Assembly: GCA_900313705.1 (NCBI GenBank)
Contig: OMSJ01000018.1
Span: forward strand, 1 to 45,408
From: an uncultured Prevotellaceae bacterium
GTDB taxonomy: Bacteria > Bacteroidota > Bacteroidia > Bacteroidales > Bacteroidaceae
Length of the DNA: 45,408 nt
Direction: 5' to 3'
In this document: positions 1 through 45,408 of the stretch, one piece after another
Layout: each line of letters starts with the position of its first letter
Numbering within the stretch: position 1 is the first letter of the stretch
The notes under the pieces: generated by a model
The model's database searches: none
Told to the model about the DNA's origin: nothing
The model's input: only the letters and a program-made list of their open reading frames with translations
Program-made: the position numbers and the translations under genes

Positions 1-776
1 CGCGCCGCGAGGGCAGCGATGCGTTCCAGCGAGCCGAAGTGATGCAGGTCGAAGGGAGCGCGGAGGAGCACGGTGTAGCCATAGTCGTTGAGCATCGTCA
101 GCAGCCAGCGCGGCTGGTCGGGCGACAGGCGATAGTGCTCTAAGGCCCGGTGCAGGTAGAACTCGGGGTAAGCCGTATTGTGGAAGGGCAGGCGATTGAA
201 GTACTTGTCGTAGGCGCGGTAGGCCAAGGCGTGGTCCTCGGTCGTTTCGGCACAATGGATGGCCAGGAGGAAGAGCCGGTTGATCTGCATGGGCACGATA
301 CTGTCGTTCTGCCGACGGCTGAGCGCAAAGCAGATACGCCCGAAGCGGCGCAAATCGTCCGCGTCGCCGGCGGTTCCTCCGAGGCTCTTCTCGTCATAAT
401 AATGGTATATGCGCAGGCGACAGCTGTCATCCGGCACGGCCTGGCCGTCCTTGTCCCGGCTGTCCGACTTGCGTGCGAAGGTCCATGTCTCGGCATCCGA
501 CGAGAGGCAGGAGGCTGTGTCGGCGCGGAGCAAGTACCATCGTTCCTCGTACACCAGGGCCCGCAGCAGGTCGTAGAGCATCCGCGAGCTTTCCGTCAGC
601 CGCGTCGTATCGACCTGCTCCAGTAGCCGTTCCGTACTGTCCGCATCCGCAAACACAATGTTCTCTGCCGTCCGGAGCAACCGCTTCTGCGGCAGGTCCC
701 GCAGGCTCCATCCTGTGCCGCCAGCCAAGGCCAGCGCAAGCACCGCAATGAGGATGCCAAATGTCTTTCTTTTCAT
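1..776 (-). CDS. Membrane-anchored, possibly TPR-type regulatory protein (5' part, cut by window edge)
   Basis: An open frame of 258 codons reads leftward from the ATG at 776-774 to the edge without a stop, so only the N-terminal part is seen. Residues 1-5 are basic (MKRKT) and about 6-23 are hydrophobic, forming a signal anchor or signal peptide. The next part (LLRTAENIVFADADSTERLL and onward) is helical and resembles the first repeats of the Bacteroidales TPR-type sensor or regulator proteins, which often end in a LuxR, AraC or histidine kinase domain; that end is outside the window. A TAnnTTTG promoter lies 22 bp upstream. Overlapping frames on both strands lack a signal peptide and a promoter and are taken as shadows. 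The assignment as TPR/regulator is inference; the reading frame itself is well supported. Confidence 0.7.
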   Translation of the reverse strand, partial: MKRKTFGILIAVLALALAGGTGWSLRDLPQKRLLRTAENIVFADADSTERLLEQVDTTRLTESSRMLYDLLRALVYEERWYLLRADTASCLSSDAETWTFARKSDSRDKDGQAVPDDSCRLRIYHYYDEKSLGGTAGDADDLRRFGRICFALSRRQNDSIVPMQINRLFLLAIHCAETTEDHALAYRAYDKYFNRLPFHNTAYPEFYLHRALEHYRLSPDQPRWLLTMLNDYGYTVLLRAPFDLHHFGSLERIAALAA

Positions 777-797
777 GCCTTTTTCGGTTTCCTGCTG

Positions 798-805
798 CAA
801 AGGTA
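798..805 (-). promoter_or_regulatory. Bacteroidetes-type -7 element for the leftward gene
   Basis: TACCTTTG on the minus strand matches TAnnTTTG. A TTG at 828-826 lies 20 bp upstream of it, the usual -33 spacing. It precedes the start codon at 776 by about 20 bp. Confidence 0.6.
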
Positions 806-896
806 CGGCATTTCTGCGGCTTGCACAAGGGATAAGGGTGGAAACCGTTCTTCTACCTGTTGCATCCTGATATTTAACTGCTTGCAGGCTGATTTT

Positions 897-964
897 CCAC
901 CCTCTTGCCATCCTTTGGCGTGGAAAAGCTCCACCCTCTTGCCATCCTTTGGCGTGGAAAAGCT
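897..964. repeat. Perfect 34-bp tandem duplication, each copy with a hairpin
   Basis: Bases 897-930 and 931-964 are identical. Within and just before each copy, CCAC and GTGG form the core of an inverted repeat; in the first copy it extends to TTTTCCAC (893-900) and GTGGAAAA (920-927). It lies in the 263-bp gap between the divergent gene ending at 776 and the M16 peptidase, upstream of both promoters. Function unknown. Confidence 0.9.
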
Positions 965-1020
965 GAGAGAAACATATCAAAAGTTTGCCGGCAGGAGCAA
1001 GTAGTTCCAGATATTTTCCG

Positions 1021-1028
1021 TAACTTTG
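1021..1028 (+). promoter_or_regulatory. -7 element of the M16 peptidase gene, giving a very short leader
   Basis: TAACTTTG matches TAnnTTTG. The ATG starts at 1040, only 11 bp after the motif, so the transcript should be leaderless or nearly so. Confidence 0.6.
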
Positions 1029-1039
1029 CAGGCTGAAAT

Positions 1040-2311
1040 ATGGAAAAGAATCAGGATTTCTTCACTTATACGCTGCCCCAGGGACTGCGCATTATCTGCG
1101 CTCCGGGGCAGACGGACACGGTCTATCTCGGCATCGCCATTGATGCCGGCACGCGCCACGAGCTGCCCAACGAGAGCGGAATGGCGCACTTCACAGAACA
1201 CATGTCGTTCAAGGGAACCCGTCGGCGCTCGACACGCCAGGTCATCTCCTGCATGGAGAGCGTGGGCGGAGACCTGAATGCCTTCACGGGCAAGGAGGAG
1301 ACGGTCTATTACTGCACTTGTCTCCAGCAGCATGTCTCACGCGCCATCGACCTCCTGCTCGACATTGCCCTGCAGAGCACCTATCCCCAGGAAGAGATGC
1401 AGCGCGAGGTGGAGGTGGTCATCGACGAGATTGAGAGCTATCAGGACCAGCCCTCGGAACTTATCTACGACGAGTTCGAGAGCCTGCTCTTCCCCGGTCA
1501 TCCCCTGGGGCGCAACATCCTTGGCGATGCCGACACGCTGCGCACGTTCCGCTTCGACGACATGCAGCGCTATGCCCAGCGCCTCTATCATCCCGAGAGG
1601 ATGGTGCTGTATGTGCTTGGCAACGTGAAGCCGGAGAAGGTGCTCCGCGAGGTAGAGAAAAAACTACGCGTACTTATGGCCGTAAGTACACGTACTTATG
1701 AAGATAAGTCCACGTACTTATCCCCGGAAGTCCACGTACTTGTTCCCGACACTCCCCATCCCGATTCATGCATCACCCGCAAGATGGACACGCACCAGGC
1801 GCATGTCGTCATCGGCTCACAGGCATTTGGCGGCAACGACCCGCGCCACTTGTACCTTTACTTCCTCAGCAACATGCTCGGCGGACCGGCCATGTCGAGC
1901 CGCCTGAACCTCGCTCTTCGTGAGCGCAACGGATTGGTCTATACTGTCGAGAGCAACCACACGACTTACACAGACACTGGTGTTTGGAGTGTTTATTATG
2001 GCTGCGATGCGAAGGACCGTGCCCGTTGCCGCCGACTTGTCCTTCGGGAACTGGACAAGCTCATGCAAAGCCCGATGTCTCAGCGTACGCTCGATGCTGC
2101 CCGCCGTCAGCTCAAAGGGCAGATAGGCATCAGCTACGACAACTTCGAGAACGTGGCCATCGGCATGGCGAAGCGCTATCTTCACTACGGCGAGACGCTC
2201 ACAAAGGAACAGCTCTTCGACCGCCTCGACGCCATCACGCCCGACGACCTCCTCGCCACGGCACAGGCCGTCTTCTCCCCCGACCGCCTGCTGACGCTGG
2301 AGTACGTGTAG
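1040..2311 (+). CDS. M16 family zinc metallopeptidase (insulinase/processing-peptidase-like)
   Basis: 423 residues, the usual length for a single-chain M16B peptidase. The inverted zinc motif HxxEH is at residues 50-54 (HFTEH: two His ligands and the catalytic Glu). The third ligand is Glu130 in VVIDEIE, 76 residues after the second His as in the family. A second M16 half follows (about 240-420). Family members degrade peptides; cell location is uncertain because no signal peptide is seen. Residues about 208-235 (RVLMAVSTRTYEDKSTYL and following) are encoded by a four-unit 22-bp DNA repeat, so this looks like an inserted segment at the junction of the two halves. The gene has its own promoter and converges on the glycosidase gene. 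Confidence 0.93.
   Translation: MEKNQDFFTYTLPQGLRIICAPGQTDTVYLGIAIDAGTRHELPNESGMAHFTEHMSFKGTRRRSTRQVISCMESVGGDLNAFTGKEETVYYCTCLQQHVSRAIDLLLDIALQSTYPQEEMQREVEVVIDEIESYQDQPSELIYDEFESLLFPGHPLGRNILGDADTLRTFRFDDMQRYAQRLYHPERMVLYVLGNVKPEKVLREVEKKLRVLMAVSTRTYEDKSTYLSPEVHVLVPDTPHPDSCITRKMDTHQAHVVIGSQAFGGNDPRHLYLYFLSNMLGGPAMSSRLNLALRERNGLVYTVESNHTTYTDTGVWSVYYGCDAKDRARCRRLVLRELDKLMQSPMSQRTLDAARRQLKGQIGISYDNFENVAIGMAKRYLHYGETLTKEQLFDRLDAITPDDLLATAQAVFSPDRLLTLEYV
1662..1743 (+). repeat. Four-unit 22-bp palindromic array, copy 1, inside the M16 peptidase gene
   Basis: Units start at 1662, 1684, 1706 and 1728, exactly 22 bp apart. Each is a 16-base variant of AAGTACACGTACTTAT followed by six variable bases. 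The core AAGTAC-NN-GTACTT is a dyad. The array is translated in frame without a stop. No GC-rich hairpin precedes this copy, unlike copies 2-5. Confidence 0.95.
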
Positions 2312-2328
2312 GGGGATTTATCCTCCTA
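2309..2328. terminator. Possible two-way terminator hairpin between convergent genes
   Basis: TAGGGGGAT and ATCCTCCTA pair over about nine positions with one G-T wobble and a tiny loop. It includes the M16 stop codon and fills most of the 32-bp gap to the glycosidase stop. There is no clear T run, so termination is inferred from position. Confidence 0.35.
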
Positions 2329-2343
2329 CGGGACTGAAATCGT

Positions 2344-4386
2344 CTATTCCTTTTCTCTGGGGAAGGCAGAGATGCGCAGGCGGGCGGCTCCCATAGGGAT
2401 GAGGGTGATGGGGGTCGTTGTCTCGGCACGCTTGGCATACTTGGTGGGGAGGAAGTCCGTCATGCCTGTCTGGTCGAACTTCCACGACGGTATCTGACGA
2501 CCGACAGCCGTGAACTCCAAGGGTACACCTTCCTGAGTGAAAGGCTGGTCGTTTTCGGGCCAGGGCTTATGCTTTACGCTGAATTTGATGGGCAGGTTCT
2601 GCTCATCGACCACCAGGCCGTAGTTCCAGTCGCTCTTCGCCCGCAGCACATAGCAAGGCCACAGCGAAGCATCGACGCCCGACTGCCAGTGCGAGTCGTC
2701 CTGCACGAACTCCGGGTCGCGGCTATCGTGCTGTTCGAACTCCTCGTCTATCTTGAGCGAGAGCGTGAGCGGACCGTAATCGACGCTGACGCTCGACTTG
2801 TTCTGCTGCCAAACGGTGGAGCGCACCGTCATGGGCAGACGCAGGCTGACGACATCGCCTTCCTGCCACTTGCGCTCGATGCGGACGTAGCGTCCGGCAG
2901 CATCAGCGATGGCTTGATTCTCACCGTTCACGCTGACCGATGCCCCTTCTGCCCAGGCAGGGATGCGCAGGTAGAGGGGGAAGGTGACATCCTGTTCGGG
3001 ATGGAGCGTGAGCTGGATGGCTTCGTCGAAAGGATAGTTGGTGGTCTCCTCCATGCGGAGCGATACGCCGTCGGCCACCAGAGCCGTCGTCTCGTTGGCA
3101 GCATAGAGCATCGTGGCCAGTCCGCCGTCGGCAGTTGCCATGACGAGGTGCTCCGAGAAGTAGGGCCATCCCATGCCGTGGTTGTGCTGGCAGCAGCGGG
3201 AGCTGAAGGGACTCATGCTGAGCATCCCGCGCAGGGCATTGTCGATGCTGGGCGCATGGTTCTTCTCGTCGCTGATGGCCATGTTGGCCGACGTGATGTA
3301 GCGCAGGGCACGCATGTCGGGCGTGAGTGCGGCAGGCAGGGAGTTGAAGGCCACGTTCTCGCAATGGTCGGCCCAGAAGATGTCGCCCGTGATGCCCATC
3401 AGAATCTCGTCGCTCGCCATCTGTTCCACAATGGCACAGGTCTCGGCCCCGTTGCGTGGGTCGTAGTATCCGTTGCGGGCGTTCTCGTCGGCTGCATACA
3501 TGCCGCCCGGCATCTGTCCGAAGCGGCTGCGCATCTCGTTATGGGCACGATAGGTAGCCTCGAGCATCTCCTTATCGCCCGTGTACATATAATATGTAGC
3601 GGGTTCGCGGAAGCCTTGGGCCACATTCACGCCGTGGAAGTTGGGCAGGTTGCCTTGCATCGTCCAGTCGGACGTGGCGCGGTGGAGCTTGTCGATGAGT
3701 GGCAGGATGGTCTTGTCGCCGTTGCGGTTGTAGAGCCAGATGACGCTCCAGAGGTTGTCTCCGCCGCGCTTCTCCTGCCAGAGACCTTTCAGGAACTTGC
3801 TGTCGTCGATGGTCAGTTCCCACTTGAAGTGGCGGTTCATGGCCGACAGCACACGGGCCTTGCCAGTGGCTTCGTAGTAGGTTTGCAGTGCCCAGAGCAT
3901 CGGCATCTTGGCCCAGAGGTCGGGGCTGGAGCCGTCGTAGCCGTCGGGACCGAGCCGTCCGTTGGAGGCTTGGTTGTTCAGCACCGCATTGATCCAAGTG
4001 TCCACCTCGCGCTTCATGGCTTCGTCGTCCAAGATGAAGGCCAGACTGCTGTAGCCTCTGAGCCAGTATGGAACCTCTTCCCATCCGTGGTCGCCTTGGT
4101 TGGAGAGCCATTGGTTGTTGTTCTTGTCGAGCCATGCGCTGACGGTGCCGAGCTGACCATTCAGTCCGTCGCGCTGCAGTTCGAGGTATTTGCGGAGCCA
4201 GCCTCGGGGCTGTACCTTCCCGACGGGCAACTTCAGGAGCGGCGCCTGCTGTAGGGGTTCGCGGAAGTTGGTGTAGTTCGCATTGGTCTGTTCGCGGTCG
4301 GGGCAGTCCACGATGCTGACGTTGGTCTGTGCCTGACAGCAAACAGTAAAGAGTACAAGTGCCAGGAGAAAAAGGGATTTGTTCAT
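2344..4386 (-). CDS. Exported GH127-type (DUF1680) glycoside hydrolase, putative beta-L-arabinofuranosidase
   Basis: 680 residues from the ATG at 4386-4384, chosen because it starts a clean signal peptide (MNKSLFLLALVLFTVCCQAQ); an upstream ATG at 4449 would overlap the preceding gene. The body is an (alpha/alpha)-barrel of the DUF1680/GH127 family, then a beta-sandwich. Two family motifs are visible: GAETCA (Glu and Cys) and SSRCCQHN (Cys-Cys). In the characterised GH127 enzyme HypBA1 the corresponding Glu and three Cys bind zinc, and one Cys is the nucleophile. The likely substrate is terminal beta-L-arabinofuranose on plant glycans, but related GH127/GH146 groups differ, so the sugar is inferred. 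Signal peptide cleavage predicts a periplasmic enzyme. It starts 7 bp after the upstream gene, in the same operon. Confidence 0.85.
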   Translation of the reverse strand: MNKSLFLLALVLFTVCCQAQTNVSIVDCPDREQTNANYTNFREPLQQAPLLKLPVGKVQPRGWLRKYLELQRDGLNGQLGTVSAWLDKNNNQWLSNQGDHGWEEVPYWLRGYSSLAFILDDEAMKREVDTWINAVLNNQASNGRLGPDGYDGSSPDLWAKMPMLWALQTYYEATGKARVLSAMNRHFKWELTIDDSKFLKGLWQEKRGGDNLWSVIWLYNRNGDKTILPLIDKLHRATSDWTMQGNLPNFHGVNVAQGFREPATYYMYTGDKEMLEATYRAHNEMRSRFGQMPGGMYAADENARNGYYDPRNGAETCAIVEQMASDEILMGITGDIFWADHCENVAFNSLPAALTPDMRALRYITSANMAISDEKNHAPSIDNALRGMLSMSPFSSRCCQHNHGMGWPYFSEHLVMATADGGLATMLYAANETTALVADGVSLRMEETTNYPFDEAIQLTLHPEQDVTFPLYLRIPAWAEGASVSVNGENQAIADAAGRYVRIERKWQEGDVVSLRLPMTVRSTVWQQNKSSVSVDYGPLTLSLKIDEEFEQHDSRDPEFVQDDSHWQSGVDASLWPCYVLRAKSDWNYGLVVDEQNLPIKFSVKHKPWPENDQPFTQEGVPLEFTAVGRQIPSWKFDQTGMTDFLPTKYAKRAETTTPITLIPMGAARLRISAFPREKE

Positions 4387-4393
4387 GTGTGTG

Positions 4394-5092
4394 TTATTTA
4401 CGTAGAATCTTTTTACCTTGTGTGATGATGATGCCTGAGTAGGACTCACTGTTTACGATTTGACCTTGCAGGTTGTAAACACGTTCATCCTCTGGTGAGG
4501 CAGGGAGTGGACTGATGGCAGTGTTTGTGGGGTCGTAGGTCACGCTCAGTCCGTAGTCGATGTGTCCGCCGCCGGAGCCTTGCTGTAGGGAGACGCAGAG
4601 CAAGTTGTCGCCTTCCACCAGCAACTTCTTCCTGGCGTTGGGGAAACGGTAGGTGGCATATTTGTCGTCGTTCCATCCGGTGGCTGTGGCGATACGGGTG
4701 CCGTTGAGCCAGAACGTCGGGTTCTCGTCGTAGCTGTACATCATGTTGACCACACCGATTTCAATCTTCACCAAGTCCTCTGCCGTGAGCGTGAAGTGTC
4801 GGCGGATGAGGATAGGATGGACAGTGCTTTGCCATTGGGTGACGAGGAACTTGTTCTGATCGATGCTGAACGGGCCGATGCCTTCGCGCCAGTAGCTCTC
4901 GTCCTCATCGGCTGAATGCCATTTGGCTCTCTCGGCATAGGTGATGTCACTGTTGTAGTTCAACTCGTAGAAGAGGCAAGGCCAGGAACCGTCGCCGCTA
5001 TCCACGGTGTTGAGGAAGAATTCAGTCACGTTGTCGGCAGCACTTGCTTGGCTTATTACAAGAAGGAAAAGGACGGGAAAGAGTCCTTTCAT
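4394..5092 (-). CDS. Exported protein with T9SS-like C-terminal tail, unknown function
   Basis: 232 residues from the ATG at 5092-5090, which begins the signal peptide MKGLFPVLFLLVISQASA; an ATG six codons earlier is possible. The mature part is rich in beta strands, Trp and Gly (for example FWLNGTRIATATGW and GHIDYGLSVTYDP), resembling a galactose-binding-like jelly-roll domain. The last 30 residues (VYNLQGQIV, then GIIITQGKKILRK) match the style of type IX secretion sorting tails common in Prevotella, so surface export is likely. Its operon partner is the GH127-type hydrolase, so a role in binding or presenting glycans is plausible but unproven. I do not recognise a named family. Confidence 0.75.
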   Translation of the reverse strand: MKGLFPVLFLLVISQASAADNVTEFFLNTVDSGDGSWPCLFYELNYNSDITYAERAKWHSADEDESYWREGIGPFSIDQNKFLVTQWQSTVHPILIRRHFTLTAEDLVKIEIGVVNMMYSYDENPTFWLNGTRIATATGWNDDKYATYRFPNARKKLLVEGDNLLCVSLQQGSGGGHIDYGLSVTYDPTNTAISPLPASPEDERVYNLQGQIVNSESYSGIIITQGKKILRK

Positions 5093-5129
5093 AGGTATAA
5101 AATGTATCATAGGATGTCTTATTGCGAAG

Positions 5130-5137
5130 CAAAGTTA
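5130..5137 (-). promoter_or_regulatory. -7 element of the exported protein/GH127 operon
   Basis: TAACTTTG on the minus strand, about 38 bp upstream of the start at 5092. No convincing -33 TTG was found. Confidence 0.5.
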
Positions 5138-5460
5138 CAAAATTAATTCTTTATATAGCCTATCAGCACTCAGAATTTAGAGTAATTTAAGTTTGTTAAC
5201 GATTCGGCTGCTCAGGCAGAGGAGGTGGGCAGGACGCTTTTGCCGGGCAGCAGTATCAGACAACAAATCGATGTCCTTTTTCCTCATTGATGCGAAACTT
5301 CCCCCACCTTTTTGCAAAGTGAAGAAAAAAGTTTTCAACAGCACTGCAGAGGCATCTGTAATGTGCTGAAACCTCTTTATTTATAGGGTTTCGTAAGAGG
5401 AAAAGACGAACACGAAAGCAGGTTATCAACAACATAAAGCAAAACACTAATAAAAAAAAG
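5138..5460. other. Divergent intergenic region upstream of mraZ, with hairpins
   Basis: No gene is visible. CAGCAC (5339-5344) pairs with GTGCTG (5363-5368). Just after it, GAAACC/GGTTTC (5368-5373/5387-5392) and CCTCTT/AAGAGG (5372-5377/5395-5400) are mutually exclusive hairpins. They lie upstream of the predicted mraZ promoter, so they are not in its leader unless a second promoter exists. Confidence 0.4.
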
Positions 5461-5503
5461 TTGGGGGAAATTGTGGGGAATTGTGGGGAATTGTGTATCT
5501 TTG
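5461..5503 (+). promoter_or_regulatory. mraZ promoter with probable MraZ operator (10-bp TGGGG direct repeats)
   Basis: TATCTTTG at 5496-5503 is the -7 element; the ATG follows at 5525. Immediately upstream, three 10-bp units run from 5461 to 5490: TTGGGGGAAA, TTGTGGGGAA, TTGTGGGGAA. MraZ is known to bind direct repeats with G-rich cores upstream of its own gene (TGGG boxes in E. coli, 10-bp-spaced boxes in Mycoplasma). Here the boxes would cover the -33 region, fitting autorepression. Confidence 0.65.
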
Positions 5504-5524
5504 CACCGAAAAACAAAAAGAACG

Positions 5525-5977
5525 ATGAGATTCACAGGAAGCATAGATGCCAAAACGGACGAAAAGGGACGTGTCTTCGTGCCCAGCGCCTTCCGTAAAG
5601 TCCTACAGCAGGAAGAGGAAGAAGGGCTGGTGTTGCGTCGCGACCTTTTCGAGCCTTGCCTCGTGCTCTACCCCAAGAGTGTGTGGGAGGCCCGCGTTGA
5701 CGCTATCCGGGCTCGGACCAATCCCTTCGACCGCAACCAGCAGCAGGCTTTACGCCTCTTCACAGTCGATGCGGAGAACATCACCCTGGACAGCAGCGGC
5801 CGTATGCTTATCCCCCGCCGTTACATGGAACATGCCGGCATAAAAAGCGACGTGCGCTTCAATGGAATGGACGATGTCATAGAAATCTGGAGCAAGCAAG
5901 GAGGGGACGTTCTGCTGGAAAAGCAAAAGGAAGCAGGAAACATCCTAGAGGAGATGATGAAGGAGCAAGCCTTTTAA
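5525..5977 (+). CDS. mraZ: Division/cell wall cluster transcriptional regulator MraZ
   Basis: 150 residues starting MRFTGSIDAKTDEKGR; an in-frame upstream GTG/ATG extension would run through the promoter and is rejected. The two AbrB-like halves each carry the DxKGR/DxxGR signature: DEKGRVFVPSAFR near residue 11 and DSSGRMLIPRRY near residue 92. MraZ forms a ring-shaped oligomer and binds repeats in front of its own operon to control dcw genes. It is first in the cluster, as in most bacteria. The C-terminal tail is acidic and helical. Confidence 0.97.
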   Translation: MRFTGSIDAKTDEKGRVFVPSAFRKVLQQEEEEGLVLRRDLFEPCLVLYPKSVWEARVDAIRARTNPFDRNQQQALRLFTVDAENITLDSSGRMLIPRRYMEHAGIKSDVRFNGMDDVIEIWSKQGGDVLLEKQKEAGNILEEMMKEQAF

Positions 5978-5982
5978 AAGAA

Positions 5983-6053
5983 CCCATAAGCCCCATAAGC
6001 CCTATGAGCCCCATAAGCCCTATGAGCCCCATAAGCCCCATGAGCCCCATATA
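5983..6053 (+). repeat. 9-bp tandem repeat between mraZ and rsmH
   Basis: About eight imperfect 9-bp units of the form CCCATAAGC / CCTATGAGC fill the gap between the mraZ stop (5977) and the rsmH start (6066). The same family recurs at 7081, 13997, 15260, 22924, 43101 and 43892. Confidence 0.95.
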
Positions 6054-6065
6054 AAATAATAAATA

Positions 6066-6995
6066 ATGTACGCGAAGTGTGAGGAATATCATGTGCCGGT
6101 GCTGCTGATGGAAGCGGTTGACGGGCTGGACATCAAGCCTGGCGGCATATATGCGGACCTTACGTTCGGCGGCGGCGGGCACAGCAGAGAGATACTGCGT
6201 CGGCTGAATGGCACAGGACATCTCTATGGCTTCGACCAGGACATGGATGCGCTGCAACAGGCAAGCGAGCTGGAAGGCGAAGGGAATTTCACCTTCATCC
6301 GCAGCAACTTCCGCTTCCTGAAGAACTGGATGCTCTACTACGGGCACGAACAGATAGACGGCATATTGGCAGACTTGGGCGTGAGCAGTCATCACTTCGA
6401 CGACGAGGGGCGCGGCTTCAGCTTCCGCTTCGATGCACCGCTCGACATGAGGATGAACCAGCGGGCCAGCCTCAGTGCAAGACGCATCGTAGAGGAGTAC
6501 AGCGAGGAACAGTTGGCAGACATCCTCTACCTCTATGGCGAACTGAAGAACAGCCGCCGCATCGCTTCCGCCATCGTCAAGGGTCGTCAGCAGCAGCCTA
6601 TTAGCACGACAGGCGAGCTGGTGGAGGTCTTGAAGCCTTTGATGGGCTACGACCGCGAGAAGAAAGATTTGGCTCGTGTCTTCCAGGCACTCCGCATAGA
6701 GGTCAATGGCGAGATGCTTGCCTTACGGCAGATGCTCAGTGCTGCCACAGAGTTGCTTCGACCAGGCGGACGGCTGAGTATCCTCACCTACCACTCCCTC
6801 GAGGACCGCATGGTGAAGAACATGGTGAAGGCAGGCAATCTTGAGGGAAAGATAGAGACAGACGTCTTCGGTCGCAGCAATGCACCGCTGGAAGCAGTGA
6901 ACCGCAGCGTCATCACTCCAAGCGTGGCAGAGCAAGAGAGCAACCCTCGCAGCCGCTCGGCAAAGCTTCGCATAGCGATGAAAAGGGAATCGTAA
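6066..6995 (+). CDS. rsmH: 16S rRNA (cytosine(1402)-N(4))-methyltransferase RsmH
   Basis: 309 residues, typical of RsmH/MraW. The N-terminus has the family start YHVPVLLMEAVDGL and the SAM-binding loop ADLTFGGGGHS at about 31-41. ILADLGVSSHHFD, RGFSFRFDAPLDMRM and the C-terminal SILTYHSLEDRMVK are all diagnostic. It methylates N4 of C1402 in the decoding centre using S-adenosylmethionine. The stop codon TAA (6993-6995) lies in the first unit of an 8-bp tandem repeat that leads to the next start codon. Confidence 0.97.
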   Translation: MYAKCEEYHVPVLLMEAVDGLDIKPGGIYADLTFGGGGHSREILRRLNGTGHLYGFDQDMDALQQASELEGEGNFTFIRSNFRFLKNWMLYYGHEQIDGILADLGVSSHHFDDEGRGFSFRFDAPLDMRMNQRASLSARRIVEEYSEEQLADILYLYGELKNSRRIASAIVKGRQQQPISTTGELVEVLKPLMGYDREKKDLARVFQALRIEVNGEMLALRQMLSAATELLRPGGRLSILTYHSLEDRMVKNMVKAGNLEGKIETDVFGRSNAPLEAVNRSVITPSVAEQESNPRSRSAKLRIAMKRES

Positions 6996-7030
6996 TGTCG
7001 TAATAACGTAATGTCGAAATATCGAAACAA
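6991..7030 (+). repeat. 8-bp tandem repeat between rsmH and the ftsL-like gene
   Basis: Five 8-bp units starting with CG (CGTAATGT, CGTAATAA, CGTAATGT, CGAAATAT, CGAAACAA) run without a gap from the rsmH stop codon to the ATG at 7031. The first unit contains the stop codon. Confidence 0.9.
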
Positions 7031-7543
7031 ATGGCAGAGATAGAGTTGGATAACATCGAAGAGTTGCAGGAAGCGAAGGGGCTTGATGAGGCTAATGAGC
7101 CCAATGAGCCCAATGAGGCTAATGAGGCCCATGAGGCCAATGAGCCCCATAAGCCCAATGAGCCAGAGGAGTCTGTCAGCGACAAGGAGAAGCTGATGCG
7201 GTCGCTTGTCAGCGATGACGATGAAGTCGATGAACTGACCGTCGATAGCATACGCCAGATGCTGGACGCTGCTCCCCGCTGGTTCCTCAGCCAGTGGAAG
7301 CTGCTGCTGCTTTGCCTGGTCGGTATCTTCCTCTATATCACCAATGGCTATCAGGCACAGGTGGAGATGATGAAGGAGACAGAGCTTGAGGCAGAACTCA
7401 AGGACTGGCGCTATCGCAGCATCACGCGTGTCAGCGAACTCACGTTGCTCTGCCGTCAGAGCCAGCTCGAGCAGAAACTCCGTGAGCAAGGCGACAGTAC
7501 ACTGACGCCAAGCAAAGTGGCACCCTTTATCATTAAAGAATAA
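7031..7543 (+). CDS. FtsL-like division protein with repeat-encoded N-terminal extension
   Basis: 170 residues. One membrane segment at about 93-112 (LLLLCLVGIFLYITNG) is followed by a periplasmic helical stretch (about 115-160), the bitopic layout of FtsL, which in Bacteroidetes sits between rsmH and ftsI. Sequence similarity to FtsL is weak by nature, so position carries the call. The cytoplasmic N-terminus is unusually long; residues about 18-46 (EANEPNEPNEANEAHEANEP and onward) are encoded by the 9-bp repeat and are low-complexity and acidic. An internal Met that skips the repeat is not evident before the membrane segment except near residue 54 (LMRSLV). Confidence 0.8.
   Translation: MAEIELDNIEELQEAKGLDEANEPNEPNEANEAHEANEPHKPNEPEESVSDKEKLMRSLVSDDDEVDELTVDSIRQMLDAAPRWFLSQWKLLLLCLVGIFLYITNGYQAQVEMMKETELEAELKDWRYRSITRVSELTLLCRQSQLEQKLREQGDSTLTPSKVAPFIIKE
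7081..7170 (+). repeat. 9-bp tandem repeat translated in the ftsL-like gene
   Basis: About nine to ten units of GCCCAATGA / GGCTAATGA type. Because the unit is 9 bp, gain or loss of copies keeps the frame. It encodes three-residue units such as ANE, PNE and AHE. Confidence 0.93.
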
Positions 7544-7566
7544 GTAAAATAAGTCCCTTAAGCCCT

Positions 7567-9653
7567 ATGCAAGCAAACAATAGAGATAAAGCTCCCAGAC
7601 GATACATCTTCATCTTCGTCCTGATGTGTCTGGCCGGATTGTATATCCTGGGCAAGGCTCTCTATACCATGCTCCCGCCAGAGAGTGACTACTGGAAGGC
7701 TGTGGGACTCAACAGCAAGACGGCCAAGATACCTGCCAACCGAGGCAACATCCTTTCTTGCGACCGTCAGGTGCTCTCAGGCACCGTGCCCAAGTATGCC
7801 CTCTATATGGACTTTGCCGTGCACGACCCTGACTCTGCCATCGAAGCCAAGACGCGCGCTTTCCGCGATTCTGCCTTCCGCGTTGACTTGGACAGCATAT
7901 CCCAGGGCCTGGCTCGTATCTTCCCTGACCGCGATGCCAAGTGGTTCCGTGAGCGCCTGCTCAAAGGCAAGGCCCGTGGCAAGTACTCGTGGCGTATCTA
8001 TCCTAAGCTGGCCAGCTATGTCCAGTATCGGGCCTGCAAGGAACTGCCTCTCCTGCGTGAGAGCATGTATCGAAGCGGATTCCATGCCGACGAGATGCTG
8101 CTTCGGCTCAAACCTTACGGCGGACTTGCCAGCCGTACCATCGGCGAGCTCTTCAACGATTCCAGCAGTTTGCCTAAATGCGGACTGGAGTTGAGCTTCG
8201 ACAGCATCCTGCGCGGTAAGCCTGGCTCGAAGCACTTCATCGTCGTGCGCAATCGCAAAGTGCCCATCGTCGATACGCCTGCCGAGAACGGCCACGACCT
8301 GCTCACCACCATTGACATCAACATTCAGGACTTTGCCGACCGCACTCTGCGCAGCAAGCTGAAGGAAGAGCTGGTCAACGGAGAGATTGGCGTTGCCGTG
8401 GTGATGGAGGTGAAGACAGGTGACGTCAAGGCCATCGTGAACCTTACGCGCGGTGCTGATGGCGAATACTACGAGATGAAGAACAATGCCGTGAGTGACC
8501 TGTGGGAACCCGGCTCCACCTTCAAGACGGCCAGCATCATGGTGGCGCTGGAGGATGGTAAGATAGACCTGAACAAGACGGTGAACTGTGCTCCTGGCAT
8601 CGTCAATATGCACGGACGCAACATGAAGGACCATAACTGGAACAGAGGCGGCTATGGTGTGCTCAAGGTGGAGGACATCCTCGGGCAGAGCAGCAATATC
8701 GGTGTAAGTTCCATCATCGATGAGGCTTACGGCAGCAATCCGGCTGCTTTCGTCGATGGCTTGCATCGCGAGGGCGTCGGCATTCCCCTCAACCTGCCCT
8801 TTGTGGGCAAGGGTGAGCCTCGCGTGCCGCATCCGCTCGACAAGGGCCGTTACTGGAGCAAGCCCGACCTGCCGTGGATGAGCCCATCAGCACCCTCACC
8901 TTCTACAATGCCATTGCCAATGGCGGCAAGATGGTGAAGCCACGCTTCGTGAAGGCAGAGCTCAAGGACGGAATGGTGCTGCGCGAGTTCCCGACGGAGG
9001 TCATCAAGGAGCGCATCTGCAAACCCTCCACACTGCGCGACATACAATACTGTCTGGAGCACGTCGTCAGCGGAGGTCTCGGCAGGAAGGCCGGCAATGG
9101 TGGCAAACTCTTCAAGGTGAGCGGCAAGACCGGTACGGCGCAGTTCAGCGAGAACGGTTCCTACGCAAGCCGCAAGTATATGGTCAGCTTCTGCGGCTAC
9201 TTCCCCAGCGACGACCCCAAGTACAGTTGCATCGTCTGCATCAAGAAGCAGGGATTGCCTGCATCGGGTGGCGGTCAGTGCGGACCGGTCTTCAGCGAAA
9301 TATCGCAGTATATCATGTCGCGCGACTCGATGCGCAGCGCTATAGCGGCAGCCGACACGAACTCAGTCTTTGTTCCCGAAGTGACGAAGGGCAGCAAGCA
9401 TCAGGCCGAAGCCATCATGGAGGGGATGGGCCTCTCGAAGCCTCAGCTCAACCTGGTCGAAGCCGATACCGTTCCTCTCAATCAGGTGCCCGATGTGTCG
9501 GGTATGGGCGTGAAGGATGCGGTCTTTGCCTTGCAGAAGCGTGGCCTTCGCGTCCGCATCAATGGCTGTGGGCAGATTGTCAAGCAGGACATCGCCCCTG
9601 GCTCTGTTGCCGTAAAGGGGAAACAAATCACGCTAACTGCCTCACCTAAATAA
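7567..9653 (+). pseudogene. ftsI: Penicillin-binding protein FtsI (transpeptidase with one PASTA domain), frameshifted
   Basis: One class B PBP split into two frames. 7567-8937 holds the N-terminal membrane segment (about 13-33), the dimerisation domain and the catalytic motifs STFK (Ser317) and SSN (375-377). The frame then shifts near 8878-8890, and the rest is read in another frame up to 9653: PISTLTFYNAIANGG, KTGT at 9126, and a C-terminal PASTA domain. The conserved segment usually found between WMS and PIxTLxFYNAIAN (an xGYxxQxxP stretch) is absent, so this looks like a deletion of 3n+1 bases, perhaps about 22, and not a single-base slip. No slippery sequence is visible. FtsI makes septal peptidoglycan cross-links and should be essential. 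A sequence or assembly error, or a subpopulation variant, is therefore as likely as a true pseudogene. Confidence 0.88.
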
Positions 9654-9662
9654 ACCTGATAG

Positions 9663-9716
9663 TTCTGAACACTCTGAAAATTCTGAATACTCTGAAAACT
9701 CTGAATACTCCGATAA
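9663..9716 (+). repeat. 9-bp tandem repeat between ftsI and murE
   Basis: Six 9-bp units (TTCTGAACA, CTCTGAAAA, TTCTGAATA and similar) fill the gap between the ftsI stop and the murE ATG at 9719. The sequence is unrelated to the CCCATAAGC family but has the same unit length. Confidence 0.92.
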
Positions 9717-9718
9717 CA

Positions 9719-11179
9719 ATGAAACTGAGACAACTCATACAGGACTGCAAGCCACAGCAGGTGGTGGGCAGCATCGACAGGGAAGTGACGGGCATCGAGA
9801 TAGACAGCCGCCGCATTTGCGAAGGTGCAGCTTTCGTGGCCATGCGTGGCACTCAGGTGGACGGCCATACCTTCATCGGCAAGGCCATTGAACTGGGTGC
9901 AACGGTCGTGGTGTGCGAGAAGTTGCCCGAAGAGATAGCGGAAGACGTCACTTACCTCGTCTATCCCGACACAGAAGACGTGGTTGGCCCATTGGCGACG
10001 CACTTCTTCGGCGACCCGACCCGACGTATGCACCTCATCGGCGTGACCGGCACCAATGGCAAGACGACTATTGCCACCGTACTCTATAACATCTTCCGCC
10101 AGCTCGGCTACAAGTGTGGCCTGTGCAGCACCGTGTGCAACTATATCGACGGTGAGCCTGTGCCCACTGAGGTGACGACGCCCGACCCCATCACTCTGAA
10201 CCGTTTGCTTGGGCGGATGGCAGACGAGGGCTGTGCCTATGCCTTCATGGAGGTAAGCAGCCATAGCGTCAGCCAGAAGCGCATCGGAGGTCTGGTCTTC
10301 AGCGGCGGCATCTTCACCAACCTGACGCGCGACCACTTAGACTATCACGGCACGTTCGAGAACTACCGCGATGCGAAGAAGGGGTTCTTCGATGGTCTGC
10401 CTGCCGATGCCTTTGCCATCATCAATGCCGACGACCGCAACGGCATGGTCATGGTGCAGAACAGCAAGGCGAAGGTAAAGACCTATTCGCTGCATTCAGC
10501 AGCCGACTTCAAGGCCCGCATCATGGAGGAGAGCTTCGAGGGCATGGACTTGGAGATAGACGGCAGAGAGGTCAGCGTACAGTTCGTAGGTCGTTTCAAC
10601 GTCAGCAACCTGCTGGCAGTCTATGGGGCGACGGTCATGCTGGGTGTCGAACCGCAGCAGGCCCTCGTGCTGCTCAGTGCACAGAAGCCCGTCAACGGTC
10701 GCTTCGAGGCCATCCGCTCGCGCGAAGGCGTGACGGCCATCGTCGATTACGCCCACACGCCTGATGCCCTGGTCAATGTCCTCACTACCATTAACGAGGT
10801 ATTGCAGGGTCGCGGCAAGTGCTGGACAGTTTGCGGCGCAGGCGGCAACCGCGACAAAGGGAAGCGTCCACTCATGGCTCAGGAGGCCGTCAAGCACAGC
10901 GACCGCGTCATTATCACGAGCGACAATCCGCGCAACGAAGACCCGCAGGAAATCATCAACGACATGCTGGCAGGCCTCGACGCAGGGCAGCGCCACGGAG
11001 TCCTCAGCATCGTGGACCGCAGGGAAGCCATCCGTACAGCCTGCACTCTGGCACAGCCGGGCGACGTCATCCTCGTAGCGGGCAAAGGACATGAGGATTA
11101 TCAGATCATCAAAGGGGTGAAGCACCACTTCGACGACCACGAAGTCATTCGCGAAGCCTTCGGGATACAAACCCCCTGA
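9719..11179 (+). CDS. murE: UDP-N-acetylmuramoyl-L-alanyl-D-glutamate--2,6-diaminopimelate ligase MurE
   Basis: 486 residues, family length. The substrate-binding N-domain is followed by the ATP loop GTNGKTT (about 113-119), the central motif EVSSHS near 179 with the downstream [11 protein letters not shown], and the C-terminal DNPRNEDP at 402-409. DNPR is the signature of enzymes that add meso-diaminopimelate, so the peptidoglycan should be of the mDAP type. It is a cytoplasmic ATP-dependent ligase forming the tripeptide precursor. The stop codon lies inside a GC hairpin that begins the 22-bp array element. Confidence 0.98.
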
Positions 11180-11278
11180 AACAGAGGGGCGGAAAAAACT
11201 ACGTGGACTTACGGCCATAAGTACACGTACTTATCGTCATAACTACACGTACTTATCGCCATAACTACACGTACTTAT
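11172..11278 (+). repeat. GC hairpin plus four-unit 22-bp palindromic array, copy 2 (murE-mraY gap)
   Basis: CCCCT (11173-11177) and AGGGG (11185-11189) form a hairpin. Then units start at 11197, 11219, 11241 and 11263, exactly 22 bp apart, ending at 11278. The first unit is the most divergent (GGACTT in place of GTACTT). It sits between co-directional essential genes, so it cannot be a strong terminator unless mraY has its own promoter. None of the TAnnTTTG type was seen in 11280-11331. Confidence 0.95.
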
Positions 11279-11331
11279 TTTCGAAGCGGCAAACGACATA
11301 ACAAAACACGACAAATAGACATCAACGAGAT

Positions 11332-12597
11332 ATGCTATACTACTTGTTCAGATACTTAGGCGAATTCGGGGTTTCGGGTGCCAACCTGTGGCACTACATC
11401 TCCTTCCGTGCCGTACTCACGTTGGTGCTGAGCCTGCTCATCTCCATGTGGTTCGGCCAGTACTTCATCAAGTGGATGAAGCGGCATAACGTCAGCGAGG
11501 AGCAAAGGGACGCCAGCATCGACCCCTACGGCGTGGAGAAGAAGGGAGTGCCCACGATGGGCGGCATCATCATCATTGTGGCCACCCTCATCCCCTGCCT
11601 GCTGCTGGGGCGCTTGCGCAACATCTATATGCTCCTCATGCTCTTCACCACAGTATGGCTCGGCGCTTTAGGTTTTGCCGACGACTATATCAAGATGAAG
11701 GTCACGAAGGACGGCCTTCGCCCCATCTACAAGCTCATCGGACAGGCTGTGCTCGGTCTCGTCATCGGACTGACGCTCTGGCTGAGTCCCGATGCCGTGA
11801 TATGCGAGAACATCGAAGGTGAGCGGCAGGGCACAGAGCAAGTGGTGAAGCATCGTAGCGAAATGGTCAAGAGCACTATCACGACCATTCCCTTCGTCAA
11901 GAACAACAACCTGAACTATGCCAACATCTTCCGCTTCCTGGGCAAGCACCGTACGGCAGCAGGATGGATATTCTTCGTCTTCGTCACCACCTTCATCGTG
12001 ATGGCAGTCAGCAACGGTTCGAACCTCAACGATGGCATGGACGGTATGTGTGCCGGCAATGCTGCCATCATGTGCATTGCCCTGGGCATACTGGCCTACG
12101 TCAGCAGCCACATACACATGGCAGCCTACCTTAATATAATGTATATCCCAGGGTCGGAGGAACTCGTCATCTTCATCTGTGCCTTCGTGGGCGCACTCAT
12201 TGGCTTCCTCTGGTACAATGCCTATCCCGCACAGATCTTCATGGGCGACACAGGCAGCCTTGCCATCGGCGGCATCATTGGCGTGACGGCCATCATCATC
12301 CACAAGGAACTGCTGCTGCCACTGCTTTGCTTCGTCTTCCTCATGGAGAGCCTGAGCGTCCTCCTGCAGACCAACTATGCCAAGCGCGGCAACCGTCGCG
12401 GAGAGAAATGGCGCGTCATCAAGCGTGCCCCGCTCCACGACACCTTCCGCGTCGCACCAGGCCAGTTGCCCTCCAACTTCAAGGTGCTCATCAACTGGCC
12501 AAGGGGATGCTGGCTGGAGTCGAAGATAACCGTCCGCTTCTGGATAGTGACCATCATCATGGCGGCACTCGCCATCGTCACGTTGAAGATAAGATAA
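11332..12597 (+). CDS. mraY: Phospho-N-acetylmuramoyl-pentapeptide-transferase MraY
   Basis: 421 residues with about ten membrane helices. MraY motifs: the Mg-binding GALGFADDYIK near 116-126 (Asp-Asp), NGSNLNDGMDGM near 227-238, and the loop AQIFMGDTGSLAIGG near 302-316. It transfers phospho-MurNAc-pentapeptide to undecaprenyl phosphate to form lipid I at the inner membrane. The protein is longer than the E. coli one because of an inserted loop around 165-200 (ICENIEGERQGTEQVVKHRS), normal for Bacteroidetes. The gene precedes murD with a repeat-filled gap. Confidence 0.98.
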   Translation: MLYYLFRYLGEFGVSGANLWHYISFRAVLTLVLSLLISMWFGQYFIKWMKRHNVSEEQRDASIDPYGVEKKGVPTMGGIIIIVATLIPCLLLGRLRNIYMLLMLFTTVWLGALGFADDYIKMKVTKDGLRPIYKLIGQAVLGLVIGLTLWLSPDAVICENIEGERQGTEQVVKHRSEMVKSTITTIPFVKNNNLNYANIFRFLGKHRTAAGWIFFVFVTTFIVMAVSNGSNLNDGMDGMCAGNAAIMCIALGILAYVSSHIHMAAYLNIMYIPGSEELVIFICAFVGALIGFLWYNAYPAQIFMGDTGSLAIGGIIGVTAIIIHKELLLPLLCFVFLMESLSVLLQTNYAKRGNRRGEKWRVIKRAPLHDTFRVAPGQLPSNFKVLINWPRGCWLESKITVRFWIVTIIMAALAIVTLKIR

Positions 12598-12602
12598 GGA
12601 GA

Positions 12603-12662
12603 CCCCCTAACCCCCTTTAGGGGGAACAAATGGTAAATGGTAAATGGTTAAATGGTAAATGA
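12603..12662 (+). repeat. GC hairpin and 7-bp tandem repeat between mraY and murD
   Basis: CCCCCT-TT-AGGGGG at 12611-12624 is a near-perfect inverted repeat, preceded by a direct copy of CCCCCT. It is followed by four copies of ATGGTAA (from 12630, one with an extra A). The repeat creates an ATG at 12652 in frame with murD. Confidence 0.88.
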
Positions 12663-12666
12663 AGAG

Positions 12667-14001
12667 ATGAATAGAATAGTAGTACTTGGAGCCGCCGAGA
12701 GCGGCGTTGGAGCAGCAGCGCTGGCAAAAGTGAAAGGCTTTGATGTCTTCGTCAGCGACATGGGCAAGATAAAGGAGAACTACAAGGAAGTGCTCCGCCA
12801 GTATGACGTGCCCTGGGAAGAAGGAAAGCATACGGAGGAACTCATCCTCAATGCCAACGAGGTGGTGAAGAGCCCCGGCATTCCCGAGGATGCACCCATG
12901 GTGCAGAAAGTCAGGGCAGCAGGCATACCCGTCATCAGCGAGATAGAGTTTGCCGGACGCTACACCGATGCCAAGATGATATGCATCACCGGTTCCAACG
13001 GAAAGACCACCACCACCAGCCTCATTTACCACATCTTCTGCAAGGCAGGCTACAACGTCGGACTGGCCGGCAACATCGGTCGCAGTCTCGCACTGCAGAT
13101 AGCCGAAGGCAAGACCTACGAGTACTACATCATCGAGCTCAGCAGCTTCCAGCTCGACAATATGTACGACTTCCGTGCCAACATTGCCATCCTGCTCAAC
13201 ATCACACCCGACCACCTGGACCGCTACGAAGGCTCCATGCAGAAATATACCGATGCCAAGATGCGTATCGTGCAGAACCAGACGGAGGAAGACGCGTTCA
13301 TCTATTGGAACGAAGACCCCATCATTGCCGCCGAACTAAAGAAGTACGGCATCAAGGCAAAGATGTGTCCCTTCAGCATCATCAAGAAAGAGGGCATGAT
13401 AGGCTACATCGCCGACGGACAGTACGTCATCGAGTACCCTACGCCCTTCAACATGGAACAGGAGAGCCTGAGCCTGCATGGCAAGCACAACATGTACAAC
13501 AGTCTGGCAGCAGGTATAGCGGCCCGCATCAGCGGCATAGGCGATGCATCGCTTCGCCAGAGCCTGAGTGACTTCGAGGGCGTGGAGCATCGCTTGCAGA
13601 AAGTGGCTCGCGTGGGAGGCGTGCAGTACATCAACGACTCCAAAGCCACTAACGTCGATGCCTGCTGGTATGCCCTCGAGAGCATGACCACCCCCACCAT
13701 CCTCATCATCGGAGGCAAGGACAAGGGTAACGACTACAACGCTATCAAGGAACTGGTGCAGAAGAAGTGTGCTGGCCTCGTCTATCTCGGAGCCGACAAC
13801 ACGAAGTTGCACGACTTCTTCGATGGAATGGGCATTCCTGTGGCCGACACTCACAACATGAAGGACTGTGTGGCAGCCTGCAACCGCATGGCAAAACCCG
13901 GCTATACCGTCCTGCTCAGCCCCTGCTGCGCCAGCTTCGACCTCTTCAAGAACATGGAAGACCGAGGCGAGCAATTCTGCGAACAAGTAAGAAACCTATA
14001 A
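12667..14001 (+). CDS. murD: UDP-N-acetylmuramoylalanine--D-glutamate ligase MurD
   Basis: 444 residues from ATG 12667 (MNRIVVLGAAESG), which matches the family start. The repeat-derived ATG at 12652 (MVNEEMNR) would add five residues and is the alternative. The ATP loop GSNGKTTTTS is near 108-117, ELSSFQLDN near 156-164, NITPDHLDRY near 178-187, and NDSKATNVDA near 321-330. The enzyme adds D-glutamate to UDP-MurNAc-L-Ala in the cytoplasm. The stop codon TAA is part of the first unit of the following 9-bp repeat. Confidence 0.97.
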   Translation: MNRIVVLGAAESGVGAAALAKVKGFDVFVSDMGKIKENYKEVLRQYDVPWEEGKHTEELILNANEVVKSPGIPEDAPMVQKVRAAGIPVISEIEFAGRYTDAKMICITGSNGKTTTTSLIYHIFCKAGYNVGLAGNIGRSLALQIAEGKTYEYYIIELSSFQLDNMYDFRANIAILLNITPDHLDRYEGSMQKYTDAKMRIVQNQTEEDAFIYWNEDPIIAAELKKYGIKAKMCPFSIIKKEGMIGYIADGQYVIEYPTPFNMEQESLSLHGKHNMYNSLAAGIAARISGIGDASLRQSLSDFEGVEHRLQKVARVGGVQYINDSKATNVDACWYALESMTTPTILIIGGKDKGNDYNAIKELVQKKCAGLVYLGADNTKLHDFFDGMGIPVADTHNMKDCVAACNRMAKPGYTVLLSPCCASFDLFKNMEDRGEQFCEQVRNL

Positions 14002-14063
14002 GCCCCATAAGCCCCATTAGCCCTATAAGTCCCATTAGCCCCATTAGCCCCATTAGCCCTATG
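13997..14063 (+). repeat. 9-bp tandem repeat spanning exactly the murD-ftsW junction
   Basis: Seven units of AGCCCCATT / AGCCCTATA. The murD stop (13999-14001) and the first possible ftsW ATG (14061) both belong to the repeat. Read through in frame it would encode Ser-Pro-Ile triplets. Confidence 0.95.
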
Positions 14064-15266
14064 ACTATGAAATTAGATAATCTAAAGAACAAGACCCTGA
14101 TCCATGGCGACCTGGGCATCTGGGCTGTGTTCATACTCCTGTGTGCCATCTCGCTGATTGAGGTATATAGTGCCAGTTCGCGCATGACCTTTGCGACCGG
14201 CGCATACTGGGACCCCATCATGCAGCATGGCTCCTTCATGCTGATGGGCATCTTCATCGCTTGGCTGGTGCATTTCATCCCTTGCAACTACTTCAAGCTG
14301 TTCTGCACCATAGGCATGTTCTTCTCCATTTTCCTGCTGATTGCCGTACTCGTCATCGGTCAGAAGACGAACGATGCAGGGCGTTGGATATCGATAGGCT
14401 TCATCCGTTTCCAACCCAGTGAGATAGCCAAGCTGAGTCTGGTGGGCTTCAGTTGCTTCATCCTGTCCTCTCTTCGCGACGAGAAAGGAGCAAGCATGAC
14501 TGGATTCAAGATAGTGGCACTTGCGGCATTCATCACCTTGGTGCTTATCATGACAGAGAATGCCTCCACCGCCTTCATCATTGCCATCGTCATGTTCGGC
14601 ATCTGCTTCTATGCACAGATACGCAAGCAGATACTCATAGGTGCACTCTGTCTGGGTGCGCTCGGCATAGGCAGCGTCTTTGCCGTGGCCTATTCCATAC
14701 CAGAGCAGACACTCAACGAATGGCAGATGTCCAAAGGCCCGTTGCACCGTGTGCCTACATGGGTGCACCGCATCACCGACAAGCAGGAACGTCCCGACAA
14801 CCCTCGCGACTTCAAGCCGCAGGAGAACCCGCAAAAGGCTTACGCCAAGGTGGCAATAGCCTCGAGCAACGTCATCGGACGCGGGCCGGGCAACAGTCGC
14901 CAGCGAGACTTCATTCCGCAGGCATTCTCTGACTTCATCTACGCCATCGTCATCGAGGAGCTTGGCTTCCCTGGTGCTTTACTCGTCATGGGCTTGTACC
15001 TGACACTCATGTACCGCTCTATGCGTATTGCTCGCAAGTGCAAAGCACTCTTCCCCTCCTATCTTGTCATGGGACTGGCCCTGATGATAGTGGTGCAGGC
15101 CATGATGAACATGGCAGTGGCTGTGGGAGCCTTCCCCGTCACGGGACAACCATTGCCACTCGTCAGCCGAGGCGGCACAAGCCTCTTCATCACCTGTACC
15201 TACATAGGCATGATACTGAGCGTAAGCCATACGGCAAAGCGCAAACCAGAATACAACAACCCATAG
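14061..15266 (+). CDS. ftsW: Septal peptidoglycan glycosyltransferase FtsW (SEDS family)
   Basis: 401 residues from ATG 14061; ATG 14067 (MKLDNLKN) is an equally good start, and the longer open frame upstream only translates the repeat and part of murD. It has about ten membrane helices. SEDS signatures: FIRFQPSEIAKL near 115-126 and GQPLPLVSRGGTSL near 360-373, with the long loop between helices 7 and 8. It polymerises lipid II at the septum with its PBP partner FtsI, encoded three genes upstream. The stop TAG (15264-15266) is contained in the next repeat. Confidence 0.97.
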   Translation: MTMKLDNLKNKTLIHGDLGIWAVFILLCAISLIEVYSASSRMTFATGAYWDPIMQHGSFMLMGIFIAWLVHFIPCNYFKLFCTIGMFFSIFLLIAVLVIGQKTNDAGRWISIGFIRFQPSEIAKLSLVGFSCFILSSLRDEKGASMTGFKIVALAAFITLVLIMTENASTAFIIAIVMFGICFYAQIRKQILIGALCLGALGIGSVFAVAYSIPEQTLNEWQMSKGPLHRVPTWVHRITDKQERPDNPRDFKPQENPQKAYAKVAIASSNVIGRGPGNSRQRDFIPQAFSDFIYAIVIEELGFPGALLVMGLYLTLMYRSMRIARKCKALFPSYLVMGLALMIVVQAMMNMAVAVGAFPVTGQPLPLVSRGGTSLFITCTYIGMILSVSHTAKRKPEYNNP

Positions 15267-15311
15267 GCCCTATAAGTCCCATAGGACTCATAAGCCCCAT
15301 AAGGCCTAATA
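15260..15311 (+). repeat. 9-bp tandem repeat between ftsW and murG
   Basis: Five to six units of CCCATAGGC / CCTATAAGT type, beginning just before and containing the ftsW stop codon. A short AT-rich stretch separates it from the murG ATG at 15328. Confidence 0.92.
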
Positions 15312-15327
15312 TAATTAAATAAAGAAA

Positions 15328-16446
15328 ATGAACGAACTAAGAGTCATAATAAGCGGTGGCGGTACGGGAGGTCACATCTTCCCTGCTGTGAGTATTGCCA
15401 ATGCCTTGCGCGAGATAAACCCCGACGTGAAGATTCTCTTCGTGGGTGCTAATGGCAGGATGGAGATGCAGCGAGTACCGGCTGCCGGCTACGAAATCAT
15501 CGGTCTCCCTGTACGCGGTTTGCTCCGTCCCTTGTGGAAGCCTGGCAACATCAGCATCCTGATGGACTTCTTGCGCAGCAAGCGTATGGTTAAGCAGACG
15601 TTGCTCGACTTCCAGCCCCATGTGGCAGTGGGTGTGGGTGGCTATGCCAGTTCCGCGACGCTCAATGCAGCCTACGAGCTGGGCATTCCCTGTCTCATAC
15701 AAGAGCAGAACAGCTATGCAGGCTTGACCAATAAGACGCTTGCCAAGAAAGCCAGTAAGATATGTGTGGCCTACGAGGGAATGGAGCGCTTCTTCCCCAA
15801 AGACCGCATACTGCTCACGGGTAACCCTGTACGTCAGAACTTATTCAACGACTCCCTGACGCGCGAGGAATGTGCTGCAGCATTCGGCCTTAATCCATCC
15901 AAGCCTACCATCCTGCTCGTCGGCGGCAGTCTGGGAGCGCGTACACTGAACGAGAGCGTCGTCAAGAATCTTTCGCGCATTGCTGCCTCGCCCGTGCAGT
16001 TCATCTGGCAGACAGGCAGCTATTACAAGAAGGAGATAGAGCAGACAATCGATGTGAAGGGAAAGCCCGGCAATATCGTAGTGACGGACTTCATCAGCCG
16101 CATGGACCAGGCTTACCATCTGGCAGACCTCGTCATAAGCCGTGCTGGTGCAGGCACTATCAGTGAACTTTGTCTGTTGGGCAAGCCAAGCATATTGGTC
16201 CCCAGTCCCAATGTGGCAGAAGACCATCAGACGCACAACGCGATGGCACTCGTGGGACGTCAGGCGGCATTGCTCGTGCGTGACGCTGTTGCTCGTGAGG
16301 AGCTCATCCCGCTTGCTCTGGAGACCGTTGTCGATGCTAATAAGCTCCAGCAGCTTGGAAAGAATGCAGCAGCCATGGCCCTCCGCGACTCTGCACGCAT
16401 CATAGCCGAGGAGGTCATCAAGCTGGCGCAAGGAGCTAAAGATTAA
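15328..16446 (+). CDS. murG: UDP-GlcNAc:lipid I N-acetylglucosaminyltransferase MurG
   Basis: 372 residues, GT28 family. Glycine-rich loop ISGGGTGGHIFPAVSIA at about 8-24, the second loop VGGYASSATLNA near 104-115, LLVGGSLGARTLNE near 194-207, and the UDP-GlcNAc site ISRAGAGTISEL near 269-280 followed by EDHQTHNA. It adds GlcNAc to lipid I to form lipid II on the cytoplasmic face of the membrane. Intact, with a clear ATG after an AT-rich spacer. Confidence 0.98.
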   Translation: MNELRVIISGGGTGGHIFPAVSIANALREINPDVKILFVGANGRMEMQRVPAAGYEIIGLPVRGLLRPLWKPGNISILMDFLRSKRMVKQTLLDFQPHVAVGVGGYASSATLNAAYELGIPCLIQEQNSYAGLTNKTLAKKASKICVAYEGMERFFPKDRILLTGNPVRQNLFNDSLTREECAAAFGLNPSKPTILLVGGSLGARTLNESVVKNLSRIAASPVQFIWQTGSYYKKEIEQTIDVKGKPGNIVVTDFISRMDQAYHLADLVISRAGAGTISELCLLGKPSILVPSPNVAEDHQTHNAMALVGRQAALLVRDAVAREELIPLALETVVDANKLQQLGKNAAAMALRDSARIIAEEVIKLAQGAKD

Positions 16447-16450
16447 TGCC

Positions 16451-16498
16451 GTAATAACGACAAGTCGTAATAACGATATAACGTAATAACGATATAAC
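16451..16498 (+). repeat. 16-bp tandem repeat between murG and murC
   Basis: Three 16-bp units starting at 16451, 16467 and 16483. The last two are identical (GTAATAACGATATAAC) and the first differs near its end. The similar motif CGTAATAACG also occurs in the rsmH-ftsL junction at 6999. Confidence 0.93.
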
Positions 16499-16510
16499 GA
16501 ACAAGATAAG

Positions 16511-17881
16511 ATGCAGATAAAGGCAGTATATTTCGTGGGCATTGGCGGCATTGGCATGAGTGCCATTGCACGCTACTTCTTGAATAGTGGCATTGCTGTG
16601 GGTGGTTATGACAGGGTGCCGAGCGACCTGACTGAGCAGCTTCGCAAGGAAGGTGCCTTGGTCCATTACGAGGATGATGTGAATCTCATCCCTGCACCAT
16701 GCCGCGACAAGGAGAGCACGCTCGTGGTCTATACGCCTGCCATTCCTGCAGAGCACTCCGAGCTGACCTTCTTCCGCGAGCAGGGCTTCGAGATTCAGAA
16801 GCGTGCCCAAGTGCTTGGCACCTTGACACGTGCTCTCAAGGGACTCTGCGTGGCTGGTACGCATGGAAAGACGACTACGTCGAGCATGGCAGCTCACATG
16901 CTCCATCAGAGTCATGTCGATTGCAATGCCTTCCTTGGTGGCATTGCGAAGAACTACGGCACGAACTACATACTGAGCAAGAAGAGTCCCTTCGTGGTTA
17001 TCGAGGCGGATGAGTTCGACCGTTCTTTCCATTGGCTTACGCCTTACGCCAGTGTCATCACAGCCACCGATGCCGACCATCTCGACATCTACGGTACTGA
17101 AGAAGCTTATCTCGAGAGCTTCCGCAAGTACAGCAGCCTCATTCTCCCTGGAGGCTATCTCATCTTGCACACAGGGCTGAAGATGCAGCCCGACGTGCAG
17201 GAAGGTGTTACAGTCTATACCTACAGTCGTGAGCAAGGTGATTTCCATGCAGAGAACATACACATTGGCGACGGACGCATTACCTTCGACCTTGTTTCAC
17301 CGCTGGGCAACATCACAGACATCGACCTCGGTGTGCCGGTCAGCATCAACATAGAGAATGGCATTGCTGCAATGGCATTGGCACAGGTGGCTGGTGCTAC
17401 GGCAGAAGAGATACGCCAGGGTATGGCTTCCTTCAAGGGAGTTGACCGTCGCTTCGACTTCCACATCCGGACAGGCCGTATGGCCTACTTGAGCGACTAT
17501 GCCCATCATCCCGAGGAGATACGCCGCAGCCTGGAGAGCATATGCGAGCTCTATCGTGGGCGTCGCATCAAGGCCATCTTCCAACCACACTTATATACCC
17601 GTACCCGTGACTTCTATCACGAGTTTGCGGATGCTCTCTCGCTGGTCGATGATGTCTGCATCGTGGACATCTATCCGGCACGCGAGGAGCCCATCCCTGG
17701 CGTGACGAGTGCCCTCATATACGACAATTTGCGCCCTGGCGTCAAGCGGCAGATGTGTCGCAAGGACGACATCCTCGACGTTGTGCGGCAAGGTGGGTTC
17801 GATGTGCTGGTCACGCTCGGAGCAGGCGACATTGAGAACTATGCATCACAGATAACTGAAATACTGCAACCACAATCATGA
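16511..17881 (+). CDS. murC: UDP-N-acetylmuramate--L-alanine ligase MurC
   Basis: 456 residues. N-terminal nucleotide-binding GIGGIGMSAIARYF (about 11-24), ATP loop AGTHGKTTTSSMAA near 117-130, EADEFDRSFHWL near 162-173, TDADHLDIYG near 186-195, and C-terminal YAHHPEEIRRSL near 329-340. It adds the first amino acid, L-alanine, to UDP-MurNAc in the cytoplasm. Its TGA overlaps the ftsQ ATG in an ATGA junction (17878-17881), so the two are probably translationally coupled. Confidence 0.98.
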   Translation: MQIKAVYFVGIGGIGMSAIARYFLNSGIAVGGYDRVPSDLTEQLRKEGALVHYEDDVNLIPAPCRDKESTLVVYTPAIPAEHSELTFFREQGFEIQKRAQVLGTLTRALKGLCVAGTHGKTTTSSMAAHMLHQSHVDCNAFLGGIAKNYGTNYILSKKSPFVVIEADEFDRSFHWLTPYASVITATDADHLDIYGTEEAYLESFRKYSSLILPGGYLILHTGLKMQPDVQEGVTVYTYSREQGDFHAENIHIGDGRITFDLVSPLGNITDIDLGVPVSINIENGIAAMALAQVAGATAEEIRQGMASFKGVDRRFDFHIRTGRMAYLSDYAHHPEEIRRSLESICELYRGRRIKAIFQPHLYTRTRDFYHEFADALSLVDDVCIVDIYPAREEPIPGVTSALIYDNLRPGVKRQMCRKDDILDVVRQGGFDVLVTLGAGDIENYASQITEILQPQS

Positions 17882-18621
17882 AGACAGCTTTCAAGATATT
17901 CCTCCTGCTGGCAGTCGTGGGTTACCTCGTGGTTGCCGTCTGGAAGTTCGCAGACCAGGCAGAGGACAGAACCTGCGAGGGAGTTCGCGTCGAGATTCTG
18001 GACAGCATCCCGGACGGCTTCATTACCGACGAGTATATACGCTCCATCCTGACGCGCAACAAAATCTCGCCCGAAGGAATGAAGATCAGCGAAGTCAACT
18101 TGGAGAAGATAGAAAAGCTGATGCTCGAGGAGTCACATATAGAGCGTGCCTCCTGCTACTATGATGCTGCGGGCAAACTCTACATTCGGGTTGTGCCGCA
18201 GCAGCCGATACTGCATGTCATCAGTCAACAGGGCGAGGACTACTACTTGTCCAGCACTGGCCTGACGATGCCGACGGCTGGCTTCAACGTCGATCTCTGT
18301 GTAGCTACGGGCAACATCACGAAGAAGTTTGCTGCCGAGCATCTGCTGGAGCTTGCACGATTCATCCACGACGACCTCTTCTGGAGCGAGCAGATAGAAC
18401 AGTTGCACGTCGTCAGTCCCGAACAGATAGAGCTCTACCCGCGTGTGGGGCAGCATGTCATCGACCTGGGTAACGAGGATAATTTCCAGGAGAAGCTTCA
18501 CCGCTTGCGCATCTTCTATCGTGAAGGGCTTGAACGTGTGGGGTGGAACAAATATAAGAAGATAAGCCTGGCTTACGACGACCAGGTGGTATGTACTAAA
18601 GCCAACAACATAAAAAAGTAA
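17878..18621 (+). CDS. ftsQ: Cell division protein FtsQ/DivIB-like
   Basis: 247 residues with one N-terminal membrane helix (about 5-24), then a periplasmic part. The region after the helix (GVRVEILDSIPDGFITDEYIRSIL, then LEESHIERASCYYDAAGKLYIRVVPQQPILHV) is the POTRA-like and beta domain pattern of FtsQ, including the late QQPILHV stretch. FtsQ links early and late divisome proteins. It overlaps murC by 4 bp and is 5 bp from ftsA, which supports co-transcription. Confidence 0.93.
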   Translation: MKTAFKIFLLLAVVGYLVVAVWKFADQAEDRTCEGVRVEILDSIPDGFITDEYIRSILTRNKISPEGMKISEVNLEKIEKLMLEESHIERASCYYDAAGKLYIRVVPQQPILHVISQQGEDYYLSSTGLTMPTAGFNVDLCVATGNITKKFAAEHLLELARFIHDDLFWSEQIEQLHVVSPEQIELYPRVGQHVIDLGNEDNFQEKLHRLRIFYREGLERVGWNKYKKISLAYDDQVVCTKANNIKK

Positions 18622-18626
18622 ATAAT

Positions 18627-19982
18627 ATGGGAGCAGAAAAAGACATCATCATTGCCGTAGAGCTGGCATCGACAGCTATACGCGCTATTGCAGGCAAGCG
18701 GGAACCCGACGGCAGCATGCAGGTACTTGCCTTTGCCCAGGAAGAATCGTCTAACACCATCCGCAAGGGTGTCATAGACAACATCGACAAGACGACTCAG
18801 GCGCTGTCACGTGTGGTTGCCAGGCTGGGCGAAAAGCTGAACGTGCGGGTCAACAGCATCTATGTCGGGCTGGGCGGTCAGTCGCTGCGCTCAGTGCACA
18901 ACCGTGTACTTCTGCAGTTCGACGGACTGGAACTCCTTTCGCACAAGACCATTGACAAGATGCGCGACACGAACAGTGGCGTGGTCTATCCCAATGCCGA
19001 AATCAAGGAAGTGGTGCCTCAGGAATTCACCATTGGCAGCCGTAGCGTCATCGACCCCGTCGGTATGCAGGCTGAGGCGATAGAGGCTAACTTTGTCAAC
19101 ATCATCGCACGCACCACGCTCGAGGAGAATATCCGCAAGTGTGTGACAGCCGCCGGCCTGGAGGTGCAGGAAGTGTTCATCTCGCCGCTGTGTCTGGCTA
19201 ATGCCTTGCTCACTGCCAACGAGAAGCGCTCCGGCTGTGCGCTGGTCGATATGGGAGCCGACACGACTACGGTGAGCGTCTATGTCAACAATATCCTTCG
19301 TCATCTGTGCGTCATACCGCTTGGCGGTTCCAACGTGACGAGCGACATCACCAGCCTTAAGGTGGAAGCCGAGGAAGCTGAGGAACTGAAGAAGAAGTAC
19401 GGCACTGCCTACCGCTCTGACAGCGAGGACAAGACGGGTCAGAAGGTCAGCCTGAGCTTTGGCCGCACGGAGGACGAGGAGAAGCTGCAGGAGATTGTCG
19501 AGGCCCGCTACGAGGAGATTATTGCCAATGTATGCCACCACATTTCGGCCTACAAGGACAAGATGCTCTCGGGCATTATCCTGACGGGCGGTGCCGCACG
19601 CATTCCAGACCTCCCGAAGGCTTTCTCCAGACAGACAGGAGGAGACCTCAATGTGCGCATCGCCAAGGGACTGCCCGACAATGTCAACGTTTCCTTTGGT
19701 GTGCAGGTAGGCGACCCGGACCGTCTCTACACGCTCTATTCCCTGCTGCTGGCAGGCAAGGAGAATTGTGTGGGTGAAGTTTCCGAGGACCCCGTACAGA
19801 AGACCTTCGACTTCGAGAAGAAGGAAGAACCGGTTGCGCCGGAGGTTCCGGATGTTGAGGAAAAGCCAGAAACGCCCGAACCTCAGGAGAAGGAGAAGAA
19901 GCCGTCTGCCTTTGGCCGCATCTGGAAGACCTTCGAGAAGATGCTTTCCGATGAACCGGATACAGAAGACGATAAATACTGA
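18627..19982 (+). CDS. ftsA: Cell division protein FtsA (actin-like FtsZ membrane anchor)
   Basis: 451 residues. Actin-fold motifs: IIAVELASTAIRAIAG near 7-22 (phosphate 1), ALVDMGADTTTVSVY near 206-220 (phosphate 2), and GIILTGGAARIPDLP near 314-328 (adenosine). The C-terminus has a long acidic and proline-containing linker (about 395-430) and ends with a probable amphipathic membrane-binding helix (FGRIWKTFEKMLS). FtsA tethers FtsZ filaments to the membrane. No start other than ATG 18627 is needed. Confidence 0.97.
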   Translation: MGAEKDIIIAVELASTAIRAIAGKREPDGSMQVLAFAQEESSNTIRKGVIDNIDKTTQALSRVVARLGEKLNVRVNSIYVGLGGQSLRSVHNRVLLQFDGLELLSHKTIDKMRDTNSGVVYPNAEIKEVVPQEFTIGSRSVIDPVGMQAEAIEANFVNIIARTTLEENIRKCVTAAGLEVQEVFISPLCLANALLTANEKRSGCALVDMGADTTTVSVYVNNILRHLCVIPLGGSNVTSDITSLKVEAEEAEELKKKYGTAYRSDSEDKTGQKVSLSFGRTEDEEKLQEIVEARYEEIIANVCHHISAYKDKMLSGIILTGGAARIPDLPKAFSRQTGGDLNVRIAKGLPDNVNVSFGVQVGDPDRLYTLYSLLLAGKENCVGEVSEDPVQKTFDFEKKEEPVAPEVPDVEEKPETPEPQEKEKKPSAFGRIWKTFEKMLSDEPDTEDDKY

Positions 19983-20010
19983 TACGTTTCACCCCTAAAA
20001 CGACATAGCT

Positions 20011-21321
20011 ATGGCAGAAGATAAGACAATAAAGCCCATGGGAGGCATCAACTTCAATTTCCGTCAGACGGAGAACCCTTGCATCATCAAGGTGGTGGGC
20101 GTAGGCGGCGGTGGCGGCAATGCCATCAACCACATGTACCGCGAAGGCATACACGACGTGACCTATGTCGTGTGCAACACGGATAAGAAGGCACTCAGCG
20201 ACTCGCCTGTCCCCAATCACCTGCAGTTGGGCAAGGACGGCCTTGGGGCAGGAAACAACCCTGCTGTGGGGCGCCTCAGGGCTGAGGAGAGCATCGAAGA
20301 CATCAAGGCGATGCTCAACGACGGCACACGCATGGTGTTCATCACGGCAGGCATGGGCGGCGGCACCGGTACAGGAGCGGCTCCCGTCATTGCTCAGTGT
20401 GCCAAAGATGCTGGCATCCTGACCGTCGGCATCGTCACCATTCCCTTCAAGTTCGAGGGCAACAAGAAAATCAATCAGGCTCTCGACGGTGTGGAGGAGA
20501 TTGCCAAGCATGTAGATGCCCTGCTGGTCATCAACAACGAGCGTCTCCGCGAGATTTATCCCGAACTTACCGTCATCAATGCCTTTGCCAAGGCAGACGA
20601 CACGCTGAGCATCGCTGCTAAGAGCATCGCAGAAATCATCACCATGCACGGCACCATCAACCTGGACTTCCAGGATGTCACGACGGTCCTCAAGGACGGC
20701 GGCGTGGCTATCATGAGTACCGGCTATGGCGAGGGCGAGAACCGCGTCACAAAGGCCATCGACGAGGCTCTCAACAGCCCGTTGCTCAACAACAACGACA
20801 TCTTCAACTCCCGTAAGGTCCTGCTCAACATCAACTTCTGCAGTGAGAACGAGACAGGCAACCTGATGATGGAGGAGATGAACGAGGTGAACGACTTCAT
20901 GAGCCGCTTCCGCCGTGACGTAGAGACGAAGTGGGGTCTGGCTACCGACAGTTCGCTTGGCGACAAAGTGAAGATTACGCTGCTTGCCACAGGCTTCGGC
21001 CTGCAGAACGTGCCAGGCGTCAGGAGCATCGTGGAGCAAAAGGAGCAGGAAAGGACCGCTGCCGACCAGGAGCGCGAGGACTACAACGAGGAGCGGGCAG
21101 GCTTCTATTACGGCTCATCGACAGGCTCTCCCGTCCGTCGGCGCCGTCACAACACCTACATCTTCACCGACGATGACCTCGACAACGACGACATCATCTC
21201 GATGGTCGATGCACGTCCTGCCTACAACCGCACCAAGGAGGAAATCAGCAAAATCAAGGAGAAGAGCTGCCCTACACCAGAGGCTGAAACTCCGGCGATG
21301 GGAATACCCTTTAACTTATAA
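20011..21321 (+). CDS. ftsZ: Cell division GTPase FtsZ
   Basis: 436 residues. The tubulin/FtsZ GTPase core has VGVGGGGGNAINHM near 29-42, the signature GMGGGTGTGAAPVIA near 112-126, and NDD/NRVxxAID-like catalytic region around 245. After residue 320 comes a charged linker (EQKEQERTAADQEREDYNEER) and a short tail ending GIPFNL, which should be the conserved C-terminal peptide binding FtsA. It forms the Z ring. It lies 28 bp after ftsA and is the last gene of the cluster; ddl, murF and ftsB are absent, as usual in Bacteroidetes clusters. Confidence 0.98.
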   Translation: MAEDKTIKPMGGINFNFRQTENPCIIKVVGVGGGGGNAINHMYREGIHDVTYVVCNTDKKALSDSPVPNHLQLGKDGLGAGNNPAVGRLRAEESIEDIKAMLNDGTRMVFITAGMGGGTGTGAAPVIAQCAKDAGILTVGIVTIPFKFEGNKKINQALDGVEEIAKHVDALLVINNERLREIYPELTVINAFAKADDTLSIAAKSIAEIITMHGTINLDFQDVTTVLKDGGVAIMSTGYGEGENRVTKAIDEALNSPLLNNNDIFNSRKVLLNINFCSENETGNLMMEEMNEVNDFMSRFRRDVETKWGLATDSSLGDKVKITLLATGFGLQNVPGVRSIVEQKEQERTAADQEREDYNEERAGFYYGSSTGSPVRRRRHNTYIFTDDDLDNDDIISMVDARPAYNRTKEEISKIKEKSCPTPEAETPAMGIPFNL

Positions 21322-21329
21322 AAAAGCCA

Positions 21330-21341
21330 CGGGATAACCCG
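21330..21341 (+). terminator. Small hairpin after ftsZ
   Basis: CGGG-ATAA-CCCG, 8 bp after the ftsZ stop codon, without a T run. Together with the GC hairpin at 21357-21380 it may end dcw transcription; this is weakly supported. Confidence 0.3.
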
Positions 21342-21356
21342 CAAAAGCATCTCTTT

Positions 21357-21468
21357 CCCCCTCTCTCTCCGGGGAGGGGGTAAAATAAGTACGCGTACTT
21401 AGACGGATAAGTACACGTACTTATTGTGACAAGTACACGTACTTATGGCCACAAGTACGCGTACTTTT
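21357..21468 (+). repeat. GC hairpin plus four-unit 22-bp palindromic array, copy 3 (ftsZ/recO)
   Basis: CCCCCTC (21357-21363) and GAGGGGG (21374-21380) form the hairpin. Units start at 21387, 21409, 21431 and 21453 at exact 22-bp spacing. It lies between the convergent 3' ends of ftsZ and recO. The current recO stop codon falls inside unit 2, so the array is translated on the minus strand as the new recO tail. Confidence 0.95.
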
Positions 21469-22236
21469 TTCTCTATAGGGCATTATCCCAGTACCTCCCG
21501 CAGTACCGAGAGCGAGCGCAGGTTGCGGAACTCCGGCACGTGCAGTTGGTAGTAGAGGGTCAGCAGGTCGAGTATGCGTGAGGGTCAGCAGGTCGAGTAT
21601 GCGTGAGCGTTGCTGACGCGTCAGGCGGAATTTGTGCATGTTGCGTAGGTTCATCTTAAGCAGTTTTGAGAGCGCAGCAGCTTCCTCATTTTTGATGTAG
21701 GCACCATGAGGCGGCTCCGTGCTGGTGGCTATGCTTTCACGCAGGTCGAAATAGGGCAGGCTTTCCCTGCCCTTTATGTTTGGCCAGAAGCCCAGATAAA
21801 AGGTCAGACGGGTGAGGAAAGCTATATGGAAGTTGGCAATGCCTTCGTTGGCAGCATCGAGCCATTGCAGACTATATAATATATAATGGTATAGGTCGGG
21901 GTTCTGTACCTCGCTGCGCAGTGCGTCGTGCAGGAACTCGGACAGGAAGAGTGCCACTGTCTCCTTTATCGGGTCATAAGGCAGGGAGGTGTAGCAATGG
22001 GACATGTGCAGTTCCTGAATCCTCTGCAGCGAGGCAGACGGGCGATAGTCAAACACCAATTCAATGATGTTGAGCGGCCGCAACAATGTGGCGTGTAGGC
22101 CTCCCTTGCGCTGCTGTCGGCGGTCGCGCACCAGAAACGACAAACTGCCGTGCGACAAGGTGAAAATATCTACAATGGCGCTGTCGTCATTGTAGCGGTT
22201 GTAGTGTAGCACGATGCCATTTGTTGTCTCAAGCAT
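21421..22236 (-). CDS. recO: DNA repair protein RecO with a frameshifted, replaced C-terminus
   Basis: 271 residues. The N-terminal OB-fold region (TNGIVLHYNRYNDDSAIVDIFT, GSLSFLVR) and the helical middle (KETVALFLSEFLHDALR) identify RecO, which helps load RecA at gaps. From about residue 213 onward the frame is altered by a perfect 25-bp tandem duplication at 21556-21605. With one copy removed the frame would read LLTLYYQLHVPEFRNLRSL and stop at 21485-21483, a normal RecO end; as it stands the protein runs on through copy 3 of the 22-bp array. The shifted tail (TLTHTRPADPLLPTARAG and onward) has no family resemblance. It could be a real mutation, a reversible slippage state or an assembly artefact. 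Confidence 0.9.
   Translation of the reverse strand: MLETTNGIVLHYNRYNDDSAIVDIFTLSHGSLSFLVRDRRQQRKGGLHATLLRPLNIIELVFDYRPSASLQRIQELHMSHCYTSLPYDPIKETVALFLSEFLHDALRSEVQNPDLYHYILYSLQWLDAANEGIANFHIAFLTRLTFYLGFWPNIKGRESLPYFDLRESIATSTEPPHGAYIKNEEAAALSKLLKMNLRNMHKFRLTRQQRSRILDLLTLTHTRPADPLLPTARAGVPQPALALGTAGGTGIMPYREKSTRTCGHKYVYLSQ
21556..21605. repeat. Perfect 25-bp tandem duplication inside recO
   Basis: Bases 21556-21580 and 21581-21605 are identical. Twenty-five is not a multiple of three, so the second copy shifts the recO frame. Confidence 0.97.
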
Positions 22237-22287
22237 AGCCCGTTTTAATTCCCCCTTAGAAGACGAGAATTTTTAGTTTCTTCCTTA

Positions 22288-22295
22288 CAAAGTTA
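22288..22295 (-). promoter_or_regulatory. -7 element of recO
   Basis: TAACTTTG on the minus strand, 52 bp upstream of the recO start. The -33 element is not obvious. Confidence 0.5.
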
Positions 22296-22367
22296 ACAAA
22301 AAAGAGTCATTCATAACCTCGTTAACAAGAAAAATGCACATGAAAGGAGATTTTTTCTTGAATTTAT

Positions 22368-22398
22368 TTTGTCAGTCTCAGAAAAAGCAGTAACTTTG
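22368..22398 (+). promoter_or_regulatory. Promoter of tRNA-Glu and probably rpsT
   Basis: TTTG at 22368-22371 and TAACTTTG at 22391-22398, separated by 19 bp, the best match in this window to the Bacteroidetes consensus. The tRNA begins 53 bp after the -7 element. Confidence 0.8.
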
Positions 22399-22451
22399 CA
22401 CCCGCAATTGAGACACCATGCTCAAAAGCACAGGCTGAAGGCCGACGGTAA

Positions 22452-22523
22452 GGTCCCTTCGTCTATCGGTTAGGACGAGAGATTTTCATTCTCTAAAGAG
22501 GAGTTCGACTCTCCTAGGGACTA
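22452..22523 (+). tRNA. tRNA-Glu (anticodon UUC)
   Basis: A 72-nt cloverleaf. The acceptor arm pairs GGTCCCT with AGGGACT (one G-U). The anticodon stem AGAGA/TCTCT encloses the loop TTTTCAT with anticodon TTC at 22485-22487. The T arm is GGAG-TTCGACT-CTCC. The discriminator is A at 22523 and CCA is not encoded, so it must be added. Confidence 0.95.
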
Positions 22524-22524
22524 C

Positions 22525-22550
22525 AATCGCAAGTGGAAGCACTTGCGATT
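22525..22550 (+). other. Perfect 11-bp hairpin between tRNA-Glu and rpsT
   Basis: AATCGCAAGTG pairs with CACTTGCGATT around a GAAG loop. No T run follows, so it is more likely an RNA processing or stability element in a tRNA-rpsT transcript than a terminator. Confidence 0.55.
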
Positions 22551-22599
22551 AAGATTAAAGAATAAGGAATATAATAATATAAGGTAATAAAATAATAAA

Positions 22600-22854
22600 A
22601 TGGCTAATCACAAATCATCATTAAAGCGCATCCGCCAGGAGGAGAAGAGAAGACTCCATAACCGGTATTACGCAAAGACCATGCGTAACGCAGTGCGCAA
22701 GCTTCGTGCTACCACCGACAAGGCAGCAGCACTCGAGATGTATCCCAGCGTTCAGAAGGCTCTTGACAAGTTGGCAAAGATCAACGTCATTCACAAGAAC
22801 AAGGCTTCAAACCTGAAGAGCAAGCTGGCTACATACATCCAGAAGCTCGGCTAA
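22600..22854 (+). CDS. rpsT: 30S ribosomal protein S20
   Basis: 84 residues, normal for S20. The N-terminus [22 protein letters not shown] and the end [17 protein letters not shown] are diagnostic of this all-helical, lysine-rich protein, which binds 16S rRNA early in 30S assembly. It probably shares the tRNA-Glu promoter, with the hairpin at 22525 between them. A clear intrinsic terminator follows at 22884. Confidence 0.98.
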
Positions 22855-22883
22855 CAAGCCACCATCTTTTCGCTATAACGGAT

Positions 22884-22916
22884 AAAGGCAGTTCCCAAAG
22901 GAGCTGCCTTTTTTTT
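22884..22916 (+). terminator. Intrinsic terminator of rpsT
   Basis: AAAGGCAGTTCC pairs with GGAGCTGCCTTT (one G-U) around a short loop and runs directly into eight T residues. Confidence 0.9.
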
Positions 22917-22923
22917 AGCTAAT

Positions 22924-23085
22924 TGGACCAATAAGGCCCATGAGTCTCTAATGGGACCCATAAGCCCTATATGCCCTATGAGCCCCATGAGCCCCATGAG
23001 CCCAATGGGCCCTATGAGCCCTATAAGCCCTATGAGCCCAATAGGGCCCATGAGCCCAATAAGCCCCATGAGCCCCATAGCATGC
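22924..23085. repeat. 9-bp tandem repeat between rpsT and gyrB
   Basis: About eighteen imperfect units of the CCCATAAGC / CCCCATGAG family, the longest non-coding array here. It sits in the convergent gap between the rpsT terminator and the gyrB stop codon. No gene is seen; the open frames across it are just Ser-Pro-Met and Gly-Leu-Met triplets. Confidence 0.93.
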
Positions 23086-23098
23086 TTTATAGGCTCGC

Positions 23099-25084
<1,986 letters not shown>

Positions 25085-25108
25085 TTAGGTATCTCTTAAT
25101 TTCGCATA

Positions 25109-25139
25109 CAAAGGTACAACTTTTCTTTCACATTTGCAA
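25109..25139 (-). promoter_or_regulatory. gyrB promoter
   Basis: On the minus strand, TTG (25139-25137) and TACCTTTG (25116-25109) are separated by 20 bp. The start codon is about 33 bp downstream. Confidence 0.75.
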
Positions 25140-25198
25140 GCAAATGCGGAAGAAAGTTACGAATCAACCCTATCCTGTTGAAAAACGAGGCACGGCAT

Positions 25199-25264
25199 GT
25201 TGGCCAATTAGGTACAGCTAGTTGCTCAGTTAGGTACAGCTAGTTGCCCAATTAGGTGCGGTGT
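25199..25264. repeat. Three 22-bp tandem units upstream of gyrB
   Basis: Units start at 25199, 25221 and 25243; the first two end in TTAGGTACAGCTA and the third diverges at its end. The sequence differs from the AAGTACACGTACTTAT arrays although the 22-bp period is the same. The remainder of the gap (25265-25470) shows no gene or clear site. Confidence 0.85.
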
Positions 25265-25472
25265 GTTTGCAAAGTAGCTTATTCCTCTGTCCCTTTTAGC
25301 TTTCGCGACCCTGGAAAGATTCCCTGTATCCTTTGATAATTAGCTTCTTCTTTGAAGCGAAATATCTTGACACTTTGTGCTCTCAATGAGGCTTAATGGA
25401 GAGTTCGGAGAAAGGTAGAAGCGTGTGTGCTCTGCCTGCTTTTACCTGGTCCCCTGCTTGCGCTTCAGACAT

Positions 25473-25500
25473 AAAAAAACGGTCGCTGTTGGGCGACCGT
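25473..25500 (-). terminator. Intrinsic terminator of the BspA-like gene
   Basis: Read on the minus strand, ACGGTCGC and GCGACCGT form an 8-bp stem with a 6-nt loop, followed by a run of T. It lies 19 bp after the stop codon. Confidence 0.9.
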
Positions 25501-25518
25501 CGTTATCGTTGCGATACA

Positions 25519-26268
25519 TCAGTTGGACGAGGTGGGCACATCCAGCTTGATGTCGTCGGACTTCTCTGTGTATTCTTCGATGAAGAACTCACGCCACATG
25601 GCGTTGTCCTTGTACGACTTGATGTTCGAGGGAACATAGACTGTGCACCATGTGCGGTCCACCTTCGAGAAGGCATTGGGCTCGCACTCAGGAGCCGTCT
25701 TTGCCAGACAGTAGATGGAGATGAGCGAGGTGCAGCGCGAGAAGGCTTCTTCGCCGATGTTTGTCACGCTTGCAGGAATGACGACACCTTTCAGCGATTT
25801 GCAACCGAAGAAGGTCTCATTCTCTATCACCAGAATCCCTTTCGGGAGCACCATCTGAGTGAGGGACGAACAGCCTTCGAAGGCTCCCATACCTATCTCT
25901 TGTACGCTGGCAGGCATGTTGACGCTCGTCATGGAACTGCAGTTGAAGAAGGCAAAGCTCTTGATGGCTGTGATGGTGTTGGGGATGGTGATGGACGTGA
26001 TGGATGCGCAGTCGCGGAAAGCGTAGTCGCCAATGGAAACTACGTTGAAGGTCTTTCCGTTGTAAGTTATTGTGGCAGGTATGTTGATGGTACCTGTGTA
26101 TGCTGCGTGGTTCTGGTCGGAGAACACTTTATTGGTCACTTCAACCTCGGTGGCCGAGATACGGCTGTAGTAGATGCCGTCCACTTCGCAGTCGTAGGCG
26201 ACGGCGTAAGGCGTGGCTGCAAACAGAGTTGCCACCGTGACAAAGAATGTAATGAGAGTCCTTTTCAT
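25519..26268 (-). CDS. Exported BspA-like leucine-rich repeat protein (LRR_5 type)
   Basis: 249 residues. Signal peptide MKRTLITFFVTVATLFAATPYAVA, then a short strand-rich cap (YDCEVDGIYYSRI) and about five LRR_5/BspA repeats of roughly 23 residues with the pattern SIGDYAFRDCASITSITIPN, ending with a capping segment (TWCTVYVPSNIKSYKDNAMW). Such proteins are common on the surface of oral and gut Bacteroidales, where some mediate adhesion. This one is short and lacks an obvious sorting tail or lipobox, so its final location is unclear. It is a single-gene unit with its own promoter and terminator. Confidence 0.9.
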   Translation of the reverse strand: MKRTLITFFVTVATLFAATPYAVAYDCEVDGIYYSRISATEVEVTNKVFSDQNHAAYTGTINIPATITYNGKTFNVVSIGDYAFRDCASITSITIPNTITAIKSFAFFNCSSMTSVNMPASVQEIGMGAFEGCSSLTQMVLPKGILVIENETFFGCKSLKGVVIPASVTNIGEEAFSRCTSLISIYCLAKTAPECEPNAFSKVDRTWCTVYVPSNIKSYKDNAMWREFFIEEYTEKSDDIKLDVPTSSN

Positions 26269-26314
26269 TTACCGAATTATGTTTGTTTTTATAGAATCTA
26301 TTCCAAATTCGCGG

Positions 26315-26322
26315 CAAAGTTA
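26315..26322 (-). promoter_or_regulatory. -7 element of the BspA-like gene
   Basis: TAACTTTG on the minus strand, about 47 bp upstream of the start codon at 26268. Confidence 0.55.
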
Positions 26323-26425
26323 ATGAATAATTTTCTATAGTGATACATTTTCCCCTAAAATTTTTCACACATTGCAGAAAAACATCAAATTCCCTAATGC
26401 TTTGAGCCTATCTGTAAGTCGTCAG

Positions 26426-26459
26426 GAGGAAGGTTTGTTTCGTGTGAACGTCCTTCCTC
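26426..26459. other. Hairpin upstream of the AraC-type regulator promoter
   Basis: GAGGAAGG (26426-26433) and CCTTCCTC (26452-26459) form an 8-bp inverted repeat with an 18-bp centre. It lies about 75 bp upstream of the -33 element and could be an operator. Nothing else was seen in the 344-bp gap apart from the two promoters. Confidence 0.45.
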
Positions 26460-26534
26460 AAAGAAAGAGACAGACACCGGTATCCTGTATTAAAATATGT
26501 TAATGGGGGGTAGTAAAGAAACGCTATTAAAATG

Positions 26535-26566
26535 TTGCACGTTTAGAGAAAAAAGTATTATCTTTG
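26535..26566 (+). promoter_or_regulatory. Promoter of the AraC-type regulator gene
   Basis: TTG at 26535-26537 and TATCTTTG at 26559-26566, 21 bp apart. The ATG is at 26613, giving a leader of about 40 nt. Confidence 0.65.
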
Positions 26567-26612
26567 CAACGGAAAAGCCTTCATGTATATAAATGTGTAA
26601 ACTAAAACTACT

Positions 26613-28250
26613 ATGAAGCTTCTAAAAGCATATAGTCCCATCGGTCGTTCTAGGCGTTTGATTGCGTTGATACCTTTTCTTACGGTCTTGGCTGTAAGTT
26701 GCACTTGGACAGACAAAGATGGAGACCAAAGTTCAGACGACGACAGAGTTTCCGGGGCTAAGGACATGCGCTACACTCGTGAGGCGGCCATGAACATCTA
26801 CGGGTATCAGCCGCTGCGAGCGTTAGATATTCTTGACTCGGCGGTCATTGTCGGCAATCTCAGCGAGGTTCGGGCTGAATTGAGCAAGGCAAGGATCTAC
26901 AGCATGACTATCATGCGTAACCAAATCGACTCGCTGCTCGGCGGACCGGAGGATGTCAGACTGGACTCGGCGAATTCCATTTGTGAGCGCTTCCTCAACC
27001 ACGATTCCATCAAGGAAAACCTGAGACTGAAGTATGATGCCTTGGAGATTCTTGTTTACACCACGCGGCAGCAGGATAACACTCTGGAATGGATGCGGAG
27101 GTCGAATGAGCTGATTGACGTTTGCCATCAGATAGGCAAGACGGCAGAGCTCGATGCTTTGCGCACAGAGGCAGAACTCGGAGCAGCACTCTACATGTTG
27201 GGTCAGCAGGAAAAAGGAATGGCAAAGCTCGACAGCGTCATATCCTTCCTGGACACTACGCATCTCTTAGAGGAGAAGGAGATGAGCTTCAGCGAGCTCG
27301 ATGTCCTGATTGTTGCCTTGAAGAGGAAGATTGTCGTACTTGGTTCGCATGACAAATATGCCGAGACGTTGCCTTTGGCTCGCCGCATCCTCGAGTTGCT
27401 GGACGAATATGAGAAGAATCCGGACCCATTCCATGACGGTAGCCACCGCGAGCCATCTAACGAATCCAAGCGGGCCGACTACATCAACTTCTACCGCAAC
27501 CAGGCGCAGAACTTCATCTCTGCGGCCTATGTCTCATTGGGTGAGCACAGCAGTATGATGGAGGCCTTCGGCAGAATAGAGCAAGGTGTGCGTGAGGCAA
27601 CGGCTCGCGAGCACATAGCCCGATATAATGCCCTGCAGCATCAGATGGAAGCTGAGCGTCAGCAAACCAAAGCAAGAAGAGCTGTTGTGACTGCCGTCGG
27701 CATTGGCATACTTGCTTTGCTCTTCTTCGTCATAGCCATTGTCGTCACGCTCAATAACCGGGCTACCAGACGGAAGAACCGCCTGCTGGCCCAGAGAATA
27801 TCCGATGCCATCAAGTATAGGAAGATGTATTTTGATGAGAAAAAGGCACATGAACCCTTACCTGCTCCCGATACCGACTCAGTCACCGACGAGGAACTCT
27901 TCCAGTACATCAGCGACGTCATCGTGCGCGAGCGCCTTTTCCTCGATCCGAGGTTTGAACGTCAGACCATCATGGACCGTTTCCAACTCACTAAAGAGCG
28001 CGTGGGGTCCATCTTCTCCAAGGGCAGCGACTATGCCAAACTGAACAGCTACATCCAGCAGTTGCGATTGGAATATTCAGCTAAAATTTTGGTAGAGCAG
28101 CCTGACAAGAATATCGTGCAAATAGCGGCTGACAGCGGCTTTAGCAGCAGTACCTATTTTAGCAATTGCTTCCGTCAGCACTTCGGAATGAGTCCTTCCG
28201 ACTATCGCAAAAATGCAATGTCCAAGGAGGATGATAAGGATGCCTCGTAG
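26613..28250 (+). CDS. Transmembrane regulator: periplasmic helical sensor with cytoplasmic AraC-type DNA-binding domain
   Basis: 545 residues. The N-terminus is basic and then hydrophobic, ending in a possible lipobox (LAVSC, Cys30). Residues about 50-345 are helical and TPR-like (for example ALRTEAELGAALYMLGQQEKGMAKLDS). One strong membrane helix lies at about 356-380 (GIGILALLFFVIAIVVTL), then a linker, and from about 430 to 540 an AraC/XylS-type two-helix-turn-helix domain (IVQIAADSGFSSSTYFSNCFRQHFGMSPSDYRK). So a signal sensed outside the inner membrane would act directly on DNA. The next genes downstream are the fimbrial operon, the most likely target, but this is inference. A strong terminator follows at 28326. 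Confidence 0.88.
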   Translation: MKLLKAYSPIGRSRRLIALIPFLTVLAVSCTWTDKDGDQSSDDDRVSGAKDMRYTREAAMNIYGYQPLRALDILDSAVIVGNLSEVRAELSKARIYSMTIMRNQIDSLLGGPEDVRLDSANSICERFLNHDSIKENLRLKYDALEILVYTTRQQDNTLEWMRRSNELIDVCHQIGKTAELDALRTEAELGAALYMLGQQEKGMAKLDSVISFLDTTHLLEEKEMSFSELDVLIVALKRKIVVLGSHDKYAETLPLARRILELLDEYEKNPDPFHDGSHREPSNESKRADYINFYRNQAQNFISAAYVSLGEHSSMMEAFGRIEQGVREATAREHIARYNALQHQMEAERQQTKARRAVVTAVGIGILALLFFVIAIVVTLNNRATRRKNRLLAQRISDAIKYRKMYFDEKKAHEPLPAPDTDSVTDEELFQYISDVIVRERLFLDPRFERQTIMDRFQLTKERVGSIFSKGSDYAKLNSYIQQLRLEYSAKILVEQPDKNIVQIAADSGFSSSTYFSNCFRQHFGMSPSDYRKNAMSKEDDKDAS

Positions 28251-28257
28251 CTTAAGA

Positions 28258-28329
28258 TTTTGTCTGAACTAACTATAGGTTTTGTCTTACGGCTTTTAAG
28301 TTTGTCTGAAATCCCTATAAATGTTGTCT
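28258..28329. repeat. Four TTTGTCT motifs at about two-helical-turn spacing
   Basis: TGTCT starts at 28261, 28283, 28303 and 28325, spaced 22, 20 and 22 bp; two copies extend to TGTCTGAA. They lie just after the regulator gene and end in its terminator. They could be protein-binding sites on one face of the helix. The rest of 28355-28570 shows no gene, only a weak hairpin (GAGGTC/GACCTC). Confidence 0.5.
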
Positions 28330-28354
28330 GTGCTATTGCGGCGCAGACTTTTTT
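28326..28354 (+). terminator. Intrinsic terminator of the AraC-type regulator gene
   Basis: GTCTGTGC pairs with GCGCAGAC (one wobble) around a 7-nt loop and is followed by six T residues. Confidence 0.85.
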
Positions 28355-28574
28355 GTACTAATTTTGCAAAGCAAAATGTGATAAAGCCACACCCCATTTC
28401 TGATAAACAGATTTGAAGGTTTGCAGCTATTCACATCCAAGCACAACGAGAACGAGGTCTCATCCTCAGGAAACGACCTCTATGACTGACAACGATTAAC
28501 TAAAGAAGTAAAGGGAAATGATTACCCGCAAAGCTACAAAAGGGAGATATGATAATACCCCAAAGCACCCCTTG

Positions 28575-28682
28575 CTCCCATCTCTGGGAGGGGGTCAGAT
28601 AAGTACACGGACTTATGGGGATAAGTACACGTACTTACGAGGATAAGTACACGTACTTATGGCGATAAGTACACGTACTTCT
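28575..28682 (+). repeat. GC hairpin plus four-unit 22-bp palindromic array, copy 4
   Basis: CTCCCA-TCTC-TGGGAG at 28575-28590 is the hairpin. Units start at 28601, 28623, 28645 and 28667 at exact 22-bp spacing. The first unit has GGACTTAT, as in copies 2 and 5, so the element has a fixed polarity. It lies in the 800-bp gap before the fimbrial operon. Confidence 0.95.
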
Positions 28683-28773
28683 TTCCACAGGCTATTTTTG
28701 CAGATTATCAGAGTACACAAGAAAAAAGATAACATTATACAAGACTAACAAAGAAACAGGAAATCAAGTAGCG

Positions 28774-28859
28774 GTCCCGAATGCGTTCCCAAGCAGACTA
28801 AAGACCAGACACCAGGGCATGATGACCCATCTTAAGATAGAGAACATCGCATTTGGGAC
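28774..28859. repeat. 12-bp inverted repeat flanking 62 bp upstream of the fimbrial promoter
   Basis: GTCCCGAATGCG (28774-28785) and CGCATTTGGGAC (28848-28859) match at 11 of 12 positions as inverted repeats. Between them lies the perfect palindrome ATCTTAAGAT. It could be a long hairpin or a small invertible segment; no TAnnTTTG promoter is seen inside in either direction. Confidence 0.6.
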
Positions 28860-28909
28860 GATATAGTTAAAAAAGTTTAATTTTGCAAAAAAGGTACTAG
28901 TCTCAGACA

Positions 28910-28938
28910 TCTCCTTAACGGAGAAAATTGTACCTTTG
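28910..28938 (+). promoter_or_regulatory. Fimbrial operon promoter with a dyad over the -33 region
   Basis: TACCTTTG at 28931-28938 is the -7 element. The -33 region carries no TTG but holds the dyad TCTCC-TTAAC-GGAGA (28910-28924), a good operator candidate and a sign that an activator may be needed. The leader to the ATG at 29054 is about 110 nt. Confidence 0.65.
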
Positions 28939-29053
28939 CACGCTATTATAACGTATGCACGTGTGCGCATGTAATATATAATGTGTATAAAGAGAGCTGT
29001 TGAAAGGTAACCGAAGAGGTAAAAAGATTAATTAGAAACGGAGGAGAGAAAGT

Positions 29054-30661
29054 ATGACTTTGTTCAGGCTTCAAGATAACTTGCAAAACATGATGGCAAG
29101 AATAAACACAAAGGTTGCAATGGTGATTGTAGCGCTCGCAATGTCTTTCGTGAACATTGCAGAGAGTGCTGCGATACCTTTTGCAATGCCTGCCATTGTC
29201 GATACTACCGCATACAGAAATTTTCCTTTTGTCCGCTTCATAGACGAAAAGGATTCCATAAAGATGACCGACGAAGAGTTCTTCGACATCGCAGGTAAGG
29301 TGATATTCCCCATCAACAAGTGGGACCTTCCCAAGCGCGACTCACTGATTCTGCTGCTGGAGAATGAGGTGCTCCCCCTCATCAACAACGACTCACTGGA
29401 GCTCGTTCACATGATGTTGCGTGGTGCAGCCTCGCCCGAGGGTCCCTACCGCTTCAACAAGTTCCTCGGTCATAAGCGTGCCGAGACGCTGTTCAACTTC
29501 ATCAAGGAGAACCTCACGATGCCAATAGATGAGAACTTCGAGATGGAGATAGATATAGAAGACTATCGCACCCTGTGCCTGCTGATGCGCCGTCAGGGTG
29601 ATAAGGACTATGGTTATGTGCAGGCTATGTGCGACCAGTATCTTCCCACGAACCAGATAGTCAAGTTGAAGTCCGTTTTGGTCAAGGCACGTCAGGGAAC
29701 GCTCTGGCTCCGTCTCTACCGCGAGTACTTCCATCGTCTGCGTGCTGCCCGCATCGTGTTCTTCTTCAGGGCTCCCCGCACCTATGCACACAAGGTCATC
29801 CCCGAGAAGCCCATCGAGACTACGGAACAGCCCGTTCAACCTATCAAACCAGTCGTGCCGCCAGTTGACGACGAGGTGACTCCCGATGTTTCGTACATCA
29901 CCGTCACAGAGCGTGAGCCACGGCGCGAAGTGCTTTCCGTGAAGACCAACCTGCTCTTTGACTTCGCCTATGTGCCAGGCTACGACCGCTGGTGTCCCAT
30001 ACCCAATATCGCGGTAGAGTACTACCCGCGAAATGGTCACTTTACTTATGGTGCCTCTATCGATTTCCCCTGGTGGCAGCATTACAACAAGTATAAGTAT
30101 TTCCAGATTCGCAACTACCAGCTTGAGGCACGCTATTACTTCCGCAACGGCGGCATCAAGTATCGTCCGATGGGAGAGGGTGCAGCCTTCCGTGGCCTTT
30201 ATTTACAGGCTTATGCCCATGCAGCGGTGTACAGTCTCTGCTTCGGAAGAGACCGTGGCTGGTTCGGCGAAGGTCTGGGTGGTGGCTTAGGTGTAGGCTA
30301 TGTCCTGCCCATCTCGAAGAAAGGACATTGGCGTCTGGAATTCGGAGCCCAATTCGGATACTTCCTGGCAGCCTATGATAAATACCAGTTCGGCAATCCC
30401 AAGACAGGTGAAGACGACGGCCTGTATTACTATAAATGGACGCAGAGCCGCGAGAGCTTCAAGAAGCGTCAGTACCGTTACAATTGGTTTGGTCCTACTC
30501 GTGTAGGCGTTACATTGGTCTATGACCTGCTCTATCGCCGCAATGCCAAGAAGGGCATCAGCTTCCGTCCGTGGGAGAAGGTGACAAGAGTAACAGAAGT
30601 GATAAATTCAGAAGAAATAAACAATTCCTCGACAGACGAGGAGAAGGGAGGAAATAGATGA
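29054..30661 (+). CDS. DUF3575-type outer membrane protein of the fimbrial operon
   Basis: 535 residues from ATG 29054; starts at 29090 or 29093 would give a tidier signal peptide (MARINTKVAMVIVALAMS). Residues about 45-240 contain an OmpA-like region (RGAASPEGPYRFNKFLGHKRAETLFNFI). A Pro-rich linker follows (about 255-280), and the C-terminal half starting SVKTNLLFDFAYVPG is a beta-barrel-like DUF3575 domain with many aromatic residues. In Bacteroidales such proteins commonly head fimbrillin operons and are thought to sit in the outer membrane; the function is not established. It overlaps the next gene by 4 bp (ATGA), so the two are coupled. Confidence 0.85.
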   Translation: MTLFRLQDNLQNMMARINTKVAMVIVALAMSFVNIAESAAIPFAMPAIVDTTAYRNFPFVRFIDEKDSIKMTDEEFFDIAGKVIFPINKWDLPKRDSLILLLENEVLPLINNDSLELVHMMLRGAASPEGPYRFNKFLGHKRAETLFNFIKENLTMPIDENFEMEIDIEDYRTLCLLMRRQGDKDYGYVQAMCDQYLPTNQIVKLKSVLVKARQGTLWLRLYREYFHRLRAARIVFFFRAPRTYAHKVIPEKPIETTEQPVQPIKPVVPPVDDEVTPDVSYITVTEREPRREVLSVKTNLLFDFAYVPGYDRWCPIPNIAVEYYPRNGHFTYGASIDFPWWQHYNKYKYFQIRNYQLEARYYFRNGGIKYRPMGEGAAFRGLYLQAYAHAAVYSLCFGRDRGWFGEGLGGGLGVGYVLPISKKGHWRLEFGAQFGYFLAAYDKYQFGNPKTGEDDGLYYYKWTQSRESFKKRQYRYNWFGPTRVGVTLVYDLLYRRNAKKGISFRPWEKVTRVTEVINSEEINNSSTDEEKGGNR

Positions 30662-31881
30662 GGTTCAAGAAGCCCATAAGCCGCATAAGGCCTGTGTGCC
30701 TTGCTATGCTGCTGGGTTTGGTAAGCCTTGCGGGGTGTTACCGTGAGCCTTATTTGCACCTCCCGGGCGAGTACCGCGACTTCGATATACCCCTTGTGGA
30801 CCTTAACCTGGTGGCTTACTGGAACTACAAGGTGACCTATAGTGTGGAGTACGACTGGAAGGCAGAATGGTATTATGGCTACTCTTTCGAGGATAGCTTA
30901 CTGCTTGGCAAAATAGGATATTCAAAGCCTAAGGGCTACAATGTCCGTCGCTACTTCACATATCAGCAGCAATATGGTCCGCACACCAACGTGCTCTCCA
31001 ACTCGGTGAAGGACAGCGTCCTCCATTGTGAGTTTGAATTCGGATTCTGGGATATCCTTGTATGGAACCAGATTGAACCGTTCCCGGGTGATTTGGCACA
31101 GAACCTGAATATCAATGAGTCACTCGAAAAGGTAACGGCTTACACCAACCAGTCCACGCGTAGCACCCGTTACAGAGCTCCGAATTATTCCCGTGCCTTC
31201 TGGCAGCCAGAGGAACTCTTCGCGGCTTACTCACAGGGTGAGGAAATCGACGAGCAGCTGACTGGTTTCGATTATGATTCAATACGTAATGTTTGGATTA
31301 AGAAACTCAATATGAAACTTGAGCCGCTAACTTACATCTACCTTACGCAGGTCCTCATACACAATAACAATAACAAGATAATCGGTGTCGATGGTTCAGC
31401 AGACCTTTCCGGTGTGGCCAGAGAAACGAATCTGAACACAGGTGTCTCTGACGTTGATTCCGTCTCCGTGACCTACAATGTGTTCTTCAAACCCCGTGTG
31501 GTTATACCGCAAACAAATAAAGCATACTACGATAACAAAACTCATTTTGCAAAAGACTCGGTCATTGCTGTGGTCGGCGGACGAGTGCTGACCTTCGGCA
31601 TCCCAAATCAGAATGGCAACAGAGTGGGAGGGGATTCTCTCCCTCCTGTCGTAAACCCATGCAGACAATATGTAGATGTCAAGATGCTGTTCAACAATGG
31701 TATGGACTCCACCTTCGTGTTCGACGTGACAGACCAAATCACCAATCGCTGGAAGGGCGGCGTCATTACCTGTGAAATTGATATGGACACAATCCGTATC
31801 CCCCGTCGCTCCGGTGGCTCTGCCTTCAATGCAGTCGTCAAGGACTACGAGGACGGCGGTACGTATGAATTCCCGATGTAA
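30658..31881 (+). CDS. DUF5119-type lipoprotein of the fimbrial operon
   Basis: 407 residues. Lipoprotein signal MRFKKPISRIRPVCLAMLLG ending in lipobox LAGC (Cys27). The first codons (KPISRIRP) are encoded by a short piece of the 9-bp AAGCCCATA repeat. The mature part (HLPGEYRDFDIPLVDLNLVAYWNYK) fits the DUF5119 family, which often lies between DUF3575 and fimbrillin genes and may be an accessory or anchor subunit; that role is inferred. It overlaps the upstream gene by 4 bp and lies 46 bp before the first fimbrillin gene. Confidence 0.8.
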   Translation: MRFKKPISRIRPVCLAMLLGLVSLAGCYREPYLHLPGEYRDFDIPLVDLNLVAYWNYKVTYSVEYDWKAEWYYGYSFEDSLLLGKIGYSKPKGYNVRRYFTYQQQYGPHTNVLSNSVKDSVLHCEFEFGFWDILVWNQIEPFPGDLAQNLNINESLEKVTAYTNQSTRSTRYRAPNYSRAFWQPEELFAAYSQGEEIDEQLTGFDYDSIRNVWIKKLNMKLEPLTYIYLTQVLIHNNNNKIIGVDGSADLSGVARETNLNTGVSDVDSVSVTYNVFFKPRVVIPQTNKAYYDNKTHFAKDSVIAVVGGRVLTFGIPNQNGNRVGGDSLPPVVNPCRQYVDVKMLFNNGMDSTFVFDVTDQITNRWKGGVITCEIDMDTIRIPRRSGGSAFNAVVKDYEDGGTYEFPM

Positions 31882-31927
31882 CACAAATAGAAAAAAACAT
31901 ATTAATAATAACTAAACCAATTAAAAG

Positions 31928-33640
31928 ATGAAAAAGTTAACATTCTTGTTCGCAACAGCAGCAATGGTTCTTGCCAGCAGCTGTACAAATGATGTGGTTG
32001 TTGACAACAGCGTGTCTAAGGCACAGGTCAACAGCAGCGCTATCAACTTCGGTGGCGGCAGCAACAATGTCACTCGTGCCAACGACGTTGGCGGCAGTGA
32101 AGCAGCCGCATTGCTCAACAACACCTTCCGTGTTTATGGTGTCATCAAGAACGGTGCTGCCGAGACACCTGTCTTTGACAACTATGTGGTTAACTTCAAC
32201 GGCAATGCCGGTGATGCAAACGACGAGACAAACGAAAAGGGTTGGACCTATCTCGGCCTGAAGTCTCTTGGCGTGAATCCCGCCATCCAGTCTGTCAAGT
32301 ACTGGGACCTCGCTGCTCCCGAGTACGACTTTGTCGCTATCTCTGGCTTACCAGATGACACTCGCATCACCAGTGCCACAGAGAACCGCATCGCAGTTGA
32401 CCAGACCAACTTTGGCCAGATCTTCGTCAGCGACCGCGTAACAGCCAAGTATCAGGCCAGCGCTACCGGCGAGACCAGCAACACTCAGTATGGCCACACC
32501 GTAGAGTTCACCTTCAAGCGCCTCGCTGCTCGCGTGCGTCTCGGCATCTACGAGACCGTTCCTGGCTATGCAGTGAAGAACGTGAAGTTCTACTATGACG
32601 ACAATTATCTGGCAGCTCGCGGCACCAGCAACAAGACCGTTGCCGGTATGCAGGGCAGGTTCCCCGTTTCTGGCGACGTTGTTGTCAACTACGATGGCAG
32701 CAACCGCGTACAGGCTGACTTCCAGGGTTCGGATGTAGCCAACAACTTCCAGTTCGGTGAGTTGGACTACACGATTGCAGCCAGCAACCTTCTCGATGGC
32801 AGCTACATGAAGGAAGACGGTACGACAGGACCTGTCGGCGACGCTTCATTCCTGAGCAACACCTCTGCCATTCCCACATGGGCAAAGAAGGATGCAGTCC
32901 TCGACGGTGCCGCAGTCAGCAAGTCAACCTGGCAGCCCGTCATTCCTTATGCAAGCAACGAGACGAACCTCGTGCTGATAGTCGATTTCACCCTCGTAAG
33001 CCTTGACGGTGTAGGTGCTCCCATCCAGGTGAAGGGCGCAAGTGCTGTCGTTCCTGCCGATTATGCTAAGTGGAAGCCCAACTTCGCTTACACTTACATC
33101 TTCAAGATTTCCGACAAGACCAACGGTACTACCGGTGACAACCCCAACCCTGTTGATCCCGATAATCCAAACCCCAACCCCAACCCTGGTGTTGACCCCG
33201 GTCTCTATCCCATCACCTTCGACGCAACAGTTTCTTCTGTTGAGGACTACACTCAGGAGACCATTACTGGCGTGACCGGTCTTGGTGGCGACGCTATCAC
33301 TACTTACTCCGCTACCTCCGATGTTACCAATGCTGGTGAGTACAAGGTAGGTGAGACGATTACCGCAAGCTCTATCTCTCACGGTCAGTGGAAGGTTGCT
33401 TACGCTGCAACAGAGCCCACAGAGCAGTCTGTAACCGACAACAACACCTACGTTTACGACACCATCGCAGGTATTCCTGCTGAGGGTCAGACCATTGACG
33501 AGGCAGGTGTAACATCTGCTAAGTTCAAGGTTGAGAAGGTAGGTTACTACATCATCTGGCTGCGTTACCTCCCGACAGGTCTTGAGGATCTCCCCGGCAA
33601 CTACGTCGATATCTTCAAGGTTGTCAAGACCGTTAAATAA
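31928..33640 (+). CDS. Fimbrillin family lipoprotein 1 (Mfa-like)
   Basis: 570 residues. Lipobox LASSC (Cys19). The core shared by all six paralogues is present: QSVKYWDLAAPEYDFVA, RVRLGIYETVPGYAVKNVKF, KWKPNFAYTYIFKISDKTNG. An Asn-Pro linker (NPNPNPNPGVDPG) leads to a C-terminal domain starting GLYPITFDATV and ending KVVKTVK. In Porphyromonas and Bacteroides such pre-fimbrillins reach the outer membrane as lipoproteins, are trimmed after Arg by a gingipain-type protease, and polymerise by strand exchange. It directly follows the DUF5119 gene and is probably transcribed from the promoter at 28931. Confidence 0.87.
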   Translation: MKKLTFLFATAAMVLASSCTNDVVVDNSVSKAQVNSSAINFGGGSNNVTRANDVGGSEAAALLNNTFRVYGVIKNGAAETPVFDNYVVNFNGNAGDANDETNEKGWTYLGLKSLGVNPAIQSVKYWDLAAPEYDFVAISGLPDDTRITSATENRIAVDQTNFGQIFVSDRVTAKYQASATGETSNTQYGHTVEFTFKRLAARVRLGIYETVPGYAVKNVKFYYDDNYLAARGTSNKTVAGMQGRFPVSGDVVVNYDGSNRVQADFQGSDVANNFQFGELDYTIAASNLLDGSYMKEDGTTGPVGDASFLSNTSAIPTWAKKDAVLDGAAVSKSTWQPVIPYASNETNLVLIVDFTLVSLDGVGAPIQVKGASAVVPADYAKWKPNFAYTYIFKISDKTNGTTGDNPNPVDPDNPNPNPNPGVDPGLYPITFDATVSSVEDYTQETITGVTGLGGDAITTYSATSDVTNAGEYKVGETITASSISHGQWKVAYAATEPTEQSVTDNNTYVYDTIAGIPAEGQTIDEAGVTSAKFKVEKVGYYIIWLRYLPTGLEDLPGNYVDIFKVVKTVK

Positions 33641-33681
33641 GTTAAGAGTATTTATTCCTTATTATATATAATGTAGGAAAC

Positions 33682-35325
33682 ATGATTAGAACTAAGAATA
33701 TCACCCTCATCGCTGTTTTGGGACTGGCCTTTGCGGCCTGTTCCCAGGACAGCCTTGTGGCAGACCAAGCGCAGGAGCAGTTGACTGCTGTTGGTTCCGA
33801 GACCATCGGCTTCGGCAGCATGGCCAAGGCCCGTACGCGTGTCTCCCATGAGGAGTCGGCAGCCCTGCTTGGCGGCAAGTTCGTGGTGTATGGCACCAAG
33901 ACGAAGGACAGCGATGTCAGCCCGGTGTTCGACAACTACGTCGTCGAGTATGCTCCCAACACGGCAGGCACCGTAAAGACCAATTCTTCAGATTGGGACT
34001 ACGAGGGCAAGACGTCGAAGAAGGGCGCCACACAGTCCGTCAAGTACTGGGACTACAGTGCCCAGCACTTCGACTTCGTGGCAGCTGCAGGCCTTGCTGC
34101 AGACGAGCTGATTCCGAGCACGAACGGTGGTATGCGCATCAACGTGGCCGATGCAGAGAAGATGACAAACATCTACATTGCCGACCGCATTACTGCCACT
34201 CCCGAGGCCAAGAACAAGACAGCTACGACACCTGCCACCGTGGGCTACAAGAGCACCGTACAGTTCCAGTTCCGCCGCATGGGAGCCCAGATGCGTATCG
34301 GTTTCTATGAGACCGTTCCCGGCTATGCCATCAAGGACCTCGTGTTCTACTACGTCGGGGCACCTTCCGGCAGCAAGACAGTCGGTGTGGGAGCCGCTTT
34401 CCCCAAGTCGGGCAAGTACACCGTAACCTACGACGATGCCACGAATGCAGCCCTTGCCACGTTCGTAGGCAGTGATAACACCCTGGCCTTCAGCAACACC
34501 TTCGGCGACCTGGACTACAAGCCCGTCTATACGCAGGAAGGCGTCACGGACAAGCCTTATCTTGCAGCCGACGGCACAGCCAGCGCAACTGCAGTCAATG
34601 CTTTCCTCGGCACTTCGTCCTCCACAGCCAGCTATGGTAAAGGCAAATATACCATCGACGGCGCAACAGGTGTCACATCGGACTACAAGCCCATCCTCCC
34701 CAGCGAGCAGAATACGCTGAAGATGCAGCTTCGTGTCGATTACACCCTGATTGCCCTCGACGGTTCCCGCGACTCCATCCATGTTCGCGATGCCTACGTC
34801 AGTGTCCCGGCCCATTACCTCCAGTGGAAGCCCAACTATTCGTACACCTACCTCTTCAAGATAGCCGACAACAGTAACGGCTATACCGGTGAAGGCGGTG
34901 GCGGTACGGTAACGACAGGCCCCGGTCGCGACCCCGACCCCGACAACCACGGCGGCGACAACGACCCCGTTGTTGACCCAGCTACGGGCGAAGTCATTCC
35001 TCCGTACATTCCCGACCCGAACTGGCCGGAGATAGAGGACCCCGACAATCCAGGCAACACGATTCCCGACCCCAATGCACCGCTCGTCCCCAATCCTCTC
35101 TATCCCGATGGACCTGAGGGTGACCAGCACGACCCGTCGAATCCCGTTCCCACACCAGTAATCCCCGATCCCGACAATCCAGGTGGAACCATTCCCGACC
35201 CGACGAATCCCGCCAGTCTCTTCCCCATTACGTTCGACGCTATCGTGGTCGAGGCAGAGGAAGGATCGCAGACGGTCTTCACCGTTGTCAATGGAACAGA
35301 CAACAGTTCAGAAGAGGAACATTAA
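33682..35325 (+). CDS. Fimbrillin family lipoprotein 2, with long Pro/Asp/Asn linker and short end
   Basis: 547 residues. Lipobox AFAAC (Cys20). Core motifs: QSVKYWDYSAQHFDFVA, QMRIGFYETVPGYAIKDL, QWKPNYSYTYLFKIADNSNG. Then about 110 residues of low-complexity linker with repeats such as IPDPDNPGGTIPDP, followed by LFPITFDAIVVEAEEG and an abrupt end (NGTDNSSEEEH). The C-terminal domain of paralogues 1, 3, 4 and 5 is missing, so this is either a shaft or anchor subunit with a different role or a truncated copy. The first MITE-like element begins 9 bp after its stop codon. Confidence 0.85.
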   Translation: MIRTKNITLIAVLGLAFAACSQDSLVADQAQEQLTAVGSETIGFGSMAKARTRVSHEESAALLGGKFVVYGTKTKDSDVSPVFDNYVVEYAPNTAGTVKTNSSDWDYEGKTSKKGATQSVKYWDYSAQHFDFVAAAGLAADELIPSTNGGMRINVADAEKMTNIYIADRITATPEAKNKTATTPATVGYKSTVQFQFRRMGAQMRIGFYETVPGYAIKDLVFYYVGAPSGSKTVGVGAAFPKSGKYTVTYDDATNAALATFVGSDNTLAFSNTFGDLDYKPVYTQEGVTDKPYLAADGTASATAVNAFLGTSSSTASYGKGKYTIDGATGVTSDYKPILPSEQNTLKMQLRVDYTLIALDGSRDSIHVRDAYVSVPAHYLQWKPNYSYTYLFKIADNSNGYTGEGGGGTVTTGPGRDPDPDNHGGDNDPVVDPATGEVIPPYIPDPNWPEIEDPDNPGNTIPDPNAPLVPNPLYPDGPEGDQHDPSNPVPTPVIPDPDNPGGTIPDPTNPASLFPITFDAIVVEAEEGSQTVFTVVNGTDNSSEEEH

Positions 35326-35333
35326 TTATATAC

Positions 35334-35525
35334 TCAAGTTTCGCATGTTAAGAAGATAAAAGAAGACAAAGGAAGATATGCCGCTCTTAAGCGGCGAAGA
35401 TAGAGGACGATACCACAGGTAAATTGAAAATTCAAAGTTAGAGCGCAAGACTAATGTCATTTATCTACTTTTATCTACTTCTAACTCCTTCTATCTACAT
35501 GGCAAGCGGAGCTTGCGAAAGTTGA
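35334..35525. mobile_element. MITE-like element, copy A
   Basis: About 192 bp. The ends are imperfect inverted repeats (AAGTTTCGCATGTT left; the right end reads AACTTTCGCAAGC inverted). Inside are the hairpin GCCGCT-CTTA-AGCGGC-like and opposed GAAGATAAAAGAAG and CTTTTATCTACTTCT stretches. Copy B at 38440 is nearly identical. No ORF is present. It fills the gap before fimbrillin gene 3. Confidence 0.8.
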
Positions 35526-35567
35526 ATTACAAGTTATAGCGAAAAGATAAACAACCTTAATAAAAAA

Positions 35568-38162
35568 ATGAATATGAAAAAGTCTTATTACATTCTCATT
35601 GCTGCAGTTGGTGCCATCTTCACCGGCTGTACCAGTGACGACATCGTTGTCAATGACGAGATGGCTCCGGTAGTAGAAGCAGAGACTCCTATCGTCTTTG
35701 GTTCCGTAAAGAAGGGTATGACCCGTGCCGACGCTACAGGCGCAGAGGCAGCAGATCTCCTGGGCAACAAGTTCGTGGTTTCCGGTTACAAGGGTCCTAA
35801 AACAGAATGGCAGACAACCCCCCCAGATCCAACTCCTTCAACCATTGTCTTCGACAACTATCTTGTCGAGTACTCAGAGAACAGCGCTAACACCACACAG
35901 TCGAACTCTTCCAACTGGGAGTATGTCGGTGTTGACCGCATCAAACATGCCATCGACAAAGGCATCACCTCTCAGCAGATTAAGTACTGGGACTACAGCA
36001 AGGCTCAGTATGACTTCATCGCATGGTCCACAGGTAGCGCTACAGCTGTCTATGAGGGTACACCCGCAGCGGGCCAGGTGCTGGTATCTGCCATCACCCC
36101 TGCGACAGCAACAGGAACAGGAACAGGTAAAGTGGCTTACACCTTCACCGGTACAGCTGCCGACCTGAGCAAATGCTACATCGCCGACCTCGTAACGGTC
36201 AAGAAGTCTCAGTATGGCGACGACCCCGTTACCTTCAAGTTCCGTCAGCTCGGCACAAAGGTACGTATCGCCATCTACGAGACCGTTCCTGGCTACTCTG
36301 TAAAGAACGTAGAGTTCTACAGCGCTGCTGCCAGCAATGATGCTTCTGCAGCTGCTGCCAAGCTGTTCACCACCACAGCCAACGATATCTACACCGAAGG
36401 TACCTACACTGTGACCTTCCCCACTGTGGACGCTGACGGTAACGCTGACAACAACCAGGCTCACGTCACCTTCGCTCCCAAGGCTGGTGCTGCCCAGTCA
36501 ACCATCATCGATTGGGGCGGCCTGAACTACACCATCGCTGAGGAAGGCGAGAAGCTCGGCACAGAGTTCCTGGGTCGCACCTCTGCCACAGCTTCCTATG
36601 CAGGTAACGCTGACAACAACTACTATGTGGTTTACCTCCCCAACGAGGTCGGCACCAACCTCAACCTCCGTGTTAACTACACCCTCGAGTCCATCGACGG
36701 CTCTGGCGAGGAAATTACCGTGAAGGGCGCTACCGCTCAGGTTCCCGGCATCTACACCACTTGGAAACCCGGCTTCGCCTACACCTACATCTTCAAGATC
36801 AGCGACAAGACCAACGGTTACACCGGTGTCTATGACCCCACCAAGCCCGACGACACTACCGTCAACAGCGACCCCGCCGGTCTCTATCCCATCACCTTCG
36901 ACGCTCTCGTAGAGAATGCAGAGGATAACGATGCCACTCAGGAGACCATCACCCTCGTTTCCACTCCCAGCATCACCACCTACCAGAAGGGTTCCAACGT
37001 TGTTAACAACGACGAATACCTCGCAGCTACCGGCCCCATCTTCGTTACTGTAAACGACGGTGGAGGTTATGAGGAAGTTACTGGCCTCAGTGCAGGTGAT
37101 GACGTTTCTTCCTACTACACATTCAATACAACCACTGGAAAATATACAAAATGTGGAGTTAGTGACAAAGCAGTGGATGGCACCAAATACTATAAGTTGG
37201 AACCCGTTCTGGCAAATGGTGCCCTGCAGACTCTGACCGGCAAGGCTGCCCTCTACACCATCCCCGCTGGCAAGACAGAGGCTGAGGTCATCGACGCTCT
37301 CCAGATGCGCGACGACGACGCTGCCACCGGCACCATCAAGGGCCGCAGTGGTCTGGTACTCACCGAGGCTGCCTTCACGCTCACCAACAGCGTAGAATAC
37401 GGTGTTGACGGCAACGCTATCCCTGTTGCTACCGACCAGGCAGCAAAGTTCACCGCTTCAGCCGGCACCTATGCCTTCGTTTATATAAAGAAGGCTCCCA
37501 CCACAGCTAACGACGTGGTTAAGTATCAGGCTCTCAAATGGGCAAACTTCGAAACCGGTCAGACCAAGTATCGCTACGACTACAAGGCTCCCACCCACAG
37601 CTACTACAATGACAATGGAACCACGGATGATACTACCGATGATATCGAATACTTCGACGCTCAGAAGGGCGTGAAGTACTTCGCTAAGGATGGTGAAGGC
37701 AAATACACCATGCAGGCTCCCTTCGTCGGTCAGGGCGTGAGCAACCTCTACCTCGATGCAGCCGGCAACACCATCGCCAGCGGCTATGCCGTGACAGGTA
37801 CCGACTACTACTACACCATCGACAAGGGCATGACCTACAAGAAGGCAACCAACATTGCTTATGCTGACTTTGCAGGTGCTACCGACCTCTATACCTTCGA
37901 CAGCGGAAATTCGACCTACAGTCCTAAGGCCGACACGACTCCCGTCAATGGTACAGCTTACTACCGGAAGACCACCTCTGGCGGCGTGGACACCTACACC
38001 TACTGTGTCATCCTGCCTCAGCAGACCTCAAGCTGGTACGAGCTCGACACCACCAAGTACGTAAAGGCTACCGAGACTGAAGAAGTTGATGGCCAGACCT
38101 ACTTCGACAAGTACACCAAGAACGACGGTGTTTACTACACCAAGGTAATCAAGGTACAGTAA
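35568..38162 (+). CDS. Fimbrillin family lipoprotein 3 (largest paralogue)
   Basis: 864 residues from ATG 35568; ATG 35574 (MKKSYYIL) is an equal alternative. Lipobox FTGC (Cys21). Core motifs: QQIKYWDYSKAQYDFIA, KVRIAIYETVPGYSVKNVEF, TWKPGFAYTYIFKISDKTNG, then GLYPITFDALVENAED and SITTYQKGSNV shared with paralogue 4. It is some 230 residues longer than paralogue 4 owing to extra Tyr-rich C-terminal segments (about 500-860), ending YYTKVIKVQ. The extra domain suggests a tip-proximal or adhesive subunit; this is inference. Codons mostly end in C or G, as in highly expressed genes here. Confidence 0.87.
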   Translation: MNMKKSYYILIAAVGAIFTGCTSDDIVVNDEMAPVVEAETPIVFGSVKKGMTRADATGAEAADLLGNKFVVSGYKGPKTEWQTTPPDPTPSTIVFDNYLVEYSENSANTTQSNSSNWEYVGVDRIKHAIDKGITSQQIKYWDYSKAQYDFIAWSTGSATAVYEGTPAAGQVLVSAITPATATGTGTGKVAYTFTGTAADLSKCYIADLVTVKKSQYGDDPVTFKFRQLGTKVRIAIYETVPGYSVKNVEFYSAAASNDASAAAAKLFTTTANDIYTEGTYTVTFPTVDADGNADNNQAHVTFAPKAGAAQSTIIDWGGLNYTIAEEGEKLGTEFLGRTSATASYAGNADNNYYVVYLPNEVGTNLNLRVNYTLESIDGSGEEITVKGATAQVPGIYTTWKPGFAYTYIFKISDKTNGYTGVYDPTKPDDTTVNSDPAGLYPITFDALVENAEDNDATQETITLVSTPSITTYQKGSNVVNNDEYLAATGPIFVTVNDGGGYEEVTGLSAGDDVSSYYTFNTTTGKYTKCGVSDKAVDGTKYYKLEPVLANGALQTLTGKAALYTIPAGKTEAEVIDALQMRDDDAATGTIKGRSGLVLTEAAFTLTNSVEYGVDGNAIPVATDQAAKFTASAGTYAFVYIKKAPTTANDVVKYQALKWANFETGQTKYRYDYKAPTHSYYNDNGTTDDTTDDIEYFDAQKGVKYFAKDGEGKYTMQAPFVGQGVSNLYLDAAGNTIASGYAVTGTDYYYTIDKGMTYKKATNIAYADFAGATDLYTFDSGNSTYSPKADTTPVNGTAYYRKTTSGGVDTYTYCVILPQQTSSWYELDTTKYVKATETEEVDGQTYFDKYTKNDGVYYTKVIKVQ

Positions 38163-38218
38163 CAAACATCCAACTCTGGAGCGTTCTTCGGCAAGCGAAA
38201 CGTCTCTACTAATAATCA

Positions 38219-38247
38219 GCTCATCAAGGTTCGACTCCTTGATGAGC
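38219..38247 (+). other. T-loop-capped hairpin after fimbrillin gene 3
   Basis: GCTCATCAAGG pairs perfectly with CCTTGATGAGC (11 bp) around the 7-nt loop TTCGACT, the same loop as the T arm of the tRNA-Glu in this window. An A-rich stretch follows, not a T run, so it is not a standard terminator. Confidence 0.75.
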
Positions 38248-38291
38248 AACAAAAAAAGAAATATGATAATGAGCAAAAACACCCAATGGAA

Positions 38292-38396
38292 AAAAGTACG
38301 TGTACTTATCGCCATAAGTACGTGTACTTGTCCGACTAAGTACGTGTACTTATCCGCATAAGTCCGTGTACTTATCCGACCCCTTCCCAGCGGGGG
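38292..38396 (-). repeat. Four-unit 22-bp palindromic array plus GC hairpin, copy 5 (reverse orientation)
   Basis: In plus-strand order the units start at 38292, 38314, 38336 and 38358, exactly 22 bp apart, reading AAGTACGTGTACTT. The divergent unit and the GC-rich hairpin (CCCC 38380-38383, GGGG 38392-38395) are on the right, so the whole element is inverted relative to copies 1-4. Confidence 0.93.
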
Positions 38397-38439
38397 GCGC
38401 AACGGGTGCTATTGCAAATTACATATAAAAGAAGAACTG

Positions 38440-38627
38440 AAGTTTCGCATGTAAAGAAGAAATATGAAGACAAAAGAAGATATGCCGCTTATAGCGGCGA
38501 AGATAGAAGACGATACCACAGGTAAATTGAAAATTCAAAGTTAGAGCGGCAAAACTAACGTCATTTATCTTCTTCTATCTACTTCTAACTCCTTCTATCT
38601 ACTAGGCAAACTGAACTTGCGAAACTT
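38440..38627. mobile_element. MITE-like element, copy B
   Basis: 188 bp with terminal inverted repeat AAGTTTCGCA (38440-38449) and TGCGAAACTT (38618-38627). Internal hairpin GCCGCT-TAT-AGCGGC and the shared block ACGATACCACAGGTAAATTG. The gap then continues to 38747 with AT-rich sequence including AAT triplet repeats and no recognisable promoter. Confidence 0.82.
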
Positions 38628-38747
38628 AAAGAAAAGTAAAGACAAATATGTTACTTCAGGTTAAGTCCTCCGACGAGACCTGTCCAGAAAGAAAGGAACA
38701 TAAATAATAAACAATAATAATAATAACAATTTATCAATTTCAAGACT

Positions 38748-40661
38748 ATGAAAAAGTTATTCTACCTCGCAGCCGCCATCACGGTGATGGCCAGCTGTAC
38801 AAACGACACAATCGTGGGTGACGCTTCGAGCGTCGCACAGAAAGGCGGGTCGGACGCTATCGTCTTCGGTTCAACCTACAGCGGCATGACCCGTGCCGAC
38901 CATGTTGGTGCTGATGCTGCTAAATTGCTGGACAACCATTTCACCGTAGCAGGCTTCAAAGGTGCTGGTGATGTTACAGCAACAGTAGTAGCAACTGGTA
39001 CAGTTTTCGACAACTATGTGGTAAACTGGGCAGCGAACACCGCAGCCACCACAGAATCCAACACTTCTGACTGGGAGTATGTCGGTTTAACAGCAGTAGC
39101 CCCTTCTACACTTGCTGGCAACACCCAGTCTATCAAGTATTGGGACTACAGTGCTGCTCAGTATGACTTCATTGCTTACTCAACAGGTGAAGCAACCGCT
39201 ATTACCTCTGGTACACCTGCTTCAGGACAAATCTTGGTTTCTGCTATTAGTGCTCCCAATGCCAAGACTGCTGCCTATACGCTGAAAGGCGCTGCTGCAG
39301 ATCTTGAGAAGTGCTACATTGCTGACATGGTGACGGCATATCAAGATGGTACGGATGCAGCACACAAATATCAGGATGAGGTGACCTTCAAGTTCCGTGC
39401 GTTGGCTTCCAAGGTTCGTGTGGCTCTCTATGAGACAGTTCCCGGTTACTCTGTCAAGAATGTAAAATTCTACATTGATGCTGCTACAACAATTGCAACA
39501 GGTGCCACTTCAACAAGTGCAACGTTGTTTACCACAGCTACTGCTGATAAGGACAACTTCTACACAGCAGGTACTTACACTGTATCGTTCCCGACAACGG
39601 GCAAGACCAACTTTAGTAACAGTGACTACAATAAGGCTCACGTTTCTTTCGCTGCCGATGCTTCAGGTAAAGAGAATACCAAGGCATTCGGTAACTTGAA
39701 TTATACTGACGTAAAGAATCACAAGGAGAAGTCTACGGGTTCCATTTGGCTTGGTCGTTCTTCTGCTCAGGCCTCTTTCGCTGGTAATGCTGCCGACAAC
39801 TATTATAAGATTGCTATGCCTAACGAGGAAGGTACAGTCCTCGAGCTCCGCATTGACTACACGCTCGAGTCTATCGACGGTTCTGGTGAGGAAATCAAGG
39901 TTCATGGCGCTACTGCTTACGTACCCGCCATCTATGCTGCATGGAAGAGCAACTATGCATACACCTACATCTTCAAGATTAGCGATAATACCAATGGTTG
40001 GACAAGCACTGTAACTACTGATCCTGCAGGTCTCTATCCTATCACCTTCGATGCTGTAGTGACAGAAACGGAGGACTTCACACAGAGCACTATCACCAAT
40101 GTGGCATCTCCTTCTATCACCACCTATCAGAAGGGTCATACTTACACGGATGATGAGTACGTTGCTGGCGACATCTATGTACAGGTTATCACCGATGGTA
40201 CTTTGAAGAGTGACCTTGGAACAAACGGACAACTTTATACCCTCAGCCGTGCTGCCACCGAAGCAGAGGTTATGGACGCTCTGAACATCCAGACTGCTTC
40301 CGATGCTACAACTATCACTGGTCGCAACGGTCTCGTACTTACCAAGGCTACCAGCGATGCCACCATCACAACTGTTCCTGGTGCTGACGGCAACGACATT
40401 ACTGTCACTGCAGGTACCGCAGCTAAGTTCGCTGCAACAGCAAACACCTATGCTTATGTTTATTACACTGGTACAGATAACGCTGATACCGAGTACAACA
40501 CAGCTGTGAAGTTGACAGCAGAACCTACAGGCTGGCCTACCGGATACTACACCGATGAGGCTTGCACGACTGCTGCTACAACTTATGCCGATGGTACTTA
40601 TTATCAGAAGTACACCAACCTCAACAAGGTTTATGGCGTAAAGGTTATCAAGGTTAACTAA
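38748..40661 (+). CDS. Fimbrillin family lipoprotein 4
   Basis: 637 residues. Lipobox MASC (Cys17). Core motifs: QSIKYWDYSAAQYDFIA, KVRVALYETVPGYSVKNVKF, WKSNYAYTYIFKISDNTNG, then GLYPITFDAVVTETEDFTQ and SITTYQKGHTYTDDEY, closest to paralogue 3. The C-terminal end GVKVIKVN matches the KVIKVQ type of paralogues 3 and 5. Codons end in T more often than in paralogues 1-3, suggesting a different history or expression level. The gap before it holds a T-loop hairpin, array copy 5 and MITE copy B. Confidence 0.87.
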   Translation: MKKLFYLAAAITVMASCTNDTIVGDASSVAQKGGSDAIVFGSTYSGMTRADHVGADAAKLLDNHFTVAGFKGAGDVTATVVATGTVFDNYVVNWAANTAATTESNTSDWEYVGLTAVAPSTLAGNTQSIKYWDYSAAQYDFIAYSTGEATAITSGTPASGQILVSAISAPNAKTAAYTLKGAAADLEKCYIADMVTAYQDGTDAAHKYQDEVTFKFRALASKVRVALYETVPGYSVKNVKFYIDAATTIATGATSTSATLFTTATADKDNFYTAGTYTVSFPTTGKTNFSNSDYNKAHVSFAADASGKENTKAFGNLNYTDVKNHKEKSTGSIWLGRSSAQASFAGNAADNYYKIAMPNEEGTVLELRIDYTLESIDGSGEEIKVHGATAYVPAIYAAWKSNYAYTYIFKISDNTNGWTSTVTTDPAGLYPITFDAVVTETEDFTQSTITNVASPSITTYQKGHTYTDDEYVAGDIYVQVITDGTLKSDLGTNGQLYTLSRAATEAEVMDALNIQTASDATTITGRNGLVLTKATSDATITTVPGADGNDITVTAGTAAKFAATANTYAYVYYTGTDNADTEYNTAVKLTAEPTGWPTGYYTDEACTTAATTYADGTYYQKYTNLNKVYGVKVIKVN

Positions 40662-40676
40662 CCTCTCCCTCATAAA

Positions 40677-40827
40677 CCAAGTGGAGTTTTCCGCTTCGCT
40701 CAAGCGGCAAAGCCGGAGCGACTCCCTTGGTGGGATATAATATCTCTGATGCGGTTCGACTCCGCATCAGAGAGCAAAAGAAAGAAGAGAAATAAGTATA
40801 ACGCTTCCGAGGCCGGGCCTCGGAGCG
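40677..40827 (+). other. Three-hairpin module after fimbrillin gene 4, centred on a T-loop minihelix
   Basis: Hairpin a (40677-40730) pairs CCAAG with CTTGG and GGAGT with ACTCC, with an inner CCGCTT/AAGCGG stem. Hairpin b (40743-40773) pairs TCTCTGATGCGG with CCGCATCAGAGA, 12 bp, around TTCGACT: the stem length and loop equal those of a stacked tRNA acceptor and T arm. Hairpin c (40802-40827) pairs CCGAGGC with GCCTCGG. Purine-rich sequence follows. The same order occurs at 42928-43066. Confidence 0.72.
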
Positions 40828-40871
40828 AAGAAAGAATAAAGAACATTAAAGAGAAAACAATTATTAATTAT

Positions 40872-40885
40872 TTTAACCGGTTAAA
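40872..40885. promoter_or_regulatory. 14-bp perfect palindrome just before fimbrillin gene 5
   Basis: TTTAACCGGTTAAA, 13 bp upstream of the start codon at 40899. It could be an operator or a translation-blocking hairpin. No TAnnTTTG motif is next to it. Confidence 0.5.
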
Positions 40886-40898
40886 TTATTTAGAGATT

Positions 40899-42911
40899 AT
40901 GAAGAAGTATTTATTGTTCGCTACTGCCGCCTTGGCATTAGCAAGCTGCACCAACGAAAGCTACCTTGGTACAGCCGAAGAACTGGCGACCGCCAAGGGT
41001 GAACAGCCTATCAGCTTCGGCTTCAATGTGCCCACTCCTACTCGTGCAGAAGGGGCTGCTGCTGCTACAAAGCTGAACAACCAGTTCATCGTTTGGGGTG
41101 AAAAGGGCGAGACTGATGGTACTGCCGCTGTTACAGATGGTTCCACTGCTAAGCAGCGAGTATTCCCGAACTACAAGGTTACTTATGGTACCAACACAGC
41201 TTACACTTCCACATCTAACACTAAGGATTGGGAGTATGTCGGTTTAAGTTACACTGCCAGCGGTGACCAGGATTTCGTAAAGATGGCAGGAACTAAAGTC
41301 ACAACAGATGTTCAGACCATCAAGTATTGGGACTATAATGCAGATAGCTATACCTTTACTGCCGTTTCTGCTAAACCTACTGACATCAGTGCGGGTAAGG
41401 TCACCATCAACAAGCTCACTTCTGGTACTACCGTCTATGACAAGGGCTACGAAGTGGATGTCACCGCTGATGCTGATCTCAACAGCCTTTACTTTGCTGA
41501 TCGTGTGAACATCACGAAAACCTCAACTTACGATCGTACACAACCAAACAAATATGGTGGCAACGTCACTTTCACCTTCCGCAATGGTCAGTCTCAGGTG
41601 CGTGTGGGTATGTATGAGACCATTCCTGGCTATGATGTGAAAGTCACTAAGTTCTACTATGATGAAGATGCAGATCCTGGTGCTGGTTCTACTGGATTCG
41701 ATGCAATGACAGACAACAGCACTACGAACTTTGTTGCCAACGTTCCCAACACGGCTACAGGTGGTGTGGCTGGTAAGTTCACGGTGAAGTACTACGCAAA
41801 GAATGCCGTTAACGATGCTGCTGGTATTTCGAATCACCCCACCATTTCTTTTGCCCCAACCACTGCTGCGGATACTAAGACCTATATCACTCTTGGTAAC
41901 CAGATTACTGCAGCAACAAAGTTGGGTGAAACATCAACTGCTGCAACTTATGATAAGGCAGACAGTAATGGTGACGGCGTAAAAGACTTCACTACATTCT
42001 TCCCTCAAGAGAGCAACGACAAGAACCTGAAGCTGAAAATTGACTATACGTTGAAGAACACTGTGACAGGTGAAACCATTGACATCTCTGGTAAGACCGC
42101 TGAGATTCCCGCTCAGTACCTCCAGTGGAAGCCTAACTTCAAGTACACCTATCTGTTCAAGATTACTGATGATGAACTCTATCCCATCACCTTCGACGCA
42201 GTGGTTGTTGAGGCTGAGAATGGTCAGGCTGAGTACATCACAACTGTCAGCGAGCCCAGCATCACGACCTTCGGTGCCGTTTATGTTTATGATTCTGAAG
42301 CTGATGCCACTAAGTTTAGTTCTTACCAGACAGGCGAGGACGAGTATCAGGCTCAAACAGCTCCTGATCGTTTGGACATCTTCGCAACCATTATGGATGG
42401 TAGCGATGTTGTAGATTTCACACTTGGTACAAATGTAAATGTATATAAGGCTACTACTACCGATGCTACCAACTTCCCGATTACCGAGGCATCTGTTGCT
42501 GAGTCCCTCGCAGAGACATCAGTCGGTACAAAGCAGATAACCACAGAACTTTTGAATGAAGATGGCTCTTCATGCTTCTCTGCTGCACCCACGAAGGTAA
42601 ATGCAGTGCCTGGTGAAGATGGTATCGATGAGTCCATCAAGGCTTTGAAGCTTACAGGTGTAAAGGCTACTACTACCACAACAGCTCTTGTTGTTGAGTA
42701 TATCAAGACAGCTGCTACATATTACACTGAGACAGTTTCAATAGCAGACCAAACAGAATTAACTGCATATCTTGCAACTGGCAAACTATACACTAATGAT
42801 ACTGGTACAACTGAAGCATCTGCAACATTCGATGGAGGTGCAACCTATTACAGGCGCACAGCTGTTAAGAGTGTTGGCAAATATGCTTACAAGGTTATCA
42901 GAGTTCAATAA
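40899..42911 (+). CDS. Fimbrillin family lipoprotein 5
   Basis: 670 residues from ATG 40899 (MKKYLLFATAALALASC, lipobox Cys17). The open frame extends upstream to 40749 but only translates hairpins b and c, so the longer start is rejected. Core motifs: QTIKYWDYNADSYTFTA, QVRVGMYETIPGYDVKVTKFYYDE, QWKPNFKYTYLFKITDDELY, then PITFDAVVVEAENGQ and SITTFG. It ends YAYKVIRVQ. T-ending codons are frequent, as in paralogue 4. The Tyr-rich C-terminal domain (TYYRRTAVKS) is shared with paralogues 3 and 4. Confidence 0.87.
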   Translation: MKKYLLFATAALALASCTNESYLGTAEELATAKGEQPISFGFNVPTPTRAEGAAAATKLNNQFIVWGEKGETDGTAAVTDGSTAKQRVFPNYKVTYGTNTAYTSTSNTKDWEYVGLSYTASGDQDFVKMAGTKVTTDVQTIKYWDYNADSYTFTAVSAKPTDISAGKVTINKLTSGTTVYDKGYEVDVTADADLNSLYFADRVNITKTSTYDRTQPNKYGGNVTFTFRNGQSQVRVGMYETIPGYDVKVTKFYYDEDADPGAGSTGFDAMTDNSTTNFVANVPNTATGGVAGKFTVKYYAKNAVNDAAGISNHPTISFAPTTAADTKTYITLGNQITAATKLGETSTAATYDKADSNGDGVKDFTTFFPQESNDKNLKLKIDYTLKNTVTGETIDISGKTAEIPAQYLQWKPNFKYTYLFKITDDELYPITFDAVVVEAENGQAEYITTVSEPSITTFGAVYVYDSEADATKFSSYQTGEDEYQAQTAPDRLDIFATIMDGSDVVDFTLGTNVNVYKATTTDATNFPITEASVAESLAETSVGTKQITTELLNEDGSSCFSAAPTKVNAVPGEDGIDESIKALKLTGVKATTTTTALVVEYIKTAATYYTETVSIADQTELTAYLATGKLYTNDTGTTEASATFDGGATYYRRTAVKSVGKYAYKVIRVQ

Positions 42912-42927
42912 ATCTCTCTCCTAATCT

Positions 42928-43066
42928 CTGTGGGGTATCCGTTCCGGCAGGTGCTCAAGCGGCTAAGCCGGAGCGACTCCCCCACAGGGTTGACAAGCCA
43001 AAGCCTACCGAGGTGCGACTCCTCGGTAGGCTACAAAGAAGAAAGAAGAAATGAGGCTGGTGCCTC
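42928..43066 (+). other. Three-hairpin module after fimbrillin gene 5, centred on a T-loop-like minihelix
   Basis: Hairpin a (42928-42987) pairs CTGTGGGG with CCCCACAG and shares AAGCCGGAGCGACTCCC with the module at 40677. Hairpin b (43002-43032) pairs AGCCTACCGAGG with CCTCGGTAGGCT, 12 bp, around TGCGACT. Hairpin c (43053-43066) is GAGGC-TGGT-GCCTC. Stems b differ fully in sequence from those at 40743 while length and loop are kept. Confidence 0.72.
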
Positions 43067-43085
43067 GAAAAGTGAGAAAGAAACA

Positions 43086-43895
43086 ATGAACGACAACAAG
43101 GACAATAGGGCTAATGAGGCCAATGGGGCTCATGGGGCCAATAGGGCTTATGAGGCTCATGGGACTTATGAGGCCAATGGGACTAATGAGGCTCATGGGG
43201 CTTATGGGGCTTATGGGACCAATGGGGCCAATAGGCTCTATGGGCAGTTAGAGCCTAAGCCTTTCTTGCCGAAGAAGGGTAACTATCGGGGGCTGCTGGT
43301 CTATCAGAAGGCGGAATGCCTGTATGACATCACCTTCTACTTTGCGCACCACTATTTCGTGGAGCGCAAGGATCGCACCATCGATCAGGTTGTCCAGGCT
43401 GCTCGTTCAGGAAAACAAAACATTGCAGAGGGTAGCGCTGCTGCATCCACCTCTGCTGAAACAGAGATAAAGCTGCTTGGCGTAGCCCGCGCCAGCATGC
43501 AAGAGACGCTGTTGGACTACGAGGACTACCTGCGCACACGCCACTTGGAACAGTGGCTGCTCGACGACCCTCGCACCAAACAGATACAGGAATACAGCAA
43601 AACGCACAACCGTCCGGAGGACTACACCAAGGACATCGACAAGCGCTCGCCAGAAGCCCTCTGCAACATCGCCATCACGCTGATCCATCAGTTCGACAAC
43701 ATGATGGGCAGGCTGTTGGACCGTCTGCAGAAGGACTTTGTGGAGAAAGGCGGCATCCGTGAGCAGATGACGGCTGCACGCCTTGGCTACCGCAACGACC
43801 AGAAGGCCCGCATTGCGGAGCTGGAGGCAGAGAACATAAGGCTGAAAGCCAGAATCGCTGAGCTGGAAGCCCAGCAGAAAGGAGGAAAGAGATGA
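43086..43895 (+). CDS. Four-helix-bundle protein with suffix domain, repeat-encoded N-terminus
   Basis: 269 residues from ATG 43086; the frame is open back to 42930 but that part translates the hairpin module. Residues about 6-53 (EANGAHGANRAYEAHG and onward) are encoded by sixteen 9-bp units. The core from NYRGLLVYQKAECLYDITFY to about residue 230 matches the four-helix-bundle family once called 23S rRNA intervening-sequence protein, in the form with a Bacteroidales suffix domain (RTIDQVVQAARSGKQNIAEG, then ETEIKLLGVARASMQETLLDYEDYL). The end is a coiled coil (IAELEAENIRLKARIAELEAQ). Function is unknown. Its stop overlaps the next fimbrillin start (ATGA), so the two are probably translated together. 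Confidence 0.83.
   Translation: MNDNKDNRANEANGAHGANRAYEAHGTYEANGTNEAHGAYGAYGTNGANRLYGQLEPKPFLPKKGNYRGLLVYQKAECLYDITFYFAHHYFVERKDRTIDQVVQAARSGKQNIAEGSAAASTSAETEIKLLGVARASMQETLLDYEDYLRTRHLEQWLLDDPRTKQIQEYSKTHNRPEDYTKDIDKRSPEALCNIAITLIHQFDNMMGRLLDRLQKDFVEKGGIREQMTAARLGYRNDQKARIAELEAENIRLKARIAELEAQQKGGKR
43101..43244 (+). repeat. Sixteen 9-bp units translated in the four-helix-bundle gene
   Basis: Exactly 144 bp of units such as GCTAATGAG, GCCAATGGG and GCTCATGGG, read as Ala-Asn-Glu, Ala-Asn-Gly and Ala-His-Gly. Same family as 43892-44039 but read in a different codon frame. Confidence 0.96.
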
Positions 43896-44039
43896 GGCTA
43901 ATAGGGCTAATGGGGCCAATAGGGCTAATGAGGCTAATAGGGCTCATGGGGCTAATGAGGCTCATGGGGCCAATGAGACCAATGGGGCCAATGAGACCAA
44001 TGAGGCTCATGGGGCTCATGGGGCTTATGGGGCTTATGG
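43892..44039 (+). repeat. 9-bp repeat encoding the signal peptide of fimbrillin-like protein 6
   Basis: Sixteen units of ATGGGGCTC / ATGAGGCTA type in perfect 9-bp register, followed by ATGGGGTGC, which supplies the lipobox cysteine. Confidence 0.96.
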
Positions 44040-45097
44040 GGTGCTCCGGCGATGATGGTACGTCTCAGGTGCCGGAACCGGAACCTGTGCCTGTGCCGGT
44101 GGAGAGGCCTATTGCCTTCTCTCCCAACCTGCCGGACGAGCAGCCCGTGACCCGTAGCAGTGTGCCCTTGAGCGAGACGGGTGTCACGAGCTTCATGGTC
44201 TGGGGCTACAAGAACATGAGCCTCGATGCCGGCAACTACGGCGGCCTGCAGGCCACGACGACGACGAACAGCGTCGGCTGGGAGTATATACTGGCCGACA
44301 AGCCCCGTCAGACCATCAAGTACTGGGACTGGAGCGCTAAGGCCTACCGCTTCTTCGCTGCGACAGGGTGGAATGGCTCTGCACCCCAGGACATAGATAC
44401 TTACGGTGCAAGTAACACATATACGTCCGCAAATACCCCCTCGGCCTATACCATCTCGATGCGTGCGGATGCCAGCTCTAAGGATGCGATGGATGCCTCT
44501 CCCTACTTCTCGCGCCTGTGGTTCTCGGACGGCACCGCGACTTATCCCGACAAGCAGTTCGGGCAGCCGGTGACGCTGGAGTTCGTGAAGCCCTACGCTC
44601 GCGTGCGCTTCATGTTCAAGTACGTCTTCCCGCGCGTGGCCTACAATATGACCGAAAGGAGCTTCAAGCCGTCGGCTGACGGTGTCAAGATTGTCCGCAA
44701 GGGGGAAGTCAGAGTCATCTATCCCAAGTCTGGCACACAGACACAGGAACGGTACGGCTTAGTGCCAAATGCTAATTCCGAAACTAACAAGGCCCTTGTT
44801 GCCTTCACCGAGGACTATGACCCGGAGGACGAGAGCAAGGTATATACGGTCTCCGACAATGGCTGGTACACCGTCCTGCCGAACACGTCGCAGGGCAACT
44901 ATAAGCTGAAAGCGAAAATCAACGGCTCGGACAGGGTCGTCGAGGTGCCAGCCCAGTACATGCAGTGGAAGCCCGGCTATCAATATACATACGTCTTCAA
45001 GATTACAGAGGAAGGCGGCGTGGAAATCGGATGGGTGGAATATGCCATGAAACCCTGGACCGAGATGGGGGCCGACTGGACTGTATATAACTGGTAA
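43892..45097 (+). CDS. Fimbrillin-like lipoprotein 6 with a signal peptide built from a 9-bp repeat
   Basis: 401 residues. The first 50 residues are sixteen three-residue units (MRL, IGL, MGP, MGL) from the 9-bp repeat, and the seventeenth unit is MGC, completing a lipobox (LMGC, Cys51). MRPMRL gives basic charge and MGLMGLMGL a hydrophobic core, so a shorter start at one of the many in-frame ATGs would give a normal 18-24 residue lipoprotein signal. The mature part has a Pro-rich stretch, then core motifs QTIKYWDWSAKAYRFFA and QWKPGYQYTYVFKITEEGG. The ETVPGY motif is degenerate and the C-terminal PITFDA domain is absent, so this is a divergent, short paralogue. It overlaps the four-helix gene by 4 bp. 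Confidence 0.83.
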   Translation: MRLIGLMGPIGLMRLIGLMGLMRLMGPMRPMGPMRPMRLMGLMGLMGLMGCSGDDGTSQVPEPEPVPVPVERPIAFSPNLPDEQPVTRSSVPLSETGVTSFMVWGYKNMSLDAGNYGGLQATTTTNSVGWEYILADKPRQTIKYWDWSAKAYRFFAATGWNGSAPQDIDTYGASNTYTSANTPSAYTISMRADASSKDAMDASPYFSRLWFSDGTATYPDKQFGQPVTLEFVKPYARVRFMFKYVFPRVAYNMTERSFKPSADGVKIVRKGEVRVIYPKSGTQTQERYGLVPNANSETNKALVAFTEDYDPEDESKVYTVSDNGWYTVLPNTSQGNYKLKAKINGSDRVVEVPAQYMQWKPGYQYTYVFKITEEGGVEIGWVEYAMKPWTEMGADWTVYNW

Positions 45098-45180
45098 AAG
45101 AGGAAAAGGGGAAAAGAGGAAAAGGTGAAAAATTGAAAAGGTGAAAAGGGGAAAAGTTGAAAAGGGAAAAAGTGAAAGTA
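45098..45180. repeat. Purine-rich 8-9 bp repeat between fimbrillin gene 6 and the next lipoprotein gene
   Basis: About ten units of the form AAAAGGTG / AAAAGAGG / AAAAGTTG run from just after the stop codon to the next start. Another example of a tandem repeat filling a gene junction. Confidence 0.88.
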
Positions 45181-45184
45181 AAGG

Positions 45185-45408
45185 ATGAAAGATATAAGGA
45201 CCATAGTTAGATTCGTAGGAATTTGGGGATTCATTTTCCTGCTTGCTGGTTGCTCTTCTGAGGAAACTGGTCCGGTGGTGGAGCCGGCAGCAGTGGAAAA
45301 GGTGGTGACTCCGGAAACGGCGCCTATCAGGATGACCATCGGGGGAGTGACGAACTACGTGACTCCTTTCGACGAGCTCATGGAGCAGACCCGTGCTTGG
45401 GTGCCGCC
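45185..45408 (+). CDS. Lipoprotein of the fimbrial locus (5' part, cut by window edge)
   Basis: An ATG at 45185 opens a frame of 74 codons to the edge with no stop. Signal MKDIRTIVRFVGIWGFIFLL with lipobox LAGC (Cys23), then a Pro/Val/Glu-rich segment (TGPVVEPAAVEKVVTPETAP). Position at the end of a fimbrillin cluster suggests another fimbrial subunit or tip protein, but too little is visible to name the family. Confidence 0.75.
   Translation, partial: MKDIRTIVRFVGIWGFIFLLAGCSSEETGPVVEPAAVEKVVTPETAPIRMTIGGVTNYVTPFDELMEQTRAWVP

Follow-up and report, generated by a model that had tools for sequence, protein, structure and literature searches.

Arrays in the window

How are arrays of short palindromes at a 22-bp period spread and preserved along a bacterial chromosome, and what may they serve? 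The question is raised by a window of 45,408 nt, the whole stretch of DNA analysed here, from an uncultured Prevotellaceae bacterium (GCA_900313705.1, contig OMSJ01000018.1). On the whole, the window has 25 matches to the unit AAGTACNNGTACTT with at most two mismatches, and 20 of them are the units of five arrays of four (Table 1). This is far beyond chance expectation, as the mean number of matches in 100 dinucleotide shuffles is 1.04 and the maximum 4. The places of all five arrays in the first-pass annotation are confirmed, as are the inversion of array 5 and the variant GGACTT, which lies in the first unit of arrays 2, 4 and 5. The annotation had overlooked a sixth, degenerate array, and had counted 16 bases in the dyad, which actually has 14 (AAGTAC-NN-GTACTT), mostly framed by AT...AT. 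In arrays 1 to 5 every unit spacing is 22 bp. The GC-rich hairpin described beside copies 2 to 5 is present at arrays 3, 4 and 5 as part of a larger element, while the GC-rich flank of array 2 is another one and array 1 has coding sequence at that position. The remaining five matches are lone ones with two mismatches each, four of them (32297, 34042, 35982 and 44318) inside a coding motif that occurs repeatedly (family D12), and therefore no intact single unit is seen within the 45-kb window. Rfam at gathering scores reports one tRNA only in the window.

Table 1. Arrays, element ends and neighbouring genes in the window
Feature	Position	Strand	Remarks
Array 1, four dyads, period 22	1662..1741	+	In frame within M16 peptidase gene; MITE flanks absent
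Array 2, four dyads	11197..11276	+	murE-mraY gap; MITE flanks absent
Array 3, four dyads, MITE-borne (type A)	21387..21466	+	After ftsZ
Left inverted end of array 3	21333-21346		One mismatch; right end not recognisable
Array 4, four dyads, MITE-borne (type A)	28601..28680	+	
Type A element, both ends, round array 4	28550..28710	+	85% complementary to 38264-38421
Ends of the array-4 element	28550-28579 (left); 28696-28709 (right)		3 mismatches (left); 1 mismatch (right)
Array 5, four dyads, MITE-borne (type A)	38294..38373	-	Inverted
Type A element round array 5	38264..38421	-	Inverted repeat I1
Array 6, degenerate 22-bp array (TTAGGTACAGCTAGTTGC...)	25182..25277	.	About 107 bp upstream of gyrB
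Gene of an M16 peptidase (423 aa)	1040..2311	+	PF00675, PF05193; array 1 inside, in frame
Mur ligase gene	9719..11179	+	Mur ligase domains; left neighbour of array 2; name murE inferred from adjoining mraY
mraY, glycosyl transferase family 4	11332..12597	+	Right neighbour of array 2; name inferred
gyrB	23099..25075	-	DNA gyrase B domains; downstream of array 6

Arrays across the genome

In the same genome, whose assembly is about 80% complete, we catalogued at least 122 arrays with 3 to 8 units each. Four units are found in 76 arrays, five in 30, six in 9 and three in 5, and the two largest have seven and eight; four is thus the mode and not the fixed number that had been claimed. The chaining admitted spacings of 20 to 24 only, with at most three mismatches per unit, and within this range 415 of the 416 spacings are 22 bp and one is 23 bp, which bears out the exact period. 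The catalogue holds 411 of the 459 two-unit pairs of the genome, about one in ten being missing; scores were given to 150 of the 815 candidates of the first look, and two-unit arrays, of which the 122 include none, could be under-listed. The annotation had named two observations that would speak against its reading: lone units as common as arrays, which is not the case in the window, and random unit numbers and spacings, of which the spacings prove nearly constant and the unit numbers vary. Its spacers were said to vary freely; actually 167 distinct 8-mers occur among 415, with the consensus AT-GGCG-AT, and read by eye the series ATGGGGAT / AGTCGGAT / ATGGCGAC is common to many MITE copies.

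Most arrays are intergenic, with a median distance of 77 bp to stops and 209 bp to starts according to a home-made gene caller. Relative to tandem genes they show no clear preference of orientation (27 with, 34 against). A viral origin was rejected, as exact two-unit matches in viral contigs number 0. A CRISPR array was considered and rejected: the dyad has 14 bp and the spacers are 8 bp and recurring, as against long repeats with unique spacers of similar length.

A MITE-like element carries about half of the arrays

By flank similarity, the left flank of 62 of the 122 catalogued arrays is that of a MITE-like element with inverted ends, while 52 have neither a shared flank nor inverted ends at the similarity threshold that defines classes A, B and C; L170, placed in A, looks misplaced, and L106, classed as flank-free (C), nevertheless keeps one element end. 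Many type A copies have flanks with the terminal inverted repeats ATGATAATCCGCAAAA...TTTTGCGGATTATCAT, as a MITE has them. At many copies these flanks are A+T-rich. The 14-base inverted end has 20 exact and 36 one-mismatch matches in the genome, and 55 of these 56, read by eye, accompany arrays. One end match, C30:5237, is outside the array catalogue. Among the 56 end matches of this incomplete assembly, no autonomous element with the same ends is seen. The element is therefore a copying mechanism for about half of the arrays, and it also spread one captured array in the window's species.

Constraint on arms and geometry

A fairer sample for constraint is given by 23 element copies located by the left end alone, all of which have an array, with 4 or 5 units. 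Their arms differ from the consensus at 40 of 1152 bases (3.5%); the corresponding figures are 53 of 552 (9.6%) for the left flank and, from 18 readable copies with five dropped, 49 of 521 (9.4%) for the right. All 73 spacings are 22 bp, against 5 gaps per 1073 flank bases. An indel test on 49 copies gives 0 spacing changes versus 44 flank gaps and is biased because its arrays were found via their arms. These results support constraint on both arms and geometry. The earlier proposal that selection or copying preserves the geometry thus holds in part on both sides, copying for the arrays with the MITE flank and constraint in the lower divergence of the arms and the unchanged spacings.

The same substitutions occur at mirror positions of the two halves (A2G 24/14, G3C 28/36, A5C 87/49), and half-site positions 1, 4 and 6 are nearly invariant. 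Fewer units than expected have AAGTCC in both halves, in this genome (2 versus 7.6) as well as in the relative G457, which is RGIG6885 (1 versus 10.7), while all half-site variants pooled show no depletion of double-variant units in this genome (28 versus 29.8, P 0.38). The arms match in 316 of 538 units here and in 7 of 92 units of G457, the latter found by an AAGTAC-based search; compensated variants among the arm-matched units number 6 and 1, respectively.

Shared places in related species

Searches with the AAGTAC dyad find 1, 5 and 2 pairs in three of 36 congeners, none in 24 genomes of the order and, in another search, none in 394. The resulting suggestion that the arrays are nearly confined to one species was overturned by period scans (12-40) of sampled relatives, in which period 22 gives 14, 1 and 31 arrays and all other periods together give 4, 1 and 1. 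The threshold was 75% for the scans with 14 and 1 arrays and for M16 and gyrB, 73% for that with 31, and 70% for locus mapping and G457, and low-complexity repeats were removed in all but the M16 gene scan. The stretches of the own genome and G457 were chosen round known arrays, and one set of stretches from relatives was chosen partly round murE and M16, so the array densities there are not random samples; the other relative stretches were chosen blind to arrays, several on contigs with the M16 gene or its relatives. That species of this group of rumen bacteria keep the geometry and some places with other dyads is visible only beyond the window.

The murE-mraY gap has a 22-bp array in all eight close species (the own and 7 of 7 relatives) and in none of 22 readable distant congeners. 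In the M16 gene an array is present in 7 of the 9 closest genomes, with other dyads in G008, G012, G020, G024, G027 and G036, and it lies in a stop-free reading frame in the six array-bearing orthologues examined, one of them partial. Upstream of gyrB, 4 of 6 genomes have an array (own, G027, G035 and G036), and in the gap of array 3 none is found in the six relatives mapped. Among 22 arrays examined in G457, 70 of 70 spacings are 22 bp, and the array is absent at 2 of 5 orthologous places of this genome. Overall, arrays are gained and lost over time. Array L119 has five units and its G457 counterpart three, and L030 has five while L039 of G013 has four; such unit counts, being linked by common descent, are not independent. 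At the place of L120, G457 has a 22-bp array of unrelated dyad.

Dyad letters between and within species

The dyad letters differ from species to species, with the exception of one sister pair. Units of the M16 and murE loci agree at 0.86 in the own genome and 0.91 in G008, and in G027 units of different loci agree at 0.77-0.95 (M16/murE 0.95). The M16/murE agreement is lower in G012 (0.68), G036 (0.59) and G024 (0.50), the own gyrB units diverge (0.45), and murE and gyrB of G035 agree at 0.36. For the same locus across species, the mean agreement is 0.52 (55 pairs); unrelated pairs reach 0.50 and shuffled units 0.46. G457 has several dyad families. A rule of a single dyad for each genome does not hold in G012, G024, G035, G036 and G457. 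Taking the best of several CACG matches per array, and including five G020 arrays whose loci had been retrieved with patterns or a protein, a CACG/CGTG centre is found in 31 of 56 arrays in relatives (500 shuffles: mean 7.8, largest 15) and is absent in 25. Round this centre the arms pair at 42-97% by position, versus 28-31% in the null.

A putative binding platform and its rivals

The mirror-symmetric substitutions, the mostly unpaired arms of G457 and the shared places favour a protein-site reading, and to this extent the suggestion in the first-pass annotation of a DNA-binding protein site is strengthened, the protein itself being putative. From such computed features we infer a protein, its dimeric form, cooperative binding and a chromosomal role. 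We give about even chances to the reading that the arrays are multi-dimer platforms for a putative DNA-binding protein with drifting half-site specificity. Each array would offer about four sites, one dimer per 22-bp unit, and adjacent dimers would touch in fixed register, which would favour a period of exactly 22 and about four units. The arm specificity of the protein would drift between species with the arrays following, while a CACG core and a TTGGCAA-like spacer (the latter by eye) are kept in part of the clade. Where several dyads occur within one genome (G012, G024, G035, G036 and G457), a single protein with one specificity would be insufficient. With more than 100 such platforms spread along the chromosome, chiefly intergenic, a structural role at the scale of the chromosome, such as nucleoid folding or segregation, would be likelier than control of single genes. 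Iteron arrays and the multi-box operators of ArgR or TyrR also have sites about 21-22 bp apart with cooperating protein subunits, at one or few loci per replicon, unlike the over one hundred loci here.

The arrays might instead be purely mobile, a MITE like BrickBuilt with an internal minisatellite, no host function and a geometry that comes from a master copy. The element's left flank at about half of the catalogued arrays (62/122), the inverted end found almost exclusively with arrays (55/56, by eye) and the common spacer series agree with this, and BrickBuilt, a P. gingivalis MITE with a 23-nt minisatellite, is a precedent as described in PMC4596501. We consider it unlikely, in view of the 52 arrays that are flank-free by the threshold used (L106 keeping an end), the array places common to species with differing dyads, arms that change about one third as often as the flanks, and no autonomous partner among the 56 end matches of an assembly about 80% complete. 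A serious rival, to which we likewise give a low and slightly smaller probability, is concerted evolution by conversion, in which recombination or repair would rewrite arrays from others of the same genome and would set their geometry in place of a bound protein. It would explain that loci agree within the own genome, G008 and G027 (0.86, 0.91 and 0.77-0.95) and not for the same locus across species (0.52), that orthologous arrays differ by whole units (L119, 5 vs 3; L030, 5 vs 4 in L039), and that an array of unrelated dyad occupies the L120 place in G457. Copying of whole arrays would not yield spacers and a CACG core that look common across species (by eye) with differing arms, and the constraint on arms in recent copies and the different dyads at different loci of several genomes also argue against it. 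Homogeneity within a genome could stem from copying instead of selection.

The arrays could also be a self-recognition tag of the DNA-uptake-sequence type, a conspecific mark with species dialects formed by biased recombination. The dialects with a partly common core and the density of about one array per 10-25 kb would fit; an uptake sequence is a short word, alone or in pairs, and not a 22-bp array, and we hold this analogy very improbable. Still less probable are hairpins of RNA or single strands, as terminators, stabilisers of mRNA 3' ends or cruciforms: the dyad form of the units and the mostly intergenic places, nearer to stops (77 bp) than to starts (209 bp), would fit, but the arms match in just 316/538 own and 7/92 G457 units, the M16 arrays lie inside a stop-free reading frame (six orthologues, one partial), and there is no clear orientation to tandem genes (27 vs 34). 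The alternative in the annotation, a REP-like element moved by a transposase, is not supported. At E <= 0.001, Pfam Y1_Tnp is absent from the incomplete assemblies of eight array-bearing relatives (G005, G008, G012, G015, G016, G020, G024 and G036), though six array-bearing genomes, also incomplete, have a match. The own genome has two matches, which lie at about 1.6 and 2.4 kb distance from arrays, and this nearness may be chance. The RAYT, hairpin and terminator readings fit poorly.

Comparison with known systems

Our search, confined mostly to the open-access literature, found no described 22-bp phased dyad arrays. The nearest likeness is BrickBuilt, also an intergenic Bacteroidales MITE with inverted ends and with leader and tail round a tandem repeat that spans about two helical turns, some copies being without leader, tail or both (PMC4596501). 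According to the same description, its 23-nt units are repeated 1 to 22.8 times, indels within an element reach up to 6%, and there are 19 copies and no BLASTn match beyond P. gingivalis. In contrast, the arrays here consist of dyads at 22 bp, from which a single spacing among 416 deviates, with a mode of four units, and have places common to species with other dyads. Membership of BrickBuilt was rejected, as the repeat is 22 bp and differs in sequence from the 23-nt consensus given there (PMC4596501).

Like REP and BIME, which often have more than 100 copies, the arrays are dispersed and mostly extragenic palindromes; some REP/BIME families are reported as species-specific and some elements as lying inside genes (PMC3733652, PMC2817692, PMC3116915). 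Unlike REP/RAYT systems, the arrays have a fixed period, eight of the array-bearing relatives have no Y1_Tnp match, and the GTAG or CGTC tag described in PMC3733652 is not in the unit or spacer consensus. The sites of Noc-type chromosome proteins are likewise scattered and sequence-specific, those of Noc being 16 bp and scattered round the chromosome, and ParB and Noc illustrate how binding specificity can switch (PMC8429893, PMC4331003, PMC7383237). The descriptions consulted mention no arrays of four, and for a site array of the parS, Noc or MatP type the protein that would bind here is putative. The dialects of the Neisseriaceae DNA uptake sequence are also a genome-wide motif varying by species (PMC3630211); that motif is a short word, compared with a phased dyad array here.

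Implications

With somewhat less confidence than in the platform reading itself, we suggest that the arrays may correspond, in bacteria, to fast-evolving satellite or centromere DNA: places and the 22-bp geometry would be inherited across species while the recognition letters turn over together within genomes, with the putative protein, of changing specificity, driving the change. If the platform reading is right, there would be chromosome-wide platforms whose letters change among close species with place and geometry constant, and a system for the co-change of a DNA-binding protein and more than 100 sites. The protein would be expected to be accessible by pull-down with an array probe, with the dyads of other species as specificity controls. 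Even if the arrays are passive, they would show dispersed repeats that change in concert while their loci on bacterial chromosomes stay fixed.

Arrays in the window and in the whole genome

The five window copies reported in the first-pass annotation were confirmed and lie beyond chance, with 20 of the 25 dyad matches (up to two mismatches) being their units, against a mean of 1.04 and a largest value of 4 in shuffles. In the genome that holds the window (G000; 2.83 Mb in 185 contigs, completeness 80.5%), a pattern of two units at 22 bp has 459 matches with up to three mismatches, and its reversed control has none. The catalogue built from a profile of 22 arrays and 117 fetched stretches of this genome holds 122 arrays, accounting for 411 of the 459 pairs. 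The claim of a fixed 22-bp period is borne out, with 22 bp in 415 of the 416 spacings and 23 in the other (20 to 24 permitted). Four units per array, claimed as a fixed number, proves to be only the commonest one (76 of 122); 30 arrays have five, nine have six, five have three, and one each has seven and eight, in draft genomes (the named ones MAGs) where short-read assembly may have collapsed or cut long arrays.

The unit is AAGTAC-AC-GTACTT framed by AT...AT, with an inner spacer of 4 bases and the AC centre in 455 of 538 units. Changes fall at mirror positions of the two halves (A2G 24 and 14, G3C 28 and 36, A5C 87 and 49, in counts related by descent and hence not independent), and the remaining positions are nearly fixed. 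According to a home-made gene caller, 120 of the 122 arrays are not entirely within a called gene, and the median distance to a neighbouring stop is 77 bp versus 209 bp to a start.

A second dispersed motif, CCGGACARCAATA, occurs near arrays, with exact matches in 20 of 358 fetched loci (among them L017, L020, L021, L029, L090, L105, L110, L129, L140 and L141), some of which overlap; its longer form is absent from the window.

Coordinates of arrays and other features in the window and in fetched loci (L numbers)
Feature	Sequence	Positions	Remarks
Array 1	window	1662..1741	in M16 gene
Array 6	window	25182-25277	degenerate; upstream of gyrB
ORF, 271 aa	window, minus strand	21421-22236	ends inside array 3; relatives' homologues span about 650 bp
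9-bp tandem repeats	window	5984-6051, 7066-7169, 13989-14063, 22951-23079, 43045-44067	CCCATAAGC / GGGCTTATG type; some long runs
8-bp tandem repeat	window	45096-45171	AAAAGGTG-like; right end
Longer 22-bp array	L347 (G457)	11890-12133	about ten units, TTGGCGATAAGAACGTGCCTAG
Period-21 array	L229 (G013)	15729-15834	ATTTTCA...TGAAAAT dyads
Period-21 array	L230 (G013)	5793-5889	ATTTTCA...TGAAAAT dyads
22-bp array, AAGTAC dyad	L046	2123-2246	lone array in a lake Bacteroidetes MAG (7.2-Mb genome, other habitat)

Type A elements and the constraint on arms and spacing

By flank similarity, 62 of the 122 arrays lie in type A, a MITE-like element with inverted ends (ATGATAATCCGCAAAA/TTTTGCGGATTATCAT) that also has a GC-rich hairpin on its left side and CTTTCCATAGGGTA on its right; 8 have the right flank only and 52 neither, at a threshold that misplaces at least two arrays (L170 and L106). 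The left flanks of two type A copies, L098 and L125, are nearly identical over at least 50 bp, and therefore a larger segment was probably copied.

A fairer copy set of 23 elements was picked by a 30-base left-end pattern, and all 23 contain an array, 19 with four units and 4 with five. Of 1152 arm bases 40 differ (3.5%), compared with 53 of 552 in the hairpin flank (9.6%) and 49 of 521 in the right flank (9.4%; 18 readable copies, 5 dropped), while spacing changes number 0 of 73 versus 5 gaps in 1073 flank bases. The same contrast of arms and flanks appears in a larger set of 49 copies, which is biased because these copies were found through their arms.

The same geometry with other dyads in relatives

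When searched with their own dyad, the arrays seem almost private to the species, and none was found in viral contigs. Array 1 lies in frame within the M16 peptidase gene, and the orthologues in two relatives carry 22-bp arrays of other units, AAGAGC-AC-GCTCTT in G020 and CCACACCATTATTGCCAACAAG in G012. Among 29 scanned M16 loci, five have period-22 arrays, inside the gene in G008, G012 and G020 and beside it in G015 and G016.

Relatives were scanned for tandem periods 12 to 40. Nine congeners and 2 order-mates, 400 kb in all, gave 14 arrays of period 22, three of 21 and one of 15, with none at other periods; a set of 11 congeners and 9 order-mates (351 kb) gave one at 22 (G010) and one at 20 (G021), and none in the order-mates. 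Five close species gave 31 arrays at 22 and one at 21 in 385 kb, partly picked round murE and M16. The own loci, 383 kb picked round arrays, show 121 catalogue arrays and 2 others at 22, with 0 to 2 at each remaining period from 14 to 32. In G457 (RGIG6885), 335 kb picked round arrays and scanned at a looser threshold gave 37 at period 22 versus 20 over all other periods, at most 3 each. This genome uses AAGTAC, AAGTCC and AAGAAC halves across 22 arrays, all 70 spacings being 22 bp, and has further dyad families besides.

Array places and their letters

In the murE-mraY gap a 22-bp array is present in the own genome and in all seven close relatives (G005, G008, G012, G024, G027, G035, G036; MraY at least 91% identical), and in none of 22 other readable congeners; one further locus was incomplete and six congeners gave no locus. 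The M16 gene has an array in the own genome, G008, G012, G020, G024, G027 and G036, with no array detected in G005 or G035; the frame is stop-free in all 8 orthologues examined, 6 of them array-bearing, one of those partial. Upstream of gyrB an array is found in the own genome (array 6), G027, G035 and G036, and not detected in G012 and G024. Between ftsA and ftsQ, G027 and G036 carry an array and the other mapped species do not. Some array places therefore look inherited. The type A copy after ftsZ is without counterpart in six mapped relatives, and this MITE copy therefore arrived later. Five own arrays could be placed by both flanks in G457, where a like array stands at two of the places (one with 3 units versus 5), a 22-bp array of a different dyad at one, and no array at the other two.

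For the letters, meaning the dyad sequences, agreement between consensus units at different loci of one genome is found in the own M16/murE pair (0.86), in G008 (0.91) and in G027 (0.77-0.95). It is moderate in G012 (0.68), lower in G036 (0.50-0.68) and in G024 (0.50), and lacking in G035 (0.36) and for the own gyrB array (0.45); the mean over 13 pairs is 0.66. The same locus across species averages 0.52 (55 pairs); 103 unrelated pairs give 0.50 and shuffled units 0.46. In the sister pair G012/G024 the units of both loci agree (0.91). A CACG/CGTG centre occurs in 31 of 56 arrays of 12 congeners (shuffles: mean 7.8, largest 15), and the arms flanking it pair well above the null; species count weighs more here than array count, because G008 supplies 15 of the 56 and another five come from loci of G020 that were retrieved with a pattern or a protein.

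Possible mechanism and relation to known systems

A putative protein dimer bound to each unit would fit the mirror spectrum, the arm constraint in recent copies and the finding that AAGTCC seldom fills both halves of a unit (2 versus 7.6 expected in the own genome, 1 versus 10.7 in G457), and contact between neighbouring dimers would fit the unbroken 22-bp period. Against the dimer, own units with two changed halves of any variant are not depleted (28 versus 29.8 expected). Genomes with several dyad families would require either more than one protein or array copying, and such copying (conversion) is a serious rival. Hairpins and terminators are opposed by the unmatched arms, which match within the unit in only 7 of 92 G457 units, and by the arrays inside an open gene.

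As for a REP origin by a TnpA-REP transposase, Y1 transposases were not found (Pfam Y1_Tnp, E <= 0.001) in the incomplete assemblies of eight array-bearing relatives; six array-bearing genomes do have a match, and the own genome has two Y1_Tnp genes. Each of the two (L036, L037) has an array within 2.5 kb, but two genes are too few to set this apart from chance. PMC3733652 describes REP families as bearing GTAG or CGTC tags, and the own unit consensus differs in having neither. Type A is similar to BrickBuilt, described from P. gingivalis as a MITE with a 23-nt minisatellite (PMC4596501). In a search of the open-access literature, nothing resembling phased arrays of dyads that keep their places between species while the letters change came up.
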